Notes under the pieces: model-generated
The model's database searches: none
Seen by the model: the letters and a program-made list of their open reading frames with translations, nothing else
What the model was told of the DNA's origin: nothing
Made by a program: the position numbers and the translations under genes
Assembly (NCBI GenBank): GCA_947165595.1
Contig: CAMVAV010000008.1
Location: forward strand, 1-61,848
Source: an uncultured Clostridia bacterium
Lineage (GTDB): Bacteria; Bacillota; Clostridia; Oscillospirales; Oscillospiraceae
Direction of reading: 5' to 3'
DNA: 61,848 nucleotides
Shown here: positions 1 to 61,848 of the stretch, piece after piece
Layout of the letters: the number at the start of each line of letters is the position of its first letter
Numbering within the stretch: the stretch's first letter is position 1

Positions 1-80
1 AAAACAAGGTCCTTAACCGGATGGATATCTTGCCAACGCATGCTTGACACATACGATTATACTACAGGTTTATAGACAAG

Positions 81-149
81 ATGAAAAATGTGTGGTATCC
101 TGCCGATAGTAACAAGGGCGAGCTGCCCGGAAAGGAAGCAAGACAATGA
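81..149 (+). CDS. candidate 22-aa leader peptide
   Basis: An open frame begins at ATG 81 and its TGA (147-149) overlaps the next start codon as ATGA, the classic arrangement for translational coupling. A TTGACA hexamer lies at 44-49 but the nearest -10-like TTTATA is 19 bases on, so the promoter is weak. The ribosome site is poor. The product is not recognised. It could equally be the decayed end of a longer gene. Confidence 0.22.
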   Translation: MKNVWYPADSNKGELPGKEARQ

Positions 150-280
150 TCGACATTCGCACTATCAAAGGTCTCGAATATGGTTTGCCGCTGTACGAGC
201 TTGAGGGGAAGCGGTACGGCTGCCTGTCATGCCCATATGAGACCGAAGAACTGCGTGTCGGATCGTCGCGTACCCAGTAA
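146..280 (+). CDS. small hypothetical protein, 44 aa
   Basis: ATG 146 follows an AAAGGAAG purine run at about 8 bases. The peptide contains a CLSC pair (residues 26-29) followed by PYE, so a small metal-binding or redox turn is possible. It is followed at 309-340 by a good hairpin terminator, so 81-280 looks like a mini transcription unit upstream of the RNA ligase. The family is not recognised. It may be a truncated gene, since most small genes in this stretch are remnants. Confidence 0.38.
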   Translation: MIDIRTIKGLEYGLPLYELEGKRYGCLSCPYETEELRVGSSRTQ

Positions 281-308
281 GGGGTAAAAGCGCAACCAAA
301 GATCCTTC

Positions 309-343
309 AAGCCGCTCGTCTCGTATGAGGCGAGCGGCTTTCT
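309..343 (+). terminator. Rho-independent terminator
   Basis: A 10-bp perfect stem (309-318 with 331-340) closes a 12-base loop and is followed by TTTCT. It separates the small upstream frames from rtcB. Confidence 0.7.
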
Positions 344-373
344 GCATGCAAACGGGAAAAGAGAGTGAGAAAA

Positions 374-1573
374 ATGCTTGAAATCAAAGGAAAGGTCAAT
401 ACCGCGATTGCCTACGCGGCCATCATCGAAGACGAGGCCATCGAGCAAATTCGCAGGATGTGCGACTACGACTTCACGGAAGGTAGCCGCATCCGCATCA
501 TGCCCGACGTTCACGCGGGCAAGGGCTGCACCATCGGCACCACGATGACCGTGAACGGCAGGGCTGTACCCAATGTCGTCGGCGTGGACATCGGCTGCGG
601 CATGTACACTGTTGACCTCGGCGCGAGTGAGATCGACATGGAGCGGCTGGACGAAGCGGCGCATTTCATCCCCTCCGGCATGAAGGTATGGGAGGGCAGG
701 CAGGAGCGCTTCGACCTGACCGAGCTCAAATGCTACCGCGCACTCAAGGACGCAAGGCGTCTGGAGCGCAGCCTCGGAACCCTCGGCGGCGGCAATCATT
801 TCATCGAGGTGGATCGCGCGGCGGACGGCACGAACTACCTTGTGATCCACTCCGGTTCCCGCAACCTGGGCAAGCAGGTCGCCGAACACTACCAGCGCCT
901 CGCCATCGAGCTGCACGAGGGCAAGGAGGAGTATTACGCCAGGCGCGATCGGATCATTGCCGAGTACAAGGCGGCAGGCCGCCGCGGCGAAATCCAGGCG
1001 GCGCTGCAAGAGCTTGTCTGGAGCAGGAAGGAGCGCACGATCCCCGAAGATCTGTGCTACGTCTACGGCCGGCATCTCGAAGACTACCTCCACGACGTCG
1101 AAATCTGCCAGAGCTTCGCGCGCAGGAACCGTGAACTGATGGCGGAAATTCTTCTCAAAAAGACAGGGCTCGCGGCGCGTGACGCCTTCCATACCATCCA
1201 CAACTACATTGACACCGGGGAGATGATCCTGCGCAAGGGCGCGATCGCCGCACACGAGGGCGAGCGTGTCCTGATCCCGATCAATATGCGCGACGGCAGT
1301 GTGCTTGCGGTCGGCAAGGGCAATCCCGAATGGAATTTCTCCGCGCCTCACGGCGCGGGGAGGGTCATGTCCCGCACTGCGGCGCGCGAGGCGCTTGATC
1401 TGGAGGAGTACAAGCGTGAGATGGAGGGCGTCTACACCACCTCCGTCAGCGAGGAAACGCTGGACGAGGCGCCCATGGCCTACAAACGCCTGGAGGACAT
1501 TGTCGACGTGATCCGTGAGAGCGTGGACGTGATCGAAGTCCTCAAACCTATTTATAATTTCAAGGCTGGCTGA
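374..1573 (+). CDS. rtcB: RtcB-family RNA-splicing/repair ligase
   Basis: RtcB joins RNA 2',3'-cyclic phosphate (or 3'-phosphate) ends to 5'-OH ends using GTP and Mn2+, the chemistry needed to reseal broken tRNAs. The family signatures appear in order: DVHAGKGC near residue 47, GVDIGCGM near 73, GGGNHFIEV near 138, HSGSRNLG near 158 and APHGAGR, whose His326 corresponds to the guanylated nucleophile. The product is 399 aa, near full family length. ATG 374 is preferred over GTG 365 because GAGAG sits about 9 bases before it. The stop codon is part of a GC-rich hairpin (1571-1593). Accessory tRNAs follow within 200 bases, and an RlaP-type nucleotidyltransferase lies 12 kb on, which supports an RNA-repair role. 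The gene appears intact. Confidence 0.95.
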   Translation: MLEIKGKVNTAIAYAAIIEDEAIEQIRRMCDYDFTEGSRIRIMPDVHAGKGCTIGTTMTVNGRAVPNVVGVDIGCGMYTVDLGASEIDMERLDEAAHFIPSGMKVWEGRQERFDLTELKCYRALKDARRLERSLGTLGGGNHFIEVDRAADGTNYLVIHSGSRNLGKQVAEHYQRLAIELHEGKEEYYARRDRIIAEYKAAGRRGEIQAALQELVWSRKERTIPEDLCYVYGRHLEDYLHDVEICQSFARRNRELMAEILLKKTGLAARDAFHTIHNYIDTGEMILRKGAIAAHEGERVLIPINMRDGSVLAVGKGNPEWNFSAPHGAGRVMSRTAAREALDLEEYKREMEGVYTTSVSEETLDEAPMAYKRLEDIVDVIRESVDVIEVLKPIYNFKAG

Positions 1574-1617
1574 GCCGGGCTGTTCCGGCTCAGCGGCCGG
1601 AACAGGAGTTGATACCC

Positions 1618-1692
1618 ATGAATACCATACCGGCCATCGACATGGCCGCAACAGGAGCAAATATTGCCGCCATGCGGCAGCTCGCCGGCCTC
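1618..1692 (+). pseudogene. N-terminal stub of an XRE-type HTH regulator
   Basis: The frame starts at ATG 1618 behind a CAGGAG site. About 25 residues resemble the start of the HTH regulator at 16539-16183: both share IPAID or FPVID, then ATGxNI, then a GLS turn. After GLS the sequence becomes the 3' half of a tRNA. The recognition helix and the rest of the regulator are missing, so this is a gene stub fused to a tRNA remnant. Confidence 0.6.
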
Positions 1693-1734
1693 TCAAGCCG
1701 GAGATTGTGGGTTCAAGTCCCGCTGGCATCACCA
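1685..1734 (+). tRNA. 3' part of a class I tRNA, anticodon CTC (Glu), fused to an HTH stub
   Basis: An anticodon hairpin (CCGGC, loop CTCTCAA, GCCGG), a 5-base variable loop, a T arm (GTGGG, TTCAAGT, CCCGC), a 7-base acceptor strand, discriminator A and CCA are all present. The 5' side gives no D arm and no 7-bp acceptor partner. Instead the upstream DNA reads as an HTH N-terminus. This is therefore a tRNA 3' remnant, as produced at attachment sites or by deletion. The left anticodon strand belongs to the HTH codons, so the pairing may be partly accidental. Confidence 0.5.
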
Positions 1735-1737
1735 TAT

Positions 1738-1822
1738 GCACAGGCGGTGGAACTGGAATACACACCGGTCTCAGACACCGGGCCTTCGGGCACTGCGGGT
1801 TCGACTCCCGCCCTGTGTACCA
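1738..1822 (+). tRNA. tRNA-Leu(CAG)
   Basis: This is a class II tRNA. The acceptor GCACAGG pairs with CCTGTGT (one G-U). There is a D arm with GG in the loop, an anticodon stem CCGGT/ACCGG with loop CTCAGAC (U33 present, anticodon CAG), a long variable arm, T loop TTCGACT and an encoded CCA. It is the most canonical of the accessory tRNAs here. Confidence 0.93.
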
Positions 1823-1825
1823 TAC

Positions 1826-1910
1826 GGGCAGGTAGCGAATCGGCAAACGCGGCGGACCGTAAATCCGCTCCCTCACGGGGTAGTGGGCCCGACACCCACC
1901 CTGCCCACCA
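1826..1910 (+). tRNA. tRNA-Tyr(GTA) with C33 and an altered T loop
   Basis: The acceptor GGGCAGG pairs perfectly with CCTGCCC, followed by A and CCA. The variable arm is long, as expected for bacterial tRNA-Tyr. The anticodon loop is CCGTAAA, so position 33 is C rather than the near-invariant U. The T loop is CCCGACA, so the invariant T54-T55 are C-C. All stems are intact, so the changes are confined to conserved loop bases. It may be a specialised or damage-resistant tRNA, or a gene beginning to decay. Confidence 0.85.
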
Positions 1911-1912
1911 GA

Positions 1913-1957
1913 ACCCGGCGGGTACAGCACGCAAAGGCTGTATCCGCCGGGTTTTTT
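1913..1957 (+). terminator. Rho-independent terminator of the tRNA cluster
   Basis: The long stem pairs CCCGGCGG with CCGCCGGG, extended by a GTACAGC/GCTGTAT inner helix, and ends in six T. It is strong and directly follows the tRNA-Tyr CCA end. Confidence 0.88.
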
Positions 1958-2023
1958 GCCGGTGGAGCAGCTCGGAATTTTGCGTTTTGCTGAAGAGATC
2001 CGCTTATTTCGTTGTATTTTATC

Positions 2024-2311
2024 ATGACCCTGCGCTTTCATCCCCGCGGCGCTCCCGATATCCATTACAACTGCTTTACGCCGGGCAGCTCCGCGGGCAG
2101 CTGCGGCGGCGGTGAATACGCGAATGAGCTGCCGCGGGATTTCTACGTCGGATGCACGATGGAGAAGTTCGTGGAGCACTTCCCGGAGCGCCTGCACGAA
2201 CAGCTGACGGCGAACGATATGCTCCGCCGCTTTCTGGAGGCGGCGAATCGGCGGCACGCGCGGAAGCCGGACGCACCCGGGCCTGACACGGCCGAGGACG
2301 AACAGCTTTGA
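2024..2311 (+). CDS. hypothetical protein, 95 aa
   Basis: ATG 2024 opens a frame with good codon-position GC bias. The N-terminal part contains CFTPGSSAGSCGGG, a Gly/Ser/Cys-rich turn, followed by a helical stretch (FYVGCTMEKFVEHFPERLHE). It has no membrane segment and no known domain that I recognise. It lies between the tRNA terminator and a convergent terminator at 2421. It is probably an accessory small protein of the island. Confidence 0.45.
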   Translation: MTLRFHPRGAPDIHYNCFTPGSSAGSCGGGEYANELPRDFYVGCTMEKFVEHFPERLHEQLTANDMLRRFLEAANRRHARKPDAPGPDTAEDEQL

Positions 2312-2420
2312 GCTGCCTGCGGAGCCGGGAATTGCAAAAGTGAGGAAGCATGAGCCGCATGGGCAGAATATGATCGGGACAGCCTGATTGGATATGCGCC
2401 TGACATTATGAATTGAGACG

Positions 2421-2457
2421 AAGGCGGTTGTTCGGAAACCCGGAACAACCGCCTTCT
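2421..2457 (+). terminator. bidirectional terminator
   Basis: A stem of about 14 bp (AAGGCGGTTGTTC with GAACAACCGCCTT, 8-base loop) is flanked by CTTTACTT on the right. It sits between the convergent genes 2024-2311 (+) and 2521-3201 (-). Confidence 0.8.
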
Positions 2458-2520
2458 TTACTTGCACGAAAAACCGCGTTTGTCAAAGCAGAATTCGTCG
2501 CATGATCCATATCTGCCCCT

Positions 2521-3201
2521 CTACAGCGCGGGCATAACCCCGTACATATGATGAAGGATCAGACGGGCGGCGGCTTCGCGCCCAAAGAGCTTCGTCACCT
2601 GGTTGACCGCCGGCCCGCCTTCGGCAAACAGCCGCTGCGCAAAATCGCGCACCTTGCCCTGCTTTTCCTCCGCGTCGCACGGCTCGGCGGACTCCAGCCG
2701 GGAGAGAAACGCCAGCGCATATTCCCCGGCCGCTTCGGCCAGCCGCGCGGAGGCGCCGCGGCACGTTTTATGGAACGAGCAGGGGTAGAGGACGGCGTCG
2801 TACCAACGCGCATCTGCCGCCGCGTCAGGGATGTCCGCATAGCGCGACTTGATCCGCGCAAAGGCGTCCTGCGAGTCTTGCGGCCAGGGGGCGAGCTGCG
2901 TATCGTAGAGCTCCGCGATCACGGTCTCCCTGCCGGGTACGCGCACCCGATCCAGATTGAACAGCGGCACATCCCTGTGCGTACAGGACAGCACGACGGT
3001 CTCCATGCGCATGAGACCGAGCGGCGCCTTCATGCGCATGACGCAAAGGTGCCCGAGACCTTCGAGCACGTATGACTCGGTCTCAAAGGCCAGACCCCGC
3101 TTGGCAAGATGCGCGTCCGCGCCGATGTCTTCTTTGCGGAGCGCGCAGAAGCGCGAAAGCTCCGATTTTATTTGATTGATTATCTGCATAGTGTCAGCCA
3201 T
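2521..3201 (-). CDS. hypothetical cytosolic protein, 226 aa
   Basis: Start ATG 3201 is chosen because GGGGAGGTG lies 4-5 bases upstream. Longer in-frame starts have no ribosome site and run into the facing promoter region. The protein is soluble. Its middle part (RMETVVLSCTHRDVPLFNLDRV) alternates strands in a way loosely reminiscent of the bilin-reductase/chlorophyll-catabolite-reductase fold, where a short PIFG-like strand follows. This resemblance is by eye only and I assign no function. The C-terminus is helical. Confidence 0.7.
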   Translation of the reverse strand: MADTMQIINQIKSELSRFCALRKEDIGADAHLAKRGLAFETESYVLEGLGHLCVMRMKAPLGLMRMETVVLSCTHRDVPLFNLDRVRVPGRETVIAELYDTQLAPWPQDSQDAFARIKSRYADIPDAAADARWYDAVLYPCSFHKTCRGASARLAEAAGEYALAFLSRLESAEPCDAEEKQGKVRDFAQRLFAEGGPAVNQVTKLFGREAAARLILHHMYGVMPAL

Positions 3202-3327
3202 ATTGCACCTCCCCTGCGGCGAGCCGACAGCCGCTGAATGCTTGGCGCCGCCTCTGCCGTCCGGCTTTGTATCGATTCGGTTGGCATTAATTATAACACA
3301 GCCGCGGCAGAATTGCACGATGAATTG

Positions 3328-3380
3328 GAAAAGCGGTTGCCCCGGGCGCATGGCTGTGATAGAATCGTAACGGAAGAAAC
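3328..3380 (+). promoter_or_regulatory. promoter, copy 1 of a 53-bp repeat
   Basis: TTGCCC and TAGAAT are separated by 17 bases within a 53-bp stretch that recurs at 10856-10908 with one mismatch. This copy lies about 100 bases upstream of the P1 peptidase gene and presumably drives it. Confidence 0.6.
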
Positions 3381-3476
3381 AAAGGCGCGGCCGGAAAGGT
3401 CCAATGCGGCACAGGCATCCGTATCAAAAGCAGCCGGCCATAGCGGCAGAATATAGAAAGCGAGGCAGTAGTCCAT

Positions 3477-4460
3477 ATGAAAAGCATTCCGATCCAAGCC
3501 ATACAGAGCGTCAAGCTCGGCCAGACAGAGAACGCGGCGGCCGGAACCGGCTGCACGGTGCTGATTTGTGAAAAAGGGATGCGCGCGGGACTGGACGTGC
3601 GGGGCGGAGGCCCCGCGTCCAGAGAAACGCAGCTTTTGAACCCCTTGGCGGCGGCACAGGAGATCCACGCCATCGTTCTCGCCGGCGGCAGCGCCTTCGG
3701 CCTTGGCGCCGCGAGCGGCGTCATGGCGTGCCTGGAGGAGCGCGGCATCGGCTTTGACGTGGGCGTGACGAAGGTGCCGCTCGTCGTTCAGTCCGACCTT
3801 TTCGACCTGACGGTGGGCGATCCGTTCACAAGGCCGGACGCCGCGATGGGCTATGAAGCGGCAAATCGCGCGCTGGAAGCGCCGAACTATCGGGACGGAA
3901 ACTACGGCGCGGGCTGCGGAGCCACCGTGGGCAAGATAGCGGGCATGGCGACCTGCATGAAAACGGGCATCGGCAGCTATGCCGTCGAGCTTGGCGATCT
4001 GCAGGTCGGCGCGATCGTGGCGCTCAACGCCCTGGGCGATGTGTTTGACTGGAAGACCGGCAGGCAGGTCGCGGGGCTTTTGACGGAGGACAAGACGGCG
4101 CTTCGGAGCACGATGGAATGCATGCGCGCCTCCACGGACGTCGTGGAAAACAGGTTTACCGGCAATACGACGCTTGGCGTCGTGCTGACAAACGCCGCGT
4201 TTTCAAAGACGCAGCTGTGCAAGCTCGCGGGCATGGCGCACGACGGGTTTGCGCGCTCGATCCGCCCCGTGCATACGAGCGCCGACGGCGACAGCATTTA
4301 CGCGGTTTCCGTGGGGGACGTCCGCGCGGATCAGGACCTTGTGGGCGCGCTGGCGGCGGAGGTCATGAGCGAAGCGATCCTGCGCGCCGCGGAGTCTGCC
4401 GAGAGCGCGTACGGTTTTCCCGCCGCGTCGGACCTGAGGAAGCACAAGCACATGTCCTGA
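3477..4460 (+). CDS. P1-family (DmpA/S58-like) aminopeptidase
   Basis: This is an Ntn-hydrolase peptidase of the DmpA/BapA group, which trims N-terminal residues or beta-peptides after self-cleavage. The family hallmarks are GGSAFGL (a glycine-rich substrate loop near residue 70) and GNTTLGVV, where Thr231 would become the new N-terminal nucleophile after autoprocessing. The 327-aa length fits the family. There is no signal peptide, so it is cytosolic. ATG 3477 has a GAAAGCGAGG site. It is preceded by the duplicated promoter at 3328 and lies 50 bases before a GGDEF gene. The substrate is unknown. Confidence 0.9.
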   Translation: MKSIPIQAIQSVKLGQTENAAAGTGCTVLICEKGMRAGLDVRGGGPASRETQLLNPLAAAQEIHAIVLAGGSAFGLGAASGVMACLEERGIGFDVGVTKVPLVVQSDLFDLTVGDPFTRPDAAMGYEAANRALEAPNYRDGNYGAGCGATVGKIAGMATCMKTGIGSYAVELGDLQVGAIVALNALGDVFDWKTGRQVAGLLTEDKTALRSTMECMRASTDVVENRFTGNTTLGVVLTNAAFSKTQLCKLAGMAHDGFARSIRPVHTSADGDSIYAVSVGDVRADQDLVGALAAEVMSEAILRAAESAESAYGFPAASDLRKHKHMS

Positions 4461-4510
4461 TATGCTTCGGATATCTCCGCGGCGATCGACAAAAGGAGGA
4501 GGGATTCGCA

Positions 4511-5602
4511 ATGAAAGCATTACGGATCTTGCGTAATTATTTTTTCTACTGCGGAATCGAAAAGGACGAATACAACGCGATCAAGAAGGAGGCGTATATT
4601 TCCAATTTCAACGTGTGGAAGATCCTTCACTTCCTGATGGCGGCGCTGTTCGGCGCTTTGTTTATCAGTTCGCTGCACTATGAGCTGCTGAAGACGAACA
4701 CCTGGCTGTATATGCTGTCTTTTGCCTATTCGGTAATTGCCATTGCCCTTTTCTTCATTCTGAAGAAAGACTCGATCCTTGCGCAATTCCTGATCTATTT
4801 GTCGATTTCCCTGCTGTTTTTGCTTGGCTGTGTTCTTTCTCTGAGCAAACCCGATCTCCCCGCGGTGAGCTTCATCGCGTTCTTGCTGACCACGCCGATG
4901 TTTATGATCGACAAGCCGTTTTTCATGGCAATCGAATTAAGCGTCGTATCCGCCGTGTTCCTGCTGTGGGCGCACAGCGTAAAGCCGCACGATATCTGGC
5001 TGATCGATTTCGCCAATGTGATCCCGTTTGCCGTTGTCGGTATTATTCTGAATGTGATTGCCAATTCGCTCCGCATCAAGGAGTTTGTTCTGACAAGAGA
5101 GATCAGTATTCAAAAAGACACGGATGATATGACAGGGCTGAAAAACAAAGGATCGCTGACCAGGGAAATCAATCGGTTTTTGACGGACAAATCAACGGAT
5201 AAGGGGCTCCTGCTCGTGATGGACGTCGATCGCTTCAAGTCGATCAACGATACATACGGCCATGACGCCGGAGACGATGTGATTCGGCAGCTTGGCGGCT
5301 TCCTTGGCCGGACGTTTACCCAGGGCGAGATCGTCGGCCGCTTTGGCGGAGATGAATTTATCGCGTTTATCGGGAACGCCGATGATCCGGATACCGCCTG
5401 CCGGATCGCCGATGGCATTGTCAAGGGGGTGTCGGAAAACGTTGTTCTGGAAAACGGCGGGCAGAGGATCAGCCTGAGTATCGGCATTGCCATATATCAT
5501 GGCAGCGAAAAAAACTATTCCGAGCTCTTCAAGAAAGCCGATATTGCCTTGTACGAAGCAAAAGCAGACCCGGAAAACAGATATCACCTTTACAATGGCT
5601 GA
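4511..5602 (+). CDS. membrane-bound GGDEF diguanylate cyclase
   Basis: The N-terminal 40 residues are cytosolic and are followed by about six hydrophobic helices (residues 45-205). A GGDEF domain then runs from about residue 215 to 363. The active-site loop is GGDEF at 279-283, preceded by the MDVDRFKSIND metal/GTP signature, so it should make cyclic di-GMP. I see no obvious inhibitory RxxD site. ATG 4511 follows AAAAGGAGGAGGG. No EAL domain is present. The membrane part may sense a small ligand, but it is not a known named sensor by eye. Confidence 0.93.
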   Translation: MKALRILRNYFFYCGIEKDEYNAIKKEAYISNFNVWKILHFLMAALFGALFISSLHYELLKTNTWLYMLSFAYSVIAIALFFILKKDSILAQFLIYLSISLLFLLGCVLSLSKPDLPAVSFIAFLLTTPMFMIDKPFFMAIELSVVSAVFLLWAHSVKPHDIWLIDFANVIPFAVVGIILNVIANSLRIKEFVLTREISIQKDTDDMTGLKNKGSLTREINRFLTDKSTDKGLLLVMDVDRFKSINDTYGHDAGDDVIRQLGGFLGRTFTQGEIVGRFGGDEFIAFIGNADDPDTACRIADGIVKGVSENVVLENGGQRISLSIGIAIYHGSEKNYSELFKKADIALYEAKADPENRYHLYNG

Positions 5603-5697
5603 ATCGCGATCGCCTGACGCTCCCCCAACGAGCCGCGCGCACCAATTCCTTATGCGTTGGGCGCTGTGAGCTCGCTCATACCGACGCGGAGCTTTCC

Positions 5698-5726
5698 TTG
5701 ACAGCGCCGGTCAGAGCCCTTATAAT
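5698..5726 (+). promoter_or_regulatory. perfect sigma-A promoter for the 1548-aa gene
   Basis: TTGACA, a 17-base spacer and TATAAT are an exact consensus match. The leader to the start codon is about 155 bases, longer than usual, and could hold a regulatory structure, although I see no clear terminator hairpin in it. Confidence 0.88.
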
Positions 5727-5889
5727 TTTTAAAAAGAAGCCCCTTTCATCCGACCGGGCACCCGAACGTACAGAGCGAGAAGGCCATCGAAGAACCGGAA
5801 GGCTCTTGTGTCGAACCTCAACTTTGAATCCATGACAGTATCAGGAGCGTTGTTTATTATTTTTTCAACAAACAGGAGGAGAGTATACC

Positions 5890-8800
5890 TTGGCGCCACC
5901 GAAGAAGAGCTATCAGGAGAACAACCCCGCCACGATTCAGAAAATGTCCAAGTTCAATAAAACCGTGCCGGATTCGGGCGGAAAAACAAGAAAGGTCACG
6001 TATTACCGTCCCACGCCGGGGACCGGCTATGACATCCTGACGGACGATGTTATGAACACCGGCAATCCGGAGGTCCTGCGCTCGTTCCGGGATGAGAACC
6101 GGGAGGCCCTTGAGGACGAGAAGAACGCCCCCGCGAAGCGGTACCTGGATTCCCGTATTCAGGTGGCTGAAAAGATCGAAGAAATGGAGCTTCGGGCGAA
6201 GGGACAGTCGGCGCTGGGCTACACGCCGCCGAAGCCGGAGGCGGACTTGAAGGACGGCTTCCTCGGCCTTTCAGAGATCAAATACCCAGACTATCAGACC
6301 AGCGCCAACGGCTGTTGGTCCATCTCCTATTCCATGCTTCTGAAGAGCCGAGGGGTGGACCTGTCCCAGGAGGAGATCCGCCAATGGCGTCCCAACTACC
6401 GGGCGAACACGCCGGAAAACGAAAAACCCAACCCGGAGCGCCTGCTCACCATGAACTCGGACCGGGGCAACTCCGTCTATCCCAACGCCGATCTGGCCGT
6501 GACGCTGCTGCCCAACACGGCGATGAACTCCCTGCGCATCGAGCCGTTCGAGAGCGGACAGCTCACTGTAGGCGGAGAGCCTCTGAACGCCGGGCAACTC
6601 CGGACCGTGCAGACGGAATACTATGCCCAGGTGAAAAAGACCCTGCAGGAAAACATCAGGGAGGCGCTGGTGAAGCACCGCTCACCGGTCTCCATCGCCT
6701 GGGACGGCCATTATGTGACCATTACCGGGATCAGCGAGGACGGAAACACCCTTCGCTACGAGGACTCCGTCGGCGGGGACCGGGACCTGCCCCGCACCAA
6801 GACCATGTCCCTGGACACGCTGGTTTTGCAGGGCATGCAGGCCCACGACCACAACGGAATGCACTATGACAGCGGCGGCGGCTTTGAAATGGCCTGGCTC
6901 AGCGATCTTCCGCAGGCGCAGTACGGCAGCGAGGAAAAGCCGGAGCTGAACCCCAGACATAAGGACTATGTGAAAATGGACGGTCAGGGGGAGATCGCCG
7001 TCAGCGTGCCCTACGACGCCAAGGGCGTATCCGCGGCGGGCAGCCCGGCGGAAGGCCAGGTGGACGGCAAGGCCGTGGAGGAGATGCTGGACCTGGACCA
7101 GAGCGCCCTGACGAAGAAGCTGGGGGTGTCCAAGGTGGAGGGCTGGAGCGCCTCCGGCGGCGTCATGATCGGAAACAAAGGGGTATATTACCCGAAAAAG
7201 GCCGTTCAGCTTGGCGACCCCGCCCTGGTGGAGGTCGGGCTGCGGACCCAGAAGCAGTCAATCGAAAATGTCCAAAGCGTGCTGTCCTGTTTGCTGAAAA
7301 ACAAGCCGGAACCAGAGGTCAAGGACAATCAGAAGGTTTTAGACATCTATAATACGCTGGAAACCCTCAAAACCGGCAAAAAGACCGACCCGAAGGCCAT
7401 TGCCGAGGGCAAAGAGAAGCTGCGGGAGACCTACGACTTTCTGCTGGAAACCGATGAGAACGGGAAGACGAATCTGGAAACGCTGACCTCCGACATGGAC
7501 GAAACCGTCCGCATAGGAATGGTTGACGGTCTGGCGGAGCTGGACCGGGTCTTCGGCCTGAGAAAGGAGCGGGAAGACCGGCGGCTGGGGGAGATCCACA
7601 ACGAGCTGGAGCGGAAAAAATCGTTTCTGGAGACCTATCGCCGCCGCGTCTCAGAGGTGCGGGACACATTCAGAAGGAACAGCGAAATCGAATTTTTGAA
7701 AGACCCCGCAGGCGGTATGCGGGCCTATGAGGAGCTGAGCGACGCGCAATATCTGGAAAGACGGATATGCGACCGCATGGCGGAGAGCTTCAAGCTTCTC
7801 ACGAAAGAGCAGCAGCTCTATCTCTACGAGAGCCTCTTTCCGACGGCACGCAAACAGCTTGTAACGGCGGACGGCTTTTTAGCGTACATCAAAGACACGG
7901 CACCGTATAACGGCGGCAGCTTCTTCGGCTCGATGATTTCATTTATGGGCGCCGGGAAAGTCGCCGAGGAGCTGGACAAGCTGCTCAGCAAAGAGGAAAA
8001 GAAGAAGCTTGCGAGGGACATCGACGCGATCGTCCCGCCCAGCAGCCCGGACTTCCCGAAGGAGCGGCTGAGCGTCTGCCCCGAACAGCCGCAGATCGAG
8101 GCGCTGCTCAAGGGCATTGCCCCCGACAGCCCGCGGGCGGAGGAAAAGAAGGATATTTTGCGCCGGGCGGGCAACGCGCTGCGCATCTCGTCCAACGAAG
8201 CGTCGTTCCATTATGACGCCAAGCGGTCGGGGTTCTCGAACACGAAGCTGGAAGGCCTGGAGAATGGGTACGACCACCTGTCGGATCAGATCTTCAAGGA
8301 TTATATTGACAACGATTACGGAGACAAGACGCTCAAGGACAAGCTTCCCAAAAACAAGGGCGGCGCCTATGAAGCCCCCGACATCAACCGGCAGCTCGGC
8401 CTCACGCCGGAGCAATTCCGGGCGATGCGCTCGGCGAAAAGCGGCATTTCGCCCGAGCTGCGGAAGCGGGTGACGGACATCTCGGCGGAGCTGGACGGCA
8501 TTGGCTGGGATGTACTCAAAAAGCACGACGGCATGGTGCGAAAAAGGGTCGCCCCCGACGGCAGCGTAAGCGACTATCTGCTATCCGAACAGGGCAACAA
8601 GCTTTACGCGTTCGGCGCCCTGCTCGTAGGGCACGACGAACTCCGCAAGGCGCTGGGAACGGGGGATCTCGAGAGCATTCGGGAAAAGACGGAGGAGTGT
8701 GAGCGCATCCGAAAGCACATGGACCGGATGATGGAGCTGGCGAAGGAGGCGGGTGATTTCCCCCTCGCGGGCGGCAACATCACGCCTACCCGCACCGAGG

Positions 8801-10536
8801 CCTCGGGCACGAACGAACTGCCTCCCGAGTACCTCAAGGAGTACAACAGCCTGAGCAAGGTCAACAGCATCCTGCAGCTGAACATCCTGTGCAAGAACAA
8901 CGGCGTGACTCCCAATGAGCTTTTGGACGACCCGGTCGGCAAGCTCACCGATATCGTCAAGCGGAAACTCCGGAAGTCCGGGCCGAACGCCCCCAAGACC
9001 TCGATCGGCAAGCTTGCCCTGGGCCTGTCGAATTCCGGCTGCATCAATATGAGCATGGATCTGACGATAGATACGTCCGCGCTGATGCACGCCACGGGAG
9101 GCATTGCGGGCATGGCGGCGAGCGAAGAGGAGCGCCGGAATATCATCGGTTCCTTCAACCTCGCGATCATCGCGGCGCGGCAGGCGGTGGCGCGCGAAAT
9201 GTCCGTCTGGAATAAGCTGAGCAGCTTGCCCGCGGATAAACAGAAAGCCCTCTATACGGCGGCATTCCTGATGCCGGAGAAAGAATTTGACGTCCTCAAG
9301 GCGGGGGAAGCCCTCGACAGCCCGGACTGGCAGAAAAAATTCGATCCGGCTTCCATGGCGGAAAATCTGCGCGACGCCGGCAAGCTGGATCTCAGCGAGA
9401 TGCTGCGGCGGCTGAAGGAGGCGGAGCAGGCCCTGAACGAGCAGCCGGAGCAGGGCAAATCGACCCAATTCAGCGCAGCGGAATACATGCGGGCGGCGAC
9501 AGATGCAAGCAAACTGGTGCTGCTCAACGCCCCCGAAGAACAGCGCCGGACGGAAGCCTGTCAACAGCTGGAGAAGCAGACCCGCAAGAGCATCGTTTCC
9601 ATGATAGATCGCGAGGAGAAGGACAGGCGCGCCGGGGCGCTCAAGGACGCGGAAAAGAACCTGTCGAAGGACGGCGTTGCCAAAGCCCTCGCCGACCAGG
9701 TGGCGGAGGAGAAGGGCGGCGCGGAGCCCACCCTTTCCGCCGGCGCATGGATCGAGAGCTACAAGGATGTGCTTCATAATGAGGAATTAGCGAACGACTT
9801 TAAGCAGATGGCGGACTATCCCGCGCTCTATGTCGCGCGCATCATGGCGGCGCGCGAGCTGTCAAACTCCACGCGCGGCAAGGCGTCCACGCTCAACAGG
9901 CAGCTCAAGGCGGAGGAGATCGACAAGCGCGCGGCGGAGCTGCTCGCCAACAAAAATTTCCGTTCCTTCGCTGACCTGACCAACCATGACAAAGCGACCG
10001 CGGACAAGGTGAAGGAGATATTCTCGAAGAAGCACAGCCACGGCGGCGAGCTGGACGATATGTTCCGCAGCTATCTCCGGACGCTCCCGGCGGGCGAGCT
10101 GCGCAACGACGCCGAGCTCAGGCGCTGGATGCCCACGGTCAAAGAGCGCGTCGAGTCGCTGCAGGAGCAGGCGCAAAAGTCGCTCAAGGCCGGCCGCGAG
10201 GTCTACCGCGAGGCGGCGGAGATCGTGTTGCTGCGCACCATGGCAGGCGTCAAGCGCGGCGGAGAGGGCCTGGATAAGCAGATCCCCGTCAGGGACGGGA
10301 ACAAGGACATTCCGAGCGTGAGCAAACAAGTCGTGATGAACGCCGACGCGCGGGAGGTCAGGGAAGCTTTTGACAAGGCCAACGGCGCGAAGTACATCTG
10401 CAGCGGCCACGGCGGCAAAATGATCGAGAACATCGCGAAAGCGTCGGTCGGGCCCGCCAATCTCAAGCCCGAAGCGGATGTGCCGGTGAAAACCAAAACC
10501 GCCGGGGATCCGGAGCGCGGGCCGATGCCGGAATGA
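5890..10536 (+). CDS. giant protein with N-terminal papain/C39-like protease domain, 1548 aa
   Basis: TTG 5890 follows ACAGGAGGAGAG and a consensus promoter. The N-terminal 120 residues are polar and lysine-rich. A papain/C39-like fold then spans about 125-330: QTSANGC gives Gln136 (oxyanion hole) and Cys142, GHYVTITGI gives His274, and RYEDSVGG gives Asp292, in correct order and spacing. The remaining 1200 residues are charged and mostly helical, with coiled-coil-like runs and no recognised domain. There is no signal peptide, transmembrane helix or sorting motif, so it acts in the cytosol or leaves by a non-classical route. I cannot name the family. A large effector, toxin or self-processing protein are all possible. 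Confidence 0.9.
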   Translation: MAPPKKSYQENNPATIQKMSKFNKTVPDSGGKTRKVTYYRPTPGTGYDILTDDVMNTGNPEVLRSFRDENREALEDEKNAPAKRYLDSRIQVAEKIEEMELRAKGQSALGYTPPKPEADLKDGFLGLSEIKYPDYQTSANGCWSISYSMLLKSRGVDLSQEEIRQWRPNYRANTPENEKPNPERLLTMNSDRGNSVYPNADLAVTLLPNTAMNSLRIEPFESGQLTVGGEPLNAGQLRTVQTEYYAQVKKTLQENIREALVKHRSPVSIAWDGHYVTITGISEDGNTLRYEDSVGGDRDLPRTKTMSLDTLVLQGMQAHDHNGMHYDSGGGFEMAWLSDLPQAQYGSEEKPELNPRHKDYVKMDGQGEIAVSVPYDAKGVSAAGSPAEGQVDGKAVEEMLDLDQSALTKKLGVSKVEGWSASGGVMIGNKGVYYPKKAVQLGDPALVEVGLRTQKQSIENVQSVLSCLLKNKPEPEVKDNQKVLDIYNTLETLKTGKKTDPKAIAEGKEKLRETYDFLLETDENGKTNLETLTSDMDETVRIGMVDGLAELDRVFGLRKEREDRRLGEIHNELERKKSFLETYRRRVSEVRDTFRRNSEIEFLKDPAGGMRAYEELSDAQYLERRICDRMAESFKLLTKEQQLYLYESLFPTARKQLVTADGFLAYIKDTAPYNGGSFFGSMISFMGAGKVAEELDKLLSKEEKKKLARDIDAIVPPSSPDFPKERLSVCPEQPQIEALLKGIAPDSPRAEEKKDILRRAGNALRISSNEASFHYDAKRSGFSNTKLEGLENGYDHLSDQIFKDYIDNDYGDKTLKDKLPKNKGGAYEAPDINRQLGLTPEQFRAMRSAKSGISPELRKRVTDISAELDGIGWDVLKKHDGMVRKRVAPDGSVSDYLLSEQGNKLYAFGALLVGHDELRKALGTGDLESIREKTEECERIRKHMDRMMELAKEAGDFPLAGGNITPTRTEASGTNELPPEYLKEYNSLSKVNSILQLNILCKNNGVTPNELLDDPVGKLTDIVKRKLRKSGPNAPKTSIGKLALGLSNSGCINMSMDLTIDTSALMHATGGIAGMAASEEERRNIIGSFNLAIIAARQAVAREMSVWNKLSSLPADKQKALYTAAFLMPEKEFDVLKAGEALDSPDWQKKFDPASMAENLRDAGKLDLSEMLRRLKEAEQALNEQPEQGKSTQFSAAEYMRAATDASKLVLLNAPEEQRRTEACQQLEKQTRKSIVSMIDREEKDRRAGALKDAEKNLSKDGVAKALADQVAEEKGGAEPTLSAGAWIESYKDVLHNEELANDFKQMADYPALYVARIMAARELSNSTRGKASTLNRQLKAEEIDKRAAELLANKNFRSFADLTNHDKATADKVKEIFSKKHSHGGELDDMFRSYLRTLPAGELRNDAELRRWMPTVKERVESLQEQAQKSLKAGREVYREAAEIVLLRTMAGVKRGGEGLDKQIPVRDGNKDIPSVSKQVVMNADAREVREAFDKANGAKYICSGHGGKMIENIAKASVGPANLKPEADVPVKTKTAGDPERGPMPE

Positions 10537-10730
10537 CCCGCCGTCCCCGCTTCGGAACGGTGCGGGAACGGACGAGGGCACCGAGCGGATCAGGGCTGAA
10601 TTGGCAAAGTTTTGAGAGGTGCTGCGCTCGGCGGCTTGTTTTACATGATCCACGGCGATATCACCTATTGCGTCGCTTCCGCTGCACGGAAAGCAAGGAA
10701 ACACTCATATCCAAGTTGCTTAAAGAATAA

Positions 10731-10781
10731 AACAGCTGCCCTGTGCCATCTTTGATGAGCGTACAGGGCAGCTGTTGCTTT
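10731..10781 (+). terminator. terminator of the giant-protein gene
   Basis: AACAGCTGCCCTGT pairs with ACAGGGCAGCTGTT across a 17-base loop and is followed by GCTTTTCT. It lies about 195 bases after the stop codon. Confidence 0.82.
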
Positions 10782-10855
10782 TCTGCTGCGGCTACTGACT
10801 ACGTTTCATACAGCAATAGTCTTGTATGAAATATCGGACCCTTCGACGAGAATCA

Positions 10856-10908
10856 GAAAAGCGGTTGCCCCGGGCGCATGGCTGTGATAGAATCGTAACG
10901 GAAGGAAC
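10856..10908 (+). promoter_or_regulatory. promoter, copy 2 of the 53-bp repeat
   Basis: It is identical to 3328-3380 except for one base. TTGCCC and TAGAAT are 17 bases apart. It lies about 35 bases upstream of the alarmone-hydrolase start, so it should give a short leader. The rest of the 10537-10926 gap holds the terminator and no gene. Confidence 0.65.
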
Positions 10909-10926
10909 AGGGGGGCAGTTATCGAC

Positions 10927-11355
10927 ATGATTTATACAGATAAAACCAAGCGGGCCATGAAGCTCTGCTATGCTGCGCATAAGGAGCAGACCGACAAAAG
11001 CGGTATTCCCTACGTTTTTCATCCGATCCATGTCGCCGAGCAGATGAACGACGAGACCACCACGGTCGTCGCCCTGCTCCACGACGTTGTGGAGGACACG
11101 GACTATACGCTCGAAGACCTGAGAAATATGGGCTTCGGCGACGACGTGATCAACGCGCTTGCCCTGCTGACCCATCGGAAGCAGGTGCCGTACCTCCAGT
11201 ATGTCGCCGGACTCAAGGAGAATCCCGTCGCAAAAGCGGTCAAGCTGGCGGACCTCCGGCACAACAGCGACCTGACACGGCTTGATGCGGTTGATGAGAA
11301 GGCAAAGGCGCGGCTTGAAAAGTACAAAGCGGCAATTAAACTGCTTGAATCCTGA
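10927..11355 (+). CDS. HD-domain small alarmone hydrolase (SpoT/MESH1-like)
   Basis: The HD pattern matches the (p)ppGpp hydrolase half of RelA/SpoT proteins: HPIHVAEQM, then LLHDVVEDT (the HD plus ED pair), then KLADLRHN near residue 100. At 142 aa it is a stand-alone hydrolase with no synthetase or ACT/TGS domain. It would degrade ppGpp-type alarmones in the cytosol. ATG 10927 lies close behind the duplicated promoter, and GGGGGGCAG may serve as the ribosome site. The ligand could also be another nucleotide pyrophosphate. The gene looks intact. Confidence 0.88.
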   Translation: MIYTDKTKRAMKLCYAAHKEQTDKSGIPYVFHPIHVAEQMNDETTTVVALLHDVVEDTDYTLEDLRNMGFGDDVINALALLTHRKQVPYLQYVAGLKENPVAKAVKLADLRHNSDLTRLDAVDEKAKARLEKYKAAIKLLES

Positions 11356-11364
11356 CGGGCTGCC

Positions 11365-11498
11365 ATGAACACACCAGGAGACGACCTGATCGCAGCCGTC
11401 GTTTCCCTGGGCTTCCCAAAGGAGCCTGGCATTCTTATCGCCAAGCAGCTGGGGCATCCGAAGGCTATCAGAATGAGATCGACGCGCTGCGACAGTGA
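11365..11498 (+). pseudogene. remnant of a small conserved protein with an internal deletion
   Basis: ATG 11365 opens about 35 residues of plausible coding (GILIAKQLGHPKA). At about 11466 the plausible sequence shifts frame to YQNEIDALRQ and a stop at 11496. Both halves look like parts of one small accessory protein, with the middle lost and the frame broken. The function is unknown. It lies 9 bases after the hydrolase gene. Confidence 0.45.
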
Positions 11499-11524
11499 GA
11501 CGCACAGCAGAGGGGGCGGCGGGT

Positions 11525-11677
11525 ATGCCTTCGAGCGGATTTCCCGAAATTGACGTACACAACATGACGCGGACGCAGGCGATCGCGGCGATCGACGCGT
11601 TTCTCCGCCGCGCTGACGGCTCAAAGGCGCAGATCATCCGGCACGAGCTCGACCACTGCAACGGGATTTTGATTTGA
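11525..11677 (+). pseudogene. Smr-like N-terminus fused to peptide-deformylase C-terminus, 50 aa
   Basis: Residues 7-32 (FPEIDVHNMTRTQAIAAIDA and on) match the opening of Smr domains, where a D-x-H-x-M strand starts the fold. After DGS the reading frame continues as AQIIRHELDHCNGIL, which is the zinc-binding HExxH helix of peptide deformylase. Neither domain can fold. A ribosome site (GAGGGGGCGG) is present, so a chimeric peptide could be made. This is a clean in-frame deletion fusion of two genes. Confidence 0.65.
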
Positions 11678-11693
11678 AAGGCAAGGGAGCGCT

Positions 11694-12128
11694 GTGTATA
11701 TCGTCAGCAAATGTCTCGCGGGCGAGCCGTGCCGCTACGACGGGAAGGACAACCTTGTGCCGGAGATCCGTACGCTTGTGGAGCGCGGCGAAGCGGCCGC
11801 GGTCTGTCCCGAGGTGCTCGGCGGCCTTCCGACGCCGCGCACGCCGAGCGAGATACAGCCCGATGGATGCGTTCTCAACAAACGGGGCGAGGATGTGACG
11901 GAGGCGTTTGTCCGCGGCGCGGAGCGTGCGATGGCGATCTGCCGGGAGCACGGCTGCACGGGCGCGATCCTGAAAGCGCGCAGCCCGTCCTGCGGCAAGG
12001 GCGTCGTCTACGATGGCAGCTTCACCGGAAAGCGCGTCGCGGGAAACGGCATATTCGCGCGGCTGCTGCTGGACGCGGGCATTCCGGTGATGACAGAGGA
12101 AGATTACAAGAACGGGGGCAAGCCATGA
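11694..12128 (+). CDS. DUF523 family protein
   Basis: This is a full-length 144-aa member of the DUF523 group, recognised by SKCLAGEPCRYDGK at the start, CPEVLGGLPTPR near residue 40 and LKARSPSCGKG near residue 95. The conserved cysteines in these three motifs suggest metal or Fe-S chemistry, but the role is not established. It uses GTG 11694 behind AAGGGAG. Its stop overlaps the next start (ATGA), so it is coupled to the thioesterase. Confidence 0.9.
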   Translation: MYIVSKCLAGEPCRYDGKDNLVPEIRTLVERGEAAAVCPEVLGGLPTPRTPSEIQPDGCVLNKRGEDVTEAFVRGAERAMAICREHGCTGAILKARSPSCGKGVVYDGSFTGKRVAGNGIFARLLLDAGIPVMTEEDYKNGGKP

Positions 12129-12565
12129 ACAGCCATACGTATCGGCACACCGTCCAATACTATGAGACCGACAAGATGGGGATCGCCCATCACTCCAACT
12201 ACGTCCGCTGGATGGAAGAGGCGCGCGTCGATCTGCTCACCAGGATCGGTTGGAGCTATGACCGGCTCGAATCGCTCGGCATTGTCTCGCCTGTGACGGC
12301 AGTGGAATGCCGGTTCAGGCACAGCTGCACGTTTGCGGATGAGGTTGACATAACGCTTCACATCGAATCGTTCAGCGGGGTGCGGCTTCGGATCAACTAT
12401 ACAATGACCGACTCAGCCGGTGATCTGCTGTGCGAGGCGGCGTCGGAGCACGTCTTTCTCGACAGGGAAGGCAAGCCGATCCGCATGAACAAGGCGTACC
12501 CTGAGCTGTACGGCGTTCTTGCGGATATGACAGAGAAGGAGAGCACAAAGGATGGGACTGCTTGA
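12125..12565 (+). CDS. YbgC/4HBT-family acyl-CoA thioesterase
   Basis: This is a hot-dog fold thioesterase of 146 aa. The signature VQYYETDKMGIAHHSNYVRW contains the catalytic Asp and the family-typical HxxNYxxW helix, and FRHSCTFADEVDI continues the fold. It hydrolyses acyl-CoA or acyl-ACP thioesters in the cytosol. It overlaps DUF523 by four bases. A rhodanese stub starts inside its 3' end. It appears intact. Confidence 0.92.
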   Translation: MNSHTYRHTVQYYETDKMGIAHHSNYVRWMEEARVDLLTRIGWSYDRLESLGIVSPVTAVECRFRHSCTFADEVDITLHIESFSGVRLRINYTMTDSAGDLLCEAASEHVFLDREGKPIRMNKAYPELYGVLADMTEKESTKDGTA

Positions 12566-12632
12566 TTTCGGCAAAAAGTCCGCCATCAATGAGGGCGTTC
12601 AAAACTGCGGGATCGTGCGCTGCGACTTTTGA
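12552..12632 (+). pseudogene. rhodanese N-terminal stub, 26 aa
   Basis: The start (MGLLDFGKKSAINEGVQ) resembles the leader of small rhodanese-domain proteins of Firmicutes. The sequence then turns into NCGIVRCDF and stops, so the Cys active-site domain is gone. It overlaps the thioesterase 3' end by 14 bases in another frame, as coupled genes do. The stub nature is inference from the leader alone. Confidence 0.4.
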
Positions 12633-12647
12633 GGAGGCAATGATTTT

Positions 12648-13034
12648 ATGGGACGGCTGAAAGAAGCGCTCAAGGACGGCGACGCGGTGATCACGTCGGC
12701 GTTTCACCTGACGAACGCAAAGGCAATCATTCATGCGGTGGGGCCGAACTTCGCAGTGACCCCAAAAGCGTTCAAGGAGCTCTTTGACGCCTATTACAAT
12801 TCGCTGACAGTGCTGATGGAGAATGGCTATCACAGCATTGCGTTTCCGCTTATCAGCTCAGGCATATTCGGCGGTTCTCTTGCCGATCCCGCCGGCGAAT
12901 CCGCGAAGCAGTGCCTTCGCGCCTACAGGAAGTTTGTCGCCGATCACCCGGATTACGATGTGGATGTGACACTGTGCGCGTTCGGCGCCTCGGAGATGGC
13001 TTCAGCCGAAAGAGCGTTTGAAGAGACCCTGTGA
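12648..13034 (+). CDS. N-terminally truncated macro-domain protein
   Basis: The product is 128 aa. Residues 12-35 (GDAVITSAFHLTNAKAIIHA then VGPNF) and 60-75 (SIAFPLISSGIFGG) match macro domains, which bind or hydrolyse ADP-ribose. The first third of the fold, including the VNAAN loop that holds ADP-ribose, is missing. A GAGGAGG site precedes ATG 12648, so it can be translated, but catalytic function is doubtful. It ends near 13034 with a macro-like C-terminal helix. It is most likely a deletion derivative. Confidence 0.7.
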   Translation: MGRLKEALKDGDAVITSAFHLTNAKAIIHAVGPNFAVTPKAFKELFDAYYNSLTVLMENGYHSIAFPLISSGIFGGSLADPAGESAKQCLRAYRKFVADHPDYDVDVTLCAFGASEMASAERAFEETL

Positions 13035-13432
13035 CAGCCGATCATCAACGCGATCCCGCTCCGGCGTACGAGCTTTTGAGCGGAAGACAATACATAACGA
13101 AGTGCTCGCACGATCAAGAGAAGAGGATGTCTTGACTCTCATCGGGGACGAGTGGATGGCAAAGCTGACGGAGGGCCGCGCCAACATCGGGCGGAGCCTC
13201 AACGACACGCGCGGCCTGCTGCATTCGTTCCGTGACTGCCGGGAGACGATGCTCACAATGAGACTGGGCAAGTCTGCAGGCATAGCGAAGACAACGGTAT
13301 CATCGACATTTTGCGGCTCTCATTCTCTGATGCGGACGGCAAAGGGTCGGACGTCTGCGGCAATCCGGTATCGGAAAACGTCGCAGATTGCTGCCCCTCA
13401 AGCGGCAAAACGAAAAAAATGAAAAAATGGTC
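13035..13432 (+). pseudogene. decayed coding fragments
   Basis: About 400 bases with no intact gene. One frame near 13120-13265 gives a plausible helical segment (LIGDEWMAKLTEGRANIGRS). Another frame from about 13280 reads FSDADGKGSDVCGNPVSENV to a stop at about 13436. The change of frame between plausible pieces suggests further deletion scars. I recognise neither piece with certainty. Confidence 0.3.
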
Positions 13433-13461
13433 TTGACAGATAGTATACGCTATGTTATTAT
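13433..13461 (+). promoter_or_regulatory. sigma-A promoter with palindromic spacer
   Basis: TTGACA, a 17-base spacer and TATTAT. The spacer contains ATAG-TATACG-CTAT, an inverted repeat of the type bound by XRE-family repressors of mobile elements. Downstream is a short untranslated or small-peptide transcript ending at the 13744 terminator. Confidence 0.75.
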
Positions 13462-13517
13462 CATGGCGAAATACGGAGCGACAATACCATTGCGCCCCAG
13501 AAAGGAAGACAACGGAA

Positions 13518-13670
13518 ATGCTGCTGAAGCAAATGTGGTCAGTGTCGAATATAGCCGCCGGAACGTGCTCTGATATTCCGCAGAGCCGTCACTTTAGCGC
13601 GCCCATGACGCGCATGGCCGGAACTGAATCAGTCTGCAAATCCGATGTTTTCGGGGCTTTACCAGCATAG
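13518..13670 (+). CDS. candidate 50-aa peptide or part of a small RNA
   Basis: ATG 13518 follows AAAGGAAG and gives a 50-codon frame with unremarkable composition and no known motif. It lies entirely inside a transcript bounded by the promoter at 13433 and the terminator at 13700-13744, about 275 nt long. The RNA itself may be the product. The evidence for translation is only the ribosome site. Confidence 0.3.
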   Translation: MLLKQMWSVSNIAAGTCSDIPQSRHFSAPMTRMAGTESVCKSDVFGALPA

Positions 13671-13699
13671 ACGCAGGTAAAAGTGCATAGGACTGTTTG

Positions 13700-13744
13700 G
13701 ACCCGGCCATGGCAGCGTAAGGCTCGTTGGCTGGGTTCTTTTTA
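13700..13744 (+). terminator. Rho-independent terminator
   Basis: ACCCGGCCA pairs with TGGCTGGGT (one G-U) across an 18-base loop and is followed by TCTTTTT. It ends the short transcript started at 13433. Confidence 0.72.
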
Positions 13745-13837
13745 TGCGCAAAATGGAATATGGCGGCAAGAGTGCATCGAAAAAGAAGAGATCGATGGGC
13801 TTAGAAAACTATACTATCTGTAATCATAAACGAATGT

Positions 13838-13924
13838 GGGGATGCGGTAATGGTATCCGGCCCGCCTGCTGCGCGGGTGACATCGAAAAGGTATTTGAGG
13901 GTTCGAGCCCCCGATGTCCCACCA
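13838..13924 (+). tRNA. defective tRNA-like remnant ending in CCA
   Basis: A CCA end, a T loop TTCGAGC and an anticodon-like hairpin (CCCGC, CTGCTGC, GCGGG) are visible. The 5' strand GGGGATG pairs with only four bases of the 3' acceptor, and the T stem has two mismatches. An alternative partner for the 3' end lies inside the element: GACATCG near 13880 pairs exactly with CGATGTC near 13915. This suggests an acceptor plus T arm left after loss of the D and anticodon arms. It is not expected to be functional. Confidence 0.35.
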
Positions 13925-13928
13925 ACAC

Positions 13929-14016
13929 GCAGCGATGGCCGAGCGGCTGATGGCGCCGGTCCTGAAAACCGGAGGCCCGAAAGGGTCCACGGGTTCAAAT
14001 CCTGTTCGCTGCGCCA
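13929..14016 (+). tRNA. tRNA-Ser(TGA) with C33
   Basis: This is a complete class II tRNA: acceptor GCAGCGA/TCGCTGC, discriminator G, CCA, a D arm with GCC/GGC, a long variable arm (GGCCC-GAAA-GGGTC) and T loop TTCAAAT. The anticodon stem CCGGT/ACCGG encloses CCTGAAA, so the anticodon is TGA but position 33 is C instead of U. This is the same substitution seen in the tRNA-Tyr of this island. Confidence 0.9.
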
Positions 14017-14055
14017 TTAATACCATGCGAAAAGCAGAAGGAGATGAGGAAATAT

Positions 14056-15066
14056 ATGGATATCAATGAAGTGCTCAAACGTCCCGAATATGGCTTTTTG
14101 GAGGATGAAGTGTTCAAGACGCATCCGATCATGTTCCTCACGTTCGGCGGATCGATCGCTTACGGCACGAATACGCCCGCATCCGATATCGACATCCGCG
14201 GATGCGCGCTTGCCTCAAAATCGGATCTTCTCGGCATGACCGGCTTTGACCACTTTCTGGATGAGGCAACGGACACAACGGTATACGCATCCAGGACGCT
14301 GATCAAGCTCCTCGCAGCCTGCAACCCGAACATCATTGAGATGCTCGGCTGTAAGGAGGATACCTACACAAGCGTGTCGCCGGCAGGGAAGCTCCTGCTG
14401 GAGAACAAGAAGCTGTTTCTGTCGCAACGGGCAATCGACTCGTTCGGCGGCTACGCATATCAGCAGTTCAACCGCCTTCAGAACGCGGTCGCGCATGATC
14501 GGCTTTCCCAAAACGAGCAGGAGGAGCACCTGCTTCATGCCTGTGAGCGTGCCATAGACCATATGAACGGCACGTACACGGAGCTGCCCGGGGGGAGCAT
14601 CCGGCTGTATACGGACAAATCCGAAAAGACCGGCAGAGATCTCGAAATCTTCGCGGACATCTCACTGAAGCACTATCCGCTGCGTGATTTTTCCGGGATT
14701 TACAACGAATTGCAGACATTGACGCGCAGCTTTGCCAAGCTGAACAATCGGAACAAGAAGAAGGATCTCCCGCATCTCGCCAAGCACATGATGCACCTCA
14801 TGCGGCTCTACCTGATGCTCGACGACATCCTCGCAAAGCAGGAGATCGTGACCTGTCGGGAGAAGGAGCACGGCTTCCTCATGGATATCCGAAACGGAAA
14901 GTACATGACCGGGGACGGCCTTGTTCGGCAGGAATTCTACGACATGCTGGAGGCCCAGAAGGCCAAATGCGATGAGGACGCGAAAAACACAGAGCTCCCC
15001 CTGGCGCCGGACGCGGGAAAGCTGAATGAACTGTCCATGAGCATTCATGAGCTTGCATTGGGGTAA
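14056..15066 (+). CDS. RlaP/YcgL-type nucleotidyltransferase (RNA-repair pathway DNA-polymerase-beta family)
   Basis: The nucleotidyltransferase core is clear: GGSIAYGTNTPASDIDIRG at residues 31-49, with GS in the nucleotide-binding loop and D44/D46 as metal ligands. The rest (to 336 aa) is the long helical C-terminal part typical of the RlaP/COG3541 group. Published comparative genomics places this family with RNA ligases in RNA-repair loci. It could add nucleotides to damaged RNA ends before or during ligation. ATG 14056 is chosen over 14044 because GGAGATGAGG gives it correct spacing. It lies 40 bases after tRNA-Ser and 100 bases before its partner gene. Confidence 0.88.
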   Translation: MDINEVLKRPEYGFLEDEVFKTHPIMFLTFGGSIAYGTNTPASDIDIRGCALASKSDLLGMTGFDHFLDEATDTTVYASRTLIKLLAACNPNIIEMLGCKEDTYTSVSPAGKLLLENKKLFLSQRAIDSFGGYAYQQFNRLQNAVAHDRLSQNEQEEHLLHACERAIDHMNGTYTELPGGSIRLYTDKSEKTGRDLEIFADISLKHYPLRDFSGIYNELQTLTRSFAKLNNRNKKKDLPHLAKHMMHLMRLYLMLDDILAKQEIVTCREKEHGFLMDIRNGKYMTGDGLVRQEFYDMLEAQKAKCDEDAKNTELPLAPDAGKLNELSMSIHELALG

Positions 15067-15165
15067 TTATGGATGAGAACGCCTGGGCAAGCTTTGAACC
15101 GGCGGTTCCATGACAAAGCCACAAAAATCAAGTACAATGAGATCGAAACAACGATCAGGGAGGCA

Positions 15166-15807
15166 ATGAAAATGAATCTGAAAGAAGCATTCCGGTTCCA
15201 GAACAAGCTGAACAGCCTGCTGGAGCAGGCGGAGAACGTGCTGGAGCGCGACTCCAACGTGGTGAAGGTGGAGAACACCTATCTGCGCAAGAAGGTCATG
15301 CCCGAGGCGGAGAACGAGACTGTCATCGAAGCCCCGGCGACGGACTATGCCGAGAAGATCACCGAGCTGGCAGGGTTCACTATGTTCCTGCTCGGCGAGA
15401 AGGAGAAGCTCTTTCGCGCGGTCCGTCAGGCGAAGAACGGTCTTGGGATCGACATCGACGGCGAGACCAGCCTGAACGGCGCGCGTCAGGCCGCGATGCG
15501 CATTTTCAAGCGCATGGCGGATCTGCGCAGCTCCGAGGTCACGATCGCAAACGGCGGCGTCGGCTATCGGTTCAACACCGACGGCAATCAGGTGTCCTAC
15601 AAGTGCGACGTCCGGCGCGTCACCACGATCAACTTCGACCGCAACGTGATCCGCAGGTTCGCCAGGGACCTGAGCGGCCGCGCGGACGAGCTTTCTTCGG
15701 AGATCGACAAGGCCATCGTCAATACGGAGGTCGCCTACGACGTGCCGTTCGACGTCAACGCGAGCTTCGCGGACGCCTTTGAATCCTTCTGCGAAAGCGC
15801 GGAGTAA
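15166..15807 (+). CDS. conserved-looking helical protein, 213 aa, partner of the nucleotidyltransferase
   Basis: ATG 15166 follows GGGAGG at 5 bases. The protein is soluble. Its N-terminal half is helical (LKEAFRFQNKLNSLLEQAEN), then a loop with conserved-looking polar residues, then a second helical pair with VSYKCDVRRVTTINFDRN as a central beta hairpin. I do not recognise a named domain. Its place 100 bases behind the RlaP-type gene, on the same strand, suggests shared function or an adaptor role. The gene looks intact. Confidence 0.75.
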   Translation: MKMNLKEAFRFQNKLNSLLEQAENVLERDSNVVKVENTYLRKKVMPEAENETVIEAPATDYAEKITELAGFTMFLLGEKEKLFRAVRQAKNGLGIDIDGETSLNGARQAAMRIFKRMADLRSSEVTIANGGVGYRFNTDGNQVSYKCDVRRVTTINFDRNVIRRFARDLSGRADELSSEIDKAIVNTEVAYDVPFDVNASFADAFESFCESAE

Positions 15808-16182
15808 CGGAACAACAGCCTCAACCGGCTGTTTCAGGTACGACAGGACCAGAATGCGCGGATGCCGGTTCAGATGCAGATGAACTATAAAGCTGCATAT
15901 AGCTTTTCTATCAATGGGCTGGACCGGTGCCCTGACCGGTCTTCATGGAAATGCACATCCGGAGCCAAGAACCGAATCCCGCAGCAGACGATCGACCAAC
16001 GTCATTTCATCAAAATCGCCTGACGCTCTCTTCTCCCCAAACGAACTTACATCTCCCTGTACATGACGGATGAAATCCGTCGACATCCGGTAACGATGTC
16101 ACGCGACTTGAGGTCGCGGCTACTGATCAAATCCATCCGCGTCGCGGCTCGAATGCCGGAAGCCTTTCGGGGCAGCTGTGCT
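15808..16182 (+). other. 375-base gap without a clear gene
   Basis: One frame stays open from 15808 to about 16023 and reads like degraded coding (LNRLFQVRQDQNARMPVQMQ), but it has no start or ribosome site. A small inverted repeat (GACCGGTGCCCTGACCGGTC) lies near 15923. I see no RNA gene or promoter. Confidence 0.4.
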
Positions 16183-16539
16183 TCAGGCAGCGGCAAGGAA
16201 AAATGGCTGATGTGCGTTCGAAACCCTGTCGTATCTGAAAGAGCCGGTTAAAAGCGCTGAGCGGCAGGACTCAGCCTGCCGCTCAGAAGAAACAATATTC
16301 AAATGAGGTTCAGCCGGTACCAGAATCTCGTCCAGCGAGACTTGAAGGATCGCGCCGAGGGCAAACAGGTTGTCGACCGACGGGAGCGTCTGTCCGCGCT
16401 GCCACTTGTAGATGGCGCGGGGCTCCTCAAAGCCGAAGTAGTCCTGCAGGTCCCGGACGCTCAGGCCGCGCTCGCTGCGCAGCCGCACGATGTTCTTCCC
16501 CGTCGCGACCGGATCGATCACGGGAAAGCGCATGCTCAT
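16183..16539 (-). CDS. XRE-family HTH regulator
   Basis: ATG 16539 follows a GGGGAGGG site. Residues 10-70 form a lambda-repressor-like HTH: ATGKNIVRLRSERGLSVRDL, then WQRGQTLPSVDNL and the SLDEIL tail usual for the family. It is 118 aa. The C-terminal 45 residues are read through a strong hairpin (16257-16285) and look non-conserved, so the original stop may have been lost. It is the intact relative of the stub at 1618. It could repress the promoters of the mobile remnant. Confidence 0.85.
   Translation of the reverse strand: MSMRFPVIDPVATGKNIVRLRSERGLSVRDLQDYFGFEEPRAIYKWQRGQTLPSVDNLFALGAILQVSLDEILVPAEPHLNIVSSERQAESCRSALLTGSFRYDRVSNAHQPFFLAAA
16257..16285 (-). terminator. terminator-like hairpin inside the HTH 3' end
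   Basis: A perfect 12-bp stem (CTGAGCGGCAGG/CCTGCCGCTCAG, 6-base loop) is followed on the minus strand by GCGCTTTT. It fits a minus-strand terminator although the reading frame continues 75 bases beyond it. Confidence 0.6.
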
Positions 16540-16665
16540 GGGTATCCCTCCCCTTGAGTAGTCTCTGCCGCAGCAGGCTCCTACACCATAGCGCCTTCGG
16601 ACGCCGGAGTCAAGGGAAGCGGGGGATTTGTAACAGAAATGAAAAGTGATGGGAGGTTCGGCACA

Positions 16666-16860
16666 ATGCAGACGTTTATTCCTCTGGAGAAGAGAAGCAA
16701 GAAGGAACAGCGGGCATACCACGCGAAGCAGCGCGGAACCTGGCACGGGTTCTGCCCCGTGACGCGCATCGCGCGCAGCGGAAAAGCGTATGACAGGAAC
16801 CGGGAAAAGCGGACTGCCCGTGCTGCGGTAAAGGAAGAAGCCGAAGGAAAGACATGTTGA
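16666..16860 (+). CDS. small basic protein, 64 aa
   Basis: ATG 16666 follows GGGAGG. The product is rich in Lys/Arg (FIPLEKRSKKEQRAYHAKQR at the start, and an RNREKR run later) and contains GFCPVTRI. Such short basic proteins are frequent in Clostridia mobile elements and may bind nucleic acid. The function is unknown. It lies 27 bases before the AAA gene stub and may share its transcript. Confidence 0.6.
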   Translation: MQTFIPLEKRSKKEQRAYHAKQRGTWHGFCPVTRIARSGKAYDRNREKRTARAAVKEEAEGKTC

Positions 16861-16887
16861 GTACAGAATACTCATGGAGGAAACTAT

Positions 16888-17247
16888 TTGAATCTTGCCA
16901 TATCAGTTGATCAGAAGCAGCTCAAGGACGTGCTGCTGAACGTCGCTCCCGTGCGCCCGGTGTTCATCTGGGGCGCGCCCGGTATCGGCAAATCCGCCAT
17001 TGTCGAGGAATTTGCGGAGGAGGTCGGGCTCGAATGCGTGTCCCTCCTCGGCAGCCAGCTCGCGCCGGAGGACATCATCGGCGTGCCGCAGATCGTGGAC
17101 GGCCGCAGTACATCTTATCCGCAGTCATGCACGCCGACGAGCGCAACCGTGCCATGTCGGAGCAGTTGGGCGAGGACGTGTACCACTACCACCTCCTCGT
17201 CCGGGAGGATAACAGAACCAGCCGGCAAAGGTAAGAGGTTATCTTGA
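16888..17247 (+). pseudogene. N-terminal fragment of a MoxR-like AAA+ ATPase
   Basis: TTG 16888 with GGAGG upstream opens an AAA+ domain: VFIWGAPGIGKSAIVEEF (Walker A, near residues 27-44) and LLGSQLAPEDIIGVPQIVDG. Right after this strand the plausible sequence stops, and the Walker B, sensor and arginine-finger regions are absent. The downstream bases read in another frame as a plasmid mobilisation protein. The full MoxR-type protein would be about 350 aa or more. Confidence 0.75.
17103..17234 (+). pseudogene. fragment of a Mob/Pre-type plasmid recombination (relaxase) protein
   Basis: In the frame next to the AAA fragment the bases read YILSAVMHADERNRAM, then DVYHYHL. The paired histidines after a hydrophobic Y resemble the metal-binding HxH motif of Mob/Pre relaxases found on gut plasmids and integrative elements. 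No start codon or remaining domain is present. The recognition is by motif only. Confidence 0.45.
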
Positions 17248-17727
17248 TTTAAAATCATTTGTTTCCATCACATTTTCCTTATACACAATGAACCGCGGCC
17301 CTTCTTCGCCCGTGATTCCCATGGGGCGAAAGCCGCATTTCATCAACACTCTCCGGGACGCCGCGTTATCGGGCGCCGTTTCCGCCTCGACCGCGTGGAT
17401 ATTCGGATGCCGAAACGCCCAAGCAAGCGCAAGCCTCACCGCCTCGGTCGCATAGCCCTTGCCTTGATGCTCCTCCAGAATGCCATAGCCGATTTCGGGA
17501 TTTTTGCCCGGTTCCAGACCCTTGAAGCAAAGGTCGCCGAGCTGCGTCCCGTCGTTTGCTTCGATTCTCCACATCGCATACCAGTCCCAGCGGTCAGGAT
17601 GCGCAAGGCAGCCGTCCAGCATCTCTCTGTACGCCTTCCTCAGCTCCTCGCTCTTCTCCTCGGCGATCACACGCTCCATCTGTTCCCTGCTCGCGGGGCG
17701 AATCCCGACCCGGCCTGTTTCCGTCAT
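17239..17727 (-). CDS. GNAT N-acetyltransferase (RimJ-like)
   Basis: The product is 162 aa with the acetyl-CoA loop ILEEHQGKGYATEA near residue 88 (the Q/R-x-x-G-x-A type) and the C-terminal NAASRRVLMKCGF helix-strand usual for RimJ-like GNATs. It should acetylate an amino group of a protein or small molecule in the cytosol. ATG 17727 follows GGAAAGGG. It faces the AAA fragment and overlaps its last nine bases. It looks intact. Confidence 0.9.
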   Translation of the reverse strand: MTETGRVGIRPASREQMERVIAEEKSEELRKAYREMLDGCLAHPDRWDWYAMWRIEANDGTQLGDLCFKGLEPGKNPEIGYGILEEHQGKGYATEAVRLALAWAFRHPNIHAVEAETAPDNAASRRVLMKCGFRPMGITGEEGPRFIVYKENVMETNDFKSR

Positions 17728-17814
17728 GGCAAACCCTTTCCCTTTCCGACTCAGCGCTTTCTCTTCACCGGCGCCCGGATCGCGCTGTGATAATCCGGCT
17801 CCGTACAGCCCCTT

Positions 17815-17892
17815 CACGCCAAAGAAATAGCAGCTGCCCGGCCCGCGCTCGTCAAAGCTGCCATGCTGCCCCAGGTCAAAGGTATTATGGCT
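17815..17892 (-). pseudogene. short decayed coding fragment
   Basis: On the minus strand one frame reads FDLGQHGSFDERGPGSCYFF, which looks like real protein (a conserved-type Gly/Asp/Cys loop), but it has no start and runs into unrelated sequence before the acetyltransferase. I do not recognise the parent family. Confidence 0.25.
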
Positions 17893-17970
17893 TGGAATAC
17901 CTCTCCTGTCAAGCGCAAACGGGTCGAGTCCCGCCCTTCATCTCCGCGACGATGCTCTCCAGCGCGCCGC

Positions 17971-18087
17971 GCCCTCTCGGAGGCGGATATCCCGTTCGAC
18001 CGCAGGAGGTTTTCGCCGTACGTCACACTGCTGCGCAAAGCGGCATTTGACCGGATGCCCGGCGTCTCCGTTCCGGAAGCGCCTGCC
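17971..18087 (+). pseudogene. fragment of a LigT/ThpR-type RNA 2',3'-cyclic phosphodiesterase
   Basis: The frame reads DIPFDRRRFSPYVTLLRKA and then PEAPA. This resembles the second half of LigT/ThpR enzymes, where F-x-P-H-x-T-L carries a catalytic His. Here that His is Tyr. No start or first HxTx motif is present. The fragment is consistent with a lost RNA-repair gene in this island, but the match is short. Confidence 0.4.
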
Positions 18088-18221
18088 CGGCGGTTAGCGA
18101 AGTCTAACGAACAGGCCGGCCGAGGGGGCGGGCCTATGTCCTTCCAATATGGATTCCTCAAGCCGCCCGATGTCTTTGGCTCAATGACGATGGCGCGGAG
18201 GCGGAGACGGCGCAGAATGCA

Positions 18222-18250
18222 TTGACAAACGAAACGCGTTGTTATATATT
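18222..18250 (+). promoter_or_regulatory. sigma-A promoter of the marR gene
   Basis: TTGACA, 17 bases, TATATT. It is followed immediately by an inverted repeat that probably serves as the operator. Confidence 0.85.
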
Positions 18251-18251
18251 T

Positions 18252-18266
18252 AGTTCGCAACCGAAC
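18252..18266 (+). promoter_or_regulatory. MarR operator candidate
   Basis: The inverted repeat AGTTCG-CAAC-CGAAC lies directly after the -10 box, where a bound MarR dimer would block transcription. Autoregulation is typical for this family. The assignment rests on position and symmetry. Confidence 0.5.
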
Positions 18267-18303
18267 AAAATAAAAGGACCTTGAGAAAGAGAGGTACTGC
18301 GGG

Positions 18304-18786
18304 ATGGAAAGGACAAAAGACATGCTTCTCATTGAGAAGCTGCGCAGGGCAAGCCACGGCATGCACGGCAAACGCGGACCGCACGGAATGTTCCCGGGCA
18401 TGATGCCGCCCGGCCCCGGCTGCCGTCCGCATGGACCCGGCATGTTCCCGCGCGAGCGTATTTTGATGGTGCTTGCGGACGCGGAGGACGGCGGGCTGCG
18501 GCAGAAGGACATCGCGGAGCAGCTTGGCATCAACGCTCCCGCGATCACCGAGCAGATCGACCGGCTGGAGTCTGAACACTATCTGGAGCGCTGCGCGAAC
18601 CCGAACGACAAGCGCTCGACCCTGGTGAAGCTCACGGAGAAGGGCCGCGCCCGCGCCTATGAGGTCGCGGACGAGCGCGCCGCACGCGCGGCGGAATACT
18701 GCGCGGTGCTGAGCGAGGAGGAGAAGGACACGATGATCGCGCTGCTGGACAAGCTGCTCGCGGGCAGGGGAGAGGACAGAACGTGA
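18304..18786 (+). CDS. MarR-family regulator with His/Met/Gly/Pro-rich N-terminus
   Basis: The winged-helix part (residues 52-150) is standard: ERILMVLADAEDGGLRQKDI, AEQLGINAPAITEQIDRLE and the DKRSTLVKLTEKG wing. Before it, residues 18-50 are unusual: HGMHGKRGPHGMFPGMMPPG is packed with His, Met, Gly and Pro and includes a Cys, as in metal-binding or chaperone tails. It may sense copper, nickel or another metal, but this is inference. It has its own promoter and a likely operator. No transporter follows it. Confidence 0.9.
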   Translation: MERTKDMLLIEKLRRASHGMHGKRGPHGMFPGMMPPGPGCRPHGPGMFPRERILMVLADAEDGGLRQKDIAEQLGINAPAITEQIDRLESEHYLERCANPNDKRSTLVKLTEKGRARAYEVADERAARAAEYCAVLSEEEKDTMIALLDKLLAGRGEDRT

Positions 18787-18831
18787 AGGCCGACGAGGCT
18801 CGGGCTTGTGAGAAAAACAGCGGCCTTTCGG

Positions 18832-18860
18832 TTGCGGATCGAGGAAATGTGCGGTATAAT
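18832..18860 (+). promoter_or_regulatory. sigma-A promoter before recQ
   Basis: TTGCGG, 17 bases, TATAAT, about 42 bases before the TTG start of the RecQ gene. Confidence 0.8.
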
Positions 18861-18901
18861 GATCGCCAATGGAACCGAAAGACGCCGGAGGGGGATAACC
18901 G

Positions 18902-20105
18902 TTGGAGATTCACGATCAGCACATTTATCAGCGTGCTTGCGGCGTGATACGAAGCCTGTACGGAGAGAACGCGCGCTTTCGCGACGGCCAGTACGAGGCT
19001 GTCGAGGCGACCATGCTGCACCGGCGGACGCTTGTCGTGCAGCGCACCGGCTGGGGCAAGAGCCTGGTCTATTTTATCTGTACGAGGCTCCTGCGCGAGC
19101 AGGGCGCCGGCGTAACGCTGGTGGTCAGTCCGCTGCTCGTCCTCATGGAAAATCAGATCGAGGCAGCCGCACGGATAGGACTTCGCTGCGACGCGCTCAA
19201 CAGCACGACAAAGGACCGCCGCGACGAGATATTGCAGACGATCCGGGACGGGAAGGCCGACCTTGTGCTTGTTACGCCTGAGACGCTGTTCCGGGACGAC
19301 GTGCAGCAGGCGCTGCCGCAGATGCGGATCGGCCTCTTTGTCATCGACGAGGCGCACTGCATTTCCGACTGGGGACATGATTTTCGCCTGGAATACAGCC
19401 GCCTGAAGGAGGTGCTCCGCCGCCTTCCCTCCAACGTTCCCGTGCTTGCGACCACCGCCACGGCAAACGACCGGGTGGTCGCCGATCTGAAGACGCAGCT
19501 CGGCGATCAGGTCTTCGTCTCCCGAAGAGGAGGAAAAGAAAAACCGGGAGGCGGAGGAGGCGTTCAAGCACAACCGGATCAAGGCGATCGTTGCCACGAT
19601 CAAGCTCGGCATGGGGTACGACAAGGGAGACATTGCCTTCGTGATCCACTTCCAGATGCCGGCGAACATCGTGTCCTGCTATCAGCAGATCGGACGCGCG
19701 GGCAGAAGCATTGAGCGAGCCTACGTTTTCCTGATGACCGGTCAGGAGGACGAGGGTATTCTCAACTACTTTATCCAGACAGCGTTCCCGACGCGAGAGG
19801 AGACCGAGCGGATCGTTTCCTGCGTTGCCGAAAACGAGGGACTGAGCCTGCCCGCTCTGGAATCCCGGCTGAATTTCAGGCGCGGCCGCATCGAAAAGGC
19901 GCTGATGTTTCTTTTGAACGACGGATTCCTCTACAAGGACGGTCCCAGGTACTATGCTTCGCCCAGGCCCTTCGTATACAATGAGGCGCATTACAGCGCG
20001 ATCACCGAGATTCGGTATCGGGAAATGAGGCAGATGAAGGAGCTGACGCGAACGGCGGAGTGCTATCCGTTCGCCCTGGCGGACAGCAGCCAGAAAGAAG
20101 GTTGA
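18902..20105 (+). pseudogene. recQ: RecQ-type DNA helicase with central deletion and frameshift
   Basis: TTG 18902 (site GGAGGGG) opens helicase lobe 1: RTGWGKSLVYF (motif I), LLVLMENQIE, VIDEAHCISDWGHDFR (motif II) and ATTATAN (motif III). After about residue 205 the frame becomes GC-rich nonsense. The matching sequence resumes one base off frame at about 19515 with EEFK-like charge, then IKAIVATIKLGMGYDKGD, QQIGRAGR (motif VI) and a winged-helix-like end to 20105. About 100 residues at the start of lobe 2 are lost. The gene is broken. The downstream part could only be read from internal starts. Confidence 0.85.
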
Positions 20106-20109
20106 ACGA

Positions 20110-20529
20110 ATGAACGACAGAGCCATGGCCATCGCCGTCCTGTGCAGCCACCTGTGCGTGAGCGACGGCGTTTTCCCGCTGGAGCCGAGAGAATACAGCA
20201 CGCTGGTCGCCAAGCCGGACGCGGGCTTCAATACCGGGATCGCCATGATGCGCAACAAATACATCTATGCGCAGTCAGACGCGACGGTTGTGATCAAGGC
20301 GGATTACAACAAGGGCGGCACATGGAACGGCGCGGTGGAAAATCTGAAAAAGGGCTGGTCGCTTCCGCTGTGCCGGAACCATTTGGCATATCCGGGCAAC
20401 AAGGCGCTGATCGAACAGGGCGCCGTCCCGATCGACGAGGACTGGGACGGCGACGTTGAGGCGCTTGGGAAAGAGAGAAAAAACGAAACCGCGGAGCAGA
20501 TCAGCGTATTTGACCCTCCGGCGCAATGA
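20110..20529 (+). CDS. DprA/Smf-like protein with central in-frame deletion
   Basis: ATG 20110 (AAGAAGG site). Residues 1-33 look like the small N-terminal domain of DprA-like proteins (LCSHLCVSDGVFPLEPREYS). They join directly to the C-terminal part of the Rossmann domain (PDAGFNTGIAMMRNKYIYA, DATVVIKADYNKGGTWNGAV). The glycine-rich ssDNA-binding half (GSR...G) is missing. The frame is open, so a 139-aa product can be made, but DNA binding is unlikely. Pairing with RecQ is seen in some mobile elements, where such pairs may protect or process DNA. Confidence 0.7.
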   Translation: MNDRAMAIAVLCSHLCVSDGVFPLEPREYSTLVAKPDAGFNTGIAMMRNKYIYAQSDATVVIKADYNKGGTWNGAVENLKKGWSLPLCRNHLAYPGNKALIEQGAVPIDEDWDGDVEALGKERKNETAEQISVFDPPAQ

Positions 20530-20704
20530 TCGCGCCCGCCGCTGCCCCTGCGGCCGGCGGAGGGATACGTACGCCCTTTTGCAGCACCGGAAAGCGGTTG
20601 CCTGGCTGCGGTGTCTTCGCGGAAAAGATCATGCGCGACCGGCAGGCCTCTGCCCCTGCCGGCCCGTGACGGAGAGGCGGAAACAGGAAAAAGGAGAAAT
20701 AACC

Positions 20705-21757
20705 ATGTTTTCAGTCAGAGGACCGAAATTCAAATACTTCGCGCTCGTGATGGCGGCCATCGCGCTCGTGATGGGCGTCTATATGACGTTTTTCCAGTCC
20801 GCGGGCTATGTGAAAACAAAGGCGACCGTCGTTTCCGTCGAGGAAGACCCGGTGAACTCCACGGCGGACGATACGGCATACATCGTTATGGTGGAGTACG
20901 TCGCGGACGGTACGCACTATACCGCCAGGCTGGATTATTACAGCCCGTCTTTCAAGCCGGGCAAGACCGTCGACATCCTCTACGACCCGCAAAACCCGTC
21001 CGTTATCCACGGCGGCAAGGGCTTCGGCGTGTATCTGATCGTGCTCGGCATTGCGATCATCGCGGTCGTGGCCGTCAGCGGCAGCAGGAACAGGCGCGCG
21101 CAAAAAGAGGCGGAGGAATGGAGGGAACGGCGCGGCGGCGCGGCCTACGCGCCGTCCGCAAAGGGCGTGGAGCGCGAGGTCTACTTCCTCACGGACACCG
21201 GCACGCCGAGGTACGGCCACCGCATCGAGGACAAAAACCGCAGGGTGCTCTACGAGGCGAAGATGACCAAGTTCACCCTGACGAGCGCGTATCACTTCGA
21301 CTTTATCGACCACGAGCACAACGTCACCACGCCGCATCTGGTGGGGCACGAGGAGGCGACAGACTGGGGAGATTCGCTCCTGCTCGACAGCCACAACACC
21401 TTTGAGCTGGACGGCGAGAGCATCTGGAAGCACCTCAGGCGCCACGGCGTCAGCATCGAGACCGAGCGCAAGGAGGGCACGATTATGCCGTGCTACCGCG
21501 TTTCGCGCGACGGCGAGGAGATCGCGCTCATCGAATCCAGCAGCCAGTTCGTCCACGAGGAGGACGCGGAGGCGCACAGCGTGATGAGCAAGGTGCCGGT
21601 TCCGGGCTACTACCGCATCTGGACGCGCGAGGAGACCCTCGACGTCGTGTTTGTCGCGGCGCTCGCGTTCGCGCGCAGCGGCGCGCTCAACGACGAGGGC
21701 GGCGGCTTCGGAAAGATGGCGCGACAGTCGCTCGGCAGGAGATTCGGAAAACAATGA
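20705..21757 (+). CDS. DUF3592-domain membrane protein
   Basis: ATG 20705 has AAAAAGGAG. The protein is 350 aa, with a TM helix at about 10-32, an exposed beta domain (KTKATVVSVEEDP, then DILYDPQNPSV, the DUF3592 pattern) and a second TM at about 105-122. The cytosolic C-terminal half (about 150-350) has alternating strands that resemble tubby/LURP-like barrels. The role is unknown. It starts a probable operon with the SLH glycosidase 41 bases later. Confidence 0.85.
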   Translation: MFSVRGPKFKYFALVMAAIALVMGVYMTFFQSAGYVKTKATVVSVEEDPVNSTADDTAYIVMVEYVADGTHYTARLDYYSPSFKPGKTVDILYDPQNPSVIHGGKGFGVYLIVLGIAIIAVVAVSGSRNRRAQKEAEEWRERRGGAAYAPSAKGVEREVYFLTDTGTPRYGHRIEDKNRRVLYEAKMTKFTLTSAYHFDFIDHEHNVTTPHLVGHEEATDWGDSLLLDSHNTFELDGESIWKHLRRHGVSIETERKEGTIMPCYRVSRDGEEIALIESSSQFVHEEDAEAHSVMSKVPVPGYYRIWTREETLDVVFVAALAFARSGALNDEGGGFGKMARQSLGRRFGKQ

Positions 21758-21798
21758 CGCTTGAAAAAACGCCGATGGAAAAAAGAGGAGGGACAGAC

Positions 21799-24291
21799 AT
21801 GAACGGTAATTGGAAGGGCCGTGCCGCCGGGCGCGCTTTGAGCCTGCTGCTTGTTCTTTGCCTGACGCTGGGCTTCGTGCCCGCGGCGTCCGCGGCGGAG
21901 GATGCGGAGGACAGGGCCTCGGCGATGCTGAGGACCATGACCACCGAGGAGAAGGTCAGCCAGATGCTCCTGCCGGCGTTTCGCTGGTGGAACGACGCGG
22001 AGGGCAAGCGGCAGAATCTGACGGCGCTGAACGACGAGCTCGCCGCGCTGCTTGCGCGCCACGGCTTCGCGGGCGTGATACTCTTCGCCCAAAACGCCGC
22101 CGAGACCGAGGCGGTCGTGCGTCTCGCAGACGCGATGCAAAGCGCCAATGCAAAGGGCGAAAACCGCGCGCGGCTGCTCATGGCGATCGATCAGGAGGGC
22201 GGCAGCGTCACGCGGCTCGGACAGGGGACGGCGTTCCCCGGCAACATGGCGCTCGGCGCGGCGAACGATACGGACGCCACGCGCGCCGCCGCGCGCACCA
22301 TCGGCGCGGAGCTTCAGGCGATCGGCTTTCACTTCGACTTCGCGCCCGTGGTGGACGTGAACAACAACCCCGCGAACCCCGTCATCGGCACGCGCTCGTT
22401 TTCGGACGATCCGCGGCTCGCGGCAAAGCACGGCGCGGCGTTCACGCAGGCGCTCGCGGAGAACGGCACGATCTCGGCGCTCAAGCATTTTCCCGGCCAC
22501 GGCGACACGGGCACCGACAGCCACACGGGGCTTCCGAGGATCGAAAAGACCTACGATGAACTCAAGGCGAACGAGCTGATCCCGTTCCAGGCGTGCATCG
22601 ACGCGGGCGCGGAGGCGGTCATGACCGCGCACATCCAGTATCCCGCCATCGAGACGGAGACCTATGTCTCCAAGGCGACCGGCGAGAAGATCAACCTGCC
22701 CGCGACGCTATCCAAAACCATCCTCACCGGCATTCTGCGCGGCGACATGGGCTTTGACGGCGTGATCCTCACCGACGCGATGGACATGGACGCCATCTCC
22801 AAGAACTTTGACCCGATGGACGCCGCGCGCCTCGCCATCGAAGCGGGCGTGGACATCCTGCTCATGCCCGTCGATCCCGGCGCGATCGTGGACGCGGAGG
22901 GCGTCGCGAAGCTCGATCAATACGTCGCGGACCTTGCCAAGCTCGTGGACGACGGCACGATCCCGATGGCGCGCGTCGACGAATCCGTGACGCGCATCCT
23001 GACGCTCAAGGAAAAGCACGGCCTGCTGGCGGCTTACGACGGCTCCGAGCTCGAAGCGCGCGCCGCGAACGCGCTCACAGTCGTCGGCTCGAAGGAGCAC
23101 CATGAGACCGAGTGGGAGGTCGCCAGGAAAGCCGTGACGCTCGTGAAGAACGACGGCGTGCTCCCGCTGACGAAGGAGAATCAGAAGATCGCCGTGCTCA
23201 CCGCCTACGACAACGAGGTGCTGAGCATGGAGTACGCGGTCAATCGCCTCAGGGACGAGGGCAAGCTCGCGAAGGGTACGGAGGTCACGGTGACCTCTAT
23301 CCAGAAAAGGACGCTGGAGGACTGCCTGCCGCTCATAGCGGGCATGGATCATGTGATCGCCGTCTCCGAGGTCGGCAGCCTCGCCGCGATGGACCCGGCG
23401 GGCGATAAGGGGAAGTACTCCGCGCTGCTGGACGCGCTGATCGCGAAGGTACACGAAAACGGCGGCACGTTCACGGTGCTCAGCGCGTCGCTGCCCTACG
23501 ACGCGGCGCGCTACACGGCGGCGGACGCCTTCGTCATCACCTGGAACGCCCGCGGCATGAGCGAGGACCCGCGTGTGACGGACGGCCCGGTGAAGCAGTT
23601 CGGCGCGTCGATGCCCGCCGCGCTCTATCTGATGCTCTCGCCGGACGAGGCGCCCCGGGGCGCGCTGCCGGTGAACCTTCCCATGCTGAATGAGGAATAC
23701 AAATATTCCGACGAGCTGCTGTACCGCAGGGGCTTCGGCCTGACCTACGATACGTCGGCGCGGTATTCCGACCTCGATATGAGCCTTTGGCACGCCGACG
23801 GCGTGCGCTACGCGCTGACGCACCGGATCATGGACGGCGAGGGCGAGGGCTTTTTGCCCGACGGAACGGTGAGCCGCGCGGCGGCGGCCGAGGCGCTCTG
23901 GCGCATGGCGGGAAGGCCGGAGGCGACGGCGGCGAACACGTTCACGGACGTCCCCGCGGGAAGCAGCCTGGAGAGCGCGGTCCGCTGGGCAGCGGAGGCG
24001 GGCGTTGTCAACGGCTTTGAGGACGGCACGTTCCGGGGCGGGCAGCTTTTGACCCGCGAGCAGTTCGCGGCGCTGCTGTTCCGCTATGCCGGAGCAAAGG
24101 AAGAACCGGGCGTCATGGGCCTTGCGGGGTATCAGGACAGCCTCGCGATCTCCGACTGGGCGCGCGAGCCGATGGCGTGGGCGGTCCGCACGGGACTGCT
24201 GCAGGGCGTCGGCGACGCAAAGCTCGCGCCGCGGGGCAGCCTGACACGCGCCCAGCTTGCCGCGATTTTGATGCGATTTGACGAAGCATGA
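21799..24291 (+). CDS. nagZ: SLH-anchored GH3 beta-N-acetylhexosaminidase
   Basis: The secreted product is 830 aa. A signal peptide ends at VPAASA (residues 1-28). The GH3 domain follows: AIDQEGGSVTRLGQG, then KHFPGHGDTGTDSH with the His242 dyad of NagZ-type enzymes, and ILTDAMDM with nucleophile Asp326. A GH3 C-terminal domain runs to about 670. Three SLH repeats (about 675-830) hold it on the cell wall. It should release N-acetylglucosamine from wall fragments outside the cell. ATG 21799 with AGAGGAGGG is preferred over upstream starts because the signal peptide then begins correctly. Confidence 0.93.
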   Translation: MNGNWKGRAAGRALSLLLVLCLTLGFVPAASAAEDAEDRASAMLRTMTTEEKVSQMLLPAFRWWNDAEGKRQNLTALNDELAALLARHGFAGVILFAQNAAETEAVVRLADAMQSANAKGENRARLLMAIDQEGGSVTRLGQGTAFPGNMALGAANDTDATRAAARTIGAELQAIGFHFDFAPVVDVNNNPANPVIGTRSFSDDPRLAAKHGAAFTQALAENGTISALKHFPGHGDTGTDSHTGLPRIEKTYDELKANELIPFQACIDAGAEAVMTAHIQYPAIETETYVSKATGEKINLPATLSKTILTGILRGDMGFDGVILTDAMDMDAISKNFDPMDAARLAIEAGVDILLMPVDPGAIVDAEGVAKLDQYVADLAKLVDDGTIPMARVDESVTRILTLKEKHGLLAAYDGSELEARAANALTVVGSKEHHETEWEVARKAVTLVKNDGVLPLTKENQKIAVLTAYDNEVLSMEYAVNRLRDEGKLAKGTEVTVTSIQKRTLEDCLPLIAGMDHVIAVSEVGSLAAMDPAGDKGKYSALLDALIAKVHENGGTFTVLSASLPYDAARYTAADAFVITWNARGMSEDPRVTDGPVKQFGASMPAALYLMLSPDEAPRGALPVNLPMLNEEYKYSDELLYRRGFGLTYDTSARYSDLDMSLWHADGVRYALTHRIMDGEGEGFLPDGTVSRAAAAEALWRMAGRPEATAANTFTDVPAGSSLESAVRWAAEAGVVNGFEDGTFRGGQLLTREQFAALLFRYAGAKEEPGVMGLAGYQDSLAISDWAREPMAWAVRTGLLQGVGDAKLAPRGSLTRAQLAAILMRFDEA

Positions 24292-24311
24292 AGCATAAGG
24301 AGGATAAAGAC

Positions 24312-26423
24312 ATGAAAAAGAAGCTTGCGTTGCTGCTTTCCGCGCTGCTGCTGCTCGGCACGCTGACAGCCTGCGGCACAAAGGAGACGCCGGAGCAGCC
24401 GGCGCCGCAGCCCGATACGGAGACGGCGGCAAAGCCGGAGCCGCAGACCGCGCCGTCCGCCGGTACGTACTCCTCCGAGGGCAGCGTGATCTTTGAAAAG
24501 GACGGCGTGAAGGTCACCACGGCGGGCCTCGATATCGACCCGACCACGGAACGGCCGGAGCCGATCATCTGGCTGGACGTTGAAAACACGGGCGCGAAGG
24601 ACGTCTTTCTCGGCATTACCGACGGCTCGGTCAACGGCTTTATGACCGAGGTCCGGATCGTCGAATTCTACGGGGAGGACGGGCAGTATTACGGCGGAAA
24701 TTACGAAACGCAGCTGACCGTCCCGGCGGGAAGCAGCAGCCGCTTTGCGCTGTGGTACAGCAACCCGGAGCTTCCCGGCGTCGACCTGCCGGTCCTCGGC
24801 GAGATGGAGCTCTGCTTTACCACGGCGAAGAATGAGAACGACTGGCCGGACTACACCTCCGAGCCGGTGAAGATCGTCACGGGCGAGACCGTTCCCGCGA
24901 TCGACATTACCACGCTCGGCACGGTCGCCGTTGACGACGACAGGCTGACGCTCGTGCTGGGCGAGCAGGACTACGAGGACTGGTTCGGCCCCGAGGTCTA
25001 CGTGTATGTCGCGAACAAGACCGACCGGTGTATCGGCGTCTACCCGGAGACCGCCGAGGCGGACGGCGTTTTCTGCGATTACCTGTTCGGCGGCCTCCAG
25101 GTCGCGCCCGGCAAGCTGGATGCCGGAGTGATGAGCTTTGACGGCGAGGCGAAGGAGCTCCGGGGCTTTGAAAACCTGACCATGACCTTCAATCTTCTCG
25201 AGGCGGCGGATCTGGACGGCGTCATTTCGGGGGACGGCACGAAGCTCGGCCCCGTTTCCGCACAGTATCCCCCGCAGATCTGGGGCGAGTACGAAAACGA
25301 CGGCATGAGCCTTTCGATCCAGCCCAAGTACAACGACCTCATCACCGTGACGACGCCGGAGAACGACGAGAACGGCGTGCTGCTTTCCGTTTCCGAGACC
25401 GCGTCCCTCGAGGCGGACGACTTCGAGGGCGTCGGCTGGCTGTTTTCCATCGGCAGGGTCGACGAGGCGAAGCTCCACGAGCTGCTTTGCAATGACATGA
25501 CCGGCGCGGATGTGTTCGCAAGGGACGGAAACGGCGATTACTACATCTGGTATCATCCCACGGACGTGCGCTATGCCCGCGCCACCGCCGAGGAGATGCA
25601 GCGCGACGCGGGCCAGTGGTCGATGCTCTGCGAATGGGCGGAGAGCATGAAGGACAAGTTTGCCGGCCAGAACGGCCTCGAGTACGCGAGCTTCGGCAAC
25701 TCCGAGGTGGATACGTATCTCGCGCGCGCCGCGTGGGAAAGCGGCGTGAATTACACGCTCAGCACCACGGAGTTCGGACCGGTGAAGGGCGGCGGCGTGG
25801 ACGGCACGCCCTACGCCGAGTTCCTGATGAAGGGCTATTTCATGGAGGTCGAGGACGAGGCGCCCGACGGCGAATACGTCGTTCTGAGCCTGCCGGACGA
25901 GGACGTGCGCGTCGACTTCTTCTTCGCGCCGGAGGCCTATGCCCGCGTTGTGTCGGGCGACCGGGAGACGGTCTATCAGGCGGCCTGGTGGGACGACAAC
26001 ATCAGCTACGCGGAGGCGATGCAGGGCTGGTATTACGCGCTCGCCGAGAAAGCCGGCGTCAGGCAGCCGGACAGGAGCCTGACTCCCTACTGCGGGCTCT
26101 GGGGCGAGAAGATCGCCGGCCGCGGACAGATCGGGATCGAGCGCAGCGTCGCGCCCGGCAAGGTCCAGATCACGGTCACCTGGCCGGAGAGCGCGAGCGT
26201 ATTGGACACGTGGGAGCTTGTCGCGGCGCTGGAGGACGGCAAACTTGTCTATGAGAACGGACACAGGGAAGTCATGGAATATGACGAGAGCGGCGATGGC
26301 TGGACCACGGACGAAAGCTATGAGGAGAGCGGTTATTTCTACCTCAACGGCGCGAAGGAGCTTTGCTGGCACAGCGAGCAGGCGGAGGGCGGCGAGGACA
26401 GCACGTTCGTCCGCGCGAACTGA
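24312..26423 (+). CDS. large lipoprotein of unknown function
   Basis: AAGGAGG precedes ATG 24312, 20 bases after the glycosidase stop, so the two are probably cotranscribed. The lipobox is LTAC at about residue 20-23, followed by a Pro/Glu linker. The 703-aa body is acidic and beta-rich, with two similar immunoglobulin-like N-terminal segments (each about 140 aa: DVENTGAKDVFLGI and YVANKTDRCIGVYP) and an unrelated C-terminal half. No catalytic motif is evident. It may bind cell-wall or host ligands. Confidence 0.85.
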   Translation: MKKKLALLLSALLLLGTLTACGTKETPEQPAPQPDTETAAKPEPQTAPSAGTYSSEGSVIFEKDGVKVTTAGLDIDPTTERPEPIIWLDVENTGAKDVFLGITDGSVNGFMTEVRIVEFYGEDGQYYGGNYETQLTVPAGSSSRFALWYSNPELPGVDLPVLGEMELCFTTAKNENDWPDYTSEPVKIVTGETVPAIDITTLGTVAVDDDRLTLVLGEQDYEDWFGPEVYVYVANKTDRCIGVYPETAEADGVFCDYLFGGLQVAPGKLDAGVMSFDGEAKELRGFENLTMTFNLLEAADLDGVISGDGTKLGPVSAQYPPQIWGEYENDGMSLSIQPKYNDLITVTTPENDENGVLLSVSETASLEADDFEGVGWLFSIGRVDEAKLHELLCNDMTGADVFARDGNGDYYIWYHPTDVRYARATAEEMQRDAGQWSMLCEWAESMKDKFAGQNGLEYASFGNSEVDTYLARAAWESGVNYTLSTTEFGPVKGGGVDGTPYAEFLMKGYFMEVEDEAPDGEYVVLSLPDEDVRVDFFFAPEAYARVVSGDRETVYQAAWWDDNISYAEAMQGWYYALAEKAGVRQPDRSLTPYCGLWGEKIAGRGQIGIERSVAPGKVQITVTWPESASVLDTWELVAALEDGKLVYENGHREVMEYDESGDGWTTDESYEESGYFYLNGAKELCWHSEQAEGGEDSTFVRAN

Positions 26424-26546
26424 CGGAGCGGGCTGAGATTTGCCGCGGCGTCCCCTGTCTGCCGGCGGGGCCCGGGGGAGCGGCGCTGCCCTTTTACGCG
26501 AGGCGCTCTGAGGAGGCGCACGGGAGGGCGGACTTTATGAGAGGCG

Positions 26547-27716
26547 GTGAAAACGGCGGTCATGGAGGTGTATGATGTTTCCGTCGTGCCCTGCGGCGAC
26601 TACGACGACGCGAATGTGGAGGCGGCGCTGCGCGCGGCTCTTGAGCCGATCCGCGGTCTTGACTTTGTGCGGCCGGGCATGACGGTCGGAGTCAAGGTCA
26701 ATCTCGTTATGGCGATGAAGCCGGAGGGCGCCGCCACCGTCCATCCCTCCGTCGTCTGCGCGCTGGCGCGCCTGCTGCGGGAGAAGGGCGCGGAGGCCGT
26801 GATTGGCGACAGTCCCGGCGGCATCTATTCCGCGCCGTATCTGAAGACCGTCTATGACGTATGCGGCATGCGGCGGGCAACTGCCTTCGGGGCAAAGCTC
26901 AACGACGATTTTTCCACAACCGAGGTCTGCTTTCCGGAGGCCGTGCAGGCGAAGCGTTTCCCCTATACCGCGTGGCTGGGAAAGGTCGACGCGATCATTG
27001 ATCTCTGCAAGCTCAAGACCCACGGCATGATGGGCATGACCTGCGCGGTCAAGAACTTCTTCGGTTCGATCCCCGGAACGCAGAAGCCGGAGTTTCACTA
27101 CCGCTATCCCAGAACGCGGGACTTTGCCGACATGCTGGTGGACCTCTATGAGTATTCCGCTCCCCGCCTCTGTATCTGCGACGCGGTGACCGGCATGGAG
27201 GGCAACGGCCCCACGCAGGGTACGCCGCGGAGGATCGGCTGCCTGCTCGCAGGCAGGAGCGGACACCTGCTCGACGCCGTTGCGGCCGGGCTGATCGGCC
27301 TCAAGGCGCAGGATGTGCCGACGCTGAGCGCCGCCGCGGCGCGCGGGCTGCTTCCGGAGGACTCCGCCGGGATCAGGATTTTTGGCGACCCGTCCCGCTT
27401 TGCCGTCCCGGATTTCCAAACCGTCCCTGCCCAGGCGAACGTATTCTTTCGGGTGCTTGGAGACGGAGTCCCCGGGAAAATCGCGGATTTTCTCGCGGCG
27501 CGGCTGCTGACGCCGTTCCCAAAGCTTGTCCCCTCCGCCTGCGCCGGCTGCGGCAAGTGCGCGCGCATCTGCCCCGCCGGCGCGATCTCGATGCGGAGGC
27601 AGAGGCCGCATATCGACAGGAGCGTCTGTATTCATTGCTTCTGCTGTCAGGAGTTCTGCCCGGAGGGCGCGATGCGGGTCGGGCGCCGCGCGGTCATGAA
27701 GCTGCTCGGAAAATAA
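26547..27716 (+). CDS. DUF362-domain protein with two 4Fe-4S clusters
   Basis: The product is about 389 aa. The N-terminal 300 residues are DUF362: PGMTVGVKVNLV, then GDSPGGIYS, LCKLKTHGMMGMTCAVKNFF and DAVTGMEGNGPTQG. The C-terminus is a ferredoxin pair: CAGCGKCARICP and CIHCFCCQEFCP. It is a cytosolic redox protein of unknown substrate. GTG 26547 is used here. ATG 26562 is an alternative. The 3' end overlaps the convergent HTH gene. Confidence 0.9.
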   Translation: MKTAVMEVYDVSVVPCGDYDDANVEAALRAALEPIRGLDFVRPGMTVGVKVNLVMAMKPEGAATVHPSVVCALARLLREKGAEAVIGDSPGGIYSAPYLKTVYDVCGMRRATAFGAKLNDDFSTTEVCFPEAVQAKRFPYTAWLGKVDAIIDLCKLKTHGMMGMTCAVKNFFGSIPGTQKPEFHYRYPRTRDFADMLVDLYEYSAPRLCICDAVTGMEGNGPTQGTPRRIGCLLAGRSGHLLDAVAAGLIGLKAQDVPTLSAAAARGLLPEDSAGIRIFGDPSRFAVPDFQTVPAQANVFFRVLGDGVPGKIADFLAARLLTPFPKLVPSACAGCGKCARICPAGAISMRRQRPHIDRSVCIHCFCCQEFCPEGAMRVGRRAVMKLLGK

Positions 27717-28213
27717 CGGGCAGCGGAGACATCTGAAACGGCTCCGCGGAGGAGAGCATCGCGCGATACGACTCCTCGATGGCGTCCAGGGATTCCGCGT
27801 CCGTGATGTATTCGTATCTCCGGCGTTCGCCCGCCCCGACGGGGAAAAAGCCGCTGATGCAGCTCGCCGCCCTCGCCTGCCGCTTCGGTGAGGAAGCGCA
27901 CCACGGCGGCGTGCTGCGGCGGCGCGACCGTCCCGGTGCCGTAGAGCCACGCGGTCAGCGCGGGGAGCACCGTCTCCCGCGCCGTATCCGCCGCGCCGCA
28001 CAATTCGCACAGCGAGGGCAGCAGGTTTTCATAGTCGGCGTAACCGAATACGCCCGCGGCGAACGCCGCGACGGTGCGGCTGGACGGCTTCGGCTCGCGA
28101 TTGCCGGTCCTCAGATGCGAGATGCTCGACGGAGAACAGCCCGCGTAACGGGCAATGTCAACGTTGTTGCATTGCAGCAGCGCGAACAGCGTGGAAATTC
28201 TCTCTGACAGCAT
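27647..28213 (-). CDS. HTH regulator with probable frameshift near its 3' end
   Basis: ATG 28213 has AAGGAGGGC. Residues 1-45 are an XRE-like HTH (DIARYAGCSPSSISHLRTGN). The frame continues to about residue 118 (ELHQRLF) and then turns Arg/Pro-rich and unlike real protein. A neighbouring frame from about 27870 reads FFPVGAGERRRYEYITDAES and stops at 27692, which looks authentic. One inserted or lost base near 27860-27890 would join the two. It may be a true mutation or a base-calling error. It overlaps the DUF362 3' end. Confidence 0.65.
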   Translation of the reverse strand: MLSERISTLFALLQCNNVDIARYAGCSPSSISHLRTGNREPKPSSRTVAAFAAGVFGYADYENLLPSLCELCGAADTARETVLPALTAWLYGTGTVAPPQHAAVVRFLTEAAGEGGELHQRLFPRRGGRTPEIRIHHGRGIPGRHRGVVSRDALLRGAVSDVSAARYFPSSFMTARRPTRIAPSGQNS

Positions 28214-28295
28214 GGCGTAACGCCCTCCTTTTTTTGTGCCGGAGACGGAACGGCAGATGTACAGAAATGTTTCAATGAGAAAAAGCTGTACATGG

Positions 28296-28324
28296 TTGCG
28301 GTACAATATCCGGTACTGTATAAT
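28296..28324 (+). promoter_or_regulatory. sigma-A promoter of the zinc-ribbon gene
   Basis: TTGCGG, 17 bases, TATAAT, giving a leader of about 110 bases before ATG 28441. It faces the HTH gene. Confidence 0.75.
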
Positions 28325-28440
28325 GAAAAATACACGCGGGACAGCGTGCAATACGGTCAAGGCCCATGGACCGGGCGGACGCTTCATCGGACGACGCGGC
28401 GGAGCGGGGGCAGGGATCGTGTCATGGGGGAGGATCGCCT

Positions 28441-29418
28441 ATGTTTTGCCCAAATTGCGGAAATCAGGTTCCGGACGGGAGCGGCTTTTGCTCCAACTGC
28501 GGGGCGCGGCTCGGCGGGGCGCAGAACGCCTGCGCGCCGCAAAACGCATACGCGCCGCAGTACGCCGCCGCGCGGGAGTCGAAGGGGCCGCCCGTCGTGC
28601 TGGTGATCGGGCTGGTCATTTTCCTGCTCGTCGCGGGTGTGATCGCCTTCTTCGTGCGCCAGAGCGTGCTGGACAGCTCGCCGCTCCACGGCGCGAAGCT
28701 CAAAAAGCAGGACGTCTGGCAGACGGAGGACCTGTCCGTCGCCGTGACGGGGCTGCATTACGACGAAACAAACGACAAATATCCGTTCTACATCACGCTC
28801 GCGGCGAAGAACCGCGGCGGCGCGAGCCGTGAGCTCCGCTGCGAGGGCTTTGCCATCAACGGCATCCAGATCAACACGAAGCTCGACCTCGCCGTGCCCG
28901 CCGGCGGCGACGCGGCCGGAGAGCTGCGGATCTCGAGCCACGATATCCAATCCCGCGTCGGGCTGGAGCGGTTTTCCGCCATCGACCTCGCCCTCGGCGC
29001 GGGCGACGCGCACAGCGGCGTGATCCACCTGAAAACGGGACTGAAAATGCCGGAGGCGCATCTTTCGACCGGCGAGGACGAGCCGCTGTACAACGAAAAC
29101 GGCGTCCGGATCAACCATACGACCTTCTATCCCGCGTGGCCCGCGCTGGAGCTCTACATGGAGAACGACACGGACCGCTCCCTCGCGGTCCGGCAGGGCG
29201 AGGTCTCGGTGAGCGGCGGCGCGGCGCGCACGCCGGAGCTGGAGGATATCTTCCTGCCGCACACGCGGGGTTACATCCATCTGGAATTCTTCGCGGACGA
29301 GCTGGAGGCGGACGGTCTGCTGCCGATGAAGGACCTTGTCATGAAGCTGTACCTCTGCGACCCGACGACGGGGGAGACGGTCCGCGAGGTCCCGATTCGT
29401 CTGGCGCGTCTGACGTAA
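28441..29418 (+). CDS. zinc-ribbon membrane protein
   Basis: The product is 325 aa. Residues 3-22 are a zinc ribbon with two CxxC pairs (CPNCGNQVP, CSNCG). An Ala/Pro linker and a single TM (VVLVIGLVIFLLVAGVIAFF) follow. The outside part (about 75-325) is beta-rich with no catalytic motif. The gene has GGGGGAGG. Its organisation (cytosolic zinc ribbon, one TM, exposed domain) repeats in the next two genes, suggesting a family of envelope sensors or assembly factors. Confidence 0.85.
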   Translation: MFCPNCGNQVPDGSGFCSNCGARLGGAQNACAPQNAYAPQYAAARESKGPPVVLVIGLVIFLLVAGVIAFFVRQSVLDSSPLHGAKLKKQDVWQTEDLSVAVTGLHYDETNDKYPFYITLAAKNRGGASRELRCEGFAINGIQINTKLDLAVPAGGDAAGELRISSHDIQSRVGLERFSAIDLALGAGDAHSGVIHLKTGLKMPEAHLSTGEDEPLYNENGVRINHTTFYPAWPALELYMENDTDRSLAVRQGEVSVSGGAARTPELEDIFLPHTRGYIHLEFFADELEADGLLPMKDLVMKLYLCDPTTGETVREVPIRLARLT

Positions 29419-29500
29419 AGCGGATGAGATCACAAAAGAAGAACGACCGGAAAAAACACGCGGCGGAAGCCCGTTTGCAATGAATGAAGGAGACGCGGGT

Positions 29501-30013
29501 ATGCTCTGCCCGAATTGCGGCACCGACAACCCCGAAGGCAGTTCCTTTTGCGAGCAATGCGGCGCGCCGCTCGGAGCTCCCGCCGCGCCGGCGGCGGGAG
29601 CGTCCGCATATCCCGGCTGGACGGTGGAGACCGAACGGGGAAAAGAAGAAGGCTTCGATCCGCCGCGGCTCGCCGCGCTGCTCGAACAGCTCGCGGAGGG
29701 AACCGGAGAGTTCCTGATCCTGACGCCGCCCGCGCAGATCGAGGGCAGCCGGTATCTCCAGACCTGCTCCGACGACGGCGGCGCGCTCCATATGGAGCTG
29801 TGCATGGCGCGCGGAACGGCGGGCTTTGAGATGTACGGAGCGGACGGCGTGACCGCCTCCGAAGCGGCGGAAATGTTTGCCGTCTGTCTCGCAGGGCGCC
29901 TGCCGAGGCTGCCGCGGGGCAAGGCGTGGGCGCTGATCTGGCGCGTGGTTGAAGGACGCGGCGTTCACCAGTCCGAATCCCAATCCGTGTCGCCGCTGTC
30001 CCAGTCGTCGTAG
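29501..30013 (+). CDS. zinc-ribbon protein, 170 aa
   Basis: ATG 29501 is chosen because AAGGAG precedes it and the CPNCG pair then starts at residue 3. The second pair is CEQCG. The ribbon is followed by an acidic soluble domain (AALLEQLAEGTGEFLILTPP) with no TM. The last 16 codons overlap the opposite-strand acidic tail (29965-30330). The function is unknown. It lies 82 bases after the previous zinc-ribbon gene and is likely cotranscribed. Confidence 0.75.
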   Translation: MLCPNCGTDNPEGSSFCEQCGAPLGAPAAPAAGASAYPGWTVETERGKEEGFDPPRLAALLEQLAEGTGEFLILTPPAQIEGSRYLQTCSDDGGALHMELCMARGTAGFEMYGADGVTASEAAEMFAVCLAGRLPRLPRGKAWALIWRVVEGRGVHQSESQSVSPLSQSS

Positions 30014-30330
30014 TCGTAATCGTCCCAGTCGTAATCGTCATAGCTGCTGCCGCTGTCATAGCCGCCGGTGTCATCATCGTAATCGACAGACTCGCTGTAG
30101 GAGGAAAAATCGTCTCCGTAGACGCTTCCGTAGGAGAATTCCTCCGCGCCGTAACCGGGATCGTACTCCGCGCTCTCAAAATAGTCGACGTAGTTTTCTT
30201 TCAGGCTTTCCGGCACCTCGCCGGCTTCCTCCCAGCTGCCCGAGGCGGCGTTATAGAGATACCAGTCGAGATTCTGATAAAAATAGGTGTTGTCCAGATA
30301 GCGGTAATATCCATGATTCGGCTGCTTCCA
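29965..30330 (-). pseudogene. detached C-terminal exposed/acidic domain of the zinc-ribbon gene at 30334
   Basis: The frame is continuous with the upstream gene across a TGA (30334-30336) and stays open for 121 codons: WKQPNHGYYRYLDNTYFYQN, then an Asp/Tyr/Ser/Gly low-complexity tail (DDYDWDDYDYDDWD) to a TGA at 29965. No ATG or ribosome site exists at its start, which begins right after the stop codon. It therefore appears to be the extracellular part of the same protein, separated by a nonsense codon or read by suppression. Confidence 0.6.
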
Positions 30331-30333
30331 CGC

Positions 30334-30867
30334 TCATCTGACAGTCAGCACAAAGCCAAGCGCGACCGCGAGCACGATCGCGGCCGGCTTCCAGAGGAAC
30401 GAACAGGCTTCCCCGATCCGCCCGCGCGCCGCCGGGGGCGGATCACTCGCCTTTGCGCGCCTGTGCGAAGCTGCGCGCGACCGGGAAGCGCCTGACGGAG
30501 AGTTTTCGCGCCGCAGCTCCGTTTCGGCTTTGAGCTTTTCGTAAAGCTCCCGCACCGCGCGTTTCTCGTCCGGACCCTTGTAGCGGACGGCACGGCTGCC
30601 GTCCGCTTTGTTTTTGTAGACGACGCAGTCGCCGTCCGCATCCTTATAGATGCCGAACGCCCGCGCGCCGCGATAGTCCTCGCCGATGAAAAAGCGCATC
30701 CGCTCCAGTGGCATACGGCGCGCATCGCAGAAGGCGCGCAGCTCGTCGATGGTCTCGGGTATTTTGTTGAGCCGGATGTCCTCCCGCTGCTCCGCGCCGC
30801 AGTGAGGGCAGAGCGCCGCGTCGTCCGGGATCGGTTTCCCGCATCGGTCGCATATGTGGATCGCCAT
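30334..30867 (-). CDS. zinc-ribbon membrane protein, N-terminal part before an in-frame TGA
   Basis: ATG 30867 has GGAGG at 10 bases. A zinc ribbon (CDRCGKPIP, CPHCG) at residues 5-25 is followed by a helical soluble domain (about 30-115), a basic linker and one TM at residues 160-176 (AAIVLAVALGFVLTV). The stop comes one residue after the TM. A protein ending there would have no exposed domain. The following frame supplies exactly such a domain. Confidence 0.75.
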   Translation of the reverse strand: MAIHICDRCGKPIPDDAALCPHCGAEQREDIRLNKIPETIDELRAFCDARRMPLERMRFFIGEDYRGARAFGIYKDADGDCVVYKNKADGSRAVRYKGPDEKRAVRELYEKLKAETELRRENSPSGASRSRAASHRRAKASDPPPAARGRIGEACSFLWKPAAIVLAVALGFVLTVR

Positions 30868-31112
30868 GCTGCCGGTTCCTCCCATCGGCGGCGTCATGGA
30901 ACGCCGCAAGCTTGCCGTTGTCCGACAGTGCCATTTTATCGCATGACCCGTACGATTGCAAGCGGGAGGATCCGGCCGGTTCCCCGCGCGGATGTGAAAA
31001 AAGTCCTCCGTTCGACGCATCGGCGGCCGGGCGAAGGCAAGGGGGCGTCCTGCGGTCGGACAAGGGCCTGGGCAAGACCCGGAGCGTATGGCGGACGCGC
31101 GCGGAGAACCGG

Positions 31113-31141
31113 TTGATTCTTTCCGCGACAAACGCTATAAT
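31113..31141 (+). promoter_or_regulatory. sigma-A promoter of the FtsZ-like gene
   Basis: TTGATT, 17 bases, TATAAT, with a leader of about 65 bases. The rest of the 30868-31211 gap shows no gene. Confidence 0.82.
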
Positions 31142-31211
31142 GGTCTCGCCGGCGGCGCGACCGGCTCGGGGGCGCTGAAAACATTTTTTCGGAGCAGGGA
31201 GGCGGAGAGAC

Positions 31212-32159
31212 ATGATCTCATTGGAGCAGTCGGAAAAGCCTGTGGTAAAAATCAAGATCATCGGCGTGGGCGGCGGCGGAACGAACGCCGTTGAGCGCAT
31301 GATGGAAAACGATATCCCCATGGTGGACTATGTGACCGTCAACACGGACGACGGCGGATACCTGGGCTCCCACGCGAAGACCAGGCTTCAGATCGGGCTC
31401 GGAGAGACGAAGGGCAGGGGCGCCGGGGGCGACCCGGAAAAGGGGCGGCGCGCGGCGGAGGAAAACCGAAGGGACATCGAAAACGCCGTCAGCGACTGCA
31501 ACATGCTCTTTATCGCGTCCGGCATGGGCGGCGGCACGGGGACGGGGGCGGCTCCGATCGTCGCGGAGATCGCCAAAAAGCTCGGTATTCTGACCGTTGC
31601 CGTCGTCACGACGCCGTTCCTGTTTGAGGGCAGGAAGCGGATGGAGCACGCCCTGGACGGCATTGCGAAGCTGCGGGAGAACGTGGACTCCGTCATTATC
31701 ATTCCGAACGCCAATCTGAAGCATGTGACGCGGGAAAAGATCACGCTGGGCAACGCCTTTGCCCTGGCGGACGACGTCCTTGTCCAGACGGTGAAAAACC
31801 TTGTGGGCGTGATCCAGCGCACGGCGTTTATCAACTGCGACTTTGCCGATATCAGCAGCATCGTCAGGGACTCCGGGACCATGCACACGGCAACGGGGCA
31901 GGCCTCCGGTCCGGACCGCGTTTCCGACATCGTGGAGCAGATCGGCTCCAGCGTTCTTCTGGGCACCTCCGTGGAGGGCGCGACGGGGATCATGCTCTGC
32001 GTCACAGCCTCCGAGGGCGTGGAGCTGGAGGAGATCGACAAGATCACCTCCGCCGTTTCGGAGCTTGCGTCGCCGGACGCGAACATCATCTTCGGAATGG
32101 ATTTTGACCCGGCGATGGGCGACAGCATCCGGGCGGTTTTGATCGCGACGAAGAAATAG
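31212..32159 (+). CDS. FtsZ-like tubulin GTPase without C-terminal tail
   Basis: The GTPase core is complete: IIGVGGGGTNAVERMM, the GMGGGTGTGAAP loop at residues 104-115 and NCDFADI at 208-214, the catalytic T7 loop that completes the neighbour's GTP site. The N- and C-terminal subdomains end at residue 315. Housekeeping FtsZ proteins continue with a flexible linker and a short conserved peptide that binds FtsA, SepF or ZapD, and none of this is present. AGGGAGGCGGAGAG precedes ATG 31212. The neighbours are not division genes, so this is probably a second, specialised FtsZ paralogue. Its ring anchoring would need another route. Confidence 0.9.
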   Translation: MISLEQSEKPVVKIKIIGVGGGGTNAVERMMENDIPMVDYVTVNTDDGGYLGSHAKTRLQIGLGETKGRGAGGDPEKGRRAAEENRRDIENAVSDCNMLFIASGMGGGTGTGAAPIVAEIAKKLGILTVAVVTTPFLFEGRKRMEHALDGIAKLRENVDSVIIIPNANLKHVTREKITLGNAFALADDVLVQTVKNLVGVIQRTAFINCDFADISSIVRDSGTMHTATGQASGPDRVSDIVEQIGSSVLLGTSVEGATGIMLCVTASEGVELEEIDKITSAVSELASPDANIIFGMDFDPAMGDSIRAVLIATKK

Positions 32160-32253
32160 GCGCGCCGCGGACGGATCGACGCCTGCCGGGGTCTTGACCG
32201 CGGCAGGGCGCAGGCCCGGACGAAGCGGATGAAACGATCATGCCGGATACAGC

Positions 32254-32287
32254 CAAAAACCGACAGGCCGCCGGCCTGTCGGTTTTT
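32254..32287 (+). terminator. Rho-independent terminator of the FtsZ-like gene
   Basis: AAAACCGACAGGC pairs with GCCTGTCGGTTTT and is followed by TAGC. The A-rich left arm makes it bidirectional, facing the convergent surface-protein gene. Confidence 0.88.
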
Positions 32288-32362
32288 AGCTTTGGGAGCG
32301 GGATGTGGTTTTTCTTCCGCACACAGATGGAACGGCGCTCCCGAAGCGGGACGGAGCCGTTT

Positions 32363-35300
32363 TCACTCTTCGCCCTTGCAGCGCATGAGCATCGTCGCGG
32401 TTTGGGCGCGCGTCGCGCTTCCGTGCGGATCAAGCCGCCGGCTGCCGGACGACGTCGGCATACCCTCGATGATGCCGGTATTGGTCGCCCAGCTCATGGC
32501 TTCATACGCCCAGTCGCTGATCTCGCCGCTATCCGCATAGTCGGAGAGGAACAGCAGCCATAGGTCGGAGGCTGCGGCGTCGTTCCGCTTTGCGTAGCGG
32601 TACAGGATCGAAGCGAGCTCCTCGCGCGTGATCGCGTCGTTGGGGGCAAAGCGCGCCGGCGAGCGCCCCTTGACATAGCCCATCGCCGTCGCCCAGCAAA
32701 CCGCGTCGTTGAACCAGTCGCCGCGCTGAACGTCGGAAAACGGACTGCTTTGCGAACTGCCGGGGCAGCCGGACAGGCGCCAGAGCATCACGACGATCTG
32801 CGCGCGGCTGATATTGTCGTTCGGCTTGAACTGATTGCGCGGGAAGCCGATCATCACTTGATTCCCGAGCGCCCAATGCACGCCGTCGTGATACCACGCC
32901 TGCGCCGAGGCGTCGGAATAGGCGCTGATGGGGCAGCTGTAATCGCGCGGACAGGACCCCTTCGGAGAACTGATGGCATAGGTGGAGAATTTTTTGGCAT
33001 AAATCAGCAGCCAGCCGTTTTCAAAGGCGGCGTATTCCTCCTGCTGCGGGTCGAACGGAAGCGTTTCGACCCTGCCGTTGTGGCAGCGATAGACCTCGAT
33101 ATCCTGCGAGGGAGCGTACATCGGAAAATAGACGGAGAGGCATTGGGAGGTTTCGCCGTTGAACGTCCGGTCGTCCGTTCTGCCCAGCGTGCGGCTGAGC
33201 GTCAGATCGTAAAACTCCAGATTTCGGCTGCCCGCCGCGGAGCGGATGGCGCTGTGCTGCGCGTTGCCCTGGTTTTCCGGGACGCGGGCCACCGTCATGG
33301 TCAGCGTGACCGGTTCGTTGAAGTACCTCTCGTTTGCCGCCTCGTCCAGACCTCCGACCACGACGTCGGGCGTGCCGGGTCTCACGGCCAGCACCGAGCT
33401 TCCCGTGCCGGACGGCAGGTCGGCGTAGCCGTTGACCTCGCGGCCGTTCGCGCGAACGAGCCGGGTGACGGTCCTGCCGCCGATCTGCATGACGAGATTA
33501 TAGATATCGCTCGATACGGAGAACCGATACCACTCGCCCTGTCTTCCGTCAGACCTGCCGTAGCTGCTGTTTCCGCGCCTTATGCTCACATGCGCGGTGG
33601 GTGCGTCATCTGTCCAGACGGCGTAGAGCGTGACCGTTCCGCCGTCCTTTGCCGTGAGATTTCTGACGGTTTCCCGGTCCTCGTAGACAACGGAGCCCCT
33701 GCGGGTCAGCGCCCAGCCCGCGAAGCTCAGGTCGCCGTTCTCAAAAACGCAGGCATACAGCCTCTGGGAAACACCGTAGGTGAACGACTGCGAAGGCATT
33801 TCTCCGCGGCCGCCGTTGGCGTCGAAGTACACGGTGTATGTGCCCGCGCCCGACTTCCACTGGGCGTAGAGCGTGAGATCGCTTTCCGGCGTGACGGGCT
33901 GCTTGTCGGCGTAGGAGGTCCCCGTCCCGTTCGCCTTCGTATTCCAGCCGGTAAAGGCGTATTTGCCGCGCGTGAAGGCGTTGGCGTTCAGCGGCGTCGC
34001 CGTACCCTTCGGCACGATCTGCGGCTGCATCGTGCCCGTGCCGCCGTTGGCGTCGAAGGTGACGGTCGCGGCGTCCTGCGTCCACTGGGCGTAGAGCGTG
34101 AGGTCCTCCGTCAGCGTGACGTCCTGCCCGTTCGTATAGACGACGTCGGCGACGCCGCTTTCGGTGCTCCAGCCCGTAAAGGTGTAGTACGTACGCGTGA
34201 AGGGATTGGAGGCCAGCTTCGTCTCTTCGGCCTCCGGCACGGTTTGCGTCTGCTGATTGCCCGAGCCGCCGTTGGCGTGGAAGGTCACGGTCACCGTATT
34301 TTGCGACCACTGGGCGTAGAGCGTGAGGTCCTCCCACAGCGTGACGTCCTGCCCGTTCGTATAGACGACGTCGGCGACGCCGCTTTCGGTGCTCCAGCCC
34401 GTAAAGGTGTAGTACGTACGCGTGAAGGGATTGGAGGCCAGCTTCGTCTCTTCGGCCTCCGGCACGGTTTGCGTCTGCTGATTGCCCGAGCCGTCGTTGG
34501 CGTCGAAGGTGACGGTCACCGGTTTTTGCGACCACTGCGCATAGAGCGTGAGGTCCTCCCACAGCGTGACGTCCTGCCCGTTCGTATAGACGACATCGGC
34601 GACGCCGCTTTCGGTGCTCCAGCCCGTAAAGGTGTAGTACGTATGAGAGAAGGGATTGGAGGCCAGCTTCGTCTCTTCGGCCTCCGGCACGGTTTGCGTC
34701 TGCTGATTGCCCGAGCCGTCGTTGGCGTGGAAGGTGACGGTCACCGTGTTTTTCGACCACTGGGCGTAGAGCGTGAGATCGCTTTCCGGCGTGACGGGCT
34801 GCTTGTCGGCGTAGGAGGTCCCCGTCCCGTTCGCCTTCGTGTTCCAGCCGGCAAAGGTGTAATGCGCGCGCGAAAAGGTGTTTTCAAGCAGCGCCGTTTC
34901 GTCGCCCGCGGACATGGACTGCGGCTGCATCGTGCCCGTGCCGCCGTTGGCGTCGAAGGTGACGGTCACCGGTTTTTGCGACCACTGCGCATAGAGCGTG
35001 AGGTCCTCCCACAGCGTAACGTCCGCGCAGTCCTCATAGACGACCCCGGCAGCGCCGCTTTCGGTGCTCCAGCCCGTAAAGGTATGGTATTGGCGCGTGA
35101 ACTCACAGGCGTTCAGCTTCGCCGTCGTCCCCTTCGCCACGCTTTGCCCATCCATGCTTCCCGCGCCGCCGTTGGCGTTGAAGGTGATATCGGCGGTGGT
35201 TTTTTCCCAGACGGCGTAGAGCGTGATCGTCTTATTGACGGCAAGGGCGTCGCCGTTAAACGGATCGCCCGGCTGCCAGCTTGCCGTCTGCGCGCCGCTG

Positions 35301-36508
35301 TCCGCCGACCAGCCGAGGAAATGGAAGCCGGCGCGCGTGGGCTCGCCGTCGCTCAGGCTCAGCTCCTGCCCGTAGGTTTTGGCTTGATTGGCCGGCAGCC
35401 CGCTCACACCCGCCGCGGCGTTTCCGTTGTAGACAATGGTATAGACCGAGCGCCTCCAGATGGCGTAAAGCGTGGCCTTTCCGTCCATGACCGCGTCGGA
35501 AAGATCCACGGTGAGGCTGCCGCCCGGCTGATAGACGCCGGTGCTTGCGAGGCTGTTGGTCGACCAGCCGAGGAAGTCAAAGCCCTCGCGCTCCGGTTTC
35601 CCGCTGCGAAGCGCCAGATTATGCCAGCAGGTTTTGGTTTGACTGTCCGGTACCCCGGTCACGCCCGCCGCGTTTGCGTCGTATACAATCTGATACTGCG
35701 CGGGACTCCAAATTGCGTAAAGCCGGATGCTATTGGTATTGCTCCCAACAGCGGTGTCGTCGTTAAAAAAATCGCCCGGCTGCCAGCTCGCCGTCGTCGC
35801 GTCTTGCTCCGTCGACCAGCCGAGGAAGACATAGCCCTCGCGTGTGGGTGTTGCGCTCGCGAGCGTTAATTTGATGCCGGGGCTTTTGAGCTGTCCGTGC
35901 GGGACGCCGTCGACCTCTTCCTCGAGCACCGTGTTCCCGTCATACACGACGGAATATACGACGGGCGCGTTGCAGTTGTAGTGGACCGTGATATGCTTGT
36001 CGATGATCTCCTGACGGGTGCTTCCCGGACCATCCACATTCTGAAAGTCAATATCTTTCCATTCCTCCTCACTGCCGGCGTAGTAGATATCCGTGAGCTC
36101 GTCGCAGCGATCAAACACCAGCTCCCCCACCGTGGCCAGCGATTTCGGGAGTGAGATCGCTTTCAGACTGCGCGCAGATTCAAACGCAATGGTGCCGATA
36201 TTTTCCACGCCCTCCGGTATGTCGAGATATGTAAGGTTATAGCAATAAGTAATGGAGGCCGCTTTGATGGTTGTGAGCGTGTCTGGCAGGCGAATGTCGG
36301 TCAGATTGTTCAGGGAGTGGAACGCGCCGGTCCCAAGTTCCTTGACTCCGTCCGGAATCACGACAACGCTGTCGTTCCCAGTGTATTTGACCAGCGTTCC
36401 GTTATCGTCGATCACAAAATCCTCGTCGGCGGCGAAGGCGCGGGACTGGAGCGTCAGGCACAGCACAAGCATAAGCGCAAGAGAAAGGGTTATCTTCCAC
36501 CTTCGCAT
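32363..36508 (-). CDS. SLH surface protein with LRR and many InlB-type repeats, 1381 aa
   Basis: ATG 36508 lies 12 bases after AAGGAG and starts a clean signal peptide ending at SRAFA. BspA-like leucine-rich repeats follow (residues 30-180, IPDGVKELGTGAFHSL). About eleven Listeria-Bacteroides (InlB B) repeats (about 195-1010) come next, each ending in LTLYAQW. A beta domain (about 1015-1180) and three SLH repeats (about 1195-1381, ALGNQVMIGF and WATAMGYVKG) complete it. It is a wall-anchored adhesin-like protein. Four central repeats are nearly identical at DNA level. A 1039-codon open frame on the opposite strand is an artefact of GC bias. Confidence 0.92.
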   Translation of the reverse strand: MRRWKITLSLALMLVLCLTLQSRAFAADEDFVIDDNGTLVKYTGNDSVVVIPDGVKELGTGAFHSLNNLTDIRLPDTLTTIKAASITYCYNLTYLDIPEGVENIGTIAFESARSLKAISLPKSLATVGELVFDRCDELTDIYYAGSEEEWKDIDFQNVDGPGSTRQEIIDKHITVHYNCNAPVVYSVVYDGNTVLEEEVDGVPHGQLKSPGIKLTLASATPTREGYVFLGWSTEQDATTASWQPGDFFNDDTAVGSNTNSIRLYAIWSPAQYQIVYDANAAGVTGVPDSQTKTCWHNLALRSGKPEREGFDFLGWSTNSLASTGVYQPGGSLTVDLSDAVMDGKATLYAIWRRSVYTIVYNGNAAAGVSGLPANQAKTYGQELSLSDGEPTRAGFHFLGWSADSGAQTASWQPGDPFNGDALAVNKTITLYAVWEKTTADITFNANGGAGSMDGQSVAKGTTAKLNACEFTRQYHTFTGWSTESGAAGVVYEDCADVTLWEDLTLYAQWSQKPVTVTFDANGGTGTMQPQSMSAGDETALLENTFSRAHYTFAGWNTKANGTGTSYADKQPVTPESDLTLYAQWSKNTVTVTFHANDGSGNQQTQTVPEAEETKLASNPFSHTYYTFTGWSTESGVADVVYTNGQDVTLWEDLTLYAQWSQKPVTVTFDANDGSGNQQTQTVPEAEETKLASNPFTRTYYTFTGWSTESGVADVVYTNGQDVTLWEDLTLYAQWSQNTVTVTFHANGGSGNQQTQTVPEAEETKLASNPFTRTYYTFTGWSTESGVADVVYTNGQDVTLTEDLTLYAQWTQDAATVTFDANGGTGTMQPQIVPKGTATPLNANAFTRGKYAFTGWNTKANGTGTSYADKQPVTPESDLTLYAQWKSGAGTYTVYFDANGGRGEMPSQSFTYGVSQRLYACVFENGDLSFAGWALTRRGSVVYEDRETVRNLTAKDGGTVTLYAVWTDDAPTAHVSIRRGNSSYGRSDGRQGEWYRFSVSSDIYNLVMQIGGRTVTRLVRANGREVNGYADLPSGTGSSVLAVRPGTPDVVVGGLDEAANERYFNEPVTLTMTVARVPENQGNAQHSAIRSAAGSRNLEFYDLTLSRTLGRTDDRTFNGETSQCLSVYFPMYAPSQDIEVYRCHNGRVETLPFDPQQEEYAAFENGWLLIYAKKFSTYAISSPKGSCPRDYSCPISAYSDASAQAWYHDGVHWALGNQVMIGFPRNQFKPNDNISRAQIVVMLWRLSGCPGSSQSSPFSDVQRGDWFNDAVCWATAMGYVKGRSPARFAPNDAITREELASILYRYAKRNDAAASDLWLLFLSDYADSGEISDWAYEAMSWATNTGIIEGMPTSSGSRRLDPHGSATRAQTATMLMRCKGEE
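34060..34760 (-). repeat. tandem 225-bp near-identical repeats in the adhesin gene
   Basis: The unit of 75 codons (from VTVTF to WSQKP or WSQNT) occurs at least three times with very few changes. The shared block includes ETKLASNPF, YYTFTGW and VYTNGQDVT. Units further out are more divergent. Such identity invites slippage or recombination and hence length variation between strains. Confidence 0.85.
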
Positions 36509-36570
36509 CCGAATCCACAACTCCTTGTGATAAGATTGCATACAAATCCGCTGTCTATCCAATATATATT

Positions 36571-36598
36571 ATCATAGCACGAATCGGCTTTTTGTCAA
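36571..36598 (-). promoter_or_regulatory. promoter of the InlB/SLH adhesin gene
   Basis: Read on the minus strand: TTGACA, 16 bases, TATGAT, with a leader of about 60 bases. It is back-to-back with the promoter of the next gene. Confidence 0.72.
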
Positions 36599-36600
36599 TC

Positions 36601-36629
36601 TTGCGCCGTGCGCCGCCGGGGTGTATAAT
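36601..36629 (+). promoter_or_regulatory. promoter of the protease-containing surface protein
   Basis: TTGCGC, 17 bases, TATAAT, about 33 bases before ATG 36663. The two divergent -35 boxes lie three bases apart, so a shared regulator is plausible. Confidence 0.8.
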
Positions 36630-36662
36630 AGCATGATTTCAAACGGCGGGGGGAGTCGGATT

Positions 36663-39600
36663 ATGAGAACGGGAACGAGGCTCTTTGCCCTTTTGACGGC
36701 ATTGGCGCTGTGTCTGACGCTGATGCCCGGCGTCCGGGCCTCGAGTGATTTCACGGTGGACGGAAACGGCGTGCTGACGGGCTACGCCGGCGCGGGCGGC
36801 AGCGTGACCGTCCCGCAGAACGTCGTTTCGGTCGGCGCGAATGCCTTTAAGGATCGCACCGGTATTACGGCGGTAACTGTCCCCGACGGCGTCCTCACGC
36901 TGGAAGGAAGCGCGTTCGAGGGCTGCGCCGCGCTGACGTCCGTGACGCTGCCCCGCACGCTGAAGGAGATCGGCGACCGCTGCTTTGCCGGCTGCACGAG
37001 CCTGACGACCATCAATGTTCCCGAGGGGGTCACGCACCTTTCGGGCCGCGTGTTTCTCGGCTGCGAGCAGCTCGAGAGCGTCTTCCTGCCGTCGACGCTC
37101 CGTTTTTTGGGAACGGACCCGACAGCCGGCGTCACGGATTATGACAGCGGTTTCGAGCACATCTTCGCAAACTGTCCCAAATTGACCGACATTACCTATG
37201 CGGGCACGCAGCAGCAATGGAACAGGATCGTCAGCGGTCCGATCGCCGCGGATGCGCTGAAGGGCGTGACCCTCCGCTTTGAGCCCGCCGCGGCCGCGAG
37301 CGATTGTACCGTTTCCTATTATGCCAACGGCGGCAAGGGCGTCATGACGGCGGAGGTCGTCGCCGCGGGAAACTCGCATACGCTCAAGGGGAACGCGTTC
37401 TTGCGCGACGGATACACGTTTGTCGGCTGGGCGGAGACGCCGAACGGAGAGGTCGCTTACGAGGACGGCCATGCCCTCACGATAAACGAGGACCTTGCGC
37501 TTTACGCGGTCTGGATATCGGCCGCGCCCGTGAGCCGCACCGTCTCCTATGACGCCAACGGCGGCAAGGGTACGATGTCCTCCGAGTCGATCAAGGAGGG
37601 CAGCGTCTATACGCTCCGAAGAAACGCCTTTGTGCGCGATGGGCATGTCTTTTCCGGCTGGGCGACAGAGCCGGACGGCGAGAAGCTTTACAACAACGGC
37701 GGCTCCGCCATCATCACCGGCGACGTGACGTTCTATGCCGTATGGACATCGGTCGACGCCAACCAATACCACTCCGTGACGCTCGACGGCAACGGCGGCG
37801 CCGTCGACTTGATGGGAGCCTCTTTGGAGAAAGTAGCCGAACCCGTCAGGCACGGCGAGAGCTACACCCTTCCGGAAAACCCGTTCACGCGCGAGGGCTA
37901 TGTGTTTTCCGGCTGGTCTCTGACAGAGAACGGCGTAATAGAATTTGAGAACAGGGGCGAGCTCGGCGCGGTAAACGATGAGATAACGCTTTACGCGATC
38001 TGGAGCGAGCGGACGCCGTCCCCGGTGTCCGACTTCAGCTATTCCTTCGGCAATTATCACGAGGCGTTCGGCTACTCCGCCGGCTATCGCATTCCGCTGG
38101 AGCGTTACCACGTCTTTTTCGGGGATACGGCGCAGGCGCTGGCGCTTTACAACATCGTCGGCGAATGGGACGGCAACTGCTACGGTATGTCGAGCACCGC
38201 CTCGCTGATCTACAATCAGACCAGCGACGTCAATGCGTCCGACTTCCGCAGCGGCGCAGCCAGGCCGCTGGACCTGCGCGTCGGCGACCGATCCGAAAAA
38301 ATGAAAATGACGCTGAAGGATTTTATCGAGACCATGCAGATCAGCCAGCTCGTCCGGGAGGTTCAGGAGGCCCGCAGCGAAAACACGGACCTCAATCAGC
38401 TTTGCAGTCTTGCGGCGAACGTGCGGACGAGCGGCGAGCCCGTTATGGTCAGTCTGCGCGGCCGCGTGGGCTCGTCGACGAGCGGCCACTCGGTGCTGGC
38501 CTACGCGCTCGATGAAGAAAACGCAAAGCTGATGATCTATGACCCGAGCTTTCCCGATACGGAGCGCTTTATCACGCTCACCGGCAGCCCCGGAAGCTAC
38601 ACCGGCTGGTCATATTGCCTGAACGACAAATATGACTGGGGTACCGGAAAACCGAATTCCGAGCTTTCCTACGTCCCCTATTCCGTATACTGGAACGTCT
38701 GGAACGGCAGGGACGGTCACTCCCAGAGCCCGGATAACGCGGTGCTCACCTCCGGAACGGATGTGAACGTCTACGACCGGGACGGCAGGCTGGCGGCGAG
38801 CCTGGTCGACGGCAAGGTGCTGACGGACCGCGCGGATATCATCCCGCTGTCCGTGTTCGGCGGCGCGTCCGGCGATACGGGCGTGAACGCGGTCTGGCTT
38901 CCCGCCGGCTGCTACACCGTTAAGCGCGCGGGCGGCTCCGGCGGCCTCGAGGTCGGCATGGCGAGCGTGGATCAGTCCGTGACGGTCACGACCACGGCGG
39001 ACGCCGTTTCCGTGGAGGTGGACGACGCCGCGCGGCGCAATTACGTCCATATCGACGCCGCCGCGCAAGGCGGGACGTATTCGATCGCCCTGTCCTCCAC
39101 GCTGGAAAGCGACTCTTACGGGGAGCTGTCGCTCCGCGGCACGGCGCGGGACGGCGAGGATGTGACGCTCTCGCGCGAGGAGGGCGCGACAAAGCTCGAC
39201 GGCGCGAACGCGGACGACGTCCGCTTCGCTGCCGAGCGTCTGCCCGTCCCGGGCGAGACGCCGGGGACGCCCAAAACGGATATTTCCGGGCTTTCATGTC
39301 CCTTCGCCGATGTGAAGGAGACCGATTACTTCCGCGATCCCGTCGTGTGGGCGTACCACAACGGCGTCACGAACGGCGTCTCGCCGAAATCCTTCGCGCC
39401 CTTCGCGTCCTGCACGCGCGGCGAGGTCGTGACCTTCCTGTGGCGCGCGATGGGCTGCCCCGAGCCGGAAAACGCCGAAAACCGGTTCATCGACGTCAGC
39501 GAGAGCGACTACTATTACAAGGCGGTGCTCTGGGCGGTCGAGCGGGGGATCACCGCCGGGACCTCGCCCAGGATGTTTTCCCCGAAGCAGACGTGCAGCA

Positions 39601-39782
39601 CCGCGCACATCATCACGTTCCTGTACCGCGCGGTGGGCGCGGGTACGGACGGCTGGTACGAGGAGGCCATGGCCTGGGCGCGCGGCGAGGGGCTCTTTGC
39701 CGGGACCTGCGCCGCGCCGGCGAGCGGCGACGCCTGTCCCCGATGTGACGTGGTGACGTTCCTGTTCCGGAAGTTGGGATAA
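36663..39782 (+). CDS. LRR/InlB/papain-like/SLH surface protein, 1039 aa
   Basis: GGGGGGAG precedes ATG 36663. The signal peptide ends at GVRAS (about residue 27). LRR_5-type repeats (about 30-190) are followed by three InlB-type repeats (about 215-455, FVGWAETPNG, FSGWATEPDG, FSGWSLTENG). A cysteine-protease-like domain (about 465-700) carries WDGNCYGMSS with Cys506, SGHSVLAYAL with His609 and MIYDP with Asp627. A beta region and three SLH repeats (about 880-1039) close it. It is thus a wall-anchored candidate protease. The catalytic residues are placed by motif order only. Confidence 0.88.
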   Translation: MRTGTRLFALLTALALCLTLMPGVRASSDFTVDGNGVLTGYAGAGGSVTVPQNVVSVGANAFKDRTGITAVTVPDGVLTLEGSAFEGCAALTSVTLPRTLKEIGDRCFAGCTSLTTINVPEGVTHLSGRVFLGCEQLESVFLPSTLRFLGTDPTAGVTDYDSGFEHIFANCPKLTDITYAGTQQQWNRIVSGPIAADALKGVTLRFEPAAAASDCTVSYYANGGKGVMTAEVVAAGNSHTLKGNAFLRDGYTFVGWAETPNGEVAYEDGHALTINEDLALYAVWISAAPVSRTVSYDANGGKGTMSSESIKEGSVYTLRRNAFVRDGHVFSGWATEPDGEKLYNNGGSAIITGDVTFYAVWTSVDANQYHSVTLDGNGGAVDLMGASLEKVAEPVRHGESYTLPENPFTREGYVFSGWSLTENGVIEFENRGELGAVNDEITLYAIWSERTPSPVSDFSYSFGNYHEAFGYSAGYRIPLERYHVFFGDTAQALALYNIVGEWDGNCYGMSSTASLIYNQTSDVNASDFRSGAARPLDLRVGDRSEKMKMTLKDFIETMQISQLVREVQEARSENTDLNQLCSLAANVRTSGEPVMVSLRGRVGSSTSGHSVLAYALDEENAKLMIYDPSFPDTERFITLTGSPGSYTGWSYCLNDKYDWGTGKPNSELSYVPYSVYWNVWNGRDGHSQSPDNAVLTSGTDVNVYDRDGRLAASLVDGKVLTDRADIIPLSVFGGASGDTGVNAVWLPAGCYTVKRAGGSGGLEVGMASVDQSVTVTTTADAVSVEVDDAARRNYVHIDAAAQGGTYSIALSSTLESDSYGELSLRGTARDGEDVTLSREEGATKLDGANADDVRFAAERLPVPGETPGTPKTDISGLSCPFADVKETDYFRDPVVWAYHNGVTNGVSPKSFAPFASCTRGEVVTFLWRAMGCPEPENAENRFIDVSESDYYYKAVLWAVERGITAGTSPRMFSPKQTCSTAHIITFLYRAVGAGTDGWYEEAMAWARGEGLFAGTCAAPASGDACPRCDVVTFLFRKLG

Positions 39783-39854
39783 AAGGCTGCAAAAAAGAAA
39801 TCGGGGGGCTGCGGCGAACTGAAAAGATTGCTGCGGCCCCCGCCGCCTTCGCCG

Positions 39855-41651
39855 CTATGGGGCGGACCGGCGCAGCAGCGCGGCAAGCTCAGCGTGGCCG
39901 CCCAGCTCCGCGGCGTCGGACGGCATGACGGCGCGGCGCTCCCCGTCGGGCGAGGTATAGCGCGAGCGGACGCTCTCTTCGTCGGCGGACGCCCCCTTCT
40001 CCAGCAGGAGCTCCGCCTCCTTCTTCCGCCCCAGATACGCGGCCGCGCAGAGCAGCGAGCCCTCCAGGATTCCCCGCTCGCTCGACACCCTCCAAAACAC
40101 GGCACGCGGAGGCGGCGCAAGGTCCAGGGCGGCGCGCAGCAGCTCCGGGTTCCCGCCGTGCATGCCCGCGGCATACAGATCGCGGTATTCGCCCTTATCC
40201 GAGAAGGGGAGCGCGGTTTTCCGGGGAGGGTCAAAGCCCAGCGGATTTCCCCACGCCTGATTTCTCAGCAGCTCAACCGTGCGGCCCGCGTCGTACGCCA
40301 TGGTTTCCACGCGGTCGAGACACTCGTCATAGGACAGCGGTTCCTCCCAGGCGCGCGCGAGCCAGTCGTAGTATTCCCCGACGGGAGCGTCCTCCCAGCG
40401 GCTCGTCCAGCACTGCCCCCAGAGGCGCCGCTCTCCCGTCCGGGGCGCTTCGGGGGGAAGCGAGAGCACAAAGGCGCGGCTCGTTGTTTTCAGATGTTTT
40501 TTCCTCACGAAGGATACCAGCTCCTCCCGCGGCTCGTCCCGAAACACGCCGCGCTCCGCCGCCCTTTTCAGACACACGGGATCGCCCGCCTCCAAAAGCG
40601 CCATGGCAAGGCCGCTGATCCCCCTGTCCGCTCTGCGATAAAAGCGGACCCTGTCCACCAGCATGCGCAGGGCGTCCGGGTCACGGTGCGCCGCCGCGTA
40701 GAGCCAGGGACTCTCCGAAGCGGCGCAGAGCGACCGGCCGTCGCCGAGCCGCCGCAGAATACCGCGGACGGGATGCTTCCGGCCTTCGGACGCTTCCCCG
40801 GTAAAGCAGGCGACGGGGAGATCGCTGATGTCCCGCTCCTCTCCGGCGGCACGCTCTTTTCCGGCGGACTCCGGCCAGAAGCCCGCCAGCGCGATCCGCT
40901 CCGGACCCAGAGCCGGGAGCCTGCGGGCGGTTTCACGCAGCTGCTCCTCCGAAAAGCGGCCCTTGTCCAGCAGCAGCGCGAGCTGAGGCGCCGTGCAGAG
41001 ATCGGCGATCGCCGCGGGGTCGGGCAGATACCTTTGCAGCAGCTCCTCCGTCCACGTCCTCTCCGGTCCCGCGAGCCGGAACGCCATGCCCGCGCATTGC
41101 CTCTGCCGCGGCGCTCCGCCCAGCGCGAGCATCGCCGCGCGGCAGACGGCGCTGCTCTCCGCGAGCCGCACGCCCGGGCAGCCGAGCAGCAGCTCCGCCG
41201 TTTCGACGCTGCCGCAGGCGACGGCGGCGGCAAGCGGCGTCAGATGCCAAATCTCCCGCCGCTTCTGAAGATAGAGATCGGTAATCATATACAAAAAGCT
41301 CTCGTGCACTCCGCCGAAGCCGTAATGAAGCTCGTCCGGGTCATAGTTCGCGACGCGCAGATGCTCCTGCACGGCGTCCGGCGTGTCTCCGTTGACGTCA
41401 AAGCCCTGCGCCAGCAGCAACGCCGCGTGCTCCACGCGGTTTTTCGCCGCCGCCAGCGTGAGCAGCGTCCCGCGCACACGGACGCGGCACGCCGGCTTCT
41501 CCGGCAGGGGGAAGTGGGCCTTTGCGACGTATTCCCGCTTTCCGTATTCGTCCAGCAGCCCTTCCAGAAACTCGGGCGGGGCGTCCAGCGCGCGCAGCAG
41601 CTCGCTGCGGATCACCTCCTGCTCGTGCCGTTCCTCCATGTTGTTCTGCAT
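39855..41651 (-). CDS. ankyrin-repeat-like protein, 598 aa
   Basis: ATG 41651 has AAAGGAGCGGAGG. Ankyrin-type helix pairs appear near the start (TLLTLAAAKNRVEHAALLLA, LTPLAAAVACGSVETAELLL) and the end (GSLLCAAAYLGRKKEAELLL, DAAELGGHAELAALL). The central 250 residues are helical but irregular. There is no signal peptide, so it is a cytosolic protein-interaction scaffold. The partner is unknown. The long N-terminal extension visible upstream of 41651 is not supported by a ribosome site. Confidence 0.82.
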   Translation of the reverse strand: MQNNMEERHEQEVIRSELLRALDAPPEFLEGLLDEYGKREYVAKAHFPLPEKPACRVRVRGTLLTLAAAKNRVEHAALLLAQGFDVNGDTPDAVQEHLRVANYDPDELHYGFGGVHESFLYMITDLYLQKRREIWHLTPLAAAVACGSVETAELLLGCPGVRLAESSAVCRAAMLALGGAPRQRQCAGMAFRLAGPERTWTEELLQRYLPDPAAIADLCTAPQLALLLDKGRFSEEQLRETARRLPALGPERIALAGFWPESAGKERAAGEERDISDLPVACFTGEASEGRKHPVRGILRRLGDGRSLCAASESPWLYAAAHRDPDALRMLVDRVRFYRRADRGISGLAMALLEAGDPVCLKRAAERGVFRDEPREELVSFVRKKHLKTTSRAFVLSLPPEAPRTGERRLWGQCWTSRWEDAPVGEYYDWLARAWEEPLSYDECLDRVETMAYDAGRTVELLRNQAWGNPLGFDPPRKTALPFSDKGEYRDLYAAGMHGGNPELLRAALDLAPPPRAVFWRVSSERGILEGSLLCAAAYLGRKKEAELLLEKGASADEESVRSRYTSPDGERRAVMPSDAAELGGHAELAALLRRSAP

Positions 41652-41927
41652 CCGTCCTCCGCTCCTTTGCAATGAAGCTCCCGCGGCGCGCGCGGCTTCG
41701 GACGGCGGGCCTTTCCTCGCGCGCACGACCTTGCCGCTCTTGCCTGAAAATGAACCTTCACTTTTGCAATCCAGCCCGCCGCTGCATGGAGCGTAGCAGA
41801 GAGCATGTCCCAAAATACGGACATAAGCCCGTGACGTCCCACCGGTTGATGGCATTGATCCGGGGTTAGCCCTCAAAAAAACTGAGGAGGCCCTGCTGCT
41901 TTCCCGGACTGCCCATATAAAAAACAG

Positions 41928-41959
41928 CCGCCGTCCGATCCTCAAAACCGGACAGGCGG
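41928..41959 (-). terminator. minus-strand terminator-like hairpin upstream of the FAH gene
   Basis: CCGCCGTCCG pairs with CGGACAGGCGG (one bulge) and on the minus strand is followed by TGTTTTTTAT. It would stop antisense transcription before the ankyrin gene, and it also sits just before the FAH ribosome site. The rest of 41652-41979 shows no gene. Confidence 0.55.
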
Positions 41960-41979
41960 CGCATCAAAGGAGGCCCTCC

Positions 41980-42834
41980 ATGAAGCTCTACACGGTCACG
42001 TATCAGGGCAAGACCTTTCCGGCGGCGGAGACCGCTCCCGGCATGGTCGCGGCCCTTCCCTACGAAAGCATGAACCGTCTGCTGACGGACGATCCCGTCC
42101 GGCGGGAGCGGATTTTTGCCCAAACGAAGGAAGGCGATATCCCGCTGTCTTCCTGCCGGATTTTGGCGCCCATCCCCGTTCCCAGGCAGGACCTCATTTG
42201 CCTGGGGATGAATTACCAGAAGCATAAGACGGAGGCGAAGCAATTCGACAGGGACGCCTTCACGCGGGAGAAGGCGCGGGCGGTGTACTTTTCCAAGCGG
42301 GCCAACGCCTGCCCCGGGCCGGGGGACCCCATACCGGGCCATTTCGACATCGTGGACAGCCTGGACTATGAGACGGAGTTGGCGGTGGTTCTGGGCAAAG
42401 ACGCCTGCCGCGTGGCGGAGAAGGACGTGGAGGACTGTATTTTCGGCTACACCATCGTGAACGACGTCTCCGCCCGCAATCTCCAGACCGGCCACAAGCA
42501 GTGGACCTTCGGCAAGGGGCTGGACGGCTTTACGCCCATGGGGCCCTGCATCGTGACAAGAGATGCGTTCGCCTTCCCCCCCGCTCAGGCCATCCGGACC
42601 TGGATCAACGGGGAGCTGCGGCAGGATGCCGTTACGGACGAGCTCATTTTCGGGATCCCTCATATCATCCACGAGCTCTCCCAGGGCATGACCCTTCTCG
42701 CCGGCACGGTCATCGCCACCGGAACTCCCGCCGGGGTGGGAATGGGCTTTGACCCGCCGAGGTTTTTGAAGCCGGGCGACGTGGTAAAATGCTTTATCGA
42801 GGGCATAGGGAGTCTGGAAAACACCGTGGAATAA
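41980..42834 (+). CDS. fumarylacetoacetate hydrolase (FAH) family protein
   Basis: The product is 284 aa with the FAH fold: LICLGMNYQKH, then DIVDSLDYETELAVVLGKDA with the metal-binding Glu pair, YTIVNDVSARNLQ with the metal-binding Asp, and GTVIATGTPAGVGMG near the end. Members hydrolyse or decarboxylate 2-oxo acids such as acylpyruvates or 2-keto-3-deoxy acids. AAAGGAGG precedes ATG 41980. It lies just upstream of the importer operon on the same strand and may act on a product of that pathway. Confidence 0.9.
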   Translation: MKLYTVTYQGKTFPAAETAPGMVAALPYESMNRLLTDDPVRRERIFAQTKEGDIPLSSCRILAPIPVPRQDLICLGMNYQKHKTEAKQFDRDAFTREKARAVYFSKRANACPGPGDPIPGHFDIVDSLDYETELAVVLGKDACRVAEKDVEDCIFGYTIVNDVSARNLQTGHKQWTFGKGLDGFTPMGPCIVTRDAFAFPPAQAIRTWINGELRQDAVTDELIFGIPHIIHELSQGMTLLAGTVIATGTPAGVGMGFDPPRFLKPGDVVKCFIEGIGSLENTVE

Positions 42835-43052
42835 ACTCCTGCCGCCGGCCAGAGACCCATGGCGCGCCATCGCGTTGGCGCATGGGACAGCCGTGCGCCT
42901 GGATGCCGGAGCGCCCCCGCGCGCCGCGTATCATCCCTTCCGGCGTCAAATGGCTTTTTCATCTGAGGCGCTTTGCGGCCGCGGTATAAACAGCCGCCGC
43001 TGTCTGCCTCCCACGGACATTTGTGTTTTTTGGCGATTCCCGCAAAAAAAGA

Positions 43053-43081
43053 TTGACGATGCCCCCGCGAGGATGTAAAAT
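43053..43081 (+). promoter_or_regulatory. sigma-A promoter of the importer operon
   Basis: TTGACG, 17 bases, TAAAAT, about 60 bases before ATG 43143. The remaining 42835-43052 stretch holds no gene that I can support. Confidence 0.82.
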
Positions 43082-43142
43082 AACGGGGAAATCGGCGCTT
43101 TAAAGTCCTGCACCTGCGCCGAAAAAAGGAAGGAGGATCCCC

Positions 43143-44303
43143 ATGAAAAAGCTTTTCAGTCTCTTGTTGGTATGCGCGCTCACGGTTTCTCTCCTTGCCG
43201 CCTGCGGCGGAGGAGGCGGCGGCTCCACGCCCGCGGCGAACGGAGGGTCGAAGGGCAAGGTCGCCATCGTCACCAACGACGTTTCCCAGAATGAGGAGGA
43301 ATACCGCTCCGCGGAGCAGATGGTCGCGAAGTACGGCGACCGCATCGTCCACACCACCTGGCCGGACAACTTCATGACCGAGCAGGAGCAGATGATCACG
43401 ACGGTCAGCAAGCTCGCCGCCGATCCCGATATCAAGGCGCTGATCATCAACCAGGCGGTTCCCGGCACCGACGCGGCGGTCGACAAGCTGCTGGAGTCCC
43501 GCGACGATATTCTGATCATCTACGCCACCCCGCAGGAGAATCCCGAGGACGTCGCCACCCGCGCGGACATCATCCTTCAGCCCGACGAGCTGAACATGGG
43601 CCCGGCGATGGTGCAGCAGGCGCAGAAGCAGGGCGCCAAGACGTTCGTGCACTATTCGTTCCCGCGCCACATGGCGCAGCCCCTGCTCTCCGGACGCCGC
43701 GAGCTGATGAAGGAGGAGTGCGCCAAGCTCGGCATTGAGTTTGTCGACGCCACCGCTCCCGACCCCACCGGCGACTCCGGCGTGACCGGCGCGCAGCAGT
43801 TCATTCTGGAGGACGTGCCGAAGATGGTCGCCCAGTACGGCAAGGACACCGCGTTCTTCTCCACGAACTGCGCGATGCAGGTGCCCCTGATCAAGTCCGT
43901 CGTTGAGAACGGCGCGATCTATCCCCAGCCCTGCTGCCCGTCCCCGTACCACGGCTTCCCGGCGGCGCTCGGCCTCGTCTCCGGCGACACCTCCGCGGTC
44001 GAGACGATGAACCTGCAGGACATCATCGACCAGACCACCAAGATCCTTCAGGAGAAGGGCGAGATCGGCCGCGTTTCCACCTGGCCGGTGCCGGTGTCCA
44101 TGATGATCACCATCGCGGGCACGGAGTACGCCTTCAAGTGGATGGACGGCCAGACCAACGGCAAGCTGGACCTCGGCGTGCTCAAGCAGTGCATGGACGC
44201 GTACGCCGGACTCGACTGCCAGACCAGCGCCTATTCCGACGGCACGACCACCTATGAAAACTATCAGCTCATTATGATGGATTACCTGAACTACGGCGAG
44301 TAA
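43143..44303 (+). CDS. DUF3798-type substrate-binding lipoprotein of an ABC importer
   Basis: AAGGAAGGAGG precedes ATG 43143. The lipobox LLAAC gives Cys20 and is followed by a Gly-rich linker. The mature 365 residues form a periplasmic-binding-like fold: KVAIVTNDVSQNEEEY, then IKALIINQAVPG and FVHYSFPRHMAQPLL. This matches the DUF3798 group of clostridial solute-binding proteins. It feeds the ATPase and two permeases that follow. The ligand is unknown, and the downstream peptidase and dehydrogenase genes suggest a proline-type or modified amino-acid compound. Confidence 0.9.
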   Translation: MKKLFSLLLVCALTVSLLAACGGGGGGSTPAANGGSKGKVAIVTNDVSQNEEEYRSAEQMVAKYGDRIVHTTWPDNFMTEQEQMITTVSKLAADPDIKALIINQAVPGTDAAVDKLLESRDDILIIYATPQENPEDVATRADIILQPDELNMGPAMVQQAQKQGAKTFVHYSFPRHMAQPLLSGRRELMKEECAKLGIEFVDATAPDPTGDSGVTGAQQFILEDVPKMVAQYGKDTAFFSTNCAMQVPLIKSVVENGAIYPQPCCPSPYHGFPAALGLVSGDTSAVETMNLQDIIDQTTKILQEKGEIGRVSTWPVPVSMMITIAGTEYAFKWMDGQTNGKLDLGVLKQCMDAYAGLDCQTSAYSDGTTTYENYQLIMMDYLNYGE

Positions 44304-44321
44304 GCGCAGAAAAACAGAACC

Positions 44322-44355
44322 ATTACGGCACGGGTTTTCCTGCCCGTGCCGTAAT
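44322..44355 (+). terminator. intercistronic hairpin between binding protein and ATPase genes
   Basis: A perfect stem of 13 bp (ATTACGGCACGGG/CCCGTGCCGTAAT) with an 8-base loop but no T run. Such hairpins stabilise the upstream message and lower expression of the transporter subunits relative to the binding protein. Confidence 0.65.
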
Positions 44356-44386
44356 TCGTAAAAAGTAGAAGAGGGGAGGGGATCGT

Positions 44387-45982
44387 TTGAGCGAAAATCT
44401 GCTCGAGTTCAAAAATATCTCGAAGTCCTTTTACGGCAACCAGGTGCTCAAAGACATCAACATGACCGTCAGGCGCGGCGAGGTACACGCGCTCATCGGC
44501 GAAAACGGCGCCGGAAAATCCACCCTTATGAACATCCTCTTCGGCATGTCGGCGATCCACGAGACCGGCGGCTTCGAGGGCGAGGTGCTCATCGAGGGGA
44601 AGAACCTCAACATCAAGTCTCCGCACGAGGCGATGGCGGCGGGCATCGGCATGGTGCACCAGGAATTCATGCTGATCCCCGGCTTCACGATCACGGAGAA
44701 CATCAAGCTCAACCGCGAGATCACGAAGGACAACCCCGTCAGCAAGCTGCTGGGCAAGCGGCTGGAGAGCCTCGACTACAAGCAGATGAACGAGGACGCG
44801 CAGGCGGCGCTCAAGACGCTGGACATGGATATCGAGAGCTACACGATGGTCGCCGGGCTGCCGGTGGGCCACATGCAGTTCATCGAGATCGCGCGCGAGA
44901 TCGACAAGCAGGGCATCAAGCTGCTGGTGTTCGACGAGCCGACCGCCGTGCTGGCGGATTCGGAGGCGCAGAACCTGCTCAAGGCGATCCGGCGTCTGGC
45001 GGGTATGGGCATCGGCATCATCTTCATCAGCCACCGCCTGGAGGAGATCGTGGAGGTGGCGGACACCGTCACCATCCTGCGCGACGGGCAGCACGTGGAG
45101 ACGAAGCCGATCAGCGAGACGAACGCGGCGGAGATCGCGCGCCTCATGATCGGGCGCGCCGTGACGCTGGACCGCGACGAGGCGGAGGCGCGCAAGCTCT
45201 CCGACGAGGTGGAGCTCTCGATCCGGGGCCTGCAGGTCAACATGCCCGGCGAACGGGTGAAGGGCGTCGATCTGGAGGTGCACAAGGGCGAGATTCTCGG
45301 CATCGGCGGTCTGGCGGGGCAGGGCAAGCTCGGCATTGCCAACGGCATCATGGGCATCTATCCCGCCAAGGGCACGGTCACCTTCCGCGGGAAGGAGCTG
45401 CCGCTCTCCAGCCCGAAGAACGTGATCCAGTCGGGCGTCGCCTTCGTCAGCGAGGACCGCAAGGGCGTCGGCCTGCTGCTGGACGAGTCCATCGAGATGA
45501 ATATCTGCATCACGGCGATGCAGAACCAGAACCGTTTTCTCAAGAGCTTCGGTCCCCTGAAGATGAAGGACACCGCGAAAATTCACGCGCACGCGGAGGA
45601 AATGATAAAGGAGCTGGACATCCGCTGCACCTCCTCCCAGCAGAACACGGGGAGCCTGTCCGGCGGCAACCAGCAGAAGGTCTGCGTGGCGCGCGCGCTG
45701 ACGCAGAAGCCGGAGCTGCTGCTGGTGTCGGAGCCGACGCGCGGCATCGACATCGGCGCGAAAAAGCTGATCCTCGATCTGCTCAAGAAGCTCAACCGCG
45801 AGCAGGGCATGACCATCGTGATGACCTCCTCGGAGCTGGCGGAGCTGCGCAGCATCTGCGACCGCATCGCCATCATCTGCGACGGGAAGGTGGCGGGAAT
45901 TCTCGATCCCACCGACTCGGACGAGAAATTCGGCCTGGTGATGTCCGGCGTCAAGCTGGGGGAAGAAAAGGAGGGCGCCTGA
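44387..45982 (+). CDS. CUT2-type ABC importer ATPase with two nucleotide-binding domains
   Basis: TTG 44387 follows GAGGGGAGGGG. The product is 531 aa. Domain 1 has GENGAGKST (residues 38-46), a degenerate signature LPVGHMQFIEIA and Walker B LLVFDEPTAV. Domain 2 has a modified Walker A (GIGGLAGQGKLG), signature LSGGNQQKVCVARAL and LLLVSEPTRGID. The degenerate second site is usual for the RbsA/NupO-type fused ATPases. It powers uptake through the next two permeases. Confidence 0.95.
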   Translation: MSENLLEFKNISKSFYGNQVLKDINMTVRRGEVHALIGENGAGKSTLMNILFGMSAIHETGGFEGEVLIEGKNLNIKSPHEAMAAGIGMVHQEFMLIPGFTITENIKLNREITKDNPVSKLLGKRLESLDYKQMNEDAQAALKTLDMDIESYTMVAGLPVGHMQFIEIAREIDKQGIKLLVFDEPTAVLADSEAQNLLKAIRRLAGMGIGIIFISHRLEEIVEVADTVTILRDGQHVETKPISETNAAEIARLMIGRAVTLDRDEAEARKLSDEVELSIRGLQVNMPGERVKGVDLEVHKGEILGIGGLAGQGKLGIANGIMGIYPAKGTVTFRGKELPLSSPKNVIQSGVAFVSEDRKGVGLLLDESIEMNICITAMQNQNRFLKSFGPLKMKDTAKIHAHAEEMIKELDIRCTSSQQNTGSLSGGNQQKVCVARALTQKPELLLVSEPTRGIDIGAKKLILDLLKKLNREQGMTIVMTSSELAELRSICDRIAIICDGKVAGILDPTDSDEKFGLVMSGVKLGEEKEGA

Positions 45983-45983
45983 G

Positions 45984-47048
45984 ATGGAAGAGAAAAAGCT
46001 CACCGTGAACGGCCTGGTCCGGAGGATCGGGCTGCCCACCATCATCATCGGCCTGTTCTTCGCCTTCGTCCTTGTCAGCGCGGGCTTCCTCGGCCTTTCG
46101 GTGCCGACGCTGCTGAGCGATACGGTCCGCCGCGCGGGCATGAACGGCATCCTGGTCCTGGCGATGCTGCCCTCCATCCAGTCCGGCACCGGCCCGAACT
46201 TCGCGCTGCCCATCGGCGTGGAGTGCGGCCTGTTCGGCATCGTCTGCGCGATCGAGATGGGCTGCACCGGCTGGGGCTGGTTCGGCGTTTCGATCCTGCT
46301 CGGCATCGCGTTTGCCATTGCCGCGGGCTACCTGTACGGCATCCTGCTCAACGCGGTCAAGGGCTCGGAGATGACGATCGCCACCTACACGGGCTTCTCC
46401 ATCGTGGCGTTCATGTGCCTGATCTGGCTGACGGTGCCGTTCACGTCCCCGCACATGGGCTGGTTCATCGGCAACGGCCTGCGCGAGACCATCCAGCTCG
46501 ATTCGCTGAACGCGGCGATGCTGCTCAACAACCTGTGGGGCTTCAACATCGGCCCGGACTTCTTCTTCCCCACCGGCATGATCCTGTTTTTCCTGCTGTT
46601 CTGCGGGATCGTGTGGCTGTTTTTCCGCAGCAAGCACGGCATCGCGATCTCGGCGGTCGGCGCGAGCAACGCCTTCGCCAACGCCTCGGGCCTGAACATC
46701 AACCGCAGCCGGATCCTGGCGAACGTGCTCTCCACCATCCTCGGCGCGATCGGCATCGTGGTGTACTCGCAGAGCTACGGCTACGCGCAGCTCTACAACG
46801 CCCCGCTGACCATGGCGTTCGCGGCGGTCGCCGCCATCCTGATCGGCGGTGCGACCGCGTCGCGCGCGAAGGTGTCGCACGTCATCATCGGCGTGTTCCT
46901 GTTCCAGGGGCTGCTGACCTCCGCCATGCCGGTCGCGAACCGCGTGTTCGCCGGCACGGACCTGTCTGAGATCATGCGCATGATGATCCAGAACGGCATC
47001 ATCCTCTACGCGCTGACGCAGGTGTCGAAGGGAGGGAAGAGCGCATGA
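45984..47048 (+). CDS. ABC importer permease 1 (BPD_transp_2 family)
   Basis: The product is 354 aa with eight or more hydrophobic helices. The family loop AVGASNAFANASGLNINRSR lies near residue 230 and contacts the ATPase. It starts one base after the ATPase stop and overlaps the next permease by four bases. The two permeases form a heterodimeric channel. Confidence 0.93.
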   Translation: MEEKKLTVNGLVRRIGLPTIIIGLFFAFVLVSAGFLGLSVPTLLSDTVRRAGMNGILVLAMLPSIQSGTGPNFALPIGVECGLFGIVCAIEMGCTGWGWFGVSILLGIAFAIAAGYLYGILLNAVKGSEMTIATYTGFSIVAFMCLIWLTVPFTSPHMGWFIGNGLRETIQLDSLNAAMLLNNLWGFNIGPDFFFPTGMILFFLLFCGIVWLFFRSKHGIAISAVGASNAFANASGLNINRSRILANVLSTILGAIGIVVYSQSYGYAQLYNAPLTMAFAAVAAILIGGATASRAKVSHVIIGVFLFQGLLTSAMPVANRVFAGTDLSEIMRMMIQNGIILYALTQVSKGGKSA

Positions 47049-48328
47049 GCGAGCTGCAAAGGAACACCCCCGCCTCCCGCGTTGCCGGGTGGGTCACCGA
47101 CAACCTCGTCACGGTGATCTTCCTCGCCTTCACGCTGATCGGCTTCGCGGTCTCGAACATGTCCTTCAGCTGGTTCCTCGGCGAGCTGACCGGGCGCATC
47201 TACCGCAACGGCTTCCTCGTGCTGTCCCTCATTATCCCGGTCATCGCGGGCCTCGGCCTCAACTTCGGCATTGTCGTCGGCGCCATGGCGGGCCAGATCG
47301 CCATTGTGTTCATCCGCTACTACAACATCGGGGGAACGGGCGGCATCCTGCTGGCGGCGCTGCTCGCCACGCCGCTCGCCATCCTGTTCGGCTGGGCGAC
47401 GGGCAAGCTTTACAACAAGACCCGCGGGCAGGAGATGATCGCCTCCCTGATCGTCGGCTACTTTGCCAACGGACTGTACCAGTTCCTGTTCCTGTTCGCG
47501 GTCGGCGTCATCGTCAAGGTGCCGAGCGACCATCCGCTCATCAAGCCGGACGGTATCGGCGTGCGCTCGACCGTCGACCTCGGCATGGCGAAGGACGGGG
47601 GCCTCAAGTACAGCCTCGATTACATCTGGCGCGTCGACTTTCTCACCGGCGTGATCGTCATCGCGGCGGCGATCCTCGCGCTGCAGCTCTTCCGCCTGCT
47701 GCGCAAAAACGCGCGGGAGAAGGCGGCGGGCAAGGGCGTTGCCATCCTCAACATCGTGCTCTCCGCCGCGGTGATCGCGGTGGCCGTTTACTCCAGGATC
47801 GCCCGCAACAGCCTGACGACGGTGGCGAAGGTCCCGGTCGTCACGGTGCTGCTGATCGCGGGGCTCTGCGTCTTCATCGAGCTCATCCTGCGCACGAAGC
47901 TCGGGCAGGACTTCAAGGCGGTCGGGCAGAGCCAGCACATCTCCGAGGTGTCCGGCATCAACGTGGACCGCACCCGCATCATCGCGGTCATCATCTCCAC
48001 GGTGCTTGCCGCGTGGGGGCAGGTCATCTTCATCCAGAACGTCGGCACCCTGAACACCTACAACGCGCACACCCAGGTCGGCATGTTCGCCGTCGCCTCG
48101 ATCCTCGTCGGCGGCGCGTCCACCTCGAAGGCGACCGTCAAGCAGGCGCTCGTCGGCATGGTGCTCTTCAACGCCATGTTCATCATGTCGCCGGAGGTCG
48201 GGCAGGCGGTGTTCGGCCAGCCGCTGCTGGGCGAATACTTCCGTACCTTCATGGTCTACGGCGTCATCGGCTTCGCGCTGGGCCTCTACGTCTGGAAGTC
48301 CAACCGCAGGAACAAGCTGACGATCTGA
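47045..48328 (+). CDS. ABC importer permease 2 (BPD_transp_2 family)
   Basis: The product is 427 aa, longer than permease 1 owing to a soluble insert between helices (about 160-195, KVPSDHPLIKPDGIGVRST). The coupling loop is AVGQSQHISEVSGINVDRTR near residue 300. Translational coupling is by ATGA overlap. A terminator at 48334 follows. Confidence 0.93.
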   Translation: MSELQRNTPASRVAGWVTDNLVTVIFLAFTLIGFAVSNMSFSWFLGELTGRIYRNGFLVLSLIIPVIAGLGLNFGIVVGAMAGQIAIVFIRYYNIGGTGGILLAALLATPLAILFGWATGKLYNKTRGQEMIASLIVGYFANGLYQFLFLFAVGVIVKVPSDHPLIKPDGIGVRSTVDLGMAKDGGLKYSLDYIWRVDFLTGVIVIAAAILALQLFRLLRKNAREKAAGKGVAILNIVLSAAVIAVAVYSRIARNSLTTVAKVPVVTVLLIAGLCVFIELILRTKLGQDFKAVGQSQHISEVSGINVDRTRIIAVIISTVLAAWGQVIFIQNVGTLNTYNAHTQVGMFAVASILVGGASTSKATVKQALVGMVLFNAMFIMSPEVGQAVFGQPLLGEYFRTFMVYGVIGFALGLYVWKSNRRNKLTI

Positions 48329-48333
48329 CAGAA

Positions 48334-48361
48334 AATGGGCTGCCCCAAGGCAGCCCATTCC
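48334..48361 (+). terminator. terminator or attenuator after the importer
   Basis: AATGGGCTGCC pairs with GGCAGCCCATT through a 4-base loop. Only CCG follows rather than a T run, so readthrough into the peptidase gene is likely. Confidence 0.65.
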
Positions 48362-48426
48362 GTTGAAGCATCCGCTCCGCCCTGCCGCGCGAGGCGCGCG
48401 GAGCGCATAAAAAGGAGAGGATTTCC

Positions 48427-49500
48427 ATGTATGAAGAACGCATCCGCCGCGTCCTCGCGGCGATGGAGAAGCTGGGGCTCGAGCAGCTGCTCGTGGCGGA
48501 CCCCCAGAGCATCTACTACCTCACGGGCTATTATAACGAGCCCTACGAGCGGCTGTTCGTCTTCTGCCTCAACGCGGACGGACGCCACAGATTTTTCCTC
48601 AACCGCCTTTTCCCGGCTCCCGACTTCCCCTGCGAGCAGGTCTGGTTCTCCGACACGGACGACGCCGTGGCGATCCTTGCCGCGGGCCTGAACGCGGAGA
48701 AGCCCGTCGGCGTCGACAAGGTCTGGGCGGCGCGCTTCCTGCTGCCGCTGATGGAGCGCAACCCCAACAGCCGCCCGGTGCTCGCCTCCGACTGCGTGGA
48801 CGACGTCCGCGCCTGCAAGGACGCGCAGGAGCAGGCGCTGATGCGCGAGGCGTCCCGCGTCAATGACCTCGTGATGGAGCGCGCCGCCGCGCAGCTGCGC
48901 GAGGGCGTCACCGAGCGGGAGATCGCCTCGTTCATCGCCGCGCAGTATGAGGCGGAGGGCTGCGAGGGTCTGTCCTTCGACACGATCGTGTCCTTCGGCG
49001 CGAACGCGGCGGACCCCCACCACAGCCCCGACGAAACCACGCTCAAGGCGGGCGACTGCATCGTCATCGACATGGGCTGCAAGAAGGACAAATACTGCTC
49101 CGACATGACGCGCACCTTCTTCTGCAAGTCCGCGGCGCCGAAATACGCCGCCATTCACGACCTCGTGCGCGAGGCGAACGAGCGCGCCGAGGCGATGATC
49201 CGTCCCGGCGTCGCGCTGCGCGACGTGGACGCCGCCGCGCGGGACCACATCGCCGCTGCGGGCTACGGGGAGTATTTCAACCACCGGCTGGGCCACTTCA
49301 TCGGCCAGATCGACCACGAGAAGGGCGACGTCAGCGCCACGAGCGAGATCGTGGCAAAGCCGGGCATGATCTTCTCCATCGAGCCCGGCGTCTACCTCCC
49401 CGGCGAGTTCGGCGTCCGCGTGGAGGACCTGGTGCTGGTCACCGAGGACGGCTGCGAAATTCTGAACAAGGTGGAAAAGCATTGGAAAACCGTCGGCTGA
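48427..49500 (+). CDS. M24-family Xaa-Pro aminopeptidase/dipeptidase
   Basis: The product is 357 aa, with an N-terminal creatinase-like domain (1-125) and a pita-bread domain. The dimetal ligands are all present: D215 (VIDMGC), D226 (CSDMTRTFF), H290 (RLGHFIGQ), E319 (SIEPGVY) and E333 (RVEDLVLV). The full set argues for a metal-dependent peptidase cutting X-Pro bonds rather than for metal-free creatinase. AAAAGGAGAGG precedes ATG 48427. It is placed between importer and dehydrogenase genes, so it probably cleaves the imported substrate. Confidence 0.93.
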   Translation: MYEERIRRVLAAMEKLGLEQLLVADPQSIYYLTGYYNEPYERLFVFCLNADGRHRFFLNRLFPAPDFPCEQVWFSDTDDAVAILAAGLNAEKPVGVDKVWAARFLLPLMERNPNSRPVLASDCVDDVRACKDAQEQALMREASRVNDLVMERAAAQLREGVTEREIASFIAAQYEAEGCEGLSFDTIVSFGANAADPHHSPDETTLKAGDCIVIDMGCKKDKYCSDMTRTFFCKSAAPKYAAIHDLVREANERAEAMIRPGVALRDVDAAARDHIAAAGYGEYFNHRLGHFIGQIDHEKGDVSATSEIVAKPGMIFSIEPGVYLPGEFGVRVEDLVLVTEDGCEILNKVEKHWKTVG

Positions 49501-49561
49501 CAAGGGACAGCCGGCGCCGGACGGGAGCGGGAAAGCCGCGCGCCGGCGGCTGAAAAAACAC

Positions 49562-49604
49562 AGGGGCCGTGGAAGAGGGAAGGAATTCCCCTTTCACGGC
49601 CCCT
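49562..49604 (+). terminator. Rho-independent terminator
   Basis: GGGGCCGTGGAAGAGGG pairs with the CCCTTTCACGGCCCC arm (some wobble) around GGAATT, followed by TTCCTGTCGTTT. It ends the transport-peptidase transcript. Confidence 0.75.
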
Positions 49605-49720
49605 TCCTGTCGTTTCCCCCGCGGACCGGTAAAGTGGCGTAATGGCGAATACATATATCTGGATTTCTGCACAATTTCGTGCTAGTATTATGCTAGAATT
49701 TAGCTGAAAGGGGAATCCCC

Positions 49721-50479
49721 ATGTCGGTGATCTCGAGCCGCAGCTTCTCTCTTCCGGGAGAGATCCAAACCCATTCGCACCCGCACGCGCACATCATCCT
49801 GCCGCAGACGCAGTATTTCTACCTGCGCTTCGACGGGCGAGTCTTCAATCTGCTGCCGGGTCAGATCGGCTTTGTGCCGCCCGGGGTCGTGCATGATTTC
49901 GGCTGCCCCGGCGAGGCGCTGACGCTGAACATTCCCGCGGAGATGATCAAGCCGTCGGACCTTGTCGCGCTGACGGAGCGCTGCGTGTGGGAGATCGACG
50001 AGCGGCTGGAGCCCCTGATCTCGCTGATCGAGCGGGAGGCGGCGGGCGCGGGCCGGGAGAGCGATTCCCTGCGCTATCTGTTCTACTATCTCTACGACAA
50101 GCTGGTGGAGCAGGGACAGTCGCTTTCCCTGCGCTACATCGAGCAGAACTACGCCTCGGACATCACGATCCGGGAGCTGGCGGCGCTGGAAAACTACAAC
50201 GTCTCCTACTATTCCGAGTGGTTCCGGCGCAGCTTCGGCTGCCTGCCGAGCGAATACCTGCGCATGGTGCGCATCGAAAAGGCGCGCGAGATTCTGGCAA
50301 CGACGCGGTATCGCGTGATCGACGTGGCGATACAGGTGGGCTATGGCAACGCCTCCTCCTTTACCCGGGCGTTCCGGGAGGTGGAGGGCGTCACCCCCAG
50401 CCGATACCGGCAAACAGCAAAGCAAACCCGCAGAAGCGCCGCAGGCGCCGGCTTGACGCGGGAGAAAAAGGAGGAGTGA
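49721..50479 (+). CDS. AraC-family regulator with cupin sensor
   Basis: GAAAGGGGAA precedes ATG 49721. The product is 252 aa. The N-terminal cupin (about 10-85) includes HSHPHAHIILP and the LLPGQIGFVPPGVVHDF barrel turn. The DNA-binding part (about 140-240) has two HTH motifs: ITIRELAALENYNVSYYSEW and VIDVAIQVGYGNASSFTRAF, the latter the AraC signature. It is the likely local activator of the catabolic locus. Six bases separate it from the dehydrogenase genes. Confidence 0.92.
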   Translation: MSVISSRSFSLPGEIQTHSHPHAHIILPQTQYFYLRFDGRVFNLLPGQIGFVPPGVVHDFGCPGEALTLNIPAEMIKPSDLVALTERCVWEIDERLEPLISLIEREAAGAGRESDSLRYLFYYLYDKLVEQGQSLSLRYIEQNYASDITIRELAALENYNVSYYSEWFRRSFGCLPSEYLRMVRIEKAREILATTRYRVIDVAIQVGYGNASSFTRAFREVEGVTPSRYRQTAKQTRRSAAGAGLTREKKEE

Positions 50480-50484
50480 GGAAC

Positions 50485-50799
50485 GTGAGGATCGAACAGC
50501 ACCCGATCCTGCAATTCGACCGCGGGGAGAAGGTCACCTTCACCTTCAACGGTCAAACCGTGGAGGGCTACACCTCGGAGACCATCGCGGCGGCGCTGCA
50601 CGCGGCGGGCATCCGCGAGCTGGGCCACAGCCAGAACCTGCACCGCCCCAGAGGACTGTTCTGCGCCATCGGCAACTGCTCGTCCTGCTTCATGACGGTG
50701 GACGGCGAGCCCAACGTGCGCGTCTGCGTCACAAAGCTGCGCGACGGAATGGTCGTGGAGGAGCAGGAGGGAAAGGGGGTCGTGCGCCATGATCCGTGA
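50485..50799 (+). CDS. [2Fe-2S] ferredoxin-like subunit (HcnA-type)
   Basis: GTG 50485 follows AAAGGAGGAG. The product is 104 aa. Cluster cysteines are in CAIGNCSSC (near residues 58-66) and VRVCVTK (near 79), the pattern of the small [2Fe-2S] subunit of HcnABC, D-hydroxyproline and dye-linked amino-acid dehydrogenases. The start GYTSETIAAALHAAGIREL is typical. It overlaps the next gene by 11 bases, so the two are coupled. Confidence 0.9.
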   Translation: MRIEQHPILQFDRGEKVTFTFNGQTVEGYTSETIAAALHAAGIRELGHSQNLHRPRGLFCAIGNCSSCFMTVDGEPNVRVCVTKLRDGMVVEEQEGKGVVRHDP

Positions 50800-51889
50800 C
50801 GTGGAGGTACTGGTGATCGGCGGCGGTCCGGCGGGACTGTGCGCCGCGGAGGCGGCGGCTTCTGCCGGCGCGCACGTGCTGCTGTGCGAGCGGGACGGCG
50901 TCCCGGGCGGGCAGCTGGTCAAGCAGACGCACAAATTCTTCGGCTCCGAGCGGCAGTATGCCGGCGAGCGCGGCATCTTCATCGGAAAGAAGCTGATCGA
51001 CGCCGTCACCCGGCGCGAAAACGTTGAAATTCTGACCGACGCGACGGTCCTCGGCATGTACGAGGACGGCGTCGTCACCGTGCTCAAGGACGACAAGCAC
51101 CTCAAGCTCCGCCCCAAAAAGACGATCATAGCCACCGGCGCGGCGGAGAAGTTTCTGACCTTCCCCAACAACGACCTCCCCGGCATCTACGGCGCGGGCG
51201 CGGTGCAGACGCTGATGAACGTCGCCGGCGTCAAGCCCGCGGAGCGCGTGGTAATGGTCGGCGCCGGCAACATCGGGCTGATCGTGTCCTATCAGCTCCT
51301 GCAGGCAGGCGTGCGGGTCGTGTCGGTCGTGGAGGCGGCGCCGAGGATCGGCGGCTTCCTCGTCCACGCCGCGAAGCTGCGCCGCGCCGGCGTGCCCATC
51401 CGCACGGGCTGGACCGTGAAGGAGGCGTACGGCAACGGAAAGCTGGAGGGCGTGGTCCTGTGCGAGCTGGACGAGAAATGGCAGCAGGTCCCCGGCACCG
51501 AGCTGGACGTCCCCTGCGACACGCTGTGTCTTGCCGTGGGGCTGACGCCGCTCTCGGAGCTGTGCTGGCAGGCGGGCTGCCACATGGAGTTCATCCGGGA
51601 GCTGTCCGGCCATGTGCCGGTCACGGACGAAAACCTGATGACCAGCGTGGAGGGGCTCTACGCCGCCGGAGACGTGTCCGGCATCGAGGAGGCGTCCTCC
51701 GCGATGGTGGAGGGCCGTCTCGCGGGCTATGCCGCGGCGGCGAGCCTCGGCTATGACGCGGAGCGCTCCCGCGCCGAGGCGGACGCCGCGCGCGCCGAGC
51801 TCAGGGAGCTGCGCTCCGGCCCGCTGGGCGGCAAGATCCGCGCGGGACTGGAAAAGGTCGCGGAGAAAAGGAGGAATGCGGTATGCTGA
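50789..51889 (+). CDS. FAD/NAD(P)-dependent oxidoreductase subunit (HcnB-type)
   Basis: The product is 366 aa with two dinucleotide folds: LVIGGGPAGLCAAEAA (residues 8-23) for FAD and MVGAGNIGLIVSYQLL near 155 for NAD(P). The motif ATGAAEKFLTFPNNDLPG and the YAAGDVSGIEEASSAM turn fit the alpha subunit of proline or hydroxyproline dehydrogenase complexes. The BFD-like cluster domain that HcnB carries at its C-terminus is here a separate gene (52375). Confidence 0.9.
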   Translation: MIRDVEVLVIGGGPAGLCAAEAAASAGAHVLLCERDGVPGGQLVKQTHKFFGSERQYAGERGIFIGKKLIDAVTRRENVEILTDATVLGMYEDGVVTVLKDDKHLKLRPKKTIIATGAAEKFLTFPNNDLPGIYGAGAVQTLMNVAGVKPAERVVMVGAGNIGLIVSYQLLQAGVRVVSVVEAAPRIGGFLVHAAKLRRAGVPIRTGWTVKEAYGNGKLEGVVLCELDEKWQQVPGTELDVPCDTLCLAVGLTPLSELCWQAGCHMEFIRELSGHVPVTDENLMTSVEGLYAAGDVSGIEEASSAMVEGRLAGYAAAASLGYDAERSRAEADAARAELRELRSGPLGGKIRAGLEKVAEKRRNAVC

Positions 51890-52371
51890 TTCGGGACGGA
51901 ATCCCCACGGCGGAGGACCTGGCGTCGGTCCTGCCCTCGCCGGAGCGCCTCGCGAAGGGGCCCATCGCCATTGCCGAGTGCTTCCAGAGCATCGCCTGCA
52001 ACCCCTGCACCAAGGCGTGTCCGCAGCACGCGATCACCATGGAGCCGGATATCAACGCCCTGCCGAAGATCGACCCGGACAAGTGCGTCGGCTGCCGCCT
52101 GTGCGTGGCGAAATGCCCCGGGCTCGCCATCTTCGTCGTGGATATGACGCACGGCGAGAACACCGCGCTCGTCACGCTTCCCTATGAGTTCCTGCCCGTC
52201 CCCGAGAAGGGTCAGGCCGTGGCCGGACTGAGCCGCAGCGGCGAGAAGCTGGGCGAGTTCCGGGTCTTCGGCGTCGCCTCCGGCGGAAAAGCGAACCTGA
52301 CGTGGATGGTCACGCTGGAGGTGCCGAAGGAGCTGGCGATGGAAGTGCGCAACATACGAGTGGAGGTGTGA
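51883..52371 (+). CDS. 4Fe-4S ferredoxin subunit
   Basis: The product is 162 aa with two clusters: CNPCTKACP preceded by CFQSIAC, and CVGCRLCVAKCPG. The C-terminal part (about 90-160) is beta-rich and not a standard ferredoxin. It overlaps the flavoprotein by seven bases. It should pass electrons from the flavin subunits to an unknown acceptor. Confidence 0.88.
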   Translation: MLIRDGIPTAEDLASVLPSPERLAKGPIAIAECFQSIACNPCTKACPQHAITMEPDINALPKIDPDKCVGCRLCVAKCPGLAIFVVDMTHGENTALVTLPYEFLPVPEKGQAVAGLSRSGEKLGEFRVFGVASGGKANLTWMVTLEVPKELAMEVRNIRVEV

Positions 52372-52374
52372 GCG

Positions 52375-52713
52375 ATGGCGGATCGTGACATCATTCTCTG
52401 CCGCTGCGAGGACGTGACGCGCGAGACGATCCTCGATTGCATTGCGGCGGGCTATCGGACCATTGACGAGATCAAGCGCGTGACCCGGGCGGGTATGGGA
52501 CCCTGTCAGGGGCGCACCTGCCGCCTGCTGATCGCGCAGGAGCTTTCCCGCGCCTACGGCGTGCCGATGGAGGAGGTGCTCATGCCCACCTTCCGCCCGC
52601 CGGTCAAGCCCATCAGCATGGGCGCGCTGGCGGACGCGTGGCTGGAGGAGCACACGGGCGAGGCGGCGGTCTCCGGACAGGCCGTCCCCGAAGAAGGAGG
52701 CGGCGCGGAATGA
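52375..52713 (+). CDS. BFD-like [2Fe-2S] subunit
   Basis: The product is 112 aa. CRCEDVTRE at residues 9-17 and GMGPCQGRTC near 40-49 are the four cysteines of the bacterioferritin-associated-ferredoxin fold. In HcnB-type enzymes this domain is fused to the flavoprotein. It overlaps the next gene by four bases. Confidence 0.9.
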   Translation: MADRDIILCRCEDVTRETILDCIAAGYRTIDEIKRVTRAGMGPCQGRTCRLLIAQELSRAYGVPMEEVLMPTFRPPVKPISMGALADAWLEEHTGEAAVSGQAVPEEGGGAE

Positions 52714-53855
52714 AGAAGGGTTACGACGTCGTCATCGTCGGCGGCGGCATCGTCGGCTGCGCCACCGCCTTTGAGCTGGCAAAGCGGGGCGTGAAGGATA
52801 TCCTGCTGCTCGAGAAGCGCTTTTTGACGGCGGGCGCGACCGGCCGCTGCGGCGCCGGCATCCGCCAGCAGTGGGGCAGCGAGCTCAACGCCCGCATCGC
52901 GCTCGAGAGCACGCGCATCTTCGAGGAACTGGAGGAATACACCGGCTATGAAAAGAGCGTGGGGCTGCATCAGGGCGGCTATCTGCTGGTCGCCTACACG
53001 GATAAGGAGTGGGAGCAGTTTCAGAAGAACCTGGAGGTGCAGCACCGCCTCGGCATCGACTCCTGCGCGCTGACCCCCGCGGAGATGAAGGAAAAGGTGC
53101 CCTTCCTCAATCTCGACGGGGTCCGCGGCGGCGCCTTCTGCCAGAAGGACGGGCACGCCGATCCGTTCCACTGCACCCAGGCGTACGCCATGGGCGCGAA
53201 GCGCATGGGCGTGGACATCGAGACCTACTGCGAGGTGACGGGCTTTCGCACGAAGGGCGGCGCCATCGCGGGCGTGGAGACCGCAAAGGGCTATGTGGAG
53301 GCAAAGACCGTCATCAACTGCGCCAACACCCGCGCGCCGGAGCTGGCAAGGCTGGTCGGAGAGGAGATCCCCGTCCACGCCGAGCGGCATCAGGCGCTGG
53401 TTACCGAGCCGGTCGCGCCGCTGATCGACTGCATGGTCATGGCGTTCTCCCGCTCCTACTATGTGCAGCAGACGCCCCACGGCAGCTTTGTCATGGGCAT
53501 CGGCCCCAAGGAGGCGCCCAGCCACAATTTCCAATCCAGCTGGCAGTTCCTTGAACACAACTGCGCGGTCATGTGCGAGGCGCTCCCCATCCTGCGCAAG
53601 CTGCGCGTGGTGCGCCAGTGGGCGGGGCAGTACGACATGAGCCCGGACGCCAACCCCATCATCGGAGAGGCGGAGAGCTGCCGGAGCTTCTACACCATGT
53701 GCGGCTTTTCCGGCCACGGCTTTATGGTCAGTCCCCGCGTCGCCATCATGATGGCGAACCACCTGACGGGTCAGGAGGACTCGCTGGATATCCGCCGCTT
53801 CAGCAAGAAGCGCTTCGAGACCGGCGAGCTGCTGCTGGAGCCCGCGGTTGTCTGA
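52710..53855 (+). CDS. DAO-family FAD-dependent amino-acid dehydrogenase (HcnC/LhpB-type)
   Basis: The product is 381 aa. The FAD motif VVIVGGGIVGCATAFELA starts at residue 7. GATGRCGAGIRQQWG and the C-terminal MCGFSGHGFMVSPRVA are typical of the catalytic beta subunit of proline, D-hydroxyproline, sarcosine or glycine dehydrogenases. It oxidises the C-N bond of a secondary or primary amino acid. The full cluster (2Fe-2S, flavin, 4Fe-4S, BFD, DAO) gives a five-gene membrane-free complex. The substrate is inferred only. Confidence 0.9.
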   Translation: MKKGYDVVIVGGGIVGCATAFELAKRGVKDILLLEKRFLTAGATGRCGAGIRQQWGSELNARIALESTRIFEELEEYTGYEKSVGLHQGGYLLVAYTDKEWEQFQKNLEVQHRLGIDSCALTPAEMKEKVPFLNLDGVRGGAFCQKDGHADPFHCTQAYAMGAKRMGVDIETYCEVTGFRTKGGAIAGVETAKGYVEAKTVINCANTRAPELARLVGEEIPVHAERHQALVTEPVAPLIDCMVMAFSRSYYVQQTPHGSFVMGIGPKEAPSHNFQSSWQFLEHNCAVMCEALPILRKLRVVRQWAGQYDMSPDANPIIGEAESCRSFYTMCGFSGHGFMVSPRVAIMMANHLTGQEDSLDIRRFSKKRFETGELLLEPAVV

Positions 53856-53891
53856 TTGATTTTACACCAGGCCCGCTGAAAAAAACACCGG

Positions 53892-53921
53892 GGGAGGATT
53901 CCGCGCTCGCGGAGTCCTCCC
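53892..53921 (+). terminator. bidirectional terminator between convergent operons
   Basis: A stem of 13 bp with one G-U (GGGAGGATTCCGCG with CGCGGAGTCCTCCC). On the minus strand it is followed after five bases by TTTTTTT, serving the 53939 gene. Confidence 0.82.
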
Positions 53922-53938
53922 TCGTAATCATGCATCCG

Positions 53939-55453
53939 TCATTCTTCCGCCGCCTGCCGGTAGAGCCGCTCGAGCAGCTCCGCCGAGACCGAGCCGGTCT
54001 GATTGTAGATCACTTCGCCGCGGCGGTTGAGCACGATCGTCTGCGGCAGCGCCTCCGAGCCGCCGACCGCGGCGAAGAGCGCGCCGTCCTCCGAGTCGAC
54101 AGCGAACGGCATGTCGAGCCCGCGTCCGGAGAGGAACTCTCCCACGTCGTCCGTCACGTCGCCCGCGTGGATCGCCAGCATCGCGACGTCGCCCGCGTGC
54201 GCGTGATAAAGCGCGTTGAAGTGCGGCAGCTCCTTCACGCACGGCGCGCAGTAGGTTGCCCACAGGTTGATGACAACGACCTTGCCGCGCGTTTCCGAGA
54301 GACGGAAGGTCGAGCCGTCCAGACATTCCGCCGTGAAATCCGCCGGCCGCTCGCCGACCGCCAAGCCGACGGGGGCGTCGCTCGCCCAGAGGTCGCCCGG
54401 CTTATCCGGCGGAGCCGCCGTCTCCTGCGGGGAGTCCGCGCGCGCGTCCGCCGCGCTCCGACGGGGCTCGATCCAGTTGAACCACAGCAGCGCGAGACAG
54501 AGCGCCGCCAGCGCGGCGCCCCGGACAACGCCTTCGGCGCGCTTGCGCTTCGCCGCTGCCTCCGGCGCCTCGGCAATCTCGGGGGCGAGCAGGGTATAAC
54601 CGCCCGCCTTGAGCGAGATCGCCTTTTGGGCGCACACATCCATGCACCTGCCGCAGGAGATGCACTCGCGGTCGCCCACGGCGCGCACGTCCATCTCACA
54701 GATGCGCACGCAGGCGCCGCAGCCGTTGCAGCGCGCAGGCTCCGCCTTCACGCCGACCAAGGCGAGGCGGCCGAACATGCCGTAGATCGCGCCGAGCGGG
54801 CACAGAAAGCGGCAGAACGCGCGATAGCAGAACACGCAGGCGAGGCCGACGGCGATCATGACGACGAACTTGCCCGTAAAGAGCGGCCCGAGCATGGATA
54901 AAAAGCTCGGGTTGGCGGGCAGCAGGAGCATGGCGCCCTCCAGCGTGCCCGCCGGACAGAGGTATTTGCAGAAGCCCGGCACCGGCAGGCCCCGGCGAAG
55001 CCCGTACCACAGCGGGATCGCGACGGCGAACACGATCAGGACGCCGTATTTGAGATATGAAAGCGCGCGCGTCGCGCGATTTTTTTTGATCTTGAACGTC
55101 GGGACCTTGTGCAGCAGCTCCTGCAAAAGCCCCGCCGGGCAGAGCCAGCCGCAGACGGTCCTGCCGAGGATCAGCCCGTAGAGCAGAAGGATGCCGAACA
55201 CGTAGAAGCCGGCGCGGCTGCCGGAATTGGCCAGCGCGTTTTGCAGCGCGCCGAGCGGGCAGGCGCCCACGGCGCCGGGGCAGGAGTAGCAGTTCAGACC
55301 GGGCACGCAGACCGCCTTGGCCTTCCCCGTGTAGATTTTGCCCGTGACGAAGCCCTTGATCTGCGCGTTGTACAAAAGCGCGGCGTAGAGCTGAATGAGC
55401 CGGCGCTTTGCGGGGAGGCGCGCCCGCCGCCGGGACGTTTTCGGATTATCCAA
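53939..55453 (-). CDS. membrane 4Fe-4S protein fused to a TlpA/ResA-type thioredoxin
   Basis: The product is 504 aa. The N-terminal half has five or so TM helices with Cys motifs of the NapH/CcoG type (CYSCPGAVGACPLGA, GWLCPAGLLQ, CKYLCPAGTLEG, CRFLCPLGAIYG) and a ferredoxin pair (CNGCGACVRICE, CISCGRCMDVCA). After a further TM near 310 comes an extracytoplasmic thioredoxin domain (365-504) with WATYCAPC and the cis-Pro LPQTIVL. It could carry electrons across the membrane to reduce extracellular thiols. It overlaps the CXXC gene start by eight bases. Confidence 0.9.
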   Translation of the reverse strand: MDNPKTSRRRARLPAKRRLIQLYAALLYNAQIKGFVTGKIYTGKAKAVCVPGLNCYSCPGAVGACPLGALQNALANSGSRAGFYVFGILLLYGLILGRTVCGWLCPAGLLQELLHKVPTFKIKKNRATRALSYLKYGVLIVFAVAIPLWYGLRRGLPVPGFCKYLCPAGTLEGAMLLLPANPSFLSMLGPLFTGKFVVMIAVGLACVFCYRAFCRFLCPLGAIYGMFGRLALVGVKAEPARCNGCGACVRICEMDVRAVGDRECISCGRCMDVCAQKAISLKAGGYTLLAPEIAEAPEAAAKRKRAEGVVRGAALAALCLALLWFNWIEPRRSAADARADSPQETAAPPDKPGDLWASDAPVGLAVGERPADFTAECLDGSTFRLSETRGKVVVINLWATYCAPCVKELPHFNALYHAHAGDVAMLAIHAGDVTDDVGEFLSGRGLDMPFAVDSEDGALFAAVGGSEALPQTIVLNRRGEVIYNQTGSVSAELLERLYRQAAEE

Positions 55454-55886
55454 GGCCGATACACTCCGTACAGATATTGACCGCCTTCACCAGCACGTCC
55501 CGCATGCTGCCGTTGCAGACGCCGGCGATCAGGCATGCGGCGGCAAGGAAGAACAGCGCCGCGCGCGCCCGGCGGTCGACGGAGCCCGCGCGGACGGCAC
55601 AGCGGCGGGGCGAAGCGTCCCCTGCGCCTTGGCGGGCGTTTTCGCCGCGGACGCCGAGCACGGCGCACAGGATCGTCACCGCCGCCGAAGCGGCAAAGAT
55701 GATGGCAGGCGCCCTCGCGTGCGCCGCGACGTTCCCGGGCGTATAGATCGCGGCGCCGGGGTCCTCCGCCCGGCGCGCGCCGCCCTCGCGGCAAATGTCG
55801 ATCGCGGCGGCGGCGAGCAGGACCGCCAGCAGCACGCACAGCGCCGACTGTACCCACAGCAGGCGCTTCTTATTCTTATGCTTCAT
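55446..55886 (-). CDS. CD1871A-like CXXC membrane protein
   Basis: The product is 146 aa with TM helices near 10-28, 58-80 and 105-125. The C-terminus CTECIGLG is the CXXC motif of a small clostridial family usually next to TlpA/ferredoxin-type genes. The next gene starts within its stop region, so coupling is tight. It is probably a partner of the membrane redox protein. Confidence 0.85.
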   Translation of the reverse strand: MKHKNKKRLLWVQSALCVLLAVLLAAAAIDICREGGARRAEDPGAAIYTPGNVAAHARAPAIIFAASAAVTILCAVLGVRGENARQGAGDASPRRCAVRAGSVDRRARAALFFLAAACLIAGVCNGSMRDVLVKAVNICTECIGLG

Positions 55887-55929
55887 ATCCGTATCCTTTC
55901 ACAGCCCCCTGCCGCCGCTTTGCGGACGC

Positions 55930-56316
55930 TCAGCCCTTTTTCAGCGTGACGGTCAGATCGCCCCAGGTCTCGCCCGTGCGGTATTCGGTCTCGTCCCCGG
56001 CGTAGCCCTCGGGCGCTTTGAGGATGTGCACGGTGTAGACGCCGGGCTCCCCGTCAAAGACGGCGACGCCGCTTGCGTCGGTATTGGCGAAGCGGCAGTC
56101 CGAATCGGAGCAGAACTGCACCTTGACGCCCTCCACGGGGCCGCCGTCCTCGTCCCTGACGATGACGCGGTAGACCTCCGCGCCGGCGTCCGAAGCAGCC
56201 GTCCCGGAGGCCGGCGCATCCGCCGGAGCGGGGGCGGAGGCGTCCTGCCGCGCGCAGCCGGCGAGCAGCCCCGCCGCGAGGCAGAGGGTCAGCAGAAGAA
56301 AGCAAGCCTTTTTCAT
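55930..56316 (-). CDS. small lipoprotein with SpaA/prealbumin-like domain
   Basis: ATG 56316 has GAAAGGAA. The lipobox is LLAGC (Cys about 21). Residues 48-128 form one beta-sandwich of the SpaA/Cna-B type: VRDEDGGPVEGVKVQFCSD, then ANTDASGVAVF and GVYTVHIL. It also has a Cys pair (CSDSDC) that could be a thiol target of the thioredoxin domain downstream, which is inference. It is the first gene of the minus-strand operon. Confidence 0.85.
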   Translation of the reverse strand: MKKACFLLLTLCLAAGLLAGCARQDASAPAPADAPASGTAASDAGAEVYRVIVRDEDGGPVEGVKVQFCSDSDCRFANTDASGVAVFDGEPGVYTVHILKAPEGYAGDETEYRTGETWGDLTVTLKKG

Positions 56317-56345
56317 GGTTCGATTCCTTTCAGCGTGTTACGAAC

Positions 56346-56374
56346 ATTATAGTGACAGAAGGCGGAAAAAGCAA
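56346..56374 (-). promoter_or_regulatory. sigma-A promoter of the membrane redox operon
   Basis: Minus strand: TTGCTT, 17 bases, TATAAT, with a leader of about 25 bases to ATG 56316. Confidence 0.75.
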
Positions 56375-56444
56375 GAGGCGGACGTCGCCGCGGCCCCGTC
56401 TCCGCATACGGCGCGTTCGATTTGCGCCGCTTTCAAAGTTCGTG

Positions 56445-56473
56445 TTGCCATTCGGCGCGGAAAACGATATAAT
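56445..56473 (+). promoter_or_regulatory. sigma-A promoter of the hybrid kinase
   Basis: TTGCCA, 17 bases, TATAAT, about 37 bases before GTG 56516. Confidence 0.8.
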
Positions 56474-56515
56474 AAATAAAATTGATACATCCCGGCGCAA
56501 AGGGGGGAAACCTCT

Positions 56516-59500
56516 GTGAAAGACAGTATTCTGGAGCTGGCGGCTTTTTTGCTGACTCTGTTTTGTTTGACCTACAGCATGACGGTCCGCCGGAAGCTGT
56601 ATATTCCGCTGCCCTCCGGATTGCGGGCGGCGCTGCGGGACAGGCATTGCGGCTTTTTGATCATGCTCGTCACCGTCGCGCTTTCCACGGCCGGCTCCAT
56701 GGCGAGAATGCTTGCGCAGGATATGCACGCGGCGGCAAGCGTTCAGCTTCTGCTGAACATGGCCTACTACATCTTTCACAATATGCTCCCGTGCTTTTTG
56801 GCGCTTTACGTCTTAAAGCTTTCCCGCCCGGAGAAAAAGCAGCACATTCTGTTTTTCCTGCCGCTGCTGTTCGGCCAGCTTCTGATCCTCACCAATCCCG
56901 TTACCAGGCTTTGCTTCTATATTGACGAATCGCTCCGCTATCACCGCGGCTCCGGGATCTGGATGCTTTACGCGGTCGCCGCGTTCTACGCGGTCATCGG
57001 AATTCTGTATTATATCCGCTTCGGCGGCGCGCTGTCCAAAACCGACCGTATGGCCGCGCTGATCCTTCTGATCGTCGCGCTCGTCGGCGTGGCGGTCCAG
57101 GCGCTCTGGTCCGTGAAGGTGGAGCAGTTTTTCGAGGCCGTCGCGCTGTTCGGCTGCATGGTGATGCTCGAGCGGGAGGAGGGCAGCGCGGAGGACGGCG
57201 CGCGCGAGCGGAACAGCCTCTTGGCCGCGATCGTCCTGACGTTTATGGCGGTGATCCTGATGAACGCCATGCTGATCCGCAATATGGCGGACACGCAGTC
57301 CGACCTGATCGGCAATTTCCAGCTCGACGTGATCCGCGGCGAGCTGCAGGATACCATCCGCGGGGCGGAGACCGACGTGCTGCTCGCCGCCATCGGCGCC
57401 GAGCAGCTCGTGGGCCCCGGAAGCTCCCGGGAGGCGGTGGAGCGGTACATAAAAGCGCAGCGGGAAAGCCATCTCGGAAACGAGAGCTTCATGAACCTCT
57501 ATATCGCCGGCAGCGACTGGCATATCATTCCGGGCTTCGACGCGCCGCCGGACTATCGCGCGTCGAGCCGCCTGTGGTATCTCGGGGCAAAGGACCACCC
57601 CGGCGAGGCGTATATCACCGAGCCGTATCTGGACGCGGATACCGGCACGATGTGCTTCACAGTCTCTGAAATGCTCTCCGACGGAGAGACGGTCGTCGCC
57701 ATGGACCTGAATTTCACGCAGGCGCAGCGATCCATTCAGCGAATGACCAACGGCACGGATCAGACCGCCATGATCGTCACCTCCGGCGGACTGATCGCGG
57801 GCTATACGGATATGTCCCTCGTGGGCGAGCGCGCCGACGAAAAGCTGCCGGAATACGCGGAGGTGCTCCGGCGCGTCACGATGTCCAGGGAGCACGGGAG
57901 CTTCCGCGTGCGGCTGCACGGCCGCCCCTGCACGATATTTTCCTCCGAGACCGGCAACGGCTGGTATCTGATCCTCGCGGAGGACAACGAAACGCTGTAT
58001 GCCGAGAGCAACCGGCGCATCATCATGATGACGGCGGTGAATCTGCTGATGCTGGTGGTCATTATGGCCTTCTACATCGTCAGCTCCCATAACCGCCGGC
58101 GCACGGCGGAGGCGGAGGCGGAAAGCCGGCGCTTCATCAACGGGATATCCGGCAGGCTGAGGGAATCCGCCGCGCAGCTCCAGCGCCTGGGCGACGAGCG
58201 GCTGATCTCGGAGGAAACGGACGCCGCGGCGCTTGCCGGACAGGTCCGTGAAGCCGGACAGAAGCTCAGCGAGCTGGTGGACGGCATCCGCTCGTTCGCG
58301 CTGCTGCAGCGCGAGCGGGAGCGGGAGGCGGAGAGGCAGAAGGAGGAGCGCCACGCCGCGTTTTCCCGCGCGCCCAGCCGCAACGCGCGCAACGGCGTCA
58401 TTGTGACCTTCCTGCTCGCCATGCTTATTTTGCTGTTTTTCTGCGTCCGCATTTCGCTCACCGCGGGCAACATCCGCATGAATCAGGACGCGGACCGGTA
58501 CGAAATACAGCTCGACACATGGACGGCGCAGCAAAAGAGCCTCCTTTTCCTGCTCACGGATATCATCTCCGCGAAACCGGAGCTGATGGAGGACTACGAC
58601 GGCGCCGTGCATCTGCTCAACGGCATCGCGCGGCAGTATCCGGAGATATCCTCCTGCTATCTCGCGAACCCCTACGCGGCGCATACGATCATCACGGAAA
58701 CCGGCTGGGTCCCCGGACCGGAATATAAGCCGGAGGAGCGCCCCTGGTACCGGGACACGGAGCGCTCGGCGACGGGCTTCAGCATTTCCGCGCCCTATTA
58801 CGACGCGGAGACCGGCTGCTACTGCGTCACCTTTTCCCGGACCGTCACCGGGGAAACGGGCGAGTTTTTGGGCATATTCGGCATTGACGTCTATCTGGAT
58901 GAGCTGGTCAACGTGCTGGACGAGAACGATTCCGACAGGAGCTTCGCCTTCCTCGTGGACGCGGAGGGGCTGATCATCAGCCATCCCAACCCCGATTACC
59001 AGATGACGCCGGAGAGCAGCGTCAGCGTGGAGGATACGGAATACGCCGACGCGTACAACAAGGACGGGGTCGCGATCCTGCGGGATCATACGGGCAGGCT
59101 GGTCGCCTGCATCCACCGCGAAACGGGCTCCGGCTTTACGATCCTGGCCGCCACCGCCTGGTGGGACGTCTACGGCAGCGTGGTGCTGGTGACGCTGGTG
59201 ACGCTGGCGCTGTTCGGCATGTGCATCATGATCGTCGTCCGGCTCATCAACCGGCTGATCCTCTGGCAGGACGACGTGAACCGGCGGCTGGTGGAGGCGG
59301 CGGACGCCGCGGTGAAGGCGGATCAGGCGAAATCGCGGTTCCTCGCCCAGATGAGCCACGAGATCCGCACGCCGATGAACGCGATCATCGGGATCGGCAA
59401 TCTCGCGCTGCAAAGTCCGGGCGTTTCGCCGCAGACCCATGAGCAGCTGGAGAAGATCAACGTGAGCGCGCGTCATCTGCTTGCCCTGATCAACGATATT

Positions 59501-60490
59501 CTGGACATGAGCCGCATCGAATCGGGGCGCATGACGCTCAAGGAAAAGGAGTTTTCCTTCCGCGAATTCATCCGCCAGATCGACACGATCATCGGCAGCC
59601 AGTGCGCGGACAAGGGGCTGCGGTTCGATTGCTCCGCCGGACAGACGGGCGCGCGGTTCGTGGGCGACGAGCTGAAGCTCAAGCAGGTGCTGATCAATAT
59701 TCTCGGCAACGCGGTCAAGTTTACCGATCCGCCCGGCGTCGTCACCTTCACCGCCGAGCAGACCGGCTGCACCGGGGATACCTGTCTGCTGTGCTTTACG
59801 GTCAGGGATACCGGCGCCGGCATGGACAAGGAATTTCTTCCCAAACTGTTCGACGCGTTCTCGCAGGAGGACGGCTCCTCGACCAACCGCTACGGCGGCA
59901 GCGGCCTCGGCATGGCGATCAGCAAGAACTTCGTCGAGATGATGGGCGGCGAGATCGGCGTCGAGAGCGAGAAGGGCCTCGGAACGACCTTTACCGTCAT
60001 CGTTCCGCTCAAAAAGGGGACGGAGACGGAGCCGCAGGAGACGGCGGCGGAGCAGCGGACGGACGGGCAGGCGGCGGAAGGCGCCTCGCTTGCGGGGGTG
60101 CATGTGCTGATCGCGGAGGACACGGCCATCAACGCCGAGATTCTGATCGCGCTGCTGGAAATGGAGGAGGTCACCTCCGAATGGGTCGAAAACGGCGCGC
60201 AGGCGGTCGAGCGCTTCGGGCAGAGCGAGGAAAACCACTTTGACGCCGTGCTGATGGATATGCGAATGCCGGTCATGGACGGGCTTGCCGCCACCCGCGC
60301 GATCCGCGGCCTGGACCGGGGCGACGCAACGCGCGTGCCGATCATCGCGCTCACCGCGAACGCCTTCGAGGAGGACGTGCGCAGCTGTCTGGAGGCGGGC
60401 ATGAACGCGCACCTTTCCAAGCCGGTGGACCCGGACCGGCTCTATGAGGCCATGCGGCGGCTGGTCCCCGGCGCGCCGCCGGGCGGATGA
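56516..60490 (+). CDS. hybrid sensor histidine kinase with two extracytoplasmic sensor modules
   Basis: GTG 56516 follows GGGGGG. The product is 1324 aa. An N-terminal membrane domain (about 5-225) with seven or so helices is followed by a TM-bounded Cache-like sensor (about 250-500: SDWHIIPGFDAPPDYR, RLWYLGAKDHPGEAYI). A second TM-bounded sensor lies at about 625-890 (RPWYRDTERSATGFSISAPY). The HisKA has H948 (AQMSHEIRTPMNA) and is followed by HATPase (DTGAGMDKEFLPK, GSGLGMAIS). The receiver domain (1195-1315) has D1248 (VLMDMRMPVMDG). Both sensors have the WYLGAK/WYRDT ligand strand of dCache domains. No output regulator is next to it. Confidence 0.92.
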   Translation: MKDSILELAAFLLTLFCLTYSMTVRRKLYIPLPSGLRAALRDRHCGFLIMLVTVALSTAGSMARMLAQDMHAAASVQLLLNMAYYIFHNMLPCFLALYVLKLSRPEKKQHILFFLPLLFGQLLILTNPVTRLCFYIDESLRYHRGSGIWMLYAVAAFYAVIGILYYIRFGGALSKTDRMAALILLIVALVGVAVQALWSVKVEQFFEAVALFGCMVMLEREEGSAEDGARERNSLLAAIVLTFMAVILMNAMLIRNMADTQSDLIGNFQLDVIRGELQDTIRGAETDVLLAAIGAEQLVGPGSSREAVERYIKAQRESHLGNESFMNLYIAGSDWHIIPGFDAPPDYRASSRLWYLGAKDHPGEAYITEPYLDADTGTMCFTVSEMLSDGETVVAMDLNFTQAQRSIQRMTNGTDQTAMIVTSGGLIAGYTDMSLVGERADEKLPEYAEVLRRVTMSREHGSFRVRLHGRPCTIFSSETGNGWYLILAEDNETLYAESNRRIIMMTAVNLLMLVVIMAFYIVSSHNRRRTAEAEAESRRFINGISGRLRESAAQLQRLGDERLISEETDAAALAGQVREAGQKLSELVDGIRSFALLQREREREAERQKEERHAAFSRAPSRNARNGVIVTFLLAMLILLFFCVRISLTAGNIRMNQDADRYEIQLDTWTAQQKSLLFLLTDIISAKPELMEDYDGAVHLLNGIARQYPEISSCYLANPYAAHTIITETGWVPGPEYKPEERPWYRDTERSATGFSISAPYYDAETGCYCVTFSRTVTGETGEFLGIFGIDVYLDELVNVLDENDSDRSFAFLVDAEGLIISHPNPDYQMTPESSVSVEDTEYADAYNKDGVAILRDHTGRLVACIHRETGSGFTILAATAWWDVYGSVVLVTLVTLALFGMCIMIVVRLINRLILWQDDVNRRLVEAADAAVKADQAKSRFLAQMSHEIRTPMNAIIGIGNLALQSPGVSPQTHEQLEKINVSARHLLALINDILDMSRIESGRMTLKEKEFSFREFIRQIDTIIGSQCADKGLRFDCSAGQTGARFVGDELKLKQVLINILGNAVKFTDPPGVVTFTAEQTGCTGDTCLLCFTVRDTGAGMDKEFLPKLFDAFSQEDGSSTNRYGGSGLGMAISKNFVEMMGGEIGVESEKGLGTTFTVIVPLKKGTETEPQETAAEQRTDGQAAEGASLAGVHVLIAEDTAINAEILIALLEMEEVTSEWVENGAQAVERFGQSEENHFDAVLMDMRMPVMDGLAATRAIRGLDRGDATRVPIIALTANAFEEDVRSCLEAGMNAHLSKPVDPDRLYEAMRRLVPGAPPGG

Positions 60491-60515
60491 TTTGCTTTTT
60501 CGCCGCAAAACGGCA

Positions 60516-60544
60516 TTGCAATTTTTGCGCGCTTGCCTTATGAT
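60516..60544 (+). promoter_or_regulatory. sigma-A promoter of glgA
   Basis: TTGCAA, 17 bases, TATGAT, about 45 bases before the start codon. Confidence 0.75.
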
Positions 60545-60590
60545 AGGGGAAAAATCGGCATACCGAAACGATACGGGAAGGAGAACGAGC

Positions 60591-61848
<1,258 letters not shown>

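Follow-up and report, generated by a model that had tools for sequence, protein, structure and literature searches.

Why bacteria, plasmids and phages carry extra sets of tRNA genes is an open question, and it is raised again by the first 18 kb of the window analysed here (the whole stretch, 61,848 nt of contig CAMVAV010000008.1 from an uncultured Clostridia bacterium), where genes of RNA repair accompany tRNA genes. We regard it as likely, with good confidence, that the locus is a spare-tRNA kit, in which divergent accessory tRNAs are combined with RtcB (operon 1) or RlaP (operon 2) and each operon stands under ribosome-mediated transcription attenuation. A sequence-only reading of the same DNA had assumed that its products repair or replace broken tRNAs, and the response to tRNA loss suggested below would fit that assumption.

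Two operons with predicted leader attenuators

Both operons present a predicted promoter, a leader ORF and then a terminator-like hairpin ahead of the genes. All features of this section lie on the plus strand. In operon 1, a putative operator (TATACTACAGGTTTA) at 58–72 abuts the −35 box of the predicted promoter (TAGACA-17-TATCCT, 73–101), whose counterpart in SIG513, a genome of the same genus, is TAGACA-17-TATAGT. The operator matches at 15/15 positions in the window and likewise in SIG513 and in module 3 of Ruminococcus albus; 19 of 25 leaders scored at least 11/15, against 26 of 500 control stretches, some of these leaders having themselves supplied the motif, which was derived by eye. 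Leader ORF 1 (146–280; 44 aa, 45 codons with the stop) is rich in Glu, Gly, Leu and Tyr. Its frame is kept in SIG513, where the array behind the counterpart reads Glu Gly Glu Lys Lys Leu Leu Tyr. The terminator-like hairpin (309–343) has an interrupted U-run, TTTCT versus TTTTT in SIG513.

The next ORF (365–1573, with an alternative start at ATG 374) is assigned by profile matches to the RtcB RNA ligase family (PF01139 in a Pfam search, two stretches, E = 4.5e-58, 197.9 bits; phrog_1075, residues 3–402, 426 bits), and its open frame agrees with the intact gene claimed before. It is the sole RtcB found in this 78%-complete MAG. None was found in SIG513, so RtcB is no housekeeping gene of the genus, a reservation that had been raised against the island. 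Behind it lies the cut-off start portion of a small XRE regulator gene (1618–1682, ATG at 1618, read by eye against SIG513), followed by the 3′ part of a tRNA-Glu (1683–1734); on this comparison, the ARAGORN tRNA-Glu at 1666–1734 is a chimera, the XRE gene start fused to a tRNA-Glu 3′ half. ARAGORN also called tRNA-Leu(CAG) at 1738–1822, which reaches the Rfam score, and tRNA-Tyr(GTA) at 1826–1910, below the Rfam gathering score. A terminator-like hairpin with a T-run was read by eye 3′ of the array (1913–1957).

Operon 2 begins with a predicted promoter (TTGACA-17-TATTAT, 13433–13461) and leader ORF 2 (13518–13670; 50 aa, 51 codons with the stop), the frame and length of which are kept in both SIG513 copies. 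Both window leaders appear as short ORFs with a putative ribosome-binding site, a Shine-Dalgarno sequence, and have a predicted intrinsic terminator between them and the genes. In equilibrium folding, the predicted terminator of leader 2 (13700–13743) forms only once the ribosome is beyond about 60% of the ORF. Two ARAGORN calls follow, tRNA-Ser(GCT) at 13831–13924, below the Rfam gathering score, and tRNA-Ser(TGA) at 13929–14016, which reaches it. The ORF at 14044–15066 is again open, as had been claimed, and is placed in the RlaP nucleotidyltransferase family by its matches to phrog_388 and PF10127 (residues 25–146 on model positions 16–141 of 249; E = 4.2e-15, 56.5 bits against a cut-off of 23). 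Because only 27 nt separate it from the tRNA-Ser, RlaP probably shares one operon with the tRNA-Ser pair under leader 2; the adjoining position recurs in SIG513, with 86% identity. Both predicted leader-peptide attenuators were overlooked by the sequence-only reading, and they offer the strongest evidence on how the island works.

Remains of a larger kit and neighbouring genes

The two accessory tRNA clusters described earlier correspond to ARAGORN calls at 1666–1910 and 13831–14016, but only three of the five calls (1666, 1738 and 13929) reach the Rfam score, and tRNA-Glu is chimeric. This falls short of the high number and density of a tRNA array unit. The island is best described as the remains of a larger kit, decayed or collapsed in assembly, and not as an intact cluster. 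In SIG513, 33 of 76 tRNA matches sit on one contig and 21 tRNAs were called within 2.0 kb. The window tRNAs were compared with 28 other tRNAs of the MAG (four places left out) and 44 of SIG513. Island tRNAs of SIG513 share 60–84% identity with their own host isoacceptors (28 of 34 comparable); among these 28, the 7-nt anticodon loop differs in 16 and is identical in 12, differences that are at most suggestive of an escape from cleavage.

A macro-domain gene lacking its N-terminal part (12648–13034, plus strand; a 175-aa gene in SIG513) was also overlooked earlier. The helical partner placed after RlaP exists as an ORF (15166–15807, plus strand; alternative start at 15073) and has no confident family, the best Pfam match, BID (E = 0.0008), being below the BID cut-off and NCBIfam and PHROGs giving none. 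Its family travels mostly with another gene, an XRE relative lying at most 0.6 kb away in 10 of 15 named loci. The expected association with RtcB, RlaP and tRNAs was not borne out, since none of these stands beside the family in the stretches fetched for the 15 loci, the tRNAs of SIG513 excepted. A role as an RNA-repair protein is unsupported; the partner is probably a separate system, paired with another gene. Convergent with it is an XRE regulator (16183–16875, minus strand), and then comes the 5′ part of a MoxR-type AAA ATPase gene (16888–17108, plus strand), homology to SIG513 stopping at 17108. The reported LigT/ThpR-like fragment was not recovered: Pfam gave no such match among six ORFs at 17.4–19.7 kb (one is MarR, five are unmatched), and the ORF at 17239–17817 is a GNAT.

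Leaders, their arrays and the proposed switch

Similar leaders precede tRNA arrays in Clostridia, on one Ruminococcus albus plasmid and on virus-labelled contigs, and the modules often include a small XRE gene and, in some cases, RtcB. The R. albus plasmid pRUMAL01 carries three consecutive modules, each with a different leader; specifically, a leader containing DDYQCFFSFSFDWQ precedes an Asp, Gln, Cys, Phe, Gln, Trp array, while one containing FSYSYSYSS precedes Tyr and four Ser. An RtcB 78–83% identical to that of the window lies at most about 60 nt before the array-module XRE gene in 7 of 18 fetched regions, four of them with called tRNAs downstream. Together with the repeated RlaP–tRNA-Ser pair in SIG513, this retains part of the proposed RNA-repair island, but its full parts list does not co-occur. 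RtcB is upstream of the leader, not behind it, in L251 and L257; L244, L246 and L248 keep the leader (two of them RtcB as well), with no tRNAs found. No leader was found upstream of three of nine array-type RtcB genes, one of which has just 647 nt of contig there. An array is nearby in three of nine bacterial RlaP loci inspected. At thresholds slightly looser than our fixed rules, a search of the 600 nt upstream, used as a specificity control, gave no such leader at 12 other RlaP loci and one hit (L043) before 34 RtcBs of other loci. We rejected RtcB as an anchor (any tRNA in the fetched stretch at 5 of 32 RtcB loci of the order) and the XRE protein alone as a marker (183 of 197 genomes of the order match at E ≤ 0.001).

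Leader composition was compared with the operon's own array in 21 modules, chosen by fixed rules blind to composition, the thresholds of which were set after some leaders had been inspected. The rules took in 23 loci and gave modules from 18 (none from L049, L193, L241, L187 and L243), and this set excludes L011-2, L186-2, L206-1 and the window's own leaders. Six modules added by eye bring the number to 27, namely L011-2, L186-2, L206-1 and the class-level L257-1, L257-2 and L259-1, of which just the last three came to light once the hypothesis existed; as redundant, we omitted L207, L185/L194 and the short duplicates of longer loci. All 95 array amino acids of the 21 modules are present in their own leaders, as are 131 of 132 in the 27. 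The operon's own array serves a share of 0.363 of leader residues versus 0.267 when permuted (z 6.9, 21 modules); z is 8.4 for 27 modules and 5.8 when each leader cluster is represented by one module (11), and the five wrong frames give no signal (z −1.9 to 1.4). Additionally, all 17 testable amino acids are commoner in leaders whose array carries them (17 modules), and in the homologous trio L195, L253 and L250 the member without tRNA-Cys is also without Cys codons. In 8 of 21 modules, the matched share does not exceed the average obtained with other arrays, and leader L011-2 has no Trp despite tRNA-Trp in its array (rank 11/18). Codon choice for Ser (AGY/TCN) and Leu (TTR/CTN) did not clearly track isoacceptors, the match being at the amino-acid level. 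At this level, the leaders appear to carry regulatory codons cognate to the product of their operon.

The 3′ part of the leaders is complementary to the 5′ arm of the terminator (Fisher p = 1.1e-6, 24 leaders), single-leader tests being mostly weak. Folded before the 3′ arm is made, the 5′ arm pairs upstream at 0.74 with the ribosome mid-ORF, 0.24 with it at the stop and 0.52 in shuffled leaders; the pooled p-values of both analyses are nominal, the leaders being homologous. As proof of switching, equilibrium folding was mostly negative, with clear switching in 5 of 24 leaders and partial switching in three. Elsewhere the terminator wins at any ribosome position, and kinetic folding must therefore be assumed.

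From the leader ORFs, the predicted promoters and terminators, the complementarity, the leader–array match and the tRNA divergence, all of them sequence-based, we infer the following switch. The leader peptide, containing the amino acids for which the same operon encodes tRNAs, would be translated during transcription. With these tRNAs plentiful, a ribosome at the leader 3′ end would cover the antiterminator strand and the terminator would form. If anticodon nucleases from a defence system, a phage or a rival bacterium cut or depleted them, the ribosome would stall early, the leader 3′ part could pair with the terminator 5′ arm and the polymerase would read through into RtcB, XRE and tRNAs (operon 1) or tRNAs and RlaP (operon 2). 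The tRNAs might then serve as replacements, while RtcB and RlaP might act on the damage. It also seems reasonably probable that these are self-sensing mobile kits of gut Clostridia and their mobile elements, each leader detecting, for several amino acids together, the loss of just those tRNAs that its operon supplies, so that only the missing part would be switched on, with RtcB/RlaP repair; where modules stand in series, as on pRUMAL01, each would act as an independent sensor for its own share of the amino acids.

Alternatively, the leaders could be general translation-stress sensors, induced by any ribosome slowed by an antibiotic or amino-acid starvation, with composition tuning only the basal level. 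The many leader residues outside the array (own share 0.363) and the insensitivity of most terminators to ribosome position at equilibrium would suit this, as would the 26-tRNA trn operon on an Anabaena megaplasmid, which, in the available text of PMC10272220, is induced together with rtcB by ribosome-targeting antibiotics via the repressor TrcR. However, a general sensor leaves unexplained both the own-array-specific leader content (z 5.8–8.4) and the differing leaders of adjacent modules on one plasmid, and we consider it unlikely. Far less probable is that the match reflects old codon supply by a phage of biased codon usage, the short ORF being an ordinary small protein. RtcB and RlaP do fit phage profiles well, several array loci lie on contigs labelled viral or phage, and no such leader was seen by eye at the phage-like array L041 (also virus contig L095); nevertheless, promoter, hairpin and antiterminator pairing recur with the leaders, and leader–array matching is specific to module and frame. 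As a phage marker, phrog_2, presumably a terminase, was uninformative, matching 11 of 14 control genomes, the L095 record and pRUMAL01. Finally, the version first proposed, in which RtcB, RlaP, partner and tRNAs form a constitutive RNA-repair island, has the presence of the genes and a partial co-occurrence in its favour but is very improbable, given that both window operons have terminator-like hairpins separating promoter and genes and that the partner is found elsewhere without the other parts.

Relation to known systems

Full-text searching found no literature linking attenuation with tRNA arrays, each being known separately. If the sensor's codons are those of the supplied tRNAs, the set would answer the loss of those tRNAs and not codon supply, and RtcB, and in the window RlaP, would be placed downstream of a tRNA-loss alarm. 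Ruminococcus albus 7, a named isolate, allows a direct test of the anti-nuclease hypothesis, and leader–array matching may be a route to finding kits and predicting the tRNAs under attack.

The trp and his attenuators, as presented in PMC1183508, share with the operons described here a leader ORF with cognate codons and a terminator, and their alternative antiterminator helix corresponds to the pairing predicted for our leaders. Their output is biosynthesis, whereas here it would be tRNAs and RNA repair; moreover, a single leader here covers between 2 and 13 array amino acids, and consecutive modules divide the amino acids. In the Anabaena trn/TrcR system, according to PMC10272220, an accessory tRNA array carried by a megaplasmid is likewise silent until translation stress induces it, with rtcB co-controlled, and the TrcR site ATACTACACTTGTATTAC resembles the operator-like site of our leaders. 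Control there is exerted at initiation by a ribbon-helix-helix repressor, while the regulator of the modules here is an HTH_3/XRE protein, joined by a predicted attenuator; the words "leader" and "attenuation" do not occur in the available PMC10272220 text. Mycobacterial, phage and plasmid tRNA array units (PMC5966550, PMC12803027) are likewise dense, mobile and divergent extra tRNA sets, with a proposed antidefence role, and the available texts contain no occurrence of RtcB, ligase, nucleotidyltransferase or repair. The jumbo-phage RNA repair kits have the same parts list (tRNAs, RtcB, RlaP, macro and KptA), and PMC7824862 proposes for them the same role against defences that cut tRNAs; a C. 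difficile phage also carries KptA, an RlaP-type enzyme and RtcB. In contrast to the jumbo-phage kits, those described here also occur in bacterial genomes and on a plasmid, in operons led by predicted attenuators, many of them with an XRE gene.

Leader peptides and their tRNA arrays

A module consists of a leader ORF, a terminator-like hairpin and a tRNA array, often with a small XRE gene. Modules were recognized by rules that ignore composition and whose thresholds were fixed after some leaders had already been viewed: a hairpin with T-run had to be at least as stable as -14 kcal/mol, an ORF of 25-60 codons with a Shine-Dalgarno sequence had to end no more than 110 nt before it, and tRNAs had to follow. 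These rules led to 21 modules in 18 of 23 loci. On average, an array serves a share of 0.363 of the residues in its own leader; when arrays were permuted between leaders the figure was 0.267 (z 6.9; p 2e-5, the smallest value that 50,000 permutations can give). For the 17 non-redundant modules the two figures are 0.379 and 0.275. In the 21 modules, every array amino acid is present in its own leader (95/95; permuted coverage 0.888). The own-array share was not above the other-array share in 8 of the 21 modules, mostly those with short arrays. Six added modules gave own-array ranks of 1, 1, 1, 3, 5 and 11 of 18, the last being module L011-2, whose leader is devoid of Trp; the three modules found after the hypothesis was formed ranked 1, 3 and 5. 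All 27 modules together present a z of 8.4, with 131 of 132 array amino acids in the own leader. Keeping one module per single-linkage leader cluster (11 clusters) gave z 5.8, and 20 random draws of cluster representatives gave 4.9-5.8. Wrong reading frames showed no excess of leader-array match (z -1.9 to 1.4). For instance, ...NKQFNNKQFMQFCKNQKCF... precedes Gln, Cys, Phe, Lys, Lys, Gln and Asn, while ...ISNRIKSIRSQFCNKNWFNC... precedes Phe, Ile, Lys, Lys, Trp, Gln, Cys, Asn and Arg. In the 37-aa leader of locus L038, Gln is encoded six times, always by CAG, alongside four Phe and three Tyr codons, ahead of an array of Gln(CTG), Phe and Tyr.

Predicted control of the leaders

Both window operons, that of RtcB (leader 1) and that of tRNA-Ser and RlaP (leader 2), start with a conserved stretch harboring a predicted promoter, a Shine-Dalgarno sequence, the leader ORF and a hairpin with T-run. 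ORF frame and length are kept in the same-genus MAG Oscillospiraceae bacterium SIG513, which has one further copy of leader 1 and two of leader 2. Complementarity links the 3' part of the leader ORF with the terminator 5' arm (24 leaders against dinucleotide shuffles, Fisher p 1.1e-6), a pooled value that is nominal because single leaders mostly show weak complementarity and some are homologous. The paired segments vary by module (CATTTCAAGATAAGCA with CGCTTGTCTTGAAGT in L250; TATCAAGATAAGCA with CGCTTGTCTTGAT in L253). In folds of RNA that still lacks the 3' arm, the 5' arm pairs upstream at 0.74 with the ribosome mid-ORF, 0.24 with the ribosome at the stop and 0.52 in the shuffled leader, and the direction of the shift was identical in 24/24 leaders (nominal p 6e-8). 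Full-length equilibrium folding showed clear ribosome-dependent switching in 5 of 24, window leader 2 included, and partial switching in three; according to this modeling, leaders without equilibrium switching would need kinetic control.

Leader 1 also carries an operator-like site (window 58-72), which was not found in leader 2 (9 of 15 positions match); some of the leaders scored with this motif had also served to define it. The position of the site adjoining the -35 box, together with the XRE gene, suggests a second control, at initiation.

The window, its relative and other loci

The window corresponds to contig C8 of a MAG with a size of 2.83 Mb and 78% completeness. RtcB (365-1573) and RlaP (14044-15066), read as intact from sequence only, were confirmed by open frames and family matches. 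The accessory tRNA clusters stood in part, as ARAGORN called five tRNAs in the window and just three of them pass Rfam. Contig C7 of SIG513, which holds the island, carries a more complete version of these pieces. Its first group comprises a macro gene, a 2.0-kb stretch with 21 called tRNAs, two further tRNAs, the partner (a helical protein gene, window 15166-15807), XRE(-) and a MoxR-like gene; further along are a leader, XRE and a Glu-Gly-Glu-Lys-Lys-Leu-Leu-Tyr array, and about 40 kb off a leader, tRNA-Ser, RlaP (86%), XRE, Glu and Tyr. SIG513 has 76 tRNA matches, 33 on C7 and 43 elsewhere; 28 of 34 island tRNAs have a same-anticodon host tRNA, with 60-84% identity to it, and window tRNAs are 59-77% identical to same-anticodon tRNAs (4/5 comparable). 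The window's XRE gene start (1618) is fused into the 3' half of a tRNA-Glu, both arrays are mostly absent relative to SIG513, the macro gene is missing its N-terminal part and, at 17108, homology to the MoxR-like gene ends. Judged from this comparison, the window is probably a decayed copy of a fuller SIG513-type kit; assembly collapse may be an alternative source of the reduced copy. Repeated segments of ~210-225 nt (33846-35187) match a single C7 stretch (L049 1830-2054). A 1548-aa ORF (5890-10536) has a weak, N-terminal C39-peptidase-like match and no PADLOC match.

The proposed association of the partner family with RtcB and RlaP was not borne out, as the partner and a nearby XRE relative occur in 10 of 15 named Clostridia loci (L011-L025) without RtcB or RlaP. 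At 15166-17108 the partner is followed by the MoxR-like fragment, with a weak likeness to bpMoxR of MoxR-vWA ternary systems. By gene content, partner and XRE relative are probably a separate conflict system.

Two queries led to more modules: the small XRE protein that accompanies the SIG513 array, and an alignment of seven proteins of its kind. Matches at E <= 1e-20 were found in 52 of 400 family genomes, a count that takes in the partner-linked XRE type. Of the 30 listed loci, the 19 best-scoring include 12 with tRNAs inside the locus (at most 3.3 kb); among the remaining 11, three have one tRNA each, a lone tRNA-Pro. A class-level search matched 6 of 391 genomes at E <= 1e-24: two are the window's own and an already known one, and three come from one other family, with arrays in two (leader by rules in one, by eye in the other). 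Modules also occur on virus- and phage-labelled contigs, and three stand in tandem on the Ruminococcus albus 7 plasmid pRUMAL01. L244, L246 and L248 have a leader and XRE gene (RtcB in L244 and L248), a tRNA search there found none, and they may be RtcB-only or emptied modules. In L155 (~1317-2245, G036:C11), three tRNA genes of one array (Lys, Gly, Tyr) contain, by eye, hairpin-containing stretches of ~55 bp at differing places, which may be an inserted element or a removable intron; tRNA-Lys of the near relative L185 is without it.

Of 18 fetched genome regions, seven carry, at most about 60 nt upstream of the XRE gene, an RtcB that shares 78-83% identity with the window protein, and one more has a short RtcB remnant there. 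RtcB is placed likewise in 2 of 9 listed virus-/phage-labelled loci (75-76%). tRNAs were called after it in 4/7 and 1/2, respectively. A leader precedes 6 of 9 pre-XRE RtcB genes versus 1 of 34 others; in L251 and L257 RtcB is upstream of the leader, the reverse of the usual order. RlaP is under a leader in the window and SIG513 only, none being found before 12 other RlaP loci, and is rare (10/400 family genomes with the window protein as query; 6/197 order genomes by Pfam family). On both Clostridioides phage AR1086-1 (L112) and phage-like plasmid pCd18_2 (L113), a stretch of no more than 20 kb holds KptA, RtcB and an RlaP-type nucleotidyltransferase (41%).

A putative tRNA-loss alarm and known systems

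The simplest account of these sequence patterns would be an alarm for tRNA loss wired to matching replacement tRNAs and RNA repair: loss of the matched tRNAs would sound the alarm and the operon would supply those same tRNAs together with repair. The likeliest cause of the loss, by analogy, would be cleavage by anticodon nucleases, which is favoured because RtcB, RlaP and the macro gene are present, jumbo phages being a precedent for such repair genes (PMC7824862, excerpted text). Starvation or antibiotics are a rival cause of stalling, as the leaders would stall there too. Among the matches listed in the open full-text literature (subscription papers and preprints lying outside this scope), no paper links tRNA arrays with leader peptides. 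Attenuators, tRNA arrays and the Anabaena trn operon under TrcR control have each already been described. The operator-like TATACYACRRGTTTA (window 58-72, L186 and many leaders) resembles the TrcR site ATACTACACTTGTATTAC, although the fold family of TrcR (PMC10272220, also for its site) differs from that of the XRE-type regulator here.
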